This document shows positions 1-64,000 of a DNA stretch of 64,000 nucleotides, piece after piece; position 1 is the stretch's first letter, and every line of letters begins with the position of its first letter. The stretch covers positions 34,306,355 through 34,370,354 of the forward strand of contig OZ038462.1 in the NCBI GenBank assembly GCA_964036295.1, in the 5' to 3' direction. The translations under genes were made by a program, and so were the position numbers. Under the pieces are notes generated by a model. That model was not told where the DNA came from, ran no database searches, and saw only the letters and a list, made by a program, of their open reading frames with translations. Source of the stretch: Plumapathes pennacea (Eukaryota > Cnidaria > Anthozoa > Antipatharia > Myriopathidae).

Positions 1-776
1 GTAATTTTATTCCTAAAACAGGAACTGGATGCTATCATGCTGATTTCATGACAGCTGAGAGTTGCCTGATGTGGATGAGCCTGATTGAATCGACTATTGA
101 AATAATACCGCGGGACATTTTTCACTGATAATTAGCCTTGAAACAGTCTTTTGTAAGATTTTGATAACGGCTTCAGCATCTAATTTGAAATTCGGATCTA
201 GAAAAATTGATTTTCGATTGGGCACATTGTCTGCAAGCAGCTGATTCAGTCATAAAACTCGATAACGTGACATAACAGGGAAGAGCTCGCTGACTTTAAC
301 AGGCTTTGATTGAACGGACACATTATAGCTTTTTGATTGCGGTACATAGAAACCATTCATTGAATTTTTCGGCGACTACCTGCTGTAATGTTCTCAGGAA
401 GTGCATGTTTCGACAAGAATCTTTGTGAGGAAATATTGCACGGAAGTGAAGTCGAATCAATGACATTGTTTGTGACAGGCGGAAAACTAATAAGATTTTT
501 TTTACTGGACGTGAAGCTCTTTCGTTAGATGCTGACTGATAATTTTCGCCACATAAGCGCGACTTCTGTTATAGAGTGAGAAAGGCACCCCAGAGCACGA
601 TTGCCGGCTAAAATTACAATTTCTAATTCAGGACAAAGTGATTATCGGCACACCGACTGTGCTAATGGTTTGGAGTTTACACCTCTGTCATTCTTACCAA
701 GCAGACCGCACTCCACGGGCTGTGGGGACAAATTGTCCCTACCGAAAGGCCGTTGTCAAGGCGTGCGGCTCGTCAT
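1..776. other. No recognisable gene
   Basis: AT-rich sequence with only short chance ORFs (the longest about 60 codons, with no recognisable motif). I see no splice-bounded coding segment, RNA gene or tandem repeat here. Confidence 0.5.
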
Positions 777-1299
777 GGAATGAACAATCTAATATAGACA
801 CCAACATATGACCACTCTAGACTATATGGATTCTCCCATTTTCTGTTTAAAAACTTAGTTTACGCACTTTCGTTTCTGTGTTGTGCCGTGTGGCCCTTTT
901 AAAAAGAGACAGACGTCCAAATCCTCATTTCCGGGAGCCCAATGGGCTCTTCCATATCTCGTTCAAACTTGAAAAACAAAATTTCCGGGATACCTTCTGT
1001 GGAAAGAATGGTTCGACACTTTTGCATGTAGCCACGCACGGTAATCCTGGTATACTTACTACACTCTTCCTTTTATAGACATTAAACAGTGATCTGAGAA
1101 TTTTTCAAATTACTGTTCAACAATGACATAATTATTTGATCAGCTTGTCGTTGGTGTGTTCTCAAAGAATGATATAGAGTGAAACAAACTGTTTAGTTAA
1201 TAAACAACTGAACATCCAGAGAAAAGCGAAGTTCGAAGTTTAATAACAACTCGTAGCTCGAGTTGACATTATTACCATTAAAGTCACAAGTGCGATCAG
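777..1299 (+). repeat. Dispersed repeat family R2, copy 1
   Basis: About 500 bp beginning GAATGAACAAT and ending near TGCGATCAGAG. Diverged copies occur at 23421-23920, 26050-26549 and, partly, 28952-29330. Landmarks shared by all copies are the block GGGAGCCCAATGGGCTC and the CTTCTGTGG segment that follows. Nothing in it codes for protein. It is probably a piece of a larger non-autonomous transposon; class not determined. Confidence 0.7.
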
Positions 1300-2044
1300 A
1301 GTCTGATGCACAACATGTAACCTACTTGTATGACGAGCTTCATGACTTTCAGAAATTCGCTGCATGATTTCCGGTTGAATTAGCACTGGCATGAAATTAA
1401 TTAAAACCTGGACCCGCAAATTCTGTCAACTCTTATGGCCTGTGGGTGAAGTTTCAGAAGTGTTCAAATTTCATGCGTTGTCCAGAACAAATCACAGCGG
1501 CCGACTCGCGCGTCAGGACGCAGTTATGAGATGGCGTTTGCATTCGAACGTGTGTTTGCATCGATCAACTCTTGATTCAAATAGGAGGTGGTATGCCCTT
1601 TCGACTACGCTATGGGGCTGCAACGTAACCCAACAACAAGGTTTGCTCCGCTTTTCCAACCGAAATAACCCTGTGAAAGAAGACATCTAGCGGAAAATTG
1701 GAGAAACTGGCGCGCAAGCATAAAAATTTTCGATTCCATACGCGAGGAGTACGACGTTTTTGCTGAAACAGCTGTGTTTGGAGTATCTGCTGGGCTCCTG
1801 AGGCAGTGAGGATTTACTATTTGTGGTTCTGCTTTTTTTCCCGCCTTTCGAGCAAATAATATGCTTCAAATTCTTCGCCGGGCAAGTAAGTAGGAATTTC
1901 CGCCTTTTATTCTGATGGAACTTCGACTAAACAAACGCTTCGTCATTCGACTTACTCTTCATTCTGTTTGCAGAATATTGAAATATGTCAACGAGGAATA
2001 ATAGAAAAAAAAGTCGACAATAAAGTGTAACAAACAACAACCTT
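1300..2044. other. No recognisable gene
   Basis: One 99-codon open frame (1391-1690) has no recognisable domain, and its composition looks like chance. Nothing else is supported. Confidence 0.4.
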
Positions 2045-2745
2045 TTGTATTGTGATAGTGCGACCCAAACTTGAATACGCCAGCAACCTATGGTCGCCAT
2101 ATAGTGTAAAATATCGCAAACTAATTGAAGAAGTTCAGCAAAGGGCCACCAAATTTATATTGAACTATCCTCAGGACATGACATACACTGATAGACTAAT
2201 TAATCTAAATTTACTCCCTTTAGAATTTCGTAGGGAAATCTCAGATCTGATTCTCTTTTTTAAATCTAGAACCGGCCTAATATCTACTATTATCTGTGTA
2301 CTTTCCAACCTAGACACCAAACCCGAAACTTTGATCCAAAGAACTATAACTTAATCCTCAAACATAAACAAGACCATTACAGGAAATCATATTTTGTTAG
2401 GTCTGCCGAACTGTGGAACACTCTGCCGTCTATTACTAAGCCTTGCAACTCACTGCCTATATTCAAATCTAGCTTTAATTCTTAATATATATGCCTCAAA
2501 ACGAGCAACTTACAGTCCTCCAGGCTAGTGTAAATCTGCTTCTTTCTACTTAATTATTAGTGTATAATACCATTATAGTTTTTCTTATTCTATTTTAGTA
2601 TAAAGGGGTTAAGTTGCAATTGGGACGCAAGTTCTGTTCTTTTCCCCAGTCACACCCTTAATTTCTTTGTTCCATGTGCTTGTAAATTGTGTGCCTTTAT
2701 ACGTTATTGCTCGCGGGGCGTGGCCCCGTCGAGCTTAAAAATCGG
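2045..2745 (+). mobile_element. 5'-truncated non-LTR retrotransposon (LINE) 3' end
   Basis: From 2052 the frame encodes about 98 residues of the thumb/C-terminal part of a LINE reverse transcriptase. The typical block is VRPKLEYASNLWSPY, followed by EEVQQRATKF and a leucine-rich stretch. Near 2345 a 1-base shift moves the reading to another frame, which continues with YFVRSAELWNTLPS and ends at TAA 2483-2485; that is the usual tail of CR1/L2/Jockey-type ORF2. The 3' UTR follows to about 2745. No endonuclease or catalytic RT palm is present, so the copy is dead on arrival and frameshifted. The clade assignment is from memory of family motifs. Confidence 0.8.
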
Positions 2746-2842
2746 AATTTTTTTGTTTTCCATGTTTTCCTTTTCTGGGTCGAGAATCAGCACACGATGA
2801 TTGGTTCATATGGTCACGTGATATGCGATGACGTAAACCACC

Positions 2843-3080
2843 GCCCGGTTGGCTCAGTTGGTTGAGTGCCGGTCTTTCGTGCGGGAGGTCGCGGGTTCGA
2901 ACCCCGGCCGGACCAGCAGTCGGGGTCTTAAAATAACTTAGGAGAAGATGCTGCCTTTGTTTTTATCAGCAAATGGTAAGATCTTCACGTGGCTTGGATT
3001 ACTACGTAAATTGGGGGTTCCGTCTCCCTATAGTCCTATACTTAATTATAGGGGGGACGTAAAAGAACCATTGAAGACAT
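2843..3080 (+). mobile_element. tRNA-derived SINE
   Basis: The 5' part is tRNA-like: a box A (TGGCTCAGTTGG, about 2850) and a box B (GGTTCGAAC, 2894-2902), spaced as in a pol III internal promoter. A non-tRNA body follows and contains GGGGACGTAAAAGAACC near its end. The tRNA fold is imperfect: the acceptor arm has a mismatch, the T stem is irregular, and the anticodon stem does not close well. This is therefore a SINE head rather than a working tRNA gene. The body resembles a repeat I recall as common in anthozoan genomes. Confidence 0.75.
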
Positions 3081-3085
3081 AAAAC

Positions 3086-4366
3086 AAATCTCTGGCAGTG
3101 ACCATCCTCAGTGCCTACTCCACAATAATATGGCGAAGCCAAATTGTTGCTGAAAAGCCCCTTGAGGGGAGCATCAATAAAAATAGAAAATATTTGCCCG
3201 CAAATAGGAATTTTATGCCTTTAATTAGATCTGCCTTATTATAGTAACGCTAGATTGCACAATGTATTCCTTTGGGGATTGGCCGATGGCGAGGAGACCT
3301 GGCGATAACACGTGGGTCATTACAATCATTCACTCTTTTCAGGGTGTCTTCAAGGCCGGACGCAATTTGCTCAACGCGGTGAGGTGATGTATTTTACCCC
3401 TCTTTGTATTCCACATTGCAACGAACTTATGTATGGCATGTTACATATGTTTCCCATTCCATATGTTTGCCAATTCGACCGTACTCCGTTTAGTTTTATT
3501 GTTTCACCGCCGCCACATGTTGGTGTGTTCGGGTTATATTATCGCCGAGTGTTAATTCATTCTCCATCATACCCTCGGCCTGCAATTGCTCAGCATAATA
3601 TTTCTGATGCTACCCGATTGTGTGTTAGGTCAGTTGCTGTCCGTCGCATTCACCGTTCTCACAATTGTATGTGTACAGTATATGCATGGCGGGGTCTTTC
3701 TAAAAATTAGTCGCCCTGACGGGAATGTTTTGGTTGTGATCGCACTACATAGTTACGGTTTTATACTCATCGAGGAAAAATTTTTATCACGATTACTCCA
3801 AAACTAATTGCCAGCTATCACATTGCGGAAAGCATGGCGGCCTCACAATGAGGCTGGAGAAACTACTTCCGTTCCTAGCTAATGATGAACTGTTCTCTAC
3901 AGCCCCTCCCCGCTAAATTTCTGAATTTTCGGTGGCTGTTATGCTTATAGCTATCCAGAAGGTTTTAGTCATGCTTCAAACTTTTCATTCCAACCCTTCC
4001 AAGTTCAAAGTTTTGCTGGACGTAGGATATGATATTGTGCATCCATTGTCGTTGATAAGCTTTGTTGCTCTTTTATCAAAGGGCCTCTGGTCTTGCTTCA
4101 TTACATTACAAGTGGCAGTATTATTGTGCTTGTACTTGGCAATTGTTTACTGTTGTTTATATCTTGGTTCCTCGTTGTTGTGCTTGTTTGTTATCAATGA
4201 CTCGTCCTCATACTTTGGTGCAATATTTGGTATTATTATCATTATTATTATTACTAGAAATATCAATTTTGGATATATCCCCTCACAAGTTAATTGAGGT
4301 ATCCGGAGATGGCTTATTACACGGTTCTGCCATATACTGTGTGTGTTTGCAAACACATTGTTTTGC
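3086..4366. other. Non-coding or unrecognised sequence
   Basis: Several overlapping open frames of 70-130 codons (3312-3710, 3932-4297, 4062-4451) overlap each other in different frames and carry no recognised domain. I see no convincing exon here. The last 100 bp lead into the duplicated block that begins at 4367. Confidence 0.4.
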
Positions 4367-4872
4367 TCTCATGCTCGCCTTTGTTGCGCTATTCTGGGGG
4401 AGTATGACTTTATGGTCAACAACTTGGATCCCTCTGTTTCATTGCGTTTAAAAGAAACACTGATGAGGTACAGTATTTGATATCATTATTAGCATAAATA
4501 TTATGATTGCAGTATGATTATTATTACTCTTTTTATTATCATTATTAATTTATTCTATGATGAGGATGATGATGATGATGATGATTATTAGTAGTAGTAG
4601 TAGTATGAGGGAATGCTCCCTTGCTGCTGCGGCGACCACTGTTGTCTGCCAATATGCTAGGCTTATGTCTGTGATTGTCGCTGCTTGTTGTTTCCGTTTT
4701 GTTGTAAGGCTTTGTGCCTGTTTATGCGGCTTTGTTCCGCAGTTTGTATGCCTGAGGCTTCGTTTCTCAGTGCATGTGGGCTTTGTGCCTGTTTATGCGG
4801 CTTTGTTCCGCAGTTTGTATGCCTGAGGCTTTGTTTCTCAGTGCATGTTATTGTAGGCTTCATGCCTATTTA
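4367..4872 (+). repeat. Duplicated hairpin-rich repeat block, copy 1 (left part)
   Basis: This segment recurs almost unchanged at 7485-7977. It contains GAT and TAG trinucleotide runs (about 4557-4605) and two head-to-tail units of about 71 bp (from 4708). The units are built from short palindromes with similar loops: GGC-TTTGT-GCC, TGCGG-CTTTGTT-CCGCA and CTGAG-GCTTCGTTT-CTCAG. The block is split at 4871/4872 by the TA-flanked transposon at 4873-7172 and resumes at 7173. Confidence 0.75.
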
Positions 4873-5108
4873 CCCTTACCAAACGTTTAGTATGGGTAAC
4901 ATATGGACTAAATATGGGCCATATATTTCCCATATATGGCAACGATATGTATCTTGAAATGTAAATGTGGGTTTCACATGGGCATCATTTTTGATATATG
5001 GGGAAAACATGGGTGAGAAGATGTGAATCACTGATATATGGAGAAAATATGGGCAATGAGCTTCCCATGCACTTCCCATATTTCCTTAAATCTGCAAAAA
5101 GAGACAAT

Positions 5109-5385
5109 GTATGGGCAAAATATGGGTGACAGGAATCCATACCTTTCCCACATTACTTCACCTCACACAACAAGAGCAATTGTATGGGCAAAATATGGGT
5201 AACAGCAAACCATACATTTCCCATATTACTTCACTTTCAGACAACAAGAGCAATTTGTGTGGGCAAAATATGGTTGACAGGAATCCATGCATTTCCCACA
5301 TTAATACTTCAGTCCTCACACAACAAGAGCAATTGTATGGGCAAAATATGGGTAACAGCAAACCATACATTTCCCATAAAACTTT
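5109..5385 (+). repeat. Tandem repeat, about 73-78 bp x 4, inside the transposon
   Basis: Units start at 5111, 5184, 5259 and 5337 with (A/G)TGGGCAAAATATGG. Each continues through a CCATAC-TTTCCCA block and ACAACAAGAGCAAT. The repeated units open short ORFs on both strands, which are artefacts of the repeat. Confidence 0.8.
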
Positions 5386-6713
5386 ACCTCTGCACAATTG
5401 CCATTGAGGTTGACCAAACAAATTCAGCTTGAAATATGTTTTGTGATTATTGCAACAATACAGTTCAGTCACACAAGTAGTCATTATCGGAAGTGTTTCA
5501 GTTTATTACTCTGTTCATCAGTTCGTCACAAGAAAGTTGACATCAAATATCTTGACATTTAAAATTGCTGCACTAACCTCGATCACCGAAGGTAAATTTA
5601 TAGTCTCACTCAGGAATCAAAAGAGACAGTCGATTTTTGCAAGCGTGATGGCAATTCCTTACAGTTCCATGTATTTACACATTCTTGGCTTCTTTGGTGC
5701 AACAGTTTACAGTGCCAAGTTCCTGCAGTGGAGTCTTCGAAATACTTCAAAATGTCTTCCAGTTCCAATACGGTACATATACAGACAGCTCTAGCATGAA
5801 TAGTATTCAACACACAGTTTACATGTGGAAGATACTCCTTTAAACATGGACAATGGCACAAACTCTTGCTGAAAAGTGATGTAATCTTGTGGTAAACTCC
5901 ACAGATTTAGTTAAAAGCCTTGGAAAACTGCACAAACACTCGAACGACACGCAACGTAAAAACGTCAGAGAAAATTACTGAGTGGGCCCTGAAAACCAGT
6001 CACATGTTGCATTTTGACCAATCAACATCACAGAATTGTGAAGCGGGAAAATCAGTGCGCGGATGTACACTTTCAGTCGAGAGGCGGACAGAAGTGCAGT
6101 TTTCTTTCATCGTAGTGTACTTTGAAGTTATTACAAGCCTTTTGCACTGGTTTTGACCGATTGGGAAAGATGCAAAAGATAACAAAAGGACTAGGAACTT
6201 GAAAGAAGAGAAGAGCCCCGGAAAATTCACTGTCAAAGGGAAGGAAAAGTAATGGATTGTGCTAGTGCAAAATTCAGCAAAAATCTAAGGTCAGGCGAAA
6301 TCTTTATCTGAGTATTTTTACTGTTGACTACTTGCATCTTAATAACTATGAACAGTGGGAATGATGCATGCATTGCACACAATCATTTTTTGATAGCTTA
6401 CTTGTTCAGAGTGAAATGTAAATATAAATATTTGCAGAGATTGAAGGTACTTGTGATGTTTGAATAAAAACCGTTGGTCAAAGTTATTGCAAATCTAGTG
6501 ATGTTTCAGCTTCAATTTGAACGAGCTGCAATGTTTAACTACATTTTATGAGTCAAATGTATGGAGGCAGCTATTCCCATCCTTGTTTGTAGACCCAAAT
6601 GGCCTCTGCAGACACATATTTTCATCTTGGTGAAGTTGCCATTATAGTTCCACTCAATGACTCAGGAGAGACTCAACTACATTTCCCAAGCTTGATTGTA
6701 TCACCCATACTTT

Positions 6714-7025
6714 CCCCATATATGGTTTTAACATGGAAATCCCCGCATTTTTCCCATACATGGATTTAATATGGATTCACGCGAAATACGTATTAATCCC
6801 ATATTAAGATTGCCCACATTTTCCCCATATATGGTTTTAACATGGAAATCCCCGCATTTTCCCCATACATGGATTTAATATGGATTTACGCGAAATACGT
6901 ATTAATCCCATATTAAGATTGCCCACATTTTCCCCATATATGGTTTTAACATGGAAATCCCCGCATTTTCCCCATACATGGATTTAATATGGATTTACGC
7001 GAAATACGTATTAATCCCATATTAA
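6714..7025 (+). repeat. Tandem repeat, 109 bp x about 3, inside the transposon
   Basis: CCCCATATATGGTTTTAAC recurs at 6714, 6823 and 6932, so the period is 109 bp. Units are nearly identical, differing by a few bases in the first unit. Each contains the sub-palindrome CCATATATGG. Confidence 0.85.
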
Positions 7026-7172
7026 GTGCATAAAGCACTCATCACATTTATGAAGTATGGCTTAAACATGGCCATGTAAATGCCATATAAGAACCATATT
7101 GTGCCCATGTATATTTCCATATAAAACCCATATCAGGCCCATATATGGTCCATACTACTTTTTTGGTAAGGG

Positions 7173-7410
7173 TATGTGGCTTCGTTCCACATTTTGCTTG
7201 CCTGAGGCTTCGTTTCTCAGTGCGTGTAGGCTTTGTGCCTATTTGTAATTTAGTGCCTTTTAGAGTTTCTGTGGTGGCCTGGTGCCCCACTGATTACTGT
7301 ATGATAAGATTTATTACATGTATTATTGTCATATTTATAATATTATATCCTTGTTAGTATCACTCTCATCATTGCTATGTTGTTGGTATTATGATTATTA
7401 TTATTATTAC

Positions 7411-7449
<39 letters not shown>

Positions 7450-8300
7450 CAGTATCATTTTTATCATTGTGTCTTGCTCTCATGCTTGCCTTTGTTGCAC
7501 TATTCTGGGGGATTATGACTATATGGTCAACAACTTGGATCCCTCTGTTTCATGGCGTTTAAAAGAAACACTGATGAGGTACAGTATTTGATATCATTAT
7601 TAGCATAAATATTATGATTGCAGTATGATTATTATTACTCTTATTATCATTATTCATTATTCTATGATGAGGATGATGATGATGATGATTAGTAGTAGTA
7701 GTAGTAGTATGAGGGAATGCTCCCTTGCTGCTGCGGCGACCACTGTTGTCTGCCAATATGCTAGGCTTTATGTCTGTGATTGTCGCTGCTTGTTGTTTCC
7801 GTTTTGTTGTAAGGCTTTGTGCCTGTTTATGCGGCTTTGTTCCGCAGTTTGTATGCCTGAGGCTTCGTTTCTCAGTGCATGTGGGCTTTGTGCCTGTTTA
7901 TGCGGCTTTGTTCCGCAGTTTGTATGCCTGAGGCTTTGTTTCTCAGTGCATGTTATTGTAGGCTTCATGCCTATTTATGTGGCTTCGTTCCACATTTTGC
8001 TTGCCTGAGGCTTCGTTTCTCAGTGCGTGTAGGCTTTGTGCCTATTTGTAATTTAGTGCCTTTTAGAGTTTCTGTGGTGGCCTGGTGCCCCACTGATTAC
8101 TGTATGATAAGATTTATTACATGTATTATTGTAATATTTATAATATTATATCCTTGTTAGTAACACTCTCATCATTGCTATGTTGTTGGTATTATGATTA
8201 TGATTATTATTATTATTATTATTATTATTATCAGTATCATTTTTATCATTATTGTGTCTTGCTCTCATGCTTGCTTTTGTTTCACTATTCTGGAGGATTA
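7173..8300 (+). repeat. Hairpin-rich repeat block: continuation of copy 1 and complete copy 2
   Basis: Positions 7175-7480 finish the block interrupted by the transposon. Positions 7485-7977 repeat 4367-4872, and 7978-8300 repeat 7175-7500. The unit therefore occurs as a direct tandem duplication with a period of roughly 0.8 kb once the transposon is removed. It includes ATT runs at 7395-7448 and 8205-8232, and the hairpin TGTGG-CTTCGTT-CCACA twice (7174 and 7977). ORFs across it encode low-complexity residues and are not genes. Confidence 0.75.
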
Positions 8301-8889
8301 TGACTATATGGTCAACAACTTGGATCCCTCTGTTTCATTGCAATTAGCAGAAACACCAATGAGGTTTGGTACCACAGGACACAGGCTTTCTCCTCATCCT
8401 CTATGTATTGGACCCTTTCAGCCTCTTTATTTTAGTGCATAAGTACAGCATATTTAGACTGTGTACTATTCCTGTTCAGACATACATTATCATTGTTATG
8501 CATAGTGTTTCCTTTTTATTTATTTATTGTCTCACCATGTTTAGGCCTTGTGCCTTATTGCACGTATATTCCTGTCATACGATGGTGTTTATTTTAGTTG
8601 TGTCAGAGCTAACCAACTTCTGTGGCTTGGAAGTTGGCTTCTAAATTATTTTTCAGATATCCACACCACCAGAAGCACTCTTCCGCAGCTGTTGTTTCGG
8701 CTTAGTTGACAGATGCCACCGGATATTCTCAGTGACAGAAGCCCCCCCTTCGTTGTGGATTTGGAACTGGCTGCTGCGCTTGTCACATTGCAACTTATGC
8801 AGGGCCTCCAGTCTGCCACCCAGGGGTCCACTAAGGGTTCTGCTGTATCACCCACTCCACAACCAACCTGAGGGTTCAAGAAGGTGCTA
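8301..8889. other. No recognisable gene
   Basis: Single-copy-looking sequence between two repeat blocks. Open frames under 95 codons lack recognisable motifs. Confidence 0.4.
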
Positions 8890-10190
8890 CTCCACTAATG
8901 AGTAATGGCTACACTGCTAGGTTTTCAATATTATGCTTGCTTATGTTTCTTCCACTGGTTTTATTGCCATGGCTACATTAATTTATATCAGTGTATTTAG
9001 TGGTCCTAGTGGTGCAGTTAGCAGGGGCGGCTACACTGCTAGGTTTTCAATTTTGCTTGCTTACGTTTCTTCCACTGGTTTTATTGCCATGGCTACATTA
9101 ATTTATATCAGTGTATTTAGTGGACCTAGTGGTGCAGTTAGCAAGGGCGGCTGCACTGCTAGGTTTCCATTTTCGCTTACTTAAGTTTCTTCCCCTCTTT
9201 TTATTGCCATGGCTACAATGATTTATATTAGTGTATCTAGCGAACCTAGTGGTGCAGTTAGCTAGCAAGGGCGGCTGCACAGCTATTGTAGGTTTCCATT
9301 TTTGCTTACTTATGTTTCTTCCACTTATTTTATTGCCAGTGTATTTAGCGGACCTAGTGGTGCAGTTAGCAAGGGCGGCTGTGCTGCTAGGTTTCCATTT
9401 TCGCTTACTTATGTTTCTTCCACTGGTTTTATTGCTATAGCTACACTAATTTGTCTCAGTGTATTTAGTGGACCTAGTGGTGCAGTTAGCTAGCAAGGGC
9501 GGCTGCACAGCTACTGTAGGTGTCCATTTTTGCTTGCTTACGTTTCTTCCACTGGTTTTATTGCCATGGCTACATTAATTTATATCAGTGTATTTAGTGG
9601 ACCTAGTGGTGCAGTTAGCAAGGGCGGCTGCACTGCTAGGTTTCCCTTTTTGGCTTACTTAAGTTTCTTCCACTCTTTTTATTGCCATGGCTACAATGAT
9701 TTATATTAGTGTATCTAGCGAACCTAGCGGTGCAGTTAGCTAGCAAGGGCGGCTGCACAGCTACTGTAGGTTTCCATTTTTCCTTACTTATGTTTCTTCC
9801 ACTTATTTTATTGCCAGTGTATTTAGTGGACCTAGTAGTGCAGTTAGCAAGGGCGGCTGTGCTGCTAGGTTTCCATTTTCGCTTACTTATGTTTCTTCCA
9901 CTGGTTTTATTGCTATAGCTACACTAATTTGTCTCAGTGTATTTAGTGGACCTAGTGGTGCAGTTGGCTAGCAGGGGCGGCTCCACAGCTACTGTAGGTG
10001 TCCATTTTTGCTTGCTTATGTTTCTTCCACTGATTTCACTGAATTTTAGTGGACCTAGTGGTGCAGTTAGCAGGGGCGGCTGTGCTGCTAGGTTTCCATT
10101 TTTGCTTTGCTTTGCAGTGTACTTAGCACCTAGAGGTGCAGTTAGCATGGACGGCTGCTCTGCTGCAACAGTCACTGATATCAGTGTACT
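8890..10190 (+). repeat. Tandem repeat array, about 120-bp monomer, 10-11 units, with higher-order structure
   Basis: The motif GTGCAGTTAGCAAGGGCGGC recurs near 9013, 9133, 9253, 9360, 9480, 9610, 9731, 9838, 9957, 10060 and 10135. Each is followed by a CTGCTAGG(T)TTTCC block and TTTCTTCCACTGG. Some units carry a 4-bp variant (TAGCTAGCAAGG). A group of four units near 9231 repeats at 9709, giving a higher-order period of about 478 bp. Short hydrophobic ORFs arise from the array and are not credible proteins. Confidence 0.85.
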
Positions 10191-10794
10191 TATGCAGTTA
10201 GTAAGGGTACCTTTTAGGCTTGGTTTTTCTCCTCACTGGTTTTCATGTTTGGTATTAGGCATCACTCCAGTTGTGCATTGGGGCAGTGGCGCTCCAGTGT
10301 CTCGGGAGTGATGGGACAGAATAGCAAGGGCAGCTGCTCCCATCCCTCCAGGGTTACTGTTATCTTATACTTTATCCACATTACATATTTGGTGGCAGTT
10401 GCAGTCTGCAAGGGATACTCTGTTGGTCCCTGTTTGTCAACTGTATTGTTTATGGTGTCAGCAATCATATATTTTTGGTATATGTGCTGGCCTGCAGTTG
10501 GCTGCTGTACAGGTCTCCTTTTTTTCTGGTGCTGCTTTCGCCTGGGGTGGGGCGGCATCATTGCATGATGCTGTGGCGTTTGTTGCCCTCACCTTTACTG
10601 GGCCAAAGATTGCTGTATCTAAATTGGTTGTATCAGGTTACTCCTGATATTATTTGCTTAATTAAAGCGGCTGTGTGCCTTTGCGCATAGCCAAAATATT
10701 CCATAAGGTGGTTACTTTGTGTATTGTTTCTGCCCAGTAAACGGAGCTCAGGCGAAAGCTGCACTTATCCTTTACAGAGAGGATTAAAGGCATA
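10191..10794. other. Unrecognised sequence ending at a microsatellite
   Basis: Contains a degraded outlier of the upstream monomer (AGCAAGGGCAGCTGC near 10323) and chance ORFs. The stretch ends GGATTAAAGGCATAAATG directly before a (TATG)n run. That resembles a retroelement 3' terminus, but no coding remnant supports it. Confidence 0.35.
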
Positions 10795-10859
10795 AATGTA
10801 TGTATGTATGTATGTATGTATGTATGTATGTATGTATGTATATATGTATGTATGCATGT
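10795..10859 (+). repeat. (TATG)n microsatellite
   Basis: About 15 TATG/TGTA units with a few substitutions near the 3' end. Confidence 0.95.
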
Positions 10860-13321
10860 AATTGACTTCGCTAAACAACTCGAGATGTGGCCAGTGAATT
10901 GTTCGTTACTTGTGTGTAAAAGTTAACTGCATCCCATCCAAACTCAACACCACTGGGCTCTGTGGAACATGCACGGATAAACTGGATTTTAGGGAACGAT
11001 TTTGGCTTGCGTTCTTAAGTTCACCTCGGAAGCTTTGAGAATAGCCGTAAACAAATGTTTCATGGATACCACTCGGGGCTTGCAAATTTCTCTGTCGCCG
11101 CTAAATATTTAGTCCCGACAAAACTTTCTGTGGCGGCACGAAATACTTCTGGGAAGATAACAGGCCGAAAATGGAAACCAAAGCTACGATGACCTTTAGG
11201 CCGCAAAACAATGGTGATTTATGCTTTACTCTGTACATGACATCTGTTGCCTCATAAAATTCTTCTGCTTATCGTACTTTGCCTGTTGAAATGTTTCTTT
11301 CATTCGATCATGTAGCCTTTGTTTTGCAATGGTCACTGTATACCAGATATGAAAAATACACCGAAATAGTCCTGAGCATTGAGTTTGCAGTTCACAAATG
11401 ACTGAACACACTGTGAAAACCGCAATAATACTGACGTAAACAAGTGTCGTGTTACATTCCTCGCTTGTTACAGAACACGAATAGTCAAAAGCCTGATAGA
11501 AGAAACGTTTTCAGTTAATAAAAGAAAACACAAAAGTATTGAAGCGAAGGCTGGATTAATCGTGGCCTCTCGTTAGAAATAAGAGTCGAGGTCAAACTGT
11601 CAAAAATCGATTGTGCATAAAAAGATATGTCAAGCATTCTTAAAATGCAGGGCCGCTCAACCTTTAAGAAGCAAGTGTCTGAGCAAGGTGTCAACAGCCA
11701 AGTTCTCTATAACTGTGTGATATTTTTCTGGTGAGAAACTGGAAGTCTCTCTTGGGAGTTCCACTCTTGTCCCTACTTTCCATTTTAGTATATTCTGGTC
11801 TCAACACAACTCACGCCGCGAGCTCACTGGCAACTCCAGTCTAGTTCTACTTGTAATTTGTAAAGGTGGCGAATTCATTACTAAACTAAACTAAACTACA
11901 AAGGCAGGTAACAGTTAAAGTACCAAGGCAGGCTACCTTTCAGCAAGATTTGAGGCCCTAATTTGACTGACCACGGGTATGAATAGATACATTGGATAGA
12001 AACAGAAAAATAGATGGACCGACGAACAGGTGCTAGTCAGCCAGATAAATTCACAAATACTGCTACACAAGATCAGACAGAATATACTATGCTAATCAGC
12101 GGCGCCTTGACTCGCAAGGAATGATACTGCAATAAAATATGTTATTACAGAGTTATTATGGACTCCCTTAATATGTTTCAGTCCAAGGATAGCATAACTT
12201 ACCATCTTCAATGACTTCAAACAAACAGAGGTCTTCATGCAACTTGCGAAAATTATTATTTCCATTGCAGCGCCCGTGATGAGCAAAACATTTCGACAAT
12301 TTCATTTGGAAACCGTGAAATTTATCTTGGCGACTGCTCGATTTTCACCGAATGAACTTTGCTTTTTGTTCCTGATAATGTTAGCGTCTCCGCCAGAGTT
12401 TTTACTAACATTTGAACATTTGACACAAGATTTGAACGAAGCAATAATTGTACGTAACTGCGTTTACGAAAGTGAATTTAAAAACTGGAAAACTTGAAAC
12501 ATAACGGTCTCGCGAAGCTTGTCTTCAAAAGAGAAGTGAACAGGCATGGGATAGCGAAATCGTGAAACAATCGAACAGCGCCAAATACGTCTAGAGAAAA
12601 GACGACAAACATGTTATAACCGACAGCATCATGAACGGATAGCGTGCCGAAGAAACGGCTCCGCAAAGGTAACAGCGCTTGAAAGCAAATCGTGACGCCA
12701 TTTTGTGTTAAACTCAGATACTTATTCAGAAAGGACAAGCAACAAAGGTTAGTCAGTGGAAATCGAACAATCACCGTAACAAATATATTCTACCCGTATC
12801 TTGTAACTTGATCACTTCAAGAATGTATTAGAATCTGTATGCTGATCATTTTCCCTTAAAGTATTGTTTTAATACGCTTCTGTCGCCAGTTTCGGCTACC
12901 GTATTCGCTCAGAGCAATCGGAACTTGGAGTCTTCAATGATTTAGTCAGATGTCTTATTTTTTCTTTCAAGACTAAACCTGTAACAAATGCTGGGATAAC
13001 CTGACATGCGGTGATTGCAGCGAGAATCGTTCACAAGCCCTTAGAAGTATGACTATAGGTCTGAAGCCCGTGTATAATTTGAAGTAAACCGTTCAAGTTT
13101 TGCTTTGAATCTGGGAGAAATCCTATTGTTTTGAGCTGACTCTTAAGTTACTTACCGAAACTTAAAGGAACCAGCATCAACGTCTTTAGTCTCGTTTTGC
13201 GTTGTTGTTTGGGGGTTTCCGTGCTTTACACTTTTACTTGGTCCAATCAGAGGCAACATATTGTACTGACTTAATGACTATTATGTTGATGCACTGGGAA
13301 ACTGTTTGTCTGTTTTCTTTA
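10860..13321. other. Long stretch without a recognisable gene
   Basis: I found no ORF over 100 codons with a recognisable domain and no splice-bounded coding segment. There is one short TAAAC repeat at about 11880-11895. The frames at 12237-12497 (plus) and 12478-12774 (minus) have no recognisable motif. Confidence 0.4.
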
Positions 13322-13586
13322 GGCCCTTGTCAAACGGTCACAACAGTTGTTTCAACATTCTCTCAACATTGTTGAGACATGTTGAGAATGTGCCGTGTCA
13401 AACGGTCTCAAAATTTCTAGAACAAAAGAAATGTTGAGACATTGTTGATGCAAAGTTTAAACAAAACCCTGCAAACTCTTCTTCCATGTCTCAACAATGT
13501 TTAGAGGGGGTTTCAAACGGCCTCAAAACCGGCTCTTAACAATGTTGAGAGAATGTTGAGACAAATGTTGTGACTGTTTGACAGGG
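13322..13586. mobile_element. MITE with about 50-bp inverted termini
   Basis: The left end, CCCTTGTCAAACGGTCACAA, is mirrored at the right end by TTGTGACTGTTTGACAGGG, and complementarity extends about 50 bp inward. The interior is full of TTGAGACA/TGTCTCAA palindromic motifs. AGG on each side (left of the C run and right of the G run) may be a 3-bp target duplication. No coding capacity. Confidence 0.75.
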
Positions 13587-15010
13587 AGGTTTTCACGCAT
13601 CACATAAAAATAGCAGCATAACAATGCGTTCATAAAGCTTCTGGAATAACGCCTTAAGGTGATTCCATTGAAAATGAAGTTGCGGTGACTGTTTTGAAAC
13701 TTTGCATAATTACTGACCAATTATAGTACATGAAAGAAATAAGATAAAAAATGGGGTTAGGGTGCTTGTTTCCGCTATCAAACCGTGGATTTGTTGTGCG
13801 CCGCAGAACTTAAGCGGTTTAGTTCTGTCAGCGTTTGTTGACACGGAGTCCTGGCTACAAAACCTGAGTGCTCCAGGGATGCGAGCCGTACAAAACTCGT
13901 ATCCTTCCCAGCAGCCATATTTAATAAACATGAAGCTGATCCACTATCGCGCGCGGAACATCCAGGAAATTCGCATCAAATCAAATTCGCTATACATCGA
14001 GCTGCCTTTCTGTGAGAGTTCTAGTATCACCAGTTGACTCACACATAATCGAGCTGCCTTTCTGTGAGAGTTCTAGTATCACCACTTGCAATTAACTACT
14101 AACATGTTGACATATAGTGGCCAGTCATCCCGAAAATTTGTCGGGTTCATTGGTAGGGGGTCCCTAGTTACTAAGCAGCTCTAGACAGTTTTCGATCGCC
14201 ATTTTGTTTACTACCTCCACCTCCTTGTTAATTTCGCGCCTTCCCGCACAGGACTGGACACAAGCCCATCGTATATCATCGAGTTTTTGGACCATTTTTC
14301 GTTAGAATATCCAATGTGGACTCCCTGTGCGCGAGAACCACGATGTCGTACGCTACAACTTTTGTTTCCCGAGGGCTGTTAAGCAATTTCTCTGCTTCCT
14401 TGACAATCTCGAAAACTAAGACCTCGAAAACTAAGACCTAGACCTCAAAAACTAAACGCTAAATCTATCAAAATAACCCCAAAGACGTTTTGTTTGATCG
14501 ATCGTTTCTTCCCCAATTGCTTTATTTGCTAATTTCTAATTGCTTTAATCACGACCGCAAACGAGCACCATACAAGGTCAGGTTTATACAAAACAAGGAC
14601 AAAAGATAATTGACACCTCGAAAACTTATATAGCATCTTGTTATGCGTTGAGTGACAAGATACTGAAGTATAATAACTATCTCGCAAATCTGAATAATCA
14701 TAACTTTGATGCATATTTAAATTTTCATACTGCCTTTTGTCAAACTGTGAAACATAATTTCTATTTGTTTGACAAGATTTATATCAGTTCGGAGGCGGGA
14801 CTAATTATATGCGTATTACATATTGACGCTAAGACGTGCAGTGAATTAGTGCACAAAAATGCGTCTTCTTTAACAAGACTTGATCCATAAAAAAGAGTCA
14901 CGAAAAGGTATAACATCATTTGCTTCTCATTTTCGGCTATCATAAATGCCTATCATTCCTCCAGTTTCTGGCCTATTAGCTCTTGACTATAATATGGTTC
15001 AACAGCCAAG
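13587..15010. other. No recognisable gene; one short direct repeat
   Basis: A 40-bp segment beginning ATCGAGCTGCCTTTCTGTGA occurs at about 13997 and again at about 14049. The phrase CTCGAAAACTAAGACCT is repeated near 14410-14450. No gene is supported. Confidence 0.45.
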
Positions 15011-15098
15011 CTCTTCTTCTTCTTCTTCTTCTTCTTCTTCTTCTTCTTCTTCTTCTTCTTCTTCTTCTTCTTCTTCTTCTTCTTCTTCTTCTTCTTCC
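15011..15098 (+). repeat. (CTT)n microsatellite
   Basis: An uninterrupted run of about 29 CTT/TTC units. Confidence 0.97.
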
Positions 15099-15370
15099 AG
15101 TAAAACTCAACTCCTTTAATATTGAAGTAAGTGTCTAGATTAAAAATTAAATACCGTGCAGGTGCTATTAATAGGTTAAGGTAAGAACCTTAGAAATAAG
15201 GCTTATAATAAAAGTTATAACTAGCTCCTCTTTCATCGGAAGTCGGCCAACGATCGGTCGGCAGTCGGCAGGAAATTTTCCACTTTTGTACCTAAGAAGG
15301 ACCGTACTATTATCGCAATTTAATTTTCGCAATTAATATTATTAGGCGATACTATTGTATAAAACAATTA

Positions 15371-15600
15371 TTCCCACGCCCTGCGTGGGTACTAATCTGA
15401 ACACCATGTCATTTTTTAATGTTTTTCGTTCACGGGCGACCTCCCCGCGCAGCAGGGTTTGCTGGGAAAAACATCGGAAGAGAATCACGTCCCCGCGCAG
15501 CGGGGTTTGCTGGGTAGAAACTCGGAACAGAATCACGCGTGGGGTTTGCTGGGTAGAACACTCCGTGGTGTTCTGCTGGTCCGTTGCGAAGCAACGGACA
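15371..15600 (+). repeat. Cluster of GC-rich hairpins with a partial tandem repeat
   Basis: Successive perfect palindromes: CCCACGC-CCT-GCGTGGG (15373-15389), CCCCGC-GCA-GCGGGG (15491-15505), GAACAC-TCCGTG-GTGTTC (15556-15573) and GTCCGTTGC-GAA-GCAACGGAC (15579-15599). The phrase GGGGTTTGCTGGGTAGAA recurs (about 15503 and 15541, with a diverged copy at 15455). These hairpins lie directly upstream of the STPR-like broken ORF. Function unknown. Confidence 0.7.
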
Positions 15601-15614
15601 CAAAAGGAGGCAAA

Positions 15615-16078
15615 TATGAATCAAGCAAAGAATCAAACAGAAGAAACAAGTTTGTCTTCAAAAACGAAGAGAACAAGCGAGACTAAGACGAATTCGTAAG
15701 ACAAGCCAGGAGCGGTGTATCAGTCTCGAGCGCAGACGGCAAACAGACAGTGCTGTCGCTGCCAAAAAAGCGAAGCAACGGTATGACCGAGAGCATTATC
15801 AGCAGAAACGAGCTCAGGAGACAACCCAGAAAAGAAAGCAGCTGATCGGGAGCATCATAGGCAGAAGCTGGCCCAAGAAACAACTCAGGCAAAAGAACAG
15901 CGCGTGAAAGCCGCTCGACAACGAGCTGCTTCCCGACGCCACAATGAAACGAATGCACAAGAGGCCCGCAGGCTTCATACTCAAAATGAGGCCAACAATC
16001 GACGCCGTGAGCAACGTTCGTCTCTTGTCAAATTCGGCGCTTCAGAGGCAACAATATCTGCATAGCCGTGGATGGGCT
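15615..16078 (+). pseudogene. Broken ORF with basic 23-residue-type (STPR-like) repeats
   Basis: Two frames together encode a highly basic, Arg/Gln/Ala-rich helical sequence. One frame (from about 15782) reads YDREHYQQKRAQETTQKRK. A second (from about 15840) reads ADREHHRQKLAQETTQ and continues with more Arg-rich repeats to a TAG near 16063. The recurring RxHxxxxxAQET spacing resembles the score-and-three-peptide repeat found in some DNA-binding proteins and in proteins encoded by Helitrons and other transposons. One base is missing between the two units, so it is a frameshifted relic. The match to STPR is my pattern recognition only. Confidence 0.4.
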
Positions 16079-16828
16079 AACCCTGACAACCCGGCTCTGC
16101 ACGAACAGCAAGAGGACAGAAAATAAGCTAAAATAGTGCTTGAAGGCCAGCCGATAGCTCCAAGGGGCAGGTAATACACGTCTATATTTACTTTCTTCAC
16201 TCAACTCGTCCGTTATGCATTGCTTCGAGCTTATCGGACATTTTGTGGCCGCGATAAAACTTTGTTGTTGTGATGCGCTATAAATTTTCACGACAGAAAA
16301 CTGTTTTGACCGTTTGAGTCTTTACAGTTAAATCAACTTCCAGTGTCATACAGTGCAGAGGTTAATTTGTCACTTAACAACTGGCTTTATAGACAAAATC
16401 ACAGCATATATATCACTCACACAGAACAATTTGGCGTTTCTGTGCATTTGATTAGTAAGAGAGAACTGTGTTTATTAAAATTGCAGCACTAGAAACCATT
16501 TCAGTTTATCAAAAAACAGATCAAAATATTTGTCCTCTGTGAAATTATACAGTGCAAAAACTTGTGAGTTTTGGTTTAAACAGGCATTTTTTTCTTTTTT
16601 TCTTTTCTTTTTTTTTCTTTTTTTTTAACTGCTCAGCTGTTTTTATCATGTATTGTATAACGCTGTATAAGTACTATAAGTCAAATGTTATTTGAACTGT
16701 GTTTTTTATGCTGGGCTAAATTCCAAAACCCGGCCACTTTCCATAACAATACAGTTTTTGTTTGTATTTACTTCTTTGTCTTACTAAGCCCCCCTTCCCT
16801 TTGCTATAAATCATAGTACAATTAACAA

Positions 16829-16985
16829 AATAAACCAGCTGCAAGCGTGCTCCGTTCAGAAATAAAGCACGAAGCAAGTGACGAGAGCACGAAAGAAGTG
16901 TAGTGTTTTTCCCCACTTCTTGAGTGCTCTCGGCACTTGCTAAGTGCTTTATTTCTGAACGGAGCACGCTTGAAGCTGGTTTATT
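16829..16985. mobile_element. 157-bp palindromic MITE-like element
   Basis: The arms AATAAACCAGCTGCAAGCGT and ACGCTTGAAGCTGGTTTATT are inverted, and complementarity continues through CTCCGTTCAGAAATAAAGCAC. The right arm belongs to a longer sequence (16931-17085) that recurs in inverted orientation at 18903-19055. Confidence 0.75.
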
Positions 16986-17085
16986 TGTTTTATAACATAG
17001 AACTTCTCCAGTTTTACAAAAAGCTGTTTTTATTCATAAAAAATGTTTGAATGCTAACAACGATGAAAAACAGATTCTCCTTTAA
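16931..17085 (+). repeat. Left copy of a ~155-bp inverted repeat flanking the MADF ORF
   Basis: The reverse complement matches 18903-19055, with shared landmarks GAGAATCTG, TGTTAGCATTC and GAAGTTCTATGTTATAAAAC. The two copies enclose 17086-18902. Confidence 0.8.
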
Positions 17086-17390
17086 GGCCCTGTTACACTG
17101 TGCAATTTTCTCAGCAACTTTTCTCGCAACGGCGTTGCGACACAAGTTGCTGAAGAATTGCACAGTGTAACAAGGCTTGTCTTGCAATTTTTTTTTGTTG
17201 CGCGCAATGTTGCACAAAGTAGATCTCAGTTCTACTTTTCGCAACGCGTTGCGGCAACTTGCAACGCCATTGCAATATGTAACACCCCTCCAGCAATTTG
17301 TCTCGCAATATTTACTCAACTTTTTCAAGAACGCATGCGCACTTCTTCGGACAGTGAAAGAGTCTGGGTACGAGATTTTAATCATCCAAG
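17086..17390. mobile_element. MITE-like palindrome next to a TAA trinucleotide
   Basis: The end GGCCCTGTTACACTGTGCAA (from 17086) is mirrored by GAATTGCACAGTGTAACAAGG (about 17153-17173), and a weaker echo (GCAATATGTAACACC) follows near 17272. The left end abuts TTTAA, so a TAA target trinucleotide as used by PIF/Harbinger elements is possible. Palindromes of GCAAC/GTTGC dominate the interior. Confidence 0.5.
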
Positions 17391-18041
17391 ATGGCGGCGC
17401 AGCTTGGAAGTACTGAGGGAAGTGATTTGCCTCATCAAATCGCAGATTGAGAAGCTATCGGAGATGGAAAATTATGTGACAAAGAAAAGAAATTGTTTAT
17501 CGAGGCACTGCAAGGTTATCCATGCTTGTGGAATACAAGTCTCGCCATATACAAGGAAAAGTTGAAGAAGGTACAAGCTTCGCAAGCGATAGCGCTGCGC
17601 TTCAACCTGTCGATAGACGAATTAAAGAAACTTATACACAGTCTCAGAACATCCATGTTGCGTGAGGTGAAGCGTATGCAAGAGAAGGAGGACTACGTAT
17701 CAAAATGGAAATTCTTTAAAAGCATGGAATTTTTGAAAGAAGAAATAACCGAGAGCCTACAATTGAAAGGAAACAACGAATGGAACGAAGAGGAGGTCGA
17801 AACTCTGATAGAGTTCTACAAGGAAAACGAATTCCTTTGGAATCATCATCTGAACGAGTACAGAGATAGGGACAAAAAAGAAATCGCTATGAGGAAACTC
17901 CAGAATGAGCTGGCTAATCGCTCTGCAGAAGAGATCAAATCACAGTGGCATGCACTAAAGACTATATTTGACAGAGAGGATAAAAGGGTGGAAGGAAGCA
18001 AAAGGAGTTATAACATAGTCACGATACAAGCCGCGCGCTGA
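17391..18041 (+). pseudogene. Double-MADF-domain DNA-binding protein, early in-frame stop
   Basis: From the ATG at 17391 the frame reads MAAQLGSTEG..., meets TGA at 17448-17450, then stays open to 18041 (about 195 codons). The first MADF/Myb-SANT-like domain starts EKKLFIEALQGYPCLWN and continues through LSIDELKKLIHSLR. The second starts EEVETLIEFYKENEFLWN and continues through RSAEEIKSQWHALK. MADF domains bind DNA and occur in host transcription regulators and in the accessory ORF of PIF/Harbinger transposons. The short length, inverted-repeat flanks and stop codon favour a decayed transposon accessory gene over a host regulator. If the stop is spliced out or is an error, the ORF could still be active. 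Confidence 0.6.
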
Positions 18042-18133
18042 TTGGTCGAAAACCGTGGTTTGCCAGAGTATAAACCACGCTTACCCGTGGTTTATAAGTT
18101 ATAAACCACGCTTACGTCATCCTCTGGCAAAAA

Positions 18134-18164
<31 letters not shown>

Positions 18165-18170
18165 GAAAAA
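18042..18170. repeat. GTATAAACCACGCTTAC repeats and (AAAT)n run
   Basis: ATAAACCACGCTTAC occurs twice (about 18071 and 18102), with the inverted form GTGGTTTATA between, so the segment folds back on itself. An (AAAT)n run follows at about 18129-18165. The element truncates the MADF ORF and is probably a MITE insertion. Confidence 0.55.
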
Positions 18171-18902
18171 AATAATAGAAAAAAAAAAAATAATAATGCG
18201 AGAATGGAGTTTGGCTTTAAGTGAAAGACACCGGCTAGTACGGCATGATCAAAGCAGTTCACCGTGAATCGGTAAACGTAACCTCATCAAAAAGCACTTC
18301 AACAGTTTGGAGAGGGAAAATCTGTCGAAGAACGGCCGCGGCACAAGTTTCTTGTCAGCGTCGTAAAAAGCGGCTCGGTTTATTAGCACTGTCCCTAAGT
18401 ACAGCATATTTGGGAGTCACAATTACATCCGTGGGTTGTTTGAAGTTGAATGCTTCAACAAGGAAGGAGAAGGCAAACCATTCAGTTGAAGAAGATCGGC
18501 CAACTAAGCAATCACTGAACATGAACGGCGAAGACAGACGAGCAGACGTGTTTGTAGTGATGCAAGAGAAAGCATTTCCAACGATGTGACTGACAAAAAA
18601 TGGTTGAAGAATTTTGTGACAGACTTCAATTGATTGTACTACAAGGTAGAGTCAAGAAATTGGTAAGTTTTCATTCACACATTTTTCGAGTCGGCCATTG
18701 GAGCGTTTGTTGATTCCCTTGAAATTTGCATTTTATGCACTAGCCGACTGTATGATTTCACGTACTTGTCGTCCAAAGTTCTACGGGAAAACATAGTTTT
18801 TTTTACTGAGTGTGAGATGTTGTCTAATTTTATAGAACAGACGAGCTGGTTAAAAAGTTGAAGCGAAACAGCACTGACTTGGCAATTCGGACCGCCGAGC
18901 GG

Positions 18903-19055
18903 TTTAGGAGAATCTGTTTTTTCATTGCTGTTAGCATTCCAACATTTTTGATAAATAAAGACAGCCTTTTGTAAAGCTGGAGAAGTTCTATGTTATAAAA
19001 CAAATAAACCAGCTTCAAGCGTGCTCCGTTCAGAAATAAAGCACTTAGCAAGTGC
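18903..19055 (-). repeat. Right copy of the ~155-bp inverted repeat flanking the MADF ORF
   Basis: The reverse complement of 16931-17085, with a few mismatches. The 18171-18902 interval between it and the MADF ORF holds a 114-codon open frame (18245-18589) without recognisable motifs. Confidence 0.8.
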
Positions 19056-20365
19056 TTGCGGAGTAAAGTAGTCCCTAGGAGTGTCACGCTTTTTTTATCC
19101 CAAAACATCCACGTCTTGCTGAAGTGAACGCTCTCAAATATCGGACCCTGCTGAGAATTTTGGCACCTTCAATGTTAGATACAGCAGGAGGACAAAAGAG
19201 TAAAGCTCGTCATAGAAGTATGTATATCTTTCACCTATGAATATAGTGCAAAAACTGATCTGACCTGTATAATTTCTTAATATTATGGGGCAAAACAAAC
19301 TACTGGGAAATGGACATGGCATGATATTGTGTGAAAGAGAACATTATCATGATGAGAACTTTCTTCTTTCAAGACCATCCTACATAAATCAATAATATAA
19401 TTACTGCACTCTTCAAAAACAATGGGTAGAGTTAGCTCTCCTCTTATGTATGCAATCACATCCCAATATCATGTAAATGCTAATATAGTGTCATCTGCTT
19501 TCATTGTTGAGCTGTGTGGTGTAAGCATACATGAGAGCTCTACCCAGCAATGTCATACGAATATCGTATTTCTAGTTAGAAGATATATTCCAACCAAAGT
19601 GAGAGTGCTACAAATATTTTGTCGCATGTGTCCAGTCCATTGTAATGAACAGCCAATAAGAATAAAGAGGGGTCAGTGAAGTCTCTCGAACGCGTGCTGC
19701 CGGTGGAACTTGCTGGTAAATAAAAAGCGTTCCGAATGGTAAAGACACGTAACCAATGGTAATAGTAGCTGTGGAGTTCAGGTATTCCAATTTAGAGATG
19801 GTTTTTAAGCTAAAGCAGAAATTCGGGAGTTCATAAGGAGCCAGATAGTGTTAGCAGTTTTCACGGCTGGGGACCTTAGTTACTGCTCTTGAATTACAAT
19901 CCAATTACAAACTTGTCATCAGATCAGGAACTAAAACTGTCTCTCTCCCGTGGCTTCTGTCAGTCACTCGTTCTTTCGCAATATCATTTTACATTGTATG
20001 TTACGAATTAATCAATAAGCCGGGAAGACCGCGTCAGTCAAGGGTCCACGAGGTTTACAGTATTGATGTTTAGACCCTGCTTTCATGCTCTACTGTTTCC
20101 GGAAGAGTTATTGATCGATAGATTGCTGGACCTCATTCGACCCACGCATTCTTTGTCTTGAACTTTTCTGGTAAACACGGCGTGCGGCGCGGTGGAAATG
20201 TGGCGCGAACAGGGCGCGCAAATTGTACCGATGTGCTTCAGGCGGCAGAGGGAAGAAACTAAAAGCCACGATTCTGCGACAAACACCCTTTCAAGGCAAG
20301 AATTAGGCGTTTGTCTTGTCTCCGGATGATGGAGTGAGGGAACAGTTTTAGCATTTTAATTATAG
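19056..20365. other. No recognisable gene
   Basis: AT-rich, with only short ORFs and no recognised motif or repeat of more than two units. Confidence 0.4.
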
Positions 20366-20672
20366 TTGTTTTTGCTATTAGTGAATCTCAAGCTGGGAAT
20401 CAGTTCATTCTGATAAATCAGCACAGAGTATGCGCATTGAAGGTTCACTTATTTATGATTTTATTTGCTGTTCTTGCTGTTTTAGCTGTTAGTGAATCTC
20501 AAGCTTGGAATCCGTTCATTCTGATCTGATAAATCAGCACAATACGCTTTGGAGGTTCACTGGTTAGGATTGTTGTAGTGTTTTTGCTGTTAATGAATCT
20601 CAATCTGGCAACCAGTTCATTCTGATAAATCAGCACCATGTACGCGCATTGGAGGTTCACTTCGTTAGAATT
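20366..20672 (+). repeat. Tandem repeat, about 100-120 bp x 3
   Basis: The block TGAATCTCAA-(G/T)CTGG followed by CAGTTCATTCTGATAAATCAGCA and (T)GGAGGTTCACT occurs three times, starting near 20381, 20493 and 20591. Units differ by small indels; the second has a duplicated TCTGA. Confidence 0.8.
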
Positions 20673-20848
20673 TATAGCATACATTTACTGATACGTTTCT
20701 CATCTTCTTCAGTTCATAATATGCTTGGTTAAACTTGAAGTATCCATCTCAAGAAGGCGGCGCACGGCTTTCTTATGCGAATGTCAGTACTATTGCTCTG
20801 TGGTAACATTGCAGCTCTTCCGTTTCTATATTTCGCGTTGTTAAATAA

Positions 20849-21185
20849 ACAATAAACTACTTTTGACGAAGAAATATGCACGGTAATTGTCCGAGGATAT
20901 CATCTGTTCCGAGAAACGAACAGTTCGCTCAAGGTCAACTGTGAGATTCGAGGAACAGATAATGTCTAAGGACAATTATCCGTGCATATTTCCGAAGCCA
21001 AAAGTAGTTTATTGTTTTTATTATTCTTCAAATATTTCCTTTTGCAGCGCAAATAATGGCGCAAGGACTGTGAAGCTCTTTGGTACTTTCTGGAACTGCT
21101 TTTCCGACAAATGAATTGATGTCCTCCTTGGTAGTCATCTCGTAATGGCTTTTTGCGATATTCAGCGGCATGAAACCGCGACAAA
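20849..21185. mobile_element. Long-hairpin MITE, copy 1
   Basis: Positions 20849-21015 form a near-complete palindrome: ACAATAAACTACTTTTG at the left and its complement CAAAAGTAGTTTATTGT at the right, with arms of about 80 bp. A further 170 bp (CGCAAATAATGGCGCAAGGA and onwards) is shared with the second copy at 49958-50300. No coding capacity. Confidence 0.8.
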
Positions 21186-21469
21186 CTGAGCCTATTCGAA
21201 ACAAAACTCTAATTTTAAAAACATCGGTTCAACATGTACGCTATGCTTGTCCTTATTTTGTCACCTTTATCGCTCAGTGTACCGAACGAGGTGTCGCCGG
21301 TTTTTAATTGATGGATTCCGAAAAATGCGGCCATTTTGGCTGCATTTCATCAGTTACTAAGGGGCTCTGGCTAGTAATGTGGGCGATTGAGTGGCGCGGT
21401 GTGCTTCATCTCACGCTTAGAGTGTGCAACCTTTGCTTCGTATTTTATTATGAATATGAATTATACTAA

Positions 21470-22330
21470 GAAAGCTAGTTATGGTCTACAGATACTAATT
21501 CATCTAAAATTGCACGTACTCGTGACAGAAGAAGACATCGTTATTACACGGTTATTCCTGTAACTTTTCAGCTTGGGAAACCTGTTAGTATGACCAAGGG
21601 GCGAATTCAACAGTGAGTTGAAAGGAGAACTTACTTCTTTATAGTTCAGTCAGACGAAAGCTGATTTGCCTATCAATTCTCACTATATTACTCATACATT
21701 TTCTGCTTCTTGAATGATTAGGAGAAAGGGTTAAGTTTTTAATATAGTTACTACCTGTTGTTAAAGTTATAATCAATTTCTGGTACGACAAATTCATTAA
21801 CGGTTTTTATGAACACGAGTTAGCGTTGGCGCCTTAAAAGCGGAATGCAGGGATATTTTTTCACAAGCAATGGGCAACAAGGAAATTGCGTGTAAAAGGA
21901 AAATAGAAGGAAACAATTAAACCATGCACGTACACCAACACGGAACTTTGAGCGGAATTGCCATGCCACTGATAACAACAGCATCTAGCCGCAGCACTCT
22001 TCACCTCGAGTTTTGTGTCGTTCGTCGAACTGGTTTGTTTTGGTGTTTCACAGCTAAAAATACTATAACAATGTAGAAAGTGTCGAGAATTAAAAGATGT
22101 TAAAGTATCTGATCACGTTTTTATTCAGAACGTCGGATTTATTTGGCATTTATTGCGCGCTCCCGAACGGTTCCACCTTAGTATTAGGGCTTGCTGAAAC
22201 TTTTGGAATGCGAACGTAATCAGCTGAAGAAAAAACTAAACACGTACGTGCTCTCTCTTAACAGTCGCTACTCGGCATTGCCGACCCACAACTCTTGGCA
22301 GCGGTCACATCAGGAACTTAGACAAGCTGA
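21470..22330 (+). repeat. Diverged ancestral copy of the 2629-bp repeat unit (R3 part)
   Basis: Matches 23935-24662 in order (GATACTAATT, TTATTCCTGTAACTTTTCAG, ATGACCAAGGGGCGAATTCA, GCAATGGGCAACAAGGAAATTGCG). It keeps about 180 bp (21630-21807) absent from the duplicated units. At about 22309 it lacks the LINE that interrupts the same sequence at about 24663-25557, so it serves as the empty site. Confidence 0.75.
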
Positions 22331-22781
22331 TGCGAGTGTAACAAGGCCTTGCAGGGAGGAATTAGCTTCTTGCGAGAGGTGCCTTGTCACAGTCCGGGAT
22401 CTTTTATATTGAGTAGATCAGGACTAGCAGTCAGGACTCCTTGTCGCTTATTTCGGTCCGAAGACCTTCACCAACCGACTCTCAGGCAAAACTCCCCGTC
22501 AGAGGAAAGGACGCGAATACTAATAATTCTCTTAACCAATAGTAGTTGGACAAGTCAAGTCCGGCTGGACAAAGAACAAAGTTTACAGGATATTAATTCT
22601 AACACCTCTGGACCTGTCTACTCATTTCATATTCTGTTCACTTTGCATCACAAGCAGAGTTCACACTTAGATCTGAGCAGTTGGCAAAACTAGATTTCAA
22701 AAGTTTCAAAGTGCCTTCCTTTTGCGTAAAACTGCTCCGTAACACGAGTGTCGCCAGACTTTTATTTGGAGTGTTATAATA
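22331..22781. other. No recognisable gene
   Basis: Sequence unique to this diverged copy. Short overlapping ORFs only. Confidence 0.4.
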
Positions 22782-23051
22782 TATATACGTGGCATCGATC
22801 ATACACGCAGCAGACGAATAGTGAAACACAGAACTGACAAACAGTTCAGTGCAGGAGGTGATGCAGGATAAGGTAACCTAGGGACAAGGTAAAACATTAA
22901 ACACACCAATCTTGATGTAAAAATAATATCACTTGATAACTAACAGTTCTAGATATTTTGTCAAATTTGGAATAGCGAAGATTTTAGCTAAAAAGGATAT
23001 TGTAATGCGCAAGCATTAAGTACTAGCGTGCGTAAGTTAAGTCCGCTTTAA
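22782..23051 (+). repeat. Direct repeat of 28320-28578
   Basis: Begins TACGTGGCATCGATCAT and runs into TAATCCGTTAAGTGTAG. A diverged copy sits at 28320-28578 in the same orientation, so these two copies bracket the 2629-bp tandem duplication. Confidence 0.8.
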
Positions 23052-23420
23052 TCCGTTAAGTGTAGTTAGCGTGTGTATCAGATAGAGTCATTAAGAGTAC
23101 ACTTTTCATGACAAATGCGTTGGGCGTGTGCCAGAGTATGCATGAGTGATCACGAGTAAGAGTAACGGTGATGACAGTTAACAATGATGATTGAGCAGGC
23201 TGTGTTTTCTGTTATTCCAACAGACCTACTTCGCACGTTACAATATCAAAACAAAGAAGCGGTTTCTGGAGAACAGTTTTACGTCAAAATTGGTAGATTC
23301 CCAACTAAGAGCACGTCGTGTGGGGCTCTCCCTGTGGCCAGAACAAGGATAACCAGAATAATACACACACACAGAAAACATAGTGACTAAATGGTACGAT
23401 TATAGTAGTCTTTCAATGAA

Positions 23421-23920
23421 TGAACAATGTAATGTAGACACCAACATATGACCACTCTAGACTATATGAATTCTTTCCCATTTTCTGTTTAAAATCTCTG
23501 TTTACACACTTTTGTTGTGCCGTGTGGCCTTTTTGATAAGAGACTGACGTCACAATCCTCATTTCCGGGAGCCCAATGGGCTCTTCCATTTCTCGTTCAA
23601 ACTTGAATAACAAAATTTTCCGTGATACCTTCTGTGGAAAGAATGGTTCGACACTTTTGCATGCAGCCACGCACGGCAATTCTGTTATACTTACTACATA
23701 CTACACGTTTCCTTTTTATAGACATTGAACAGTGATCTGAGAAATTTTCAAATTACTGTTCAAAAATGACATAATTATTTGATCAGGTTTTCGTTGGTGC
23801 GTTCTCGAGAATAATATAGAGTGAAACAAACTGTTTAGTTAATAAACAACTGAACATCCAGAAGTTCGAAGTTCGAAGTTTAATAACAACTCATAAGTTG
23901 AGTTGTGCGATCAGAGATAG
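23421..23920 (+). repeat. Dispersed repeat R2, copy 2
   Basis: Clearly the same family as 777-1299, with short indels (for example TCTTTCCCA for TCTCCCA, and loss of GTTTCTGT). Its duplicate lies in unit 2. Confidence 0.75.
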
Positions 23921-24662
23921 AGAATGCAAATATACTAATTTATGGTCTATGGATACTAATTTATCTAAAGATGCACGGAATACTCGCCAGAAGCGCCCAG
24001 GATGCACAAGACTAGCGACAGAATAAAACACCTTTATCACACAGTTATTCCTGTAACTTTTCAGCTTAGGAAACCTCTTATCTGTCGGTATGACCAAGGG
24101 GCGAATTCAACAGTGAGTTAAAAGGAGAAATTATGAACACGAATTAGGGTTGGCGCCTTAAAAGCGGAATACAGGGATGTTTTTCACAAGCAATGGGCAA
24201 CAAGGAAATTGCGTGTAAAAGGAAAATAGAAGGAAACAATAACCATGCACGTACACCAACAGGGAACTTCAAGCAGAACCGCCATCATTCTTTATGAATT
24301 GAGTAGACTCGGCGTCGCCAACGACATTCCACTGATAACAACAGCACCTAGTTGCAGCACTCTTTACCCCCGAGCTTTGAGTCGTTCGTCGAATTGGTTT
24401 GTTTTGATGTTTCACAGCTAAAAAACACTACAACGATGTAAAAAGTGTCGAGCATTAAGTTGTCAAAGTGTCTGAACAAGTCTAGAACGTTGGGTTTATT
24501 AGGCATTTATTGCGCGCTCCCAAATGGTTCCGCCTTAGTAAGGGTTTTCTGAAAATTTTGGAATGCGAACGTAATCAGCTGAAGGAAAAACTAAACACGT
24601 ACGTGCTCTCTTTTAACAGTCACTACTAGACATTGCCGACCACAACTTTTGGCTGCGGTCAC

Positions 24663-25557
24663 TGTCACAGATCATGCAGCTCTGTATGAGAGAATGAATG
24701 GGAACTTGCTGTTTCTGTTGACTGGTTTAGACAAAATGGCCTTATGAAACCCGGATAAATTTCAAGCACTATGGGTTCTACTAATCTTGACTTCACGTTC
24801 GTGGCAGAGGGCTGTCAGATTGAGTGACATGGGGATATAGATTTATTTGGCATTAATATTGATTGTAATCTCAAGTTTCACAAACATATTTCTAGAATTT
24901 GTGATAGAGCGAATAAGCAACTGCAGGTAATCAGGCGATTTAGGAATTTAGTCTCAAACAAGACTAAATTGCGATTATACATAGCGTTTGTTTTACCCAG
25001 TATTGCAGCAGTGTGTGGGATTTCTGCGGAGCTCAAAATCGCGACAAATTGGAATTGTTAAATAAGCAAGTACTACATGTTGTTCTGAATGATTTTTCAT
25101 GTAGTTAGGAGAGATTACTAAGTAAGGTTAAAGCGACCTCATTACAGGATATGTTAATTTTAGTATATAAGTGTTTGGTTGATATGGCTCCGGCATATTT
25201 AGCTTCTTATTTTAAGGCGCGCTCCAGTTCTTACCAGCTACAAGGGGTAAACAAATTAGCCCTTCCTAAAGTAAAGACAACTACCTATGGGCTACACTCT
25301 TTTCGCTATCTAGCTGTGAGTACTTGGAATAATATTACTGATAACGCCAGGGCTACATCGACACTGCCTACTTTCAAGCGCCTAGTTAAAGAGTTCACAT
25401 TCTAATTTAGTCTTTTAAAACTTCTGATGGATTTTATGCTTCTGTAAGGTTCGGAGATATTAGCATGTCAGAGTGTTACTCTGTAAATTCGAACGGAAAT
25501 ATAGTTTATGTATGTATGTATGTATGTATGTATGTATGTATGTATGTATGTATGTTA
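24663..25557 (+). mobile_element. 5'-truncated CR1/L2-like LINE in unit 1
   Basis: A degenerate RT region (FHKHISRICDRANKQ, RNLVSNKTKLRLYIAF) leads to a clean terminal segment at 25151-25405. That segment holds ILVYKCLVDMAPAYLASYF, LALPKVKTTTYGLHSFRYLA and TFKRLVKEFTF and ends at TAA. These are the conserved C-terminal blocks of LINE reverse transcriptases. The element ends in a (TATG)n tail at 25507-25553. Frameshifts and stops upstream make it inactive. Comparison with the uninterrupted sequence at about 22309 places the insertion limits. Confidence 0.85.
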
Positions 25558-25680
25558 CACCAGGAACTCAGAGGAGCTGATGCGATTGTCGTCATACTTT
25601 TATTTGGAGTGTTAGCTAAGTCCTGTTTGCCGTTTGTCGTCGAATCTGCTGTTATTATCAAGCATTAAAAATAAAAAAAA

Positions 25681-28309
25681 TCCGTTAAGTGTAGTTAGCG
25701 TGTGTATCAGATAGAGTCATTAAGAGTACACTTTTCATGACAAATGCGTTGGGCGTGTGCCAGAGTATGCATGAGTGATCACGAGTAAGAGTAACGGTGA
25801 TGACAGTTAACAATGATGATTGAGCAGGCTGTGTTTTCTGTTATTCCAACAGACCTACTTCGCACGTTACAATATCAAAACAAAGAAGCGGTTTCTGGAG
25901 AACAGTTTTACGTCAAAATTGGTAGATTCCCAACTAAGAGCACGTCGTGTGGGGCTCTCCCTGTGGCCAGAACAAGGATAACCAGAATAATACACACACA
26001 CAGAAAACATAGTGACTAAATGGTACGATTATAGTAGTCTTTCAATGAATGAACAATGTAATGTAGACACCAACATATGACCACTCTAGACTATATGAAT
26101 TCTTTCCCATTTTCTGTTTAAAATCTCTGTTTACACACTTTTGTTGTGCCGTGTGGCCTTTTTGATAAGAGACTGACGTCACAATCCTCATTTCCGGGAG
26201 CCCAATGGGCTCTTCCATTTCTCGTTCAAACTTGAATAACAAAATTTTCCGTGATACCTTCTGTGGAAAGAATGGTTCGACACTTTTGCATGCAGCCACG
26301 CACGGTAATTCTGTTATACTTACTACATACTACACGTTTCCTTTTTATAGACATTGAACAGTGATCTGAGAAATTTTCAAATTACTGTTCAAAAATGACA
26401 TAATTATTTGATCAGGTTTTCGTTGGTGCGTTCTCGAGAATAATATAGAGTGAAACAAACTGTTTAGTTAATAAACAACTGAACATCCAGAAGTTCGAAG
26501 TTCGAAGTTTAATAACAACTCATAAGTTGAGTTGTGCGATCAGAGATAGAGAATGCAAATATACTAATTTATGGTCTATGGATACTAATTTATCTAAAGA
26601 TGCACGGAATACTCGCCAGAAGCGCCCAGGATGCACAAGACTAGCGACAGAATAAAACACCTTTATCACACAGTTATTCCTGTAACTTTTCAGCTTAGGA
26701 AACCTCTTATCTGTCGGTATGACCAAGGGGCGAATTCAACAGTGAGTTAAAAGGAGAAATTATGAACACGAATTAGGGTTGGCGCCTTAAAAGCGGAATA
26801 CAGGGATGTTTTTCACAAGCAATGGGCAACAAGGAAATTGCGTGTAAAAGGAAAATAGAAGGAAACAATAACCATGCACGTACACCAACAGGGAACTTCA
26901 AGCAGAACCGCCATCATTCTTTATGAATTGAGTAGACTCGGCGTCGCCAACGACATTCCACTGATAACAACAGCACCTAGTTGCAGCACTCTTTACCCCC
27001 GAGCTTTGAGTCGTTCGTCGAATTGGTTTGTTTTGATGTTTCACAGCTAAAAAACACTACAACGATGTAAAAAGTGTCGAGCATTAAGTTGTCAAAGTGT
27101 CTGAACAAGTCTAGAACGTTGGGTTTATTAGGCATTTATTGCGCGCTCCCAAATGGTTCCGCCTTAGTAAGGGTTTTCTGAAAATTTTGGAATGCGAACG
27201 TAATCAGCTGAAGGAAAAACTAAACACGTACGTGCTCTCTTTTAACAGTCACTACTAGACATTGCCGACCACAACTTTTGGCTGCGGTCACTGTCACAGA
27301 TCATGCAGCTCTGTATGAGAGAATGAATGGGAACTTGCTGTTTCTGTTGACTGGTTTAGACAAAATGGCCTTATGAAACCCGGATAAATTTCAAGCACTA
27401 TGGGTTCTACTAATCTTGACTTCACGTTCGTGGCAGAGGGCTGTCAGATTGAGTGACATGGGGATATAGATTTATTTGGCATTAATATTGATTGTAATCT
27501 CAAGTTTCACAAACATATTTCTAGAATTTGTGATAGAGCGAATAAGCAACTGCAGGTAATCAGGCGATTTAGGAATTTAGTCTCAAACAAGACTAAATTG
27601 CGATTATACATAGCGTTTGTTTTACCCAGTATTGCAGCAGTGTGTGGGATTTCTGCGGAGCTCAAAATCGCGACAAATTGGAATTGTTAAATAAGCAAGT
27701 ACTACATGTTGTTCTGAATGATTTTTCATGTAGTTAGGAGAGATTACTAAGTAAGGTTAAAGCGACCTCATTACAGGATATGTTAATTTTAGTATATAAG
27801 TGTTTGGTTGATATGGCTCCGGCATATTTAGCTTCTTATTTTAAGGCGCGCTCCAGTTCTTACCAGCTACAAGGGGTAAACAAATTAGCCCTTCCTAAAG
27901 TAAAGACAACTACCTATGGGCTACACTCTTTTCGCTATCTAGCTGTGAGTACTTGGAATAATATTACTGATAACGCCAGGGCTACATCGACACTGCCTAC
28001 TTTCAAGCGCCTAGTTAAAGAGTTCACATTCTAATTTAGTCTTTTAAAACTTCTGATGGATTTTATGCTTCTGTAAGGTTCGGAGATATTAGCATGTCAG
28101 AGTGTTACTCTGTAAATTCGAACGGAAATATAGTTTATGTATGTATGTATGTATGTATGTATGTATGTATGTATGTATGTATGTTACACCAGGAACTCAG
28201 AGGAGCTGATGCGATTGTCGTCATACTTTTATTTGGAGTGTTAGCTAAGTCCTGTTTGCCGTTTGTCGTCGAATCTGCTGTTATTATCAAGCATTAAAAA
28301 TAAAAAAAA
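25681..28309 (+). repeat. 2629-bp tandem duplication, unit 2
   Basis: Practically identical to unit 1, including the length of the (TATG)n run (28136-28182). It ends in the same ATAAAAAAAA tail, extended by one more TAAAAAAAAA. Homology to unit 1 stops at about 28309, where TACGTGGCATC begins. Confidence 0.95.
27292..28186 (+). mobile_element. 5'-truncated CR1/L2-like LINE in unit 2
   Basis: An exact-looking duplicate of the LINE in unit 1; the terminal ORF is 27780-28034, with the same stops and frameshifts upstream. It was copied as part of the tandem duplication rather than by a new transposition. Confidence 0.85.
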
Positions 28310-28319
28310 ATAAAAAAAA

Positions 28320-29330
28320 ATACGTGGCATCGATCATCATATTACACGCAGCAGACGAATAGTGAAACACAGAACTGACAAACAGTACAGTGCAGGAGGT
28401 GATGCAAAATGAGGTCACCCATGGATTTGGTAAAACATAAAACACACCAATCTTGATGTAAAAATAATATCACTTAAGGACTAACGGTTCTAGATATTCT
28501 GTCAAATTTGGAATTGCGAAGATTTTAGCTAACAAGGATATTGTAATGCGCAAGTGTTAGTTAAGTCCGTTATAATCCGTTAAGTGTAGTTAGCGTGTAT
28601 ATCGGATAGAGTCATTAAGAGTACACTTTTCATGACAAATGCGTTGGGCGTGTGCCAGACATGCACGAGGAATCACAAGTAAGAGTAACGGTGATGACAG
28701 TTTAACAATGAGTATTGAGTAAGCTGTGTTTCCTGTTATTCCAAAGGACCTACTCCGCACGTTACAATATAGCTAGCGTATCAAAACAAGAAAGTGGTTT
28801 CTGGAGAACAGTTTTACGTCAATCGGTAGATTCCCAACAAAGAGCGCGGTCGTGTGGGACTCTCCCTGTGGCCGGAACAAGGATAACCAGAATAATACAC
28901 ACACACACAGAAAACATTGTTTCTATTGGCACGATTAGTAGTCTCTCAGTGAATGAACAATCTGATATAGACACCAACATATGACCACTTTAGACAAAAT
29001 GGATTCTTTCCCATTTTCTGTTTAAAATCTTTGTTTACACACTTTTGTTTCTGTGTTGTGCCGTGGGTCCTTTTCATAAGAGACTGACGTCACAGTCCTA
29101 ATTTCCGGGAGCCCAATGGGCTCCTCCATTTCTCGTTCAAACCTGAATAACAAAATTTTCCGTGATACCTTCTGTGGGATAAATGGTTGGACACTTTTGC
29201 ATGTAGCCACGCACGGTAACCTTGGTATACTTACTACACGTTTTTTTTATAGACATTAAACAGTGATCTGAGAATTTTTCAAACTACTGTTCAAAATCTA
29301 CATAATTATTTGATCAGCTTTTCATCAGTG
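28320..29330 (+). repeat. Diverged partial third copy of the repeat unit
   Basis: Matches 22782-23051 (28320-28578), then the leader of the 2629-bp unit (28579-28950), then R2 (28952-29330). It diverges after TTTGATCAGCTTTTCATC. It has several indels relative to units 1 and 2, so it is older. Confidence 0.8.
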
Positions 29331-29626
29331 ACATAAACGGAAAAGTAATCAAACTTAGAAGCGTCATTCCACTCAATCCACATAACACGTTCATTCTTAG
29401 ACTCAGGAATTAATTTTAAACAACTAGAGATCAAACCATTAACGGGAATTGGAAAGTATAAAACTATTTGCATTTGCCGATGGCTGTGTCCTCAACTAAC
29501 TCGCGTAGATTTTGCAACTTATTGTGACAAAGGCCAAGGGCATGCACGCAGTTCTCATCGTGGGAGGTGATAAGAAGTTAGAATAGCGGATATTAGCTCA
29601 TTTAAAACAGAAACGTCCTCTCTGAC

Positions 29627-29713
29627 TATAAATACGGCAGTCACCTAAGCGGATTCACTTGAATCACCAAGAGAGGTACTGTGTGAGGAATAAGGATTTC
29701 GACAAGCACGAAG
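29627..29713 (+). promoter_or_regulatory. Candidate TATA box and 5' UTR exon of gene A
   Basis: TATAAATA at 29627-29634 is followed about 80 bp later by a strong donor, ACGAAG|GTAAGC (exon end 29713). The next plausible partner is the acceptor TTTCTCTAG before 32055, which precedes the gene A start by 22 bp. Copy C has a similar leader (acceptor, then GAAAC..., then ACCAAG-ATG), which supports a non-coding first exon. This is an inference from signals alone; no transcript evidence is available. Confidence 0.35.
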
Positions 29714-32054
29714 GTAAGCGCTTTTAAACGACCGGGCAAAACTAGATTTTTATTTGTCTGGGCCCAGTTTTTCAAGCACGATTAGGCTAATTGCGCGGAT
29801 CAGGTCTAAACTTTCTTGTCATTCTAAATCTGAAAACGTAAAAGCTTTGTCCACAACAACTTTCTTGATAACGTTTTAAGCCCGAACAAGCTTTTCATTC
29901 CATCTTCGAACAAAATTCTGCAGTATATTGGCAGAAAGGTTGAGAGAAAGAATTTCCTTAATCCTGGATTAGCTTAAGGTGGCTCGAAATAGTTTTTTGA
30001 CGCGCGAAACACTGAGTAAGTCGAAATTTCATCATCTTGGCCCACTCGTCTTCCACATCAAGAATCTGACTCCGAAAGACACATCGATCACACAAGGGAC
30101 ATGTGCGACCGGCAAATAGCTGGCAAACACAAGAAACCTTCTCCACCTTCAAGAAATATAGGTTATTTACCGGGCAGGAGGTCCGTAATAGAGGAAAATT
30201 GTACCCGAATAGTTGTTGCCTCGGTCGGTATCAATGCCGATAGCACAGTTTTACCCTATACGGACCGACCAAGCCCGGTAAAACACATGTTTATATTTTT
30301 CCCTTCAATTTCTTGACTTATAGTGTTGACAGTAGTGACAAGAAACGAGGCAAGAGCACAATAGCACAGCTGAACGTGAACTCGATTGCATAAACTTCAC
30401 TTTGCGACTGTAATTCGGTAGGAAACCACAAATGATGAAACGATAAAAAATAGAAAACACTGGATAAGAAAAATCAGGCATACCTGAACGTCCACTGATG
30501 AATATTGTTTTTCCCGCTTTCATATTGCTTTCATCGTGCACAGGCGTACTTCAGTCCAAAGTCTCACAAATGACTCACCGTAAAAATTACACTCTTTCAC
30601 GAGTCCGGCTGGTAGTGTTTCTCAGGCCAGACATGTAGTACTTCCACTGTAAAACAATTAATTCGGGAGCAATACTTTTCCATACAACTTTTAGGTTTCC
30701 TCATCGCGATGCGATTTGAATTCTAGCTAATTCTCGAGTTTGTCCTCAGTGTCGTCCGTAAACTCAGTTGGACGTCCAAGATTTCCTTCAGTGCAATATT
30801 TCCCATCGCATATAGGTTCTGGTTAGATTATTCACTGTTCAACGACTGAAAAACGGAGGAAAAACTCAAAGCCGCTGGAGCGGCTCGCTGTGACAATTCA
30901 TGAATGAAATTGGCGGCTTTGTACAAACTCGCCTTGCATCAAATTTTGAAAGCTGATTGCTTACAGCTTTTTGACTTTCGTTTCCGCTTTGATATAGTTT
31001 TCCAAAGCGTTTAGCTAAGAAAAACTAGCTAATCGTACAAAACCTCAGACTGAATCAGGCGCGTTTTTGGCGTAAGATACAGACACTGGAAAAAGAACTG
31101 CCCGCTCAGGAGAAATGCACGCGCAGGCATCGTGCACATGCGCAAATGCTGATCTTGTACACCCGAAATTTTTGCGGTTTTCCTTCGTGTTTTTGCGAAT
31201 AAATCCGCTCCGAGTCGGTGAATTGTCTCTATTTTTTCCTCATTCATTTAACTGAAGCCGAGAAAAGCCGACGTCTTTTTTAAAGAATTTCTGTCAACAG
31301 AAAACCAGATGAGAGAAAAAATAGATTTCCTGCAAAACGTGTTGACAGAATTTTACCAAATTTATGTATTTTGTCGCTTTCCGTACACAAAACAAGTATG
31401 CAAAATTTCAAAAAAAATCACCGAGGGAATATGAATATAACTAACTTTTTCCCGCTTTTATATCACTCACAACAGGTGACGTTGTGTCGCCATGGTAACC
31501 GATATCTGCTCAAAATGTATGAGGACACACTCTTCATAAGAACTCAATGCCATAGACATAAAACCCTTTTGAGAAAGTAAACGCCGATTAAACTAAACAG
31601 CAGGTCATTTCCTGGTCTATAAACTGCCAGAAACTATTACGAGCCACCTTAATCGACTTTCGAAAAACCGGGCCCTGGAACATAATTGCAACAAATGTGT
31701 GTGTGTGTGTGTCACATTTTACTATGTATTCGAAATATAGTTTATCAATCGCATCAATCCTGCAATTTGCTCCTGGTTTGAGTTACCGAAGTTGGTAACT
31801 GTTTAAACTCTATTGTGCACCTTATTTGGAATCGGCAACTGTTAAGAGCCTAATGTTGCAGTATTTCACAAACTGGACAGCGATTGACAAACAAAATTAT
31901 AAAGATAGTAAAAACCACAGTGTAATACAAAAATGGCTCCAAAGTATGGTTTGTATCCAAGCTAAAAGAAATACCAACCATTTGTAACATTCATAGTTAG
32001 TTGCACGTGTGAGTTGGCTTTCATTAAAGTTGAATTATATATTTGTTTCTCTAG
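29714..32054 (+). other. Presumed first intron / 5' flank of gene A
   Basis: No ORF with a recognisable domain. It contains an inverted-repeat element at 30166-30282 and a short (GT)n run at about 31697-31712. A reverse-orientation gene cannot be excluded but no evidence supports one. Confidence 0.4.
30166..30282. mobile_element. Small MITE-like element
   Basis: TTTACCGGGC at the left is mirrored by GCCCGGTAAA at the right, with GGTCCGTA/TACGGACC further inside. 117 bp, non-coding. Confidence 0.6.
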
Positions 32055-32076
32055 GAAACTAAAATATAACCAAGAT

Positions 32077-35000
32077 ATGTTGAAGACTGGCGTAGCTTTC
32101 TCTGGCGGTGGAATCCGGTCAGCGGCGCTCTGCTCCGGGGTCCTGCGCAGGCTCCTTCAACGCGGAGTTGAACCAGACTACCTGAGCTGTGTATCAGGGG
32201 GTGGTTACACAGGCACGGCCTACTTGGACTGGAAATACCGTAACAGGCAGAAAGACGACTCCAGGTGGCACATGAAGTTCTTTGAGCACATGCGAAGCCG
32301 AGCCGGTGTGCTCTGTGATTGGCGCAAACCTCTCCACGGCATTTTGGACACGATGATCATCATTGGCCTGATGCTGTTTGTCTCTGTAATAACTCCATTT
32401 GTTGTTTGGGGTTCTTACGCATGCCCGCTGGCTTTTCTTATTGATTATCTGTTTGGTGACATATTACGCGCAGACAGATTTCGATGTGCAAACCAACAGA
32501 ACTCTACAGCTTCTTTGGACGATTACTGTGCTGTTCAAGTAGGAACGGACGCTTTTAGAAGGATCATACTTTTCGCAGTTCCTTTGGCGCTCTTTTTCCT
32601 TTTCTACATCTGGGCGAAATTCTCACCCATATTTTCAGGGTTGGCCCAACTTCTCTCGACTATCGCCGGTTTGCTGTTTGCCTTCACGTTTGGTCCTTGG
32701 TTCATTCACGACTTTCTGGAAGGAACTCCACAAATTGTTCAGATCGCAGTCGTCATCATCAGCATTGTCATGTGGTTCTTTGCTCCTGTACTTCGTCACA
32801 GGGCCTCGTTCGTCCTCATTGTTTATTCATTCGCCCGTGTTGTTCGCTGGCGTGTGTACAAAGGAGATAGCGGCATCAATTACACGGAGGAGTGGTTTCA
32901 TGCCCTTTTGTTTACTTCCGGGTTGGTGATGTGCTTCGTGCCCTTGATCGGTGCTTTTCAGGCGCGTCTAGTCCACATCTATAACAGGTGAGTCAAACTT
33001 AAATTTGGTCATTATGCTCAAAGATTCAAAGATAATTACTTGCCAGCAATTCCTTCGACCGTTCGATTAGTTTTCAAGTTCTTTTTTTTTTTGGCTGACC
33101 TCTCGGCTGCTCGCGTACACATTTAAGCAGTTTAAGACTGAAAAAATAACACGGCGACGACAACGCTAGGAAACAGTACGTTTGTCTATTTTGAGGTTGC
33201 TTATTTTGTTCCGTTTTTGCCGAGGTTATTTTACTTTCCTTTTCTCTCACTAAGTCGTCTACGTCCTGACAACAACCTAAAAGGCTATTTAAACGATTTT
33301 TGCTCACGACTGTCGTATGCGACTTTCTTACGACACAAATTGTATCTTGTTAAACGACTCGAAAACAGTCGTTGGACAACAGTCGCAGGCAAAAATTATA
33401 CTGTGTAAATCGACCTTTAAAAAGAAGCATTTGAAGTCGCACGCGAGAGCACGACGACCCTGAGATCATGTCAGTTTAACTTCACATATTCAAGTACTCC
33501 TTTTGTCGTCTGCAAATAGTTTTATTATTTCGCCGACGTTGCTGTCGTCCTCTCCCGTTCTGTACCTTAAAGTCCCTAATGTCCAGTCTTTAATGATCTT
33601 CACTTCTCATTATCAATCTATTGCCATTGCACAAATCTTGGGACTGAACTTTCATCTACTCAAAAAAGTTTTTGTTTGAGCTAGATAAATGCCAACCAAA
33701 CCCATTTATTTTAGTAAAATCTGGCAAGCCTTCCCATTTGATTTCGTCTGCTCCGATTGCCGTTTTCGATAGCGGATACTGGCATTCGGCTGCCGTGTAC
33801 ACTCTTGCATCATTAAAGACCTCATTAAAAATATGCTCAGTTCGGTGACTTGCAAATCAAAACGTTCCAGTTTCAGGACAGTTGTTCTGGTAATCTTCTA
33901 ATATCTCTTTCTGAAGTTACTGAAGCTCAAAGTGAATAATATCGCAATTTGCGTGAGGAATTAGCCATCTGAGTTGCCGCGACTTGAGAAAATGATGTCA
34001 CAAATGAAATTGGTAACAAGGTCGCAGGAACGCGGCCGCGGGAAAATACAGAGTCAGATTTCGAACACAGAAAAAGCTCAGACACTTTTCTTCATCGTTG
34101 CAAAATGCACTTTGGTGATCTATTAATTTAGGATGTTAGCTACCGATTTGGCAGAAAAAATAACTATTGACCTACATGGTCGTTATAGTGGCCACCACAC
34201 GGGATATTTTGAATGAAAATTAGTGTTGGTCCAATGGTTTTCCGTTTCCATCACGAGGTGTTAAACATTACATTGTACGAAATCGTGGTAAAAGTAATTC
34301 CTCCCCTTTCCTTTATTCTATTCGGCACTTTTGGTCTCGTTTAAAAAGCTCCGAAAAAGAACCCGTGATGACAAAAGCGGAAAAAATGACACACCCCCTA
34401 TTGAGATTGGACACGAACAGCGGAAATGGAAAGACAAGTTATGCTTTTCAGCACGAGGGTTGTCCAAAGCTAGTCCACAATTGACCAAAAATTCTCTCAA
34501 TCTCTTGGCCAAAGAACTGCAGGTTTTTATGAGAAAAACAAAAGACACTAAAAATATTGTTGTACAATGAAATTGTGTTGTGAGCAATTTAATCCTAATT
34601 CAGGAAAGAGCAGGGCGCAGGACCTTAAATTGGATAGTATTTTTAGATGTATTCGGTCTGTGATTTGCGTCTGTTTATGTAAAGGTATTAGCCGGTGTCT
34701 AAACATTTATCGGTACTTCACTTTTAATTCTCTCTCCAGGTGGCGACTTCAAAAAGCGTTCTATACAGAAAAAAGTGTGGGAACATATGGTTGCACAGGG
34801 ATTAAGTGTAACGACTTCATTCTTGGGGCACATAATTTCTTTTTGCCAAGAAAAGATCAGCGTGCGTTGCTCCTAAATGACCACGTGGATTCATTGAGTC
34901 TTGGCGACTTGCAGAGCATGAAGCCACAGTACATCTCCAACATTGTTGTAAACGAATGGCGGAGCAACCCGCATGACAAACTCAAGTACGAACTGCTAAC

Positions 35001-37459
35001 CATGAGTCCAACGGAAATCGAAAGAATAGATCATCAGCCAGGAGCAGAGGAATTCTCAGGAAAGTTGGCACCAGAAGATATCAAGCTATCAGAAGCCATG
35101 GCAACATCAGCCGCGGCAGTCTCCCGGCACATGGGGGCATATGCAGACTCAGTAGAGCCAATCAAACATATCCAGACAATTCTGGGCCTTGGCATGGGAG
35201 CCTCTATGGTCTCCGATGCTGCTCATGAGAAGAGAGAGGGTTGCTTTTTGAAGGTAATGAATTTCCTTCTCACCCCGCAGTATGCTGGTATGTGAGTGCC
35301 TTCTTCTGTGTAACTATGTGCTCTCAAAAAAGCAATCCATCAAGGATTTGATTATTTCTTTGGCAGAGGTATCGGACGCGAGTCAAAATAACAACTCGAT
35401 TTTTGATCAGTTTTTAGTTCAAGTAATTGTGGAAAGAAACGGCTCTGGCTCGGATGATTGTAGAAAGTAATCGTGTGACTGCTTTGGTTTTGGGTTTGCT
35501 ACGCTTTCCGACTGGTTCCTAACAAGTTTAGAAAACAGTCTTGGCTACTCAAGAGCAAAAAAAAATAAATAAATAAATAAATAACTGGTTACGCTATTCT
35601 CATCAAGAAAGCAAGGCGTGGTGATAGCGTGTTCTCGCACTGTTGAATGGATTCTAACTATTAATCGCAATTACTTGGTTTTGATTTTTCCCGTACTTCT
35701 AGTTGGTCCGATGTGTAATTGCTAGCCTTATTGATTGGCTCTTTGATTTTGGGTCTTTTGGGGGCAAGGGAGGAGGGTATACATAACCACTGATTTTGTG
35801 AGCTGAGAGCCGCTCTGTTTCCCACACAATTTTGTCTAGGATTGTAGTTCTTACAATTACTGGCATTCCATTCTATTTCATTATGGTGACTTTGCAAGTG
35901 TCTAAATCCTATGAAAAGAAAAAAGGTGTATACTGATCTTCAGATCAGACCTCTTGAAAAAAGAAAAAGGATCTTATCTCAGATAATTTTTTTGTTTGGT
36001 TTTGCAGTTACTTCCTTACATTATCGAAGCTGTTCGCGTGGCCCCTGTGATCGTATTGCCGGTCTTCCATTACTTCGGACCTGGTAGCCCGATGTTTGTA
36101 TCCATTGGTATTTTTGTATTTTTCTTCTTTCTTGCCCTTCTGACTGCTGCATCCGTGGTCAATACCGGGAAAACAAATCCAGGCCAGTTAGAAAAAGTCA
36201 CCAGGTAACGTAACACTCAGAACCGTGTCAGTTCTGCCGCTCAGCTCGAAACAATTATTGATTAAAACATTTTCGTTTTCTTACGCTTGCATGAGTAGCG
36301 CTTAATAATTCGATGAGATAATTAACAAATGACACAGAGCCATATTATACATATTCGTTTTGTTTCGCTGAACTTACACGGAAAGTTGTTAATACTAAAA
36401 GGAAGTTGAAGTCAGTGTTAGCAAAAAATATGGCAAATTCAAACTTTTCCGCGAGTCTTGCTTAATACCCTGGGTACCTCCGCAACTCCCGAGAACAAGA
36501 AAGCCTCTGGTTCCCAGGTCTTGCCTCTTTTTTGTCTTAGAAAAAATAAGGAACTTGCTGTGTCGATTTAGAGAACGCTTGCGTTCAGGTCTTTGATAGT
36601 TTTCAGGCCTTCTTCATTTACAAACTAATTATAAGGGATGTCATTAACCAAATAATTTTGTTCTTTGTTTAGGTGGCTTCTTGTTCATGTGGCTTTTTGC
36701 CGCTACATGCGAGACCTCCTCAACATTACCAACACAGGACCCATGCCTCCCGCCATTTTACGCCTCAGTGACGGCGGCCATATTGAAAACTTGGCCATCC
36801 TACCGCTGTTAAAACAAAGGCTGCAAAGGATTGTGGTGGTAAATGGCGGCTACACAGTCCCAGACAGCTCCTATGGAGACACCCTTGTGCACGCGCTAGA
36901 GCTGGCCAGGGAGAAGCTGAATTGCGATTTCCTGGGTTTGGACGGCCGTGACGTCATACAGGACATCAAAGACAAATTTGTGAAGAGAGCACCGGGGCAA
37001 CAGCCAAGGAACTACAAGTTCAGAGTTGATTACTATGAAAGACAAACCGAGTTCTGTGAAGACAAGAAAGTGGGCGAAGGAGAGGTCATCCTAATCGCAC
37101 CACGTCACCCAGAAAAAGGCGTCCAGACGAATGAACACTTGACATGGAAGAAGGTGTTGCGTGACATCGACGTGGATCTTGAAGCTAATCTGTGGGGGCC
37201 TGGGCCTGACCTGATAGCCGAAGAAGTTGACCGTCTGACGTTCTGTTGCTGTGAGTGCTGTCACGACAAACCATTCTGTGGGATTTCTGAATCACTGTGT
37301 GGCGTCTTTCCCCAGCACGTGACAGCTAACCAGTTTTTCACGCCAACCATGTTCAGCGTGTATCATCGCGAGGGCTATCGCGCATGCGTGGAGGCTAACG
37401 TCGCTGAGTTCTTAGGAGCAGCGCCGTCCGTTGAAATGCATACCATCATTGAATCATAA
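32077..37459 (+). CDS. Gene A: polytopic membrane patatin-like phospholipase (four coding exons)
   Basis: Exons 32077-32987, 34740-35253, 36008-36204 and 36673-37459 join in frame (2409 nt, 802 residues; intron phases 2-0-2, all GT-AG). Residues 5-14 carry the glycine-rich oxyanion loop FSGGGIR. Ser40 in CVSGGGYTG is the expected nucleophile, and Asp574 in LSDGGHIEN the expected dyad partner. Exon 2 has LSEAMATSAAAVSRHMG, like the AMAISGAA block of patatin-like enzymes. Between Ser and Asp lie about six to eight hydrophobic segments (roughly 93-126, 163-180, 192-210, 221-239, 244-257, 274-292 and 483-527). A CCCECC cluster is at 732-737. Predicted role: acyl-ester hydrolysis of membrane lipids. 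The ATG at 32077 is preferred over 32014, because an acceptor lies at 32054 and paralogues begin at the same residue. Substrate unknown. Confidence 0.88.
32988..34739 (+). other. Intron 1 of gene A
   Basis: Donor CAG|GTGAGT and acceptor TCTCTCCAG|G. The intron holds no recognised gene. A 79-codon open frame at 34331-34570 has no recognisable domain. Palindromic GTCGT/ACGAC-rich sequence near 33250-33400 may be an old MITE. Confidence 0.7.
35254..36007 (+). other. Intron 2 of gene A
   Basis: Donor AAG|GTAATG and acceptor TTTTGCAG|T. It contains an (AAAT)n run at about 35565-35583 and no recognised gene. Confidence 0.7.
36205..36672 (+). other. Intron 3 of gene A
   Basis: Donor CCAG|GTAACG and acceptor TTTGTTTAG|G. 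Nothing else recognised. Confidence 0.7.
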
Positions 37460-37670
37460 AAAAGACAATCTTATCTTTTACGGCCAGAGCTTTACTCTTC
37501 CTAATATGGACACGATCAGATATAAACATATTGAAGAGTCTTTTTCAGCCACATTGCGTGTCACTTTGTGTTTTGTGTTTCCTTGGGAACGCTTGATTAG
37601 TTTGCAAAAATTATCGACCGTTGCATACAGAACAAAACGAAACATAACTAAGTTGCAACCATCGTACCGT

Positions 37671-37742
37671 GTTCAGCATGTATCATCGCAAGGGTTATCG
37701 CGCATGCGTGGAGGCTAACGCTGCTGAGTTTTAGAAGCAGCG
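37671..37742 (+). pseudogene. Duplicated fragment of the final patatin exon
   Basis: About 70 bp, starting GTTCAGCATGTATCATCGCA, match the last-exon sequence at 37353-37424 that encodes FSVYHREGYRACVEANVAEFLG, with about seven substitutions and one lost base in the GAGTTCTTAGGAGC region. It lies 210 bp beyond the gene A stop codon and has no other part of the gene, so it is a local partial duplication or gene-conversion remnant. Confidence 0.8.
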
Positions 37743-37885
37743 TTTTGTGCTGACAAAATTACCACTGTGTAGCACTAACGAGGAGCGGCTATCTTTTTTA
37801 ATGAGGTGCTAAGATTCGCAAGAATAGGAACCGCTAGGTTAAACCACATTAGGGTTCTTATTATATAATTTCTGAAGAAATTAGT

Positions 37886-37891
37886 AATAAA
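37886..37891 (+). terminator. Candidate polyadenylation signal of gene A
   Basis: AATAAA 427 bp after the stop codon, followed by a genomic A run at about 37909-37931. The 3' UTR just after the stop is shared with copies D and E. Other AATAAA motifs exist downstream, so the choice is tentative. Confidence 0.35.
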
Positions 37892-38339
37892 ATATAGAAT
37901 AATTTCAGAAAAAAAAAAAAAAAAAAAAAAAGGAATTAGATTGCACTTAGTAGTGTATAAATTGATAAATTGACCGTGTACAAATATTTATGAAATTCCA
38001 CGCAGTGATCTGAGCAGCTTTATAAGTAAATGTTATAGCAAGTTAAAAAAAAATGAATTAGTGGAAATTTAGCGTTCGACAGGTATGAATTAGAGTCACA
38101 AATGAATAAAGTTCCCAAGCACCAGTCTGTAGGTTTTTAATATAGAGCACCCGTCAGCGTGCTACTCTTGAGTAATAGAAACATGCATTTAGTCGTCGAT
38201 TCGTCCTGCTTTGGTTTCATATTTTGCACTATCTATTAATATTTCGTCTACTGGCTCGTTTGTAGCACCGCTTTGAGCTACGCTGGATGAATAAACCATA
38301 AAACACAGTTTCAGTGTGGTTTGACTAGCGCGTTGACAC

Positions 38340-39145
38340 TCGACGCCTCAACACAATCACCAGGGAGAAGTCGTCACAGCTTTGATCGACCGAATCACCC
38401 CGATCGCCAGAGTTGCTGCGATCGCCCAGAGGTTTCCATATGATCGTCTCGATCCCGGGGGGGGGGGGGGGGGGGGGGGTACTCCCATATATTTCCTATA
38501 TAGGGACGTTCCGCCCAATAGGGTTATCATTTTCAGGGTCCTCTGTCTTAAACAGGGTATCAAATTTTACATTTTTGTGTCATGGACAGGGTTATTTTCT
38601 GAAGATCTTGTCCTCCCCCTCTCCCCTCGACCACACATTTTGCACTCGCCATTTTTTCGCGCAATTTCGTAGTATGCTCCAGTGGAAACGCGTGCAACGT
38701 AGGCTAAGTTATTCTCTGATATTAAAAAAGAAAGACTACGCGCAAACAATTTTCGATAAACGGACTGGTGTTGACATGACCAAAGATAGTGTCTTGAATG
38801 GGGTAATTTTTTGGTCCAGTCTTGAACAGGGTATCAAATTAGAGCACTTTGTCTTAGACAGGGTAGCAAAATTTACATTTTGGTGTCTTAAATAGGGTCA
38901 GGGTTTTATAGAGTCAGCGGAACCCCCCTACCCTAATTCCTATTGAGTACCCCCCGTGGGGTCACGATCGTCCTAGGTGGTTTCCATTACAAATTTCTAT
39001 AGCCCCGATCGTCTGGGGTAGAACCGGTGCGATCCTTGGGACCACAATCGCCGGTGACTGTGTTTCCATATGATCGCTATGATTTCCCTTGATCGTCCCA
39101 CTACTTTTGCGGACGATCGAAGTGATCAGGGCGATCATATGGAAC
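38340..39145. mobile_element. GATCG-rich MITE split by a G-run element
   Basis: On both sides of the 38457-38955 insertion the sequence is rich in GATCG palindromes and carries GTTTCCATATGATCG (about 38427 and 39060), ending CGATCATATGGAACCCAGG near 39151. The two halves look like one non-coding element interrupted by the nested insertion. Confidence 0.5.
38457..38955. mobile_element. Dispersed element with poly(G)-TACTC terminus, copy 1
   Basis: Begins with 23 G (38457-38479) followed by TACTCCCATATATTTCC and ends GAGTACCCCCC, forming inverted termini. The inside repeats the phrase CAGGGTATCAAATT and similar. A second copy lies at 47332-47680. The ORFs within it are repeat-derived. Confidence 0.75.
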
Positions 39146-39479
39146 CCAGGCTTAATGCACGCATCAGATCGCGCATACTATCTACCTCTTATCTTATGCA
39201 TAGTATTAGAGAGTTTAAGATTGCCGTTTTCCTCAGCTCGCAAACCGCAAGGAGTCACACGTCGCGTCTGTCGTACTTCTGTAATGTTTTTAACACCAGG
39301 AAGCATTCCTTAAGTCAAATACCGCAGCAATACGATCCAATCATCTCAGAGTTTACTAGCTTTTTGACTGGAAAGTACGCGTAGTTTTTCAAACGTAGCG
39401 TGAAGTTAGATTATGTGACTTTTTGCGGTTTGCGGGTTGCAGTATACCGTAACAGCAACCTTAAACTGCCTAATGTAAT

Positions 39480-39830
39480 AAGTATTAGTACGGCCAATTC
39501 ATGTGTTTTCCACGAGCGACAAGGAAATTGCTTGTAAAAAGAAAATAGAAGGGAACAATATCCATACGGAATTTTTAGGCAGAGTCGCCATCATTCAGTG
39601 ATAACTGTTTAAATACTTTTTACAGAGAGAAAAACTATCACTCCAGAAGCCTATTCATCAAGAAACTGCAAATTATTAAAAAGAAATTATTTTAAGCGGT
39701 TTATATTGGTTCATATGAACTCAGCAGTACCCAGATTTTGGCAGCGTCTATCCGCAGTATTCTTTTACCCAAATTTTTGTGTCGTACGTCGTTTGCAAGA
39801 ACTGATGTGCATTAGACCACATTATTAATG
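39480..39830 (+). repeat. Diverged R3 repeat fragment
   Basis: ACAAGGAAATTGC, AAGAAAATAGAAGG and GTCGCCATCATTC align in order with 24196-24295, and a later block (TTTTACCC...GTCGTACGTCG) aligns with about 24360-24400. Strongly diverged and indel-rich. Confidence 0.55.
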
Positions 39831-41915
39831 CTAAAATCGGCGGAATTATTACAACTATTTTAGGTAGTTGAGCTGTCGGCACGTTATCGACTGGCTTGCG
39901 TCGTCAAGTAGGCTAATTCTGCTTTCTCAGCCAAAGAAATATTTTAAAGTTGTGCAGGGTATGGTTTCTTAAATTGGAATGCGACAACAATTTCTATGAG
40001 TCCTTGGTAGCATGGACATTACATGAAAGAGAAAACTAGAAAGAACAAGGGCGACACCAACACGGAAATTTAAACCGGAATTATTTGAGAGTATTCTTAC
40101 CTCGTCATTCATGCGCCACATTCCAAAGAAACGAACTAGTAAATAATGGATTCAGTTATCAGTAACGCATAGAAGGACCGAAGGAGACAATATTCGCGTT
40201 CAGAAATGAATTTTCATGCAGACAAAGAGACGACTGCCAATTTTCCGGCTTGTAAACGTGTCACAGGGCCTCTTTCTTTATAAACAACAACCTGCACGTG
40301 CCTGCCTTCAACAACTCAATAACATTGCGTGAGAGGAGCCGCATTCGGTTCATAACATAAATTGTTTTCTTTATCCATTCTAACTCACCAATTTTAATTA
40401 AAAGCACTTCAAAGCACTTAAAAAGGCTGGTACTCATTGGCGGGTCAGTTCAAGAGGACCAAATTGTATGGCTTACGTACAAGTCATTAGCTATAAGCAT
40501 ATGACAATATAATTATTACTTGTCATGATATTAAAGAGGACAGCGTCCAGGACAGTTGTGTACATCTGACGCTCTATATCACAGGTGAGATAAATGTCTG
40601 TAGGGAAATGTAATCAGGTTTAATTATTGAATACTGGTAGTCTTGTCGATAATGAGACCTGTGTCCTGTTCAGTCATTTCACTCAGATATGTTGTTGTTT
40701 GATTTCAAGGCATAAGTGTCATATCAGGTAAACTATGTGCTTGGTTGTCTGATCGAGTTTTAGGTTACAACCGAGCGTTATGGTACGGCTTTCCTTTCCT
40801 GCTTTGGGGGGACTATAGTCTATAGACTATAGCAGAAGAAATTGCCAATTCACTTAGTAGCTGCTTCTGTATGTCATAAACTAAAATATTGTTACAAATA
40901 TGTAACAATAATAAGCTAACCGCTTGTTTTTTGTACTCTCTATTACAAATAAACCACGTCTTCGTTAATTTGTTTGTTATTAACGTTTCCTCCTAACTCG
41001 AGAAGATTATTTATCGCACTGAAAACCACGGTACATTAATTACACAGATAAGCAAATGGGCCGGGCGTGTTGTATACTACGGTTATTGCAGTTGTCACAT
41101 TCCTCTGTACGGCACAGTTTTAAATGGAATCCCGATCTTTTTAGACAGTGGGAAGTATTTTGTCAGTGTGTGGCAATGCAGAGAGAAACAACTGTGACAC
41201 TGGCAACACGGAACTTTTAAACAAAGAATCAGGAATTTTTAAGAGCACATTCCAAAATGCACCAAAGTAAATACGAACATTATGAAACAATGAAACTAAT
41301 GAATTTAAGGATAATGCCTCCAACTCTTTGTCAGTAGTAGTCATTATTTTTCCTATTATAACAATTAATGATTTTTTTTTGTTCCCTACATTGATAAGAA
41401 AAATGAGTCTTATAATCCCAGCATATAGTAGTTGAGCCGGATACTGAATGAATCAGCTTGCAGATGAACCGCTGAAGACTCATCATCAAGCCGGTCATTG
41501 AAAGACAAATTTTTGTTTGAGCAAGCAAAAGATTTTTAGCTTCTCATGTTGCCGTTTAAGAGCCATGTTCGATAATATTTTTCTTGAGATCTCACAGAAC
41601 TGAACTATTTAACTGAGCGTATCAACTAAATTATTACAAGGGGGAATATTATTACAAGTCGACACGTTATCAAGCGGGACAGTGTTATTGGCAAGCGAAA
41701 AAGAGAGCACGGAGAGGGTTTGCAGCACAGGACGTCTACAGGATAATAATTGTGGTATATTTCAAACTGGGTACATCTATCTGTTTTCAAGGAATTGACT
41801 CAATAACTTTACGCGTATTAAAAAGAAAACCCTTCTCAAATTCCCACACCCATGGAAGTTGTTGCTCCCTAACGTTAGCTCCAGGTATTTACCTTAGTAT
41901 TATGAACTTTTCCAG
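39831..41915. other. Intergenic sequence between genes A and B
   Basis: No ORF with a recognised domain. A short palindrome, TATAGTCTATAGACTATA, lies at about 40813. The 5' UTR of gene B may start at 41916, after the acceptor-like TTTTCCAG. Confidence 0.4.
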
Positions 41916-41935
41916 CATACCATCCCTTGCTAAGT

Positions 41936-44900
41936 ATGGTCAGAACAGGACTAGCTTTCTCCGGTGGCGGAATACGGTCAGCGGCCTTCTGCTCTGGTGT
42001 TCTGCGCAGACTCCTTCAGTATGATGTTGAACCAGACTACCTGAGCTGCGTATCAGGGGGTGGCTACACAGGCACGGCCTACTTGGACTGGAAATACCAT
42101 AACAGGCAGAAAGACGATCCCAGATGGCACAAGCAGTTCTTTAATCGCATGCGAAAGAGAGCCGGTATGCTCTGTGATTGGCAGAACCCTCTACACGGCA
42201 TTTTAGACACGATGATCTTAATTGGTCTGATGCTGTTCGTGAGTTACATTGCCCCGTTTATTATTTGGGTCTCTTACGCATTCCCCGTGGCCATGTTCGT
42301 TGACTTCGTGTCTGGAGACATCTTGCGAGCCGACAGATTTCGTTGTCCAGAGTTGCAGAAAAATGAACGGAACGCCACAGCAGTACGTGACACGGCTGCT
42401 TGTGTCGTCCAAGCAGGAACTCTGGCTTACAAAAGAGTTTACTTGTTTTTTCTCCCATTGGCGTCGTCCATTTTTTTCTACATCTGGTCCAGAGACTCAC
42501 GTAAGCGCATCTCAGCACCCGCTCGCTTTGTATCATACATCTCCGGCTTGCTGTTCGCCCTGACATGTGGCCCTTGGTTCATCAACGACTTTTTGGACAA
42601 AACCCCAGTCCTTGTCCAGTCTGCTGCCGTCCTTTTTAGCATTTTTACCTGGTTTGTTGCTCCTGGACTTCGAGACACGGCATCTTTAATTCTCCTTGTT
42701 TACACTTTCGCCTATGTAGTCTACTGGCGCGTGTACGATGCCACTATCCTTGGTATCAAACAATCAGATGGATTGTTTTTTACGCTTTTGTTGGTCTCTG
42801 GGTTGGTGATATTTTTCACGCCCTTTTTTGACGTACTTCAGGGGCGCCTTGTCCACATTTATAATAGGTAAGTCTAATTCCCTTGCAGCAATTTTGGGGC
42901 AAATTTTCCACGCTAACAGTGATATGTTATGCTTACCTTTTGGGTTGTGAGGGTTCAGCTGAGCTGTACTAGTGTACACTAATGTGAATTTTCAAAATAG
43001 GCCTCAAGTTCACATAAACGTTAATAAGTGTGTTATTTGAAAAGTGCTTGCCTCTTTGTCTCAGGTGGCGACTTCAGAAGGCATTCTACACAGATAAAGG
43101 TGCGGGAATAAATGGGTGTTCCGGAATTGGCTGGTACGATTACTTCCCAGGTTCGTACTGCTGTACTCCCCGGCAGAATGACCCTGAACAGCCGGCGCAA
43201 GGACCTTTATACTTCAGAAACGAAACCCAACCTTACATCAGCATTGAAAAGCCAGCTGAGGGACCGTTGTGTCTTTCAGACTTGAGACATGTAAAACCAC
43301 AGTACATCTCCAACACCGTTGTTAATGATTGGCGATATTATCCACAAGACAAAAAGTACGATCTGCTGACGATGAGTCCAGAAAAGATCCAAAGAATTAG
43401 TAAATACCAGGCTCAAGTGAACGCTGATGAGGAGTTACCAAAATACAAAAGAATCCCCGAACAGTTTTCAGGCCAGCTGGAACCAGCAGATATAAAGCTG
43501 TCGGAAGCCATGGCAACATCAGCTGCCGCTCTGTCGTCTCATATGGGCGCATCTGAGGAGTCAATGGAAATCCTCCATCACCTTCAGGCAATTTTAGGGC
43601 TTGGAATGGGCGCGGTGGTTATCTCTAATCTCACGTCTGAGAGGAAAGAGTCAAAGAACAAATGTCTAAAGGCAAGTATAATCCATTTTAGTCTCGTTTG
43701 TGTAGGTATGAGTTATAGTTTTGTGTTTTTCTCAATAATAGTGTTTAAATGTTTCATAGATTACGTGAGAGGGTCATCTGCAAAAGATCTTGAGCATCAT
43801 CATTACTGTGTGCAAATCGTCATTTGGTCATTTGGTCAAATCGTCATTTCTATTTTTTTAACAATTTTACCTACTTACTACTCTTGTATCGATCGTCTGT
43901 AATAAGCACCGATCTATAAGCATTTTGTCCTGCTTATAATAATATCAACTGTTTCTTTGTTGCTGTTGTTCCAGTTCCTGTTGAACTTTGCTAAAGACCT
44001 CTGTCCACCTTTTTATTTTTTATGGTCTTCCCCTTCTCTGCGATCTTTCATCCACAGGTGATTCCCCTTGTCATTCAGGTTGTCCGCGTGATGCCACTGG
44101 TGTTCTTGCCCATTGTTTATTTTGCTGGTGCTGGTGATTCTGATTCAATGCCCATTGGTGTCCTGGTGTTCTTCGCTCTTCATGTCCTTTTATCCGCCTC
44201 GGCAGTGGTTAATACCGGAGTTGAAAAACAAGGATGCTTGGTAAAATTAGCAAGGTATGAATTCATTATGAATATCTTGGGGAATCTTTGAACATACAAG
44301 GGGGAGGGGGGAGGGTAAGGAGAGGCGAGGTGTTGTGAAGGAACCTCTCCCTAGAGGTTTGCATTCCATCGGATATATTTTGCATATCTTTCACCTTCAA
44401 CACATAGCCTGATTACATCCTACAAGATCGGGTCATTTTGGCCATTATGGCTAATTAGAAGCTCTGCTGGGTCAATCAATGACGTCATCCACCCTTTTTT
44501 CTCCAGAAGAGTGGAAGAAACCAAATAAAAAGTGAATATGACCTATAGATTGGGCACACTACAGGATCACACTATTTTCTCACACTGGCATGTGTGTTTT
44601 TTTTTTTAAACTTTGTCAACTTTTCCAAAATGCCTTAAGTTTTATATAAATATCTCAGCTTTATCAGAAAAAAATTGCTCGCCAGGGTCCTTGTAATAAG
44701 TCCGACGGATAAACACTTTTTATCCAATACATTTCGTTGGAAAATTTCCCCTGCAGATTATAGATTAATCCGTTTCAGCAGAAAACCTCTTTCGATGCAA
44801 GTTACCCAGTCATTTGTGAACCCTTTCGGCCATTAGCCCCCTTGGCCCCGTACATGGGGATTTTACAGTAATATGCCGGCCAACCGCGTATTCTTTTTCT

Positions 44901-45697
44901 TGATTCTTACCTCCAGGTGGCTTGCTATCCACGTACCTTTTTGCCGCTACATCCGAGAGCTCTTCGACGTTACAAACACAGGACCAGTTCCTCCCGCCGT
45001 CTTACTCCTCAGCGACGGCGGCCATATTGAAAACTTGGGTATCCTGCCGCTGTTAAAAAAGAAGCTGGACAAGATTGTTGTGGTAGATGGAGGGAACGGT
45101 TCCTTTCGAAACACCCTTATTAACGCGCTGGAACTTGCCAGAAAGAAACTGAACTGTTCCTTCACCACCATGGACGGAGATAATGAGCTAGCTGACATTA
45201 AAAAAAAGTTTTGCCAGCGTAGTGTTGAGCGGCCCCAGAAGTACTACGAGTTCAAAGTCCAGTACTGTAAGCAAGAAGGGGACGACGAAGACGGGAGGAG
45301 GAGTGATGGAGAGGGACGCATCATCGTCATCGGACCTCGTTACCCAAGCACTGATCAAAGTGAGTGTAAATGGCGGTCCGTATCACCCAGAGATGCAGAA
45401 GTTCCTGATCCAGATTTGTGGGGTGATGGGCCCATACTCGCCTCTGCGGAAGCGGATCGTCTCACATTCTGCTGCTGCGAGTGTTGTCATGACAGTTGCT
45501 CTCAATGCTGTCATGGTAAGTGTAAGTCCGTCTGGGGATGGATTAGTAAGAAGCTTTGTGGCGTCTTTCCACATCATAAGACTATGAACCAGTTCTTTAC
45601 CCCGGCTATGTTTAGCGCTTATCACCGGGAAGGCTACCGTGCATGCATGGACGCCCACATTGTTAGTTTTTTTAAAGATACAAATGAAAACATGTAA
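41936..45697 (+). CDS. Gene B: divergent membrane patatin-like phospholipase
   Basis: Exons 41936-42867, 43065-43671, 44058-44254 and 44917-45697 join in frame (2517 nt, 838 residues). Architecture is as in gene A: FSGGGIR at 8-14, Ser40 in CVSGGGYTG, a multi-pass segment, then Asp612 in LSDGGHIEN. It is the most divergent copy. Exon 2 is 31 codons longer, with two extra hydrophilic insertions (around QNDPEQPAQGP and QVNADEELPKYKRIPE). The C-terminal cysteine cluster CCCECC is followed by an added CSQCCHGKC. The exon 2 donor is AAG|GCAAGT, a GC-AG intron; reading through would reach a stop only after 76 more codons. The ATG at 41936 matches the start of the paralogues. The other three sites are GT-AG. 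Confidence 0.87.
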
Positions 45698-46130
45698 ACT
45701 GAAGAAGTGTAGGCTCTGGTCGGTTTTCCGCTGTAGACTCGCGATCGAGTAATGCACTGAAACTGAATACCAGAGCAAGGAGCATTATTTGGTAATTTGT
45801 TTCGATTTCCTTGTTTGATTGTACAACATATAATCGCTGTATGATTAAGTACCTCTGAGAACTCAGAGGACGGAAAGATTTACTAAGGGGTCATGTTCGC
45901 TTCCCTAGTGGTTCAAAGTGTAGCTAATAATTGTTTAAAAACTAAGAGGTTAAAAGAATATTCGTCCTCCTCATTTTTTGGATAGCTTTGTGGCGACTGG
46001 TACCACGAGTCATACAAAAAAAGTGTTTGAATTTTGCCTTTTATATATCATTTTATCCGCCCGACATATTCATAACTTACAACTACCTTGACAGCAAATT
46101 CTCTCAATCAGTGTGTAACTGTGTAGCTGA
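45698..46130. other. Downstream flank of gene B
   Basis: AT-rich presumed 3' UTR and flank. No recognised feature. Confidence 0.4.
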
Positions 46131-46430
46131 GTAAAACCCCGCTAAGTCGAACTCCCAAAGGAAACGAGAAAAAGTAAAACCCGCTAACTCAAACTCCCAA
46201 GGGAAACGAGAAAAAGTAAAACCCCGCTAAGTCGAACTCCCAAAGGAAACGAGAAAAAGTAAAACCCCGCTAAGTCGAACTCCCAAGGGAAACGAGAAAC
46301 GGTTCGAGTAGCGGGAGTCTGAGTTAGCCCATAGTAAATGACTGAAAGGGAAATCCAAGGGAAATGGGTTTGAGTTCGAGACAGCGGGGAGTTCGAGTTA
46401 ACTGAGTTCGAATTAGCGGGGTTCTACTGC
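46131..46430. mobile_element. MITE with internal 43-bp tandem repeats
   Basis: The left terminus, TAAAACCCCGCTAAGTCGAA, is repeated four times with a 43-bp period (46131, 46174, 46216, 46259). The right terminus, TTCGAATTAGCGGGGTTCTA, is its inverted complement. The design (TA next to AACCCCGCTAA) suggests a mariner-like non-autonomous element whose left end has been amplified. Confidence 0.7.
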
Positions 46431-47310
46431 GTAACTATATTGTTACTAAATATTCAGTACTTGCGTTATACTTATAGCCGTCAGAATTTTAGTAGTGTTG
46501 TCACTTTTATAGGCAGTGACATAAACATGGAATAGAAACATTCTTATGCTTATTGTTATCGTTTATACGCTAGTAAAAAGCCAGCCTTTACTAAATAAGA
46601 CTATACTCAATAACCAGACACTCTGATAACTTTTTGGCTACCAGTTGGTAAAAAGGAAAGCTGAGAACTGTAGTTTTGGTCGATGTCCGTAGAGACGAAA
46701 TGTATAATTATACGTCTGTTACATCACACGTCTTACCAGCTGATCAGGGTGCTTTATTAAGTGGTACTTCAAAGAGCTCGATAGGATGGAGATCGACGGA
46801 TTACCCGTTTGAATCGAGACAGTGTGTCAAAACTTACTTTAAATAAACAATTAAATAACGTACAAAGTGTGCCTCAGTTTGTAAGGTGACCAGCAAACTT
46901 CCCTGCGCGGCCGTATGACAACGTACGACAGCTGTCGGCCTTTCATTTAAAAAAAAGTATAAAACACGTATTACTGTACACACGTAGTTCCTAAAGTCGT
47001 ACACTGGCCAACATCAGAGAAAGGACTGAACAAGCGCGATTGTCTCAGATTACACAGTGGATCGGAATCGTGAGCTAAACTGTCTTGTCAGCATGCTTCA
47101 GCGAGAGGTTTTCAAAGCAAAAATGATTCAAAAAGAGGGAGTCAGACATTTGACAAGTATGCATGTCGTTTGAAGAATGCGACGAAATCTCGGAAGGAAT
47201 AGTCTCTCTGAAGCCTCGGTCTGGTAACAGCGGTCCACTCATTCATGGCTTTGTAACCGCTCTATTTTGCAAATGGCGTGACGTTGCGAGAAGACAGTAT
47301 CTGTGAAGAA
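46431..47310. other. No recognisable gene
   Basis: AT-rich intergenic sequence with short ORFs only. Confidence 0.4.
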
Positions 47311-47680
47311 CCCCCCCCCCCCCCCCCCCCCGGGAGGGGGGTACTCCCATATATTTCCTATAGGGATGTTCCGTCCGATAGGGTATCATTTTCAGGGTCT
47401 TCTGTCTTAAACAGGGTATCAAATTTTACATTTTCGTGTCTTAAACAGGGATATTTTCTGAAGATTTTCTCCTCTTCCCCTCCCCCCTCAACCACATTTT
47501 TGCTCTCGTCATTTTCGCGTGATTTCTTCATATGCTCCAGTGGAAACGCGTGCAACGCAGGCTAACTTATCTAAACTTAGTCTTGAACAGGGTATCAAAT
47601 TAGAGCACTTTGTCTTAGACAGGGTAGCAAAATTTCCATTTTTGTGTCTTGAATAGAGTCAGCGGAACACCCCTCCGGGG
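47311..47680. mobile_element. Poly(C) run and second copy of the G-run element
   Basis: 21 C (47311-47331) are followed by GGGAGGGGGGTACTCCCATA, then about 330 bp homologous to 38480-38900 with deletions. The right inverted terminus is missing or degraded: it ends near GCGGAACACCCC, without GAGTACCCCCC. Confidence 0.7.
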
Positions 47681-48782
47681 ATTTACTTGAGTGTGAAATG
47701 TTACTGAGTGGTGGGGGTGGGGTGGGGTGGACTGTTCCCACTTTCAAGGTAGAATGACATAAAGATAACTTTATTTTAAAGAGAGTGCTAGTTTTCATTG
47801 GTGTGTTTTCTTTTAGGTGTCCCAAGTAGTGACTGAACATGAGAAGAGCTACACTTTTTGACTCTCTGACTTGTAAACGTTCCTCAGGTAAGAATATATT
47901 TGGTTTGTTTGCAAGATACCTGACTGAGTGACCACGATGCAAAAAAGGTATTTGTGCACAATGCTTTGAATAGTTTGTCTTCAGGCAACTATATACATGC
48001 AAAAGTGAAGACTCAGTCATTTCTTCTTGCTTAGGAGCCAGCATCATACCCAGACAACATTGAACTGCAGCTTCCCAAGAGTGGCAATATATACCTATGT
48101 GTAATTTACATAAAAATTGCTTGGTAGGTGAGGTGTATTAATGCATGTATGGTAAAACTAAACTGGTTTAAAGCCATGCAATGAACAAACTGTGAGGTGT
48201 TTGAAATGTTATAACTAAATGCAAAACTGAAACAGGTAATTTACAAAATGCAGTCCATAAGATGACAAAACAGACTAATTAATTCAAGGATCAGGGACAT
48301 AAATACTGCTGTCACCAACAACAGTCTTTCTGGACACTACTTTAATCCAGACAATCACAACTAACCTACTAAAATGCAGTCTATAGTTAAACTTGGTTTA
48401 ATTAAACTCTTATCCCAATTTAAGGTCAGGTAAATTATATCAATATGTGACTAAAAGAACTTAATTCGCAACCTGACATTGCATTTAAAACACAAGAACA
48501 CATTTTTGTTTGGTGCATCTCTCTAAAGTGGTTTTTAAGATTTATGATCTCTTCCCTTTGATAAGGACATTGCTATTCTAAACTTAAGACAAGTGTAAAT
48601 ATATTATACATATGCACATCAACATATATGATCACACTATTTTGTTTCGGAATAGCTTGCCATATCTACTGCTGTCTTGTTCCTGTAAGAGGAAAGTTAA
48701 GGATGGAGCTTCTCAACAACAGATACATTATGTGTTATGTGCACGGCATGGAGAGAGGACCTTTTATGTGATGGACGATTGT
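47681..48782. other. Intergenic sequence between genes B and C
   Basis: A 150-codon minus-strand open frame (47595-48047) overlaps the repeat and has no recognised domain. The remainder is AT-rich and presumably contains the 3' UTR of gene C. Confidence 0.4.
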
Positions 48783-51700
48783 TTATGGTTGAACTTGAAC
48801 AAGCAATTCAACGGGTGGGGTAGCTCCACGCATGCGCATTTCAACAGACGGCGCTGCTCCTAAGAACTCCGCGATGTTAGCTTCCACGCATGCGCGATAT
48901 CCCTCGCGATGATACACGCTAAATTGGGTTGGCGTGAAGAACTGGTTTCCCGTCGAGTGCTGGGGAAATACGCCACACATTGACTTAGAAATCCCACAGA
49001 AAGGTTTGTCGTGACAGCACTCACAGCAACAGAACGTCAGACGGTCAACTTCTGCGGCTCCCAGATCAGGCCCAGTCCCCCACAGCTCTGCTTCAAGGTC
49101 CACGTTGATGTCACGCAACGCCTCCTTCCATGTCACGTGCTCATTTGTCTGAACGCCTTTGTCTGGGTGACGTGGTGCGATAAGAATAACCTCTCCTTCA
49201 CCAACTTTCCTGTCTTTACCAAACTTGGTTTCTTTGTCGTAGTAATCAACTCGGAACTTGTAGCTCCTTGGCTGCTCTCCGGGTGCTTTCATCACAAAGG
49301 TGTGCTTAATATCCTCGATCACGTCACGCCCGCCCTCACCGATGAAGGAACAATTCAGCTTCTCCCTGGCCAGCTCCAGTGCGAGCACAAAGTCCAACGC
49401 ATAAGAACTGTCTGGAATTGCTGAGCCGCCATTTACCACCACAATTCTTTGCAGCCTTCGTTTTAGAAGAGGCAGGATGGCCAAGTTTTCAATATGGCCG
49501 CCGTCACTCAGATGTAAAATGGCGGGAGGCACAGGTCCTGTGTTGATGACACCCAGGAGATCTCGCACGTAAAGACAAAAAGGAATGTGGACAATAAGCC
49601 ACCTGACAAGGGAAAAAAACAAGACTGTCGTAACACTCTCATAAGTTATGTGCGTAAATAAGGATAGATCGCTCTATTATCAGAACAGTCAACAAAATAG
49701 AAAAGTGTATATTGACCTGTTTCTTGCTCTTTCAGTTTAGTGAAATGGTCGCTTAGCTCTCAAGAATTCTGATGTTTCGGCCGAGGAAACACCTATAAAC
49801 TTAGTGACTCGAGATAACGATAGAAACATGACCCAATCATTGGATTGAATTTCTCTTGAACCTAAGTATATTATAGTTTATATTTTTAGTTAATATTATA
49901 GTTTATAGTTTATAACTATATATATATATATATATATATATAGTTTACATTATATAAACAATAAACTACTTTTGGCGAGGAAAGATGCACGGATAATTGT
50001 CCGAGGATATTATCTGTTCCGAGAAGCGAACAGTTGCCCGAGAGCGAAGCTCGAGGGCAACTGTGAGCTTCGAGGAACAGATAATGTCCAAGGACAATTA
50101 TCCGTGCATATTTCCGAAGCCAAAAGTAGTTTATTGTCTTTATTATCCTTCAGCTATTTCCTCTCGCAGCGCAAATAATGGCGCAAGGACTGTGAAGTTC
50201 TTTGGTGCTTTCTGCAACTGCTTTTTCGACAAATGAATTGATGTCCTCCGCGGTAGTCATCTCGTAATGGTTTTTTGTGATTAATATTACTGTGTTCGCA
50301 TATTGTCCATAAACAGCGATAGTTCGCGAGGCGGGGCTTAATCGCTCGTGAGCGGACGTTATTCGGTCACGTGTCACGATTCCACCAATCACGCGCGGGA
50401 GGAAATATTTGATGGGTCATAAACTCTGACATTACCTGACCATTCTCTCTAAACATCCCGGATTTTCACTCCCAGTGTTGACTACGGATGCGGCAGTTAG
50501 AAGGATCGTGAAGAAAAAAAACACGAGAATGCCAATTGGTACAAGCACCGGATCTCCAGAACCGAAGAAGTGAAAAATGGGTATAGCGATTAACGGTGCG
50601 ACGCGAACAGCTTCTATAATGTAGGGAAGAGACTGCAAAGTGAAACACAAATATTTAATTTGGCGATAAGTATAAAGCGTACATTTGATACTAAAGTCAG
50701 TGTTTATTGGGAACATGCAAATAACAATACAGACAAACATGGAAAATAAATGAAAGATAATCCTTATTACACACAGCATGCCGTGACCCTCATGCCAACG
50801 TGTGATATGGTAAAAACTCAGTTGGGTATTTTGCAAAAAAAAAGTGATATGCAGTATTTCGGCTTACACGAGTAACTTGCAGTTCTTTCACTTGTATTAT
50901 GGAAACACGACGTCCCCAAAAAATAAGCCCAATATTTCCCGGCTAATTGCTAGAAATCCGGCGATTCTTAACTCCTTTTGTGTGTCGAAGTTAAGCACCA
51001 GCAAATTGCAAGCGCCATACAGTAATAAAGAACTCTACAAGTACAAAATAAATTATTACATATAAAAACATACGAACATGCAATAGTTGTACCTTTAAAA
51101 AGCAACCCTCTCTCTTCTCGTAAGCAAGATCAGAGACCATGGCCGCGTCAACTCCTAGCCCCAGCATCGTCTGAATATTTTTGAAGGATTCCGACGACTT
51201 CTCCAGGGCGCCCATGTGCCGCGACACCGCTGCCGCTGATGCTGTCATGGCGTAGGAAAGTTTTACATCTTTTGGCGCCAGCTTTCCTGCGAATTCCTCC
51301 GCTCGTGGTTGACAAACAATTCTTTCAATTTCCGTTGGACTCATGGTCAGCAGATCGTACTTGAGCTTGTCCTCCGGATCATCTCGCCACTCGTTCACAA
51401 CGATGTTGGCAATGTACTGTGGTTTCATGTCCTGCAAGTCGGCAAGGGACAATGCACCCTCGTAGTCATGGGCACGTGGCTGTTGCTTACCCGGCATGCA
51501 AAGGTGTGTCCCTGGAAAGTAGTCGTACCAGCCAATCCCTGCACATCCACAGGTCCCTACACTTTCTTCCGTGTAAAACGTTTTCTGGAGTCGCCATCTA
51601 GAATGGGACACACGTTTCTTTAAATATAATGAAGGAAATTTTGCGCGCTCTGACACAGTTACTACAATCTTTAAATAAGAACACTTGCCGCATGTACTAA

Positions 51701-53275
51701 TCCACGAATAAGCGCCCTCTTCCTCCCTCTTGTATAAACGCCCCCCTCGGATAATTGCCCCCTCTCTCTTCCTTTTTGTTGTTTTTGCACAAACGGTAAA
51801 TTAACACAATCCAAATCGACGTGACGTTGTGTGAACACGTGGTACACGTTTGGCGAACTAGCTAAACCAAATTTATTACTAAGTGTGTCGCTATTAGAAC
51901 TATACAAACGGCTTCCGTTGTGTTGTTGTTTATGGGAAAATGCTGGCCAGGATTAGGGAAAAAATGAATAAGCGTCCCCCTTCAAATAGGCGCGTCTTAT
52001 CCTAATCTTGAAATAAGCGCCTTATTCGAGGCCGGATTGTTGTTAGTTGATGTTGATGCTGCACCGCTATTTAATTGTAATTGCTGGTTTGTATATATGC
52101 TAGCGTTTTATCAATTTATTGTCGCGTGGCACTTTTTTATTAATGTGCTGCTAGTGTTGCTTAACGCAAGCAAGTAGCTATGTCGTCTTTCCCCTGCTAA
52201 ATTATGTCTTCTTCAAAGTAAAATCAATCGCTATATACTTTGCTTGGTTGAAGCTGTTTGGTTTACAGCCTCTGTGTTTGGAGCTGTAATTGTTTTAATT
52301 TTGTTGTTAGAAAGTGAACAAAGAACGTTTTATTCTGTGACAAGTGGCAGTTAAGACTTACCTGGTGTAGATGTTCACAAGACGCATCTGAAATGCACCA
52401 AACGCGGGAGCGAAGAACATTATCAGCCCAGAAATAAACAAAAGCACCAAAAACAGTTCCCCCGTATGTTTGATGCCGAAAACAACCCCGTTATACACGC
52501 GCCAATAAATAACATAGGCGTTTGTATAAACGATAAGGATAATCGATGCCTTGCTTCGCAGAGCTGGAGAAACGACCCACGTGAGGATGATGAAGACCAC
52601 AGCGCCGACTGGAATCGCACTTCCGGTGTGGTCAAGAAAGTCCCGGATGAACCAAGGACCAAACGTAAAGGCGAACAGCAAACCAGAGAGAGCCGAGAGA
52701 AGTTGGGCCATTCCTGAGAATTTGGACGACAATTTTGTCCAGATGTAGAATAGAAAACTCAGACTCATTGAAACCGCAAAAAGAATCAGCCTGGAGAAAG
52801 CTGTCGTTCCTGATTGGATGGCACAGGCGGCGCTGGTGGTATATGTGGAGTTGTGTTCATCTACGCAACGCACTCTGTCTGCTCGCAACATATCGCCAAA
52901 GAAGAAATCGATGACGAAGGCCAGCGGGAATGCGTAAGAACTCCAAATAACAAACGGAGTTATCACAGAGACAAACAGCATCAAAGCGAGGATGATCATT
53001 GTGTCCAAAATGCCGTGGAGAGGTTTCTGCCAGTCACAGAGCAGGCCGGCTCGACTTCGCATGTGGGCAAAAAACTGCTTGTGCCAGCTGGGATCGTCTT
53101 TCTTCCTGTTACGGTATTTCCAATCCAGGTAGGACGTCCCTGTGTAACCACCCCCTGATACGCAGCTCAAGTAGTCTGGTTCGACTCCGCGTTGAAGGAG
53201 TCTGCGCAGGACACCAGAACAGAGCGCCGCTGACCGGATTCCACCGCCGGAGAAAGCCAAGCCAGTCTTGGACAT
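48783..53275 (-). CDS. Gene C: membrane patatin-like phospholipase
   Basis: Exons 53275-52362, 51597-51093, 50632-50436 and 49602-48783 join in frame (2436 nt, 811 residues; phases 2-0-2, all GT-AG). It carries FSGGGIR, Ser40 in CVSGGGYTG, the SAAAVSRHMG block in exon 2, the membrane segments, Asp572 in LSDGGHIEN, and the CCCECC cluster. The start at 53275 aligns with copies A, B and D. The longer upstream open frame to 53494 lies across an acceptor (TTCAG|GAAACC at 53308/53309) and is probably intron. The C-terminus differs from A, D and E: after SVEM it continues RMRGATPPVELLVQVQP instead of HTIIES, through a repeated GCGCATGCGTGGAG motif. The exon 2 end (AAAG|GTACAA) is a weak donor. Confidence 0.87.
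49603..50435 (-). other. Intron 3 of gene C
   Basis: Donor CAG|GTAATG and acceptor CCTTGTCAG|G. It carries a (TA)n run (49917-49943) and the second long-hairpin MITE. Confidence 0.75.
49958..50300. mobile_element. Long-hairpin MITE, copy 2
   Basis: 180-bp palindrome at 49958-50137 (ACAATAAACTAC ... GTAGTTTATTGT, arms about 90 bp with few mismatches), plus a 160-bp tail homologous to 21016-21185. It is inserted in intron 3 of gene C. The palindrome centre (GAGAGCGAAGCTCGAGG) is longer than in copy 1. Confidence 0.8.
51598..52361 (-). other. Intron 1 of gene C, containing an AATAAGCGCC repeat
   Basis: Donor CAG|GTAAGT and acceptor CATTCTAG|A. A dispersed repeat at about 51700-52045 has inverted-looking ends: CGAATAAGCGCCC at the left and AAATAAGCGCC with CTTATTCGAGG at the right. 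It encodes nothing recognised. Intron 2 (50633-51092) holds nothing recognised. Confidence 0.65.
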
Positions 53276-54174
53276 CTTGGTTGAGGTTTTGCAAATTATC
53301 AAGGTTTCCTGAATTATGTAAGAAATAATTATGTACGTTAGTGACACTAAGTCATATACTGCAACCGTGTTAAACGACAATGTGTAGAAATTTATTCTTG
53401 TTAAACTTCTCGCCCATTTATTTTTCATTTGAGCCCGAATTGATATTGGACTGACTGAAATGTGATATGATTTGCATTTTGTAGAATTATACAATTTATT
53501 TATTCTTTTTTGGAATTACTCACAAGCAATAAGTTGCTGCCCTCAAGAGAGCATACCAAGAAAGGTCCTGTTTACAGGTCACTACAGTGCTAGAAGTCCT
53601 TCGGCCGATCAAGGGAATGTTGCGCAATTTAAAAATTGGCCGCCATGCTGAATCTGTTGGTCTTCCTATTGCTAACAATCACAATATGAAAACGCACAAT
53701 TGGCGACTTGTAAACGTAAATCTTGCAGTGTAAAACCGTTTATTTAGTTGAAAGGTCTGTTCGTGCCGAGAAAAGCGAGAGGCTTCTTGTTTACTATCTT
53801 CTTTCAGCTATTTTGTATTTAATTCAAAAATAAATCTCATGGGGATCCCGTTTTATAACGCTCCTCCGCGTTTAAGCTTATCGAAGGGATTTTTTTGTAT
53901 TTTTGAAGCCGTCGACACTCAGGTTTCATCATGACTTGACCCCATTTTTTGGGGGAAAACAGAGCTAACTATTATGTGTTTATAGTTAGACTGATAATAA
54001 TCAAATGATACTGCTACATTGATTCACCCCTTGTTGTAGTACAGTATAACTTTCCTTGCTTTGCAATTTTCATGTTATTTACAGTATGTGCTTGTCTACA
54101 AAGTTGGATTGCTATGTTCTTGGTGTATTCCGCACTTTCATTCTATTTGAGCTGTTTTAGCCGTGATGTAGTTA
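53276..54174. other. 5' flank of gene C
   Basis: A leader of 33 bp (53276-53308) is probably spliced to an upstream non-coding exon that I could not place with confidence. No other feature was recognised. Confidence 0.4.
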
Positions 54175-54305
54175 CCCTGGGTGCCAGAGGGCCGCAAGAG
54201 GCTGGGACGACGCCCCCAAGCCCACCTCGGCTTCGCCTGGTCCCCAGCCTCTCGTGGTCCACGCAGCCAGAGCTGCCGAGAGCGAGGAACCTCTGACACC
54301 CAGGG
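54175..54305. mobile_element. 131-bp MITE with CCCTGGGTG termini and TA target duplication
   Basis: CCCTGGGTGCCAGAGG at the left is mirrored by CCTCTGACACCCAGGG at the right. TA flanks each side (54173-54174, 54306-54307). It is GC-rich compared with its surroundings and non-coding. Confidence 0.8.
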
Positions 54306-54307
54306 TA

Positions 54308-56097
54308 TGATGTAGCCGTAGTCGAAATATTATCTGTTCGACGTTTCGGTTTGCGACTTTCACACGCTCTGCAAGATGGCTATGACGGCGCTCGAAACGT
54401 CAACTAACAAAATTTATCTTTTACGGCGTTCAACAAACTTACGTTTATGATTAAGTTATAGTGGTGTGACGTTTGTGTTACTTGATTTCAATCTCAATAG
54501 TGTATATGTTCATCAAGTAAATAATTATTCAATTTTCCCAAGGTCAGGTTGACCTTGTATCAGATGGGATTACAATGAAATATGCAAAGGCTATGACCTA
54601 TGTTTTCGCTAAAAAAATGGCTGATTTTGGCTGACTCTATTACACCACCTTGTAACAGTGATTTCTCTCCTAGTGAGTATTGATCAGTTTGACCTGAAAA
54701 TACGTGAGTTAAGTTTGTTTGTATAATTTGGAACGAGTGATAAATGATTGTCAATTACTTATGTGACCATTGATACGGTTTCATTGGTTGCATTCTCACA
54801 CAATACTGTTTGCATTTTCCGCTCCAGAGAATTTGAACCAAATGTCTCTCACGGTTATATACAGCAATCTGAATCTCATTACAAAGGTCGCCTCAGTGAT
54901 TGATATTGCAAGTCAAAACAATATGAATTCCTGCCTTGCACACACGTCTCATGCTTTTAACTAATACCTTCCATCCGCCCTACATTACACCTTATACAAA
55001 AGTAATATATAACTGAACCGCACGATGACTGGGGTGAGTCACGATAATGTCACCACCTGACTGCCCAAACCCTTTCGAAACAATGTTTGACTATCCGACG
55101 TAATGTTAAAAAGTGCAAAAACATCAATTTTGCTTAACAATAACGTCAACACTGCCACCAGAATGTGCTCATCGGGAGTTCATTTCATTTGAGTGGCCAC
55201 ACCCTCATAAATTTGACAGTGAAGTTGATTGGTTCTGGGTTGAGACTTTAGCAATGAATGATAACTGTAAACTCAGTAATCGAGGGACCAAAAGGCACGA
55301 GCCATGCAAAGTTTGTGAAAGCTACAGATCTTCCAACCTAATTTAAGTCAAAGAGCCGAGTCATGCCAAGAGAACAAGAGGTTATTGGGCGACCATTTGA
55401 ACGGTAGTTGTTATAAAGCATAATGCAATGTTTGATAGTACTTACCTTAATGTTTGTCTTTTGTCGCCTGCGAACCTTACTTGCGTGTGAACCCAAGTGG
55501 GTAACGGACGAAATTAAAACCGCTCGCGGTTTATGAATTATAATATTGTTTACAATCTTTTATTCGAGTTCCACTCAAGCATGCACCATATACTTATGCG
55601 TAAAATACCATAACCGGTTATGATATAGTACCATCGAGTTTTTCAATATCCCTTTCTGAGGTAAATAATTTTGAAGGTAACGCGTGCTAGACGCATTTAT
55701 ACACAAAAATGTATGACAAGAACTGAACGATATGCCGGTAAAGACCGCGGACAAAAAGATGAGTTTGCGGATTACGTGCTGGGATGACGTAACTGACAAA
55801 AATGATGGACAGAGGGCCATGACGCAAATTGGATTATTCTCGCTTTTTCCAAAGTTTTTATTTACTTGATTGTTACACTCAAAACATCGGGTTACTAGGT
55901 TACCAGTTACAATATAGGCATAAGTCCCTTGATCAATTTAAGAAGGATCCACGGCTGCTACCGCCTTTTTTGAGGTATAAAACATATAGGGTACAGATTC
56001 ACTTATAACAAAAGAACAGCTAGGCAAGTGCAGCACTTACCAGCCTAATACTTGTTTTGCCTTTTCGGCCTTGTTCATTTGCCTGCCTTTCAAAACT
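54308..56097. other. Intergenic sequence between genes C and D
   Basis: No recognised gene. About 55915-55965 (AAGTCCCTTGATCAATTTAAG) resembles 62845-62870 downstream of gene E, indicating a shared 3' flank. Confidence 0.4.
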
Positions 56098-56506
56098 CTT
56101 TCAACACTTTCACTCCTGAGCTCATATACAAATTCTGCCAACCATTCAAGAAGAAAATGTATGAGAGATGAAATGAGAATTGATGTTTTAATCAGCTGTC
56201 ATTTGTGCAAGGTATCAAATGCCAAATTCTCCATACTGTATGATATATCTCTGGTGGGAGACTGAAAAGAGAAAATTTGAAGTTGGTCACTCTTGGGAGT
56301 GAAAGGGTTAACTCTTTCACTCCTGAGCTCATATACAAATTCTCCCAACCATCCAAGAAGAAAATGTATGAGTGGTGTAATGAGAATTGATAGTTTAGTC
56401 AGCTTTCATTTGAGCAAACTGTCAAGTGGCAAATTATCCTCACTGTATTGTTATGTTTCTGGTGAAAAACCAAAGGAGAAGATTGAAGTTGATCACTCTC
56501 AGGAGT
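56098..56506 (+). repeat. Two head-to-tail copies of a ~210-bp MITE-like repeat
   Basis: CTTTCACTCCTGAGCTCATATACAAATTC starts at about 56106 and again at about 56315. Each unit ends with the inverted terminus (CTTGGGAGTGAAAGGGTTAA; in the second, CTCTCAGGAGTAG). The short ORFs in each unit derive from the repeat. Confidence 0.75.
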
Positions 56507-56967
56507 AGGAAGCTGGGTTACACCCTCCCGGCCACGGTTGTTATAATGATGAAAATTTATAGATGTTTTGTCTCTTAGGAGCATTTAATGCGTTATTCAA
56601 ACTGTAACAGCACGGCAATCTAACTTGATGTGAAGTTATTCGAGTCAGCAAAGAACTTCAACCGCAATCACATTCAGCAAAGTGAATTTAGATAACTAGT
56701 GCGGTGCAAGAGTAATAATCATTAAATGCGTTGTAAGACTTCCTGCTGACCAATGCAAACCATTAGGATAACGCTAACTCGCTAACTGTAACTAATTAAG
56801 CTCGAATATAACTCGAATCCGAAAAAAACTAACAACGAAAACAAGAAATACTTGCTAACGCATGCAAAATACCGTGTGGTAGCCGTCACCAAATTTATCC
56901 CTTCCCATTGACAGTCAACATGTTTCACTTGTTTGCAAACTTGACTACAATTTATGTTTATCTATGT

Positions 56968-56973
56968 TTTATT
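56968..56973 (-). terminator. Candidate polyadenylation signal of pseudogene D
   Basis: AATAAA on the minus strand, about 137 bp after the D stop codon, within a 3' flank shared with genes A and E near the stop. Confidence 0.35.
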
Positions 56974-57109
56974 TCATAGTGTATGCGATATTTCGCATAA
57001 ATCAAGCGTTCCCAAAAAAAAAAAAAAATGTGAGAAACAGGCAATGTGGCTGAAACAGACTCTACCTATTAGGAAGAGTGAAGCTCTGGCCGTAAGGATA
57101 AGATTATTT

Positions 57110-60100
57110 TTATGATTCAATGATGGGACGCATTTCAACGGACGTCGCTATTCCTAAGAACTCAGCGGCGTTTGCTTCCACGCATGCGCGATAACCCTCG
57201 CGGTGATACACGCTGAACATGGTTGGCGTGAAGAACTGGTTAGCTGTCACGTGTTGGGGAAAGACGCCACACATTAACTTAGAAATCCCACAGCAAGGTT
57301 TGTCGTGACAGCACTCACAGCAACAGAACGTCAGACGGTCGACTTCTGCGGCTTCCAGATCAGGCCCAGTCCCCCACAGCTCTGCTTCAAGGTCCACGTT
57401 GATGTCGCGCAACGCCTCCTTCCATGCCACGTGCTGGTTCGTGTTGACGCCTTTGTCTGGGTGGCGCGGTGCGATAAGGATGACTTCTCCTTCTCCGACT
57501 TTCCTGTCTTTATCAAGATCAGTTTCTCTGTCGTAGTAATCAACTCTGAACTTGTACCACCTTGGCTGTTGCCCGGGAGCTCTCTTCACAAACTTGTCTT
57601 TGATGTCTGCTATCACGTCTCGTCCATCCAAACCGAGGAAGTAACAGTTCAACTTCTCCCTGGCCAGCTCCAGCGCGTGCAAAAGGTCGTTTCCATATGA
57701 ATTGTCTGGGACTGTGTAGCCGCCATTTACCACCACAATCCTTTGCACGGGTCCTGTGTTGTTAATATTGAGCAGGTCTCGCACGTAGCGGCAAAAAGGA
57801 ATATGAACAAGAAGCCACCTAAGAAGGCAACAATTTAGCATATCAACTCATTCCGGATCGGTCGAGGGAGAAAGTAAATAATACAAGTCTGTTAGTGAGC
57901 AGCAACTTTTACAGTAAAATTTTACAGTAAACTCTTCCTCATGCCAAAAAGCTGTAAATTTTCGCGGGCAGCGGTGTTTTTATGATATGAACCGCACATG
58001 CTATATGTTTACCTGGTACTTTTTTCCAAACATCCTGGATTTTCGTTCCCGGTTCTCATCACGGCTAACAAAGTCAGAAGGATGAGCAAAGAAAAGAACA
58101 CAAGAACTCCAATAGGAACAAGAACCGAGTCTCCAGCGCCGGAAAAATAGACAATAGGGGCAGTCAGCAGTGGAGCAATGCGAAAAACTTCAATGAAGTA
58201 AGGAAGAAGCTGCAAAATGAAAGGCACAGGAAGATATTTAGTGAGACTGAAGCTAAAAAAGAAAAAAAATAAAATAAAAAAAAATGGATAACTTAGTGGG
58301 TATCCAGCGCACGAAGTGCAAAGATTTTAGAAGCAAGGAGTTCAAGTTGATGCAATGATGACAAGAAGAAAAAGTTAAAAGAACCACACAAACAAAAAAT
58401 TATGGTAAACAAACAGATGGAAGAAATTTAGTCGGTAGCTTGCCTTTAGAAAACAGCTCTCTCTTTTCTCAAAGGCAACATCAGAGACCATGGAAGCTCC
58501 CATGTTAAGCCCAAGAATCGTCTGGATGGCCTTAAAGGGTTCTGCTGACTTAGCGCCCTTATTCGGAGACACGTCTGCAGCTGATGTTGCCATGGCATCC
58601 GAAAGTTAGATGTCTTCTGGTGCCAACTTTCCTGAGAATTCCTCTGCTCCTGGCTGACGATCTATTCTTTCTATATCCGTTGGACTCATGGTCAGCAGAT
58701 CGTAATTGAACTCGTCCTCTGGATCGTCACGCCACTCATTGACAACGATGTTGGAGATATACTGTGGTTTTATGTTCAGCAAGTGATCAAGACGCAATGC
58801 ACCCACGCGATCATTATGAGGCTGCCGATCTCCGGGTATGCAGAAATGTGTCCCTAGAAAGTAATCTTTCCAGCCAATCCCTGCACACCCACATGTACCA
58901 ACACTTTCCTCTGTGTAAAACGCTTTCTGAAGTCGCCACCTGCAAAAGTAGTAAGATTAACAGTGCCCCTCGGTCTAAATGACGCGGTTCAGATTTGGCC
59001 AATGCATGTCCGTAAATAAAAATTCTAAAATGCATGAATAGATGCTCATAAAACAAGATTCTAGCAGCACGAGAACTTTTTGATTTTACTGTTACTTAAG
59101 ACACCATGATATTGTGCAAGCAAGTCATGGAACATGTGTGTATCAAAACATTCTAAAAGCTTTTTCATTTGTACAATGTCTTAAACACAGTTGAGCAGAG
59201 AATCTCTTTAGAGCTGAAGGGGATGATAGTGTCTTTTTGAAAACGAAAGTGTAAAATAAGACTGGTGAAACTACTTAATGATTACCACGGCAAAACAAGC
59301 GGTTCAGTTTTCAGCTGATTTTACAGGAAACCCACCTGTTATAGATGTGCACTAGCCGCGCTTGGAATTCACCGATTAAGGGGACAAACCACATCACCAG
59401 CGCAGAAACAAACAAGAGCACCAAAAACGTATTATTGTTATGTTTGATACCACCAACAGACTCTTTGTACACACGCCAGTAAACAACATAGGCGAACGTA
59501 TAAACAATGAGGACGAAGGAGGCCTTACTACGCAGAACTGGAAGAAAGAACCACATGAGGACGCCGATTATGACAACTGCGAGCTGAACCACTAGTGATG
59601 TTTTGTCCAGAAAGTCGTGAATGAACCAAGGACCAAACGTGAAGGCAAACAGAAAACCGGAGAAAGTCGAGAGAAGGTGGGTTATTCCTGATAATTTGGA
59701 CGACACTTTTCCCCAGGTGTAGAAGAGGAGAAACAGCAAGAGAGACACAGCAAACAGGATGATGCGAGGCTGGCTAGTCTCCTGACTCTTCTCTGCTCGT
59801 AAGATGTCGCCAAACAGGAAATCAATGATGAGAGCCAAGGGGCATGCGTGAGAACCCCAAATGACTAGTGGAGATATCACAGAGACAAACAGCATCAAAG
59901 CGAGGATGATCACTGTGTCCACAATGCCGTGGAGAGGTTTCTGCCAATCACAGAGCACACCCGCTCACTCTCGCATGTGGGCAAAAAACCGCTTGTGCCA
60001 GCTGGGGTCATCTTCTTTGTTACGGTATTTCCAGTCCAAATAGGCCGTGCCTGTGTAACCACCCCCTGATACGCAGCTCAGGTAGTCTGGTTCGACTGCG

Positions 60101-60186
60101 CGTTGAAGGAGCCTGCGCAAGACACCAGAGCAGAGCGCCGCTGATCGGATTCCACCGCCGGAGAAAGCGACGCCAGTCGTGAACAT
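57110..60186 (-). pseudogene. Copy D: patatin-like gene with two nonsense codons and deleted catalytic Asp
   Basis: Exons 60186-59336, 58939-58444, 58209-58013 and 57818-57110 join to 2253 nt, still divisible by three, with intact splice sites. Ser40 in CVSGGGYTG is present. Codon 74 is TGA (59965-59967), where paralogues have CGA/Arg, a typical CpG transition. A TAA (58606-58608) replaces the Lys of DIKLSEAM in exon 2. Exon 4 lacks 78 nt (junction near 57747), exactly 26 codons running from PPAILR through the DGG aspartate to the Leu before QRIVVVNGG. Exon 1 is 20 codons shorter overall, mostly in the extracytosolic-looking loop after GDILRA. The exon 2 donor is AAG|GCAAGC. No other frame damage, so the inactivation looks fairly recent, unless the stops are sequencing errors. 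Confidence 0.88.
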
Positions 60187-63046
60187 ATCTTGCCTGGGTG
60201 AAGATTGGAAAAAGGTGTTGTTAACTATGGCCACTTTTTGTATATATAACATATACACATATGGCAATATTTTAAGCAGTGCAGATGCATATACATTGGG
60301 CAATACATTGGATATTTTTCAGAGTAATGAGGTAAGCTGCCATAGTAACAAATAAGCGCTAGTCTGCACATCTCCCAGATAACAAAACACAGTTTCGATC
60401 AGACAAAACCTGCCAGATACTCTCTATTACTTTGACATTTTGCATGCTTAAATTCGTTCACGCAAGATTCTCTATAATAACATGTAACAGCAACAGCAAT
60501 ATCTTTCTCAGCAGCCATATACTCACGAAATACAATAAACAGAGAAAAAAATCGCAAACTGGGAAGTGCAAGCCATGCACCTGAAATAACCTTAAGTGGC
60601 TAAGCTAGACAAGCGGCCATGAAATGAATAATTTTAATTCAGTAAAGGATATTCTCAATGCCGAATAAATTCTGAAATAAGCTAGAGTAGAAGGTTTATC
60701 GGTTGGATATCATTACACCGGTGGTGAGCAACTCAGTTTCAGTAGACAGATGCGGACACGATTAGAATTCGATGTTATATTCATTTCAAAGCAAGAATTT
60801 TCACTGTATGATGAATTTATCACTATCTGCTGATCGCTTGGACTGCACACATTAAACGAACAACTTCTATGAGTGTTATGGTCGTTCTAATTTTGACTCA
60901 GGCCACCAGATGCTCCATGTAGCCGCATGTATTGAAACGAAACTGTCGAGTCGATCACTGCAATGTTCGATGATCTACTAGTTTATCAGAATGTTTGCAA
61001 GGAGAACTTGTGCGAACAAACGGTTTCCACCGGCAAAAGCAGTACTGGAGCGGCCATAAATGCACTTGACGAGAGCAAAACGTTTAATCAAAGTTTTGGT
61101 GCCCTGCTTTGCGTGACAGTCGTGGGGTGTGGTATAGATTAATTTACAGTCTCAGAGATCTTTGACGGAACCGAACGTGCGTTCTCATCCATTTGCGACA
61201 ACTCTGAAACAACGCAAAGTTCCCTTTTGGGGACAAGCGAGGAAGGGTTTGTATCATCGGTGACATAACATGGCAAAGTCTAACTCAAGGAAAGTTTGTT
61301 ATTTCTGATACAACTACGACTTGCGTTTCTCTTCCTGTCAGTGTTTCTTGTTCTCCTCGTGTACACGGTGTGTTACAAGGGATATTTTGTCGGTTTTCCA
61401 AACAGAACTACCCTGGCTTGTGGTAGTCACATGCATTTCGCCTCTTATTTCGCGTGTACATAGTCCCGGAAATTATTAAACAACGTAATAGCACCTTTGT
61501 TTTATAAACTGAACCGAATATTTATCTATGCGTAAGCAAGTCACGACGAAAAAACGAGCTTGCTGGGAGAAGAAACGACGACCAAGGAAGTTAGAGTGTT
61601 TGGGTCCTTGAGTTAAGACCTAAGTGTTTGGGTCCTTGAGTTAAGACCTAAGTGCCGTTAACAAAGCGGAATACTTACTGTACGACAAACACGTCTCGTG
61701 AAACAAAGTTGCGTGAATCACTAAAAGCTATTCCTGCGTCTCAGAGATGTTTAGAGTTTGTGGGTGTGATTATATTATCGATTGTTTTTATCACACGTCT
61801 AAACAATTGTCTACTCTCTGCACAAATTGTAATCCTACTGGTTGTAATTATCATTAATGATTGGCGTAATGAATCAGCACACAACAGCTACAGCTCTACG
61901 CGTGGGCCTCGAATGTTGTTCAGTAAAACTGTTCAAAACGCTTTGTTGGTCCCCCTGTCCACCAGGAGTGCTAAACGTAATATCACGAAACCAACTCTCT
62001 ACCAGATATTTCAAGAGTGTGTATGCATTCAGTCACTGAGAGAATGTCGTTATAATCAGGTTAATCTCTAGACTTGAGAGTGGTCCTGGTTTTGTTTCAA
62101 TACTGGTCTCCGAAGATCTTGACAGTTGACAACTAAAATTCACTGAATTATAAATTATTTTAATTATACGTCGCGTATTTGTTCTGTTGGGAGTGGATCG
62201 GATAAATTGTTTGATGGGCTCTGAAACTGTAGAACTGGATGGGAATTCCAACAAAGACTTGCGGCATTGTAACACTTGGGTTTTCAATGTGAGTTTCTTG
62301 TTAATTTTAGATCGAAGCAAATAGCCGGCTCTTCTCAATAGTTGTGCGGAAAATACCACGTGATCAATTGATGCAAAAGCTACACGTACGTGGTTGCAAT
62401 CAGGCAATTCAAGTCATGATCCTAGAATTGTCTCTGTAAAACGTATAAAACGTGTTAACATGTTTAATGTAAACTGAACACTTATAAACAGTTATGACTA
62501 GCTGAAGACCGCATGGCTACCCACCAGAATGAGGTTGAACGATGAGAACGAGGTTAACTTACAGTCTCGTTCTCGTTACTTCAGTGCTGTTCAATTTCCA
62601 TGGTACTGGTATCAGAGTTTGGTTCACGGATTAATTACAACAAAATTTAACAACATCACAGCAACTTATTTATTAGCAGCCACAAGAAGCCCTACTTACA
62701 AAGTAATACTACAGAACAAATTACAAATTGGAGAGTGCAAGCCTCCTGAAACAACCTTAAGTGGCTAATCTATACAAGTGGCCATGAAATGAATAACTTT
62801 CCCGCTTATATGGGAAGCCTTTCTTATCAACTACAATATTAGTCCCTTGACCAATATGGAAACGATGCATGGCTACTACAAAAATTCTTCATTTGTAGAA
62901 TTTTACAAACTAATTAAGCTTACTAAGAAACCCTAAACACAAAGTGACACACAATGTGGCTAAAACAAACTCTTTGATATGTTTGTATCTGTTCGTGTCC
63001 ATATTAGGAAGAATAAAGCTCTCGCCGTAAAGATAAGATTGCCTTT
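60187..63046. other. Intergenic sequence between copy D and gene E
   Basis: No recognised gene. It contains a 28-bp direct repeat, GTGTTTGGGTCCTTGAGTTA, at about 61598 and 61625. The segment about 60560-60640 (upstream of D) matches about 62730-62800 (downstream of E), showing that the duplicated unit included flanking DNA. Confidence 0.5.
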
Positions 63047-64000
63047 TTATGATTCAATGATGGTATGCATTTCAACGGACGGCGCTGCTCCTAAGAACTC
63101 AGCGGCGTTAGCCTCCACGCATGCGCGATAGCCCTCGCGATGATACACGCTGAACATGGTTGGCGTGAAGAACTGGTTAGCTGTCCCGTGCTGGGGAAAG
63201 ACGCCACACAGTGACTCAGAAATCCCACAGAATGGTTTGTCGTGACAGCACTCACAGCAGCAGAACGTCAGACGGTCAACTTCTGCGGCTTCCAGATCAG
63301 GCCCAGGCCCCCACAGCTCGGCTTCAAGATCCACGTGGCTGTCACGCAACGCGTCTTTCCATGTCACGTGCTCATTCGTCTGAACGCCTTTGTCTGGGTG
63401 ACGTGGTGCGATAAGGATGACCTCTCCTTCACCAACTTTCCTGTTTTCTTCAAAATCAGTTTCTTTGTCGTAGTAATCAACTCTGAACTTGTACCACCTT
63501 GGCTGTTGACCGGGAGCTTTCTCCACAAACTTGTCTTTAATGTCCTGTATGACGTCACGTCCATCCAAACCCAGGAAATCGCAATTCAATTTCTCCCTGG
63601 CCAGCTCCAGCGCGTGCAAAAGGTCGTTTCCATATGAACTGTCTGGGACTGTGTAGCCGCCATTTACCACCACAATCCTTTGCAGCTTTCGTTTTAGAAG
63701 AGGCAGGAGGGCTAGGTTTTCAATATGGCCGCCGTCACTGAGGCGTAAAATGGCGGGAGGCACGGGTCCTGTGTTGGTAATGTTGAGTAGCTCTCGTATG
63801 TAGCGGCAAAAAGCCACGTGAACAAGAAGCCACCTGATATAAATGAGAACATAGAATTCATTTATATGCATAACTATCTTATGATCCCGTGCATATTATT
63901 TGATTTTATTTCTGACTGCGTGGATGATTACTTCGTGTTCTCATTTATTACCTGGTAATTTGTTCCAAGCGTCCTGGGTTTTCTTTTCCTGTGCTGACCA
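63047..64000 (-). CDS. Gene E (partial): membrane patatin-like phospholipase, exons 3 (part) and 4
   Basis: Exon 4 is 63833-63047, the same length (787 nt) as in gene A. It encodes RWLLVHVAFCRY, the catalytic LSDGGHIEN, EGEVILIAPRHP, CCCECCHD and the terminal SVEMHTIIES. The last 49 bp of the window (64000-63952) are the 3' part of exon 3 (VSTGKENPGRLEQITR), joined by a GT-AG intron (63834-63951) in phase 2. Exons 1 and 2, with the nucleophile serine, lie beyond the right edge. What is visible is undamaged, so E is probably a functional paralogue. Confidence 0.87.

Follow-up and report, generated by a model that had tools for sequence, protein, structure and literature searches.

A tandem array of candidate membrane-embedded patatin/cPLA2-like lipid hydrolases of bacterial type in the coral Plumapathes pennacea

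Results and Discussion

From position 32077 to its end, the window (the whole stretch of 64,000 nucleotides of Plumapathes pennacea DNA that was analyzed) carries five copies of one gene, which were recovered both by stop-to-stop reading and by tblastn within the window, as an earlier note on this DNA had claimed. We propose that this array probably encodes multi-pass membrane lipid acyl hydrolases of the phospholipase A/B or lysophospholipase type that belong to the patatin/cPLA2 superfamily, and that local duplication with inversion generated the five copies, one of which has been lost. Three copies, genes A, B and C, match end to end a bacterial subfamily with a membrane bundle inserted into its catalytic domain. 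The candidate enzyme is suggested by gene structure, purifying selection, conserved catalytic motifs, homology to bacterial proteins and the cPLA2-like fold predicted for a bacterial relative.

Structure of the Array

Genes A, B and C are complete four-exon models that are open from ATG to stop codon, with no internal stop. Gene A (32077..37459, plus strand, 802 amino acids) starts exactly at 32077 and comprises exons at 32077-32987, 34740-35253, 36008-36204 and 36673-37459, the last including the stop codon. Gene B (41936..45697, plus strand, 838 amino acids) has exons at 41936-42867, 43065-43671, 44058-44254 and 44917-45697, while gene C (48783..53275, minus strand, 811 amino acids) has exons at 53275-52362, 51597-51093, 50632-50436 and 49602-48783. 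All introns of the three genes are GT-AG except intron 2 of B, which is GC-AG; the GC donor at this intron is shared by B and D. Exon 1 ends in AG|GT, exon 2 in AAG|GT (AAG|GC in B and D) and exon 3 in AG|GT, and the intron phases are 2, 0 and 2 in A, B, C and D. Since A, B, C and D have the three introns in common, the introns are older than the duplications. When 33 control queries (3 reversals and 30 shuffles of A, B and C) were run against the window, none matched at E 1e-4, and therefore the array is not a product of chance.

The two remaining copies are on the minus strand. Copy D (57110..60186) is a pseudogene with four recognizable exons, of which exons 1 and 2 contain one in-frame stop each and exon 4 has a 26-residue in-frame deletion that removes the catalytic-Asp motif, in keeping with the earlier description of D as dead. 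Copy E is represented by exon 4 only (63047-63833), and its remainder would fall past the window edge; this exon is identical to that of A at 231 of 261 residues (dN/dS 0.29). Consequently, the exon boundaries and phases that the earlier note ascribed to all five copies are indeed common to A, B, C and D, but E offers only exon 4 inside the window; likewise, the count of three complete copies is correct for A, B and C, but does not extend to E. B is the most diverged, as had been noted, with identities of 447/785 to A and 450/783 to C, compared with 572/799 between A and C. In addition, a relic of about 22 codons from the 3' end of exon 4 lies downstream of A (37666-37731, plus strand).

Several other features were observed in the window. 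A 43-base repeat in four units (46130-46299) lies between B and C, where the two halves of the array converge, and two copies of a dispersed repeat, about 330 bases long and 89% alike, occupy 20841-21159 and 49950-50281, the latter within intron 3 of C. Outside the array, in the product of a plus-strand open reading frame at 17451-18041, a Myb/SANT-like domain (40 bits) comes after a MADF DNA-binding domain (105 bits); none of the other open reading frames among the ten scanned there matched Pfam at E 0.01. MADF domains are mainly metazoan, and this open reading frame, the introns and a low density of genes all point to animal DNA. A large tandem repeat spanning 8907-10107 is layered, its periods ranging over about 99-478 bases, and strand asymmetry around it is strong (AT skew -0.30 at 8001-10000).

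Selection and Duplication History

Genes A, B and C are under purifying selection. Over whole coding sequences, dN/dS by the NG86 method is 0.24 for A-B (784 codons), 0.26 for A-C (799 codons) and 0.23 for B-C (783 codons), and by YN00 it is 0.28, 0.34 and 0.22, respectively. Exons of D compared with A, B and C give ratios of 0.19-0.50, which suggests that D died recently. Divergence varies along exon 1: dN is 0.06-0.11 in the first 90 codons, which contain the oxyanion and nucleophile motifs, and 0.25-0.42 beyond codon 133. However, dS shows a similar drop in this initial segment (0.31-0.66 vs. 0.63-1.72), which could reflect gene conversion.

The closest pair of fourth exons consists of A on the plus strand and E on the minus strand (dS 0.23), their similarity covering 939 bases at 90% and reaching 150 bases beyond the stop codon. 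Because these closest copies lie on opposite strands, the history of the array appears to have included an inversion. Local duplication together with inversion would thus have produced five copies, one of them later lost by mutation, and the birth-and-death cluster proposed earlier, with five duplicates of which D is dead, agrees with this picture. Such arrays would be ordinary in a coral host: tandem arrays are reported to account for nearly one third of the genes of two corals (PMC10236652), in a paper whose main text makes no mention of patatin, phospholipase or PNPLA.

Relationship to Bacterial Membrane Proteins

Conventional domain searches gave a borderline match to Patatin. For full-length A and B, the only Pfam family found at E 1 was Patatin (PF01734), over 51 and 67 N-terminal residues, respectively, with no C2 or ankyrin domain. 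The score of A, 25.7 bits (residues 7-57), falls below the gathering cut-off of 27.7 and that of B, 28.0 bits, barely exceeds it; in the model, the match is confined to the N-terminal third. Scanning the proteins in pieces yielded three below-cut-off matches to unrelated families (E 0.044-0.45), and neither NCBIfam nor PADLOC gave a match for A, B or C at E 1. A search of PDB sequences with A returned no solved structure at E 1.

Relatives were found among bacteria. Searching plasmids with A by tblastn gave 18 records, all from alphaproteobacterial genera and matching the N-terminus; five plasmid-encoded relatives are 780-925 amino acids at full length, and four of these, aligned with A and B, have the whole motif order in common. 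A scan of genome contigs identified at least 432 relatives among at least 593 candidate stretches, of which 80 were kept. A phage search with exon 1 of B found nothing, and a search of viral contigs that used just the animal alignment as query produced 35 stretches, none of them a relative. The relatives listed are all bacterial with the exception of one divergent, long-branched member encoded on a 62-kb IMG/VR viral contig (L086), the collections searched being without a eukaryote genome set. The family is widespread in bacteria, the relatives in the tree coming from Pseudomonadota, Bacteroidota, Acidobacteriota, Planctomycetota, Verrucomicrobiota, Myxococcota, Nitrospirota and Gemmatimonadota.

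The bacterial family, exemplified by Rhizobium ruizarguesonis WSH68241.1, Sinorhizobium meliloti WQO97375.1 and the Saprospiraceae loci L006, L007 and L009, presents GGGIRSA, DYLSxVSGGGY, a membrane block, YRDRLxxAF, PYxLxN, SGAA, (S/T)DGGHx(E/D)N and DQFF in the same order as the array, where the counterparts include YNRWRLQKAF (in A and B), PQYISN, SAAA and NQFF. Against a family HMM built from 22 bacterial members (alignment A4), A, B and C score 123.7, 155.2 and 123.5 bits, in pieces running from residue 3 to 777-826, while among 150 shuffled sequences 10 were listed, with a best score of 1.1 bits. Fifty-nine further bacterial proteins, which came from the same searches but were not used to build the HMM, score 281-716 bits; A, B and C are therefore relatives along their length that lie outside the bacterial range sampled. 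Identity of bacterial rows to A is 20-26%, with 20-24% in the four rows aligned with A and B, and hhalign of the animal and bacterial profiles gave E 4.4e-39 over columns 297-628, with N-terminal residues 1-296 outside the match. Together, the alignment, HMM and hhalign results bear out the resemblance to large patatin-like membrane proteins of bacteria that the earlier note had pointed out. In Pfam, 20 of the 22 bacterial members match Patatin and 8 match PLA2_B, the cPLA2/PLB family (best E 0.0008). NCBIfam yielded no fitting model for them (a single member has one weak, unrelated-looking match), and PADLOC gave none at E 0.01. The array differs from the bacterial family in its introns, a hydrophobic hairpin encoded by exon 3, a CCCECC cluster and almost no N-terminal extension ahead of GGG.

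It is conceivable, albeit somewhat unlikely, that the genes were acquired horizontally from bacteria into the animal lineage, and subsequently gained introns and the exon-3 hairpin. The relatives found are bacterial apart from the viral contig, the best two tblastn loci among the matches listed belong to Saprospiraceae, and in the best tree the nearest neighbors are Saprospiraceae-type proteins. However, matches from bacteria only say little when the collections searched lack a eukaryote genome set, and the introns common to A, B, C and D were in place before the duplications. The tree was inferred from cut core segments (373 columns) of 82 sequences, namely 79 bacterial or viral ones and A, B and C, with the tail segment lacking in 19 of the 82 rows; of 86 loci, two without a motif-bearing open reading frame, three with proteins of at most 600 amino acids, L076 (by hand) and L046 (no DGG match) were dropped. 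A, B and C form one clade with support of 100/100, the branch to which measures 2.49 changes per column, and in the best tree this clade adjoins eight Bacteroidota proteins, mostly from Saprospiraceae, with support of only 32/20. A recent transfer from Saprospiraceae is not upheld at this support, and the old horizontal acquisition that had been entertained earlier is not borne out given the weak join, the long branch and a tree without known eukaryote relatives. For the last reason, the tree warrants no claim of horizontal transfer, and equally none of old vertical inheritance.

Putative Catalytic Site and Membrane Topology

The proposed catalytic motifs are present in the complete genes. In A, the oxyanion and nucleophile region (32101..32208, plus strand) comprises SGGGIRSA at residues 9-16 and SCVSGGGY at residues 37-44, with S40 as the proposed nucleophile, and the catalytic-Asp motif SDGGHIEN (36767..36790, plus strand, exon 4) corresponds to residues 573-580, including D574. 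These three regions are invariant in A, B and C; GGGxR, VSGGGY and DGGH are also present in four aligned bacterial rows, and SDGGH is kept in E but gone in D. A strict GxSxG elbow is absent from A, B and C, which have CVSGG, with Cys two residues before Ser; the corresponding segment reads TVSGG or AVSGG in the four bacterial rows.

Ser40, on the elbow after the second strand, would act as the nucleophile that attacks the ester bond, Asp574 would be the base, and GGG would form an oxyanion hole that, with Arg14 as helper, steadies the intermediate. Between the proposed catalytic Ser and Asp lie more than 530 residues, which include membrane helices. Hydropathy of A peaks at residues 92-110, 163-181, 192-210, 221-239 and 273-291, all between nucleophile and Asp, and comparable hydrophobic blocks occur in all seven bacterial proteins inspected. 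By hydropathy alone, exon 1 has five clear helices rather than six. A further hydrophobic hairpin is encoded by exon 3 of A (36008..36204, plus strand), between the enzyme halves; none of 78 bacterial relatives (L021 and L046, which have no anchor, being excluded) has a 19-residue stretch there with mean hydropathy of at least 1.6. Six helices after the nucleophile plus the two-helix hairpin would return Ser and Asp to one face of the membrane, the cytosolic one, as in the predicted topology the even number of passes keeps both enzyme halves on one side of the membrane. A sequon shared by A (N142), B (N146) and C (N142), located in the first loop between two conserved cysteines, is consistent with a lumenal or outer position of that loop. 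An enzyme so arranged is predicted to draw its lipid from the leaflet in which it is embedded.

An acyltransferase or transacylase in place of a hydrolase, or a membrane protein in which the catalytic site is kept for regulation, is unlikely in our estimation. Some group IV PLA2s have acyltransferase/transacylase activity, and the same catalytic apparatus would serve hydrolysis and transfer, so that the sequence data do not separate the two. A CCCECC cluster in exon 4, invariant in A, B and C, has no CCC or similar counterpart in the 78 bacterial rows measured, and at a guess hints at an added role, for example through palmitoylation.

Likeness to cPLA2 and Patatin

Turning to the fold of the putative hydrolases, the predicted structure of the bacterial relative L009 has cPLA2 as its best-scoring solved fold, whereas patatin and PlpD (1OXW and 5FYA) have lower Z scores of 14.7-17.5. 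The membrane bundle of this model has a pLDDT of about 50-71, and exon 1 of the animal protein, folded alone, gave a poor model (pLDDT 54.7, pTM 0.32). Thus, both the cPLA2-like fold and the helix count lean on the bacterial relative and not on models of A, B or C, and the earlier label of membrane-embedded patatin/cPLA2-like proteins is supported with its cPLA2 part dependent on that prediction. Searched against the PDB, the bacterial profiles reached human cPLA2-delta at E 0.0023 and 0.0036; their top matches, chemokine receptor chains (and, in one case, other membrane proteins as well), were rejected as hydrophobicity over the membrane block. The animal profile found no cPLA2 at E 1; its matches were all designed proteins, none better than E 0.77.

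Group IV cPLA2 (PLA2G4; 1CJY and 5IXC) shares with the array GGGxR and the serine elbow, and its fold is the best-scoring one for the bacterial relative. The array differs in having the membrane bundle inside the catalytic domain, CVSGG in place of the GISGS of cPLA2-delta, no C2 domain (Pfam, A and B, E 1) and a protein that begins a few residues before the GGG strand. The C2 domain is also missing from some PLA2G4 members. Patatin and PlpD, which share the patatin core fold (through the bacterial model) and also carry the DGG motif, differ in being compact chains of about 250-360 residues. It is highly improbable that the array merely represents diverged members of a conventional animal family, either PNPLA (ATGL, iPLA2 or NTE type) or PLA2G4: a common superfamily, the N-terminal location of the Patatin match and the cPLA2-delta hits of the bacterial profiles would agree with this, but the Patatin match extends over only about 50-70 residues without C2 or ankyrin in A and B, membrane helices intervene in the long Ser-Asp interval, matches to the bacterial membrane family reach 124-155 bits, and the animal profile does not retrieve cPLA2 from the PDB at E 1.

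Implications

We tentatively suggest, as a possibility that falls short of being probable, that the array represents a hitherto unrecognized animal branch of a bacterial-type, membrane-embedded cPLA2-like family, and that the bacterial family is the prokaryotic kin of animal group IV PLA2. A literature search, with most subscription journals outside its scope, listed among its matches no paper on this membrane patatin-like family in animals, and it is quite possible that unannotated or automatic database entries from other animals exist.

Group IV PLA2 initiates eicosanoid signaling in animals. If our suggestion is true, a membrane-anchored form of the cPLA2-like family persists, and duplicates, in animals, and the array adds a candidate lipid-signaling or membrane-remodeling enzyme. 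The copies, including the dead one, would offer a natural series for finding the constrained parts of the protein, and the cPLA2-like bacterial family together with the array may provide a handle on the origin of the cPLA2 fold.
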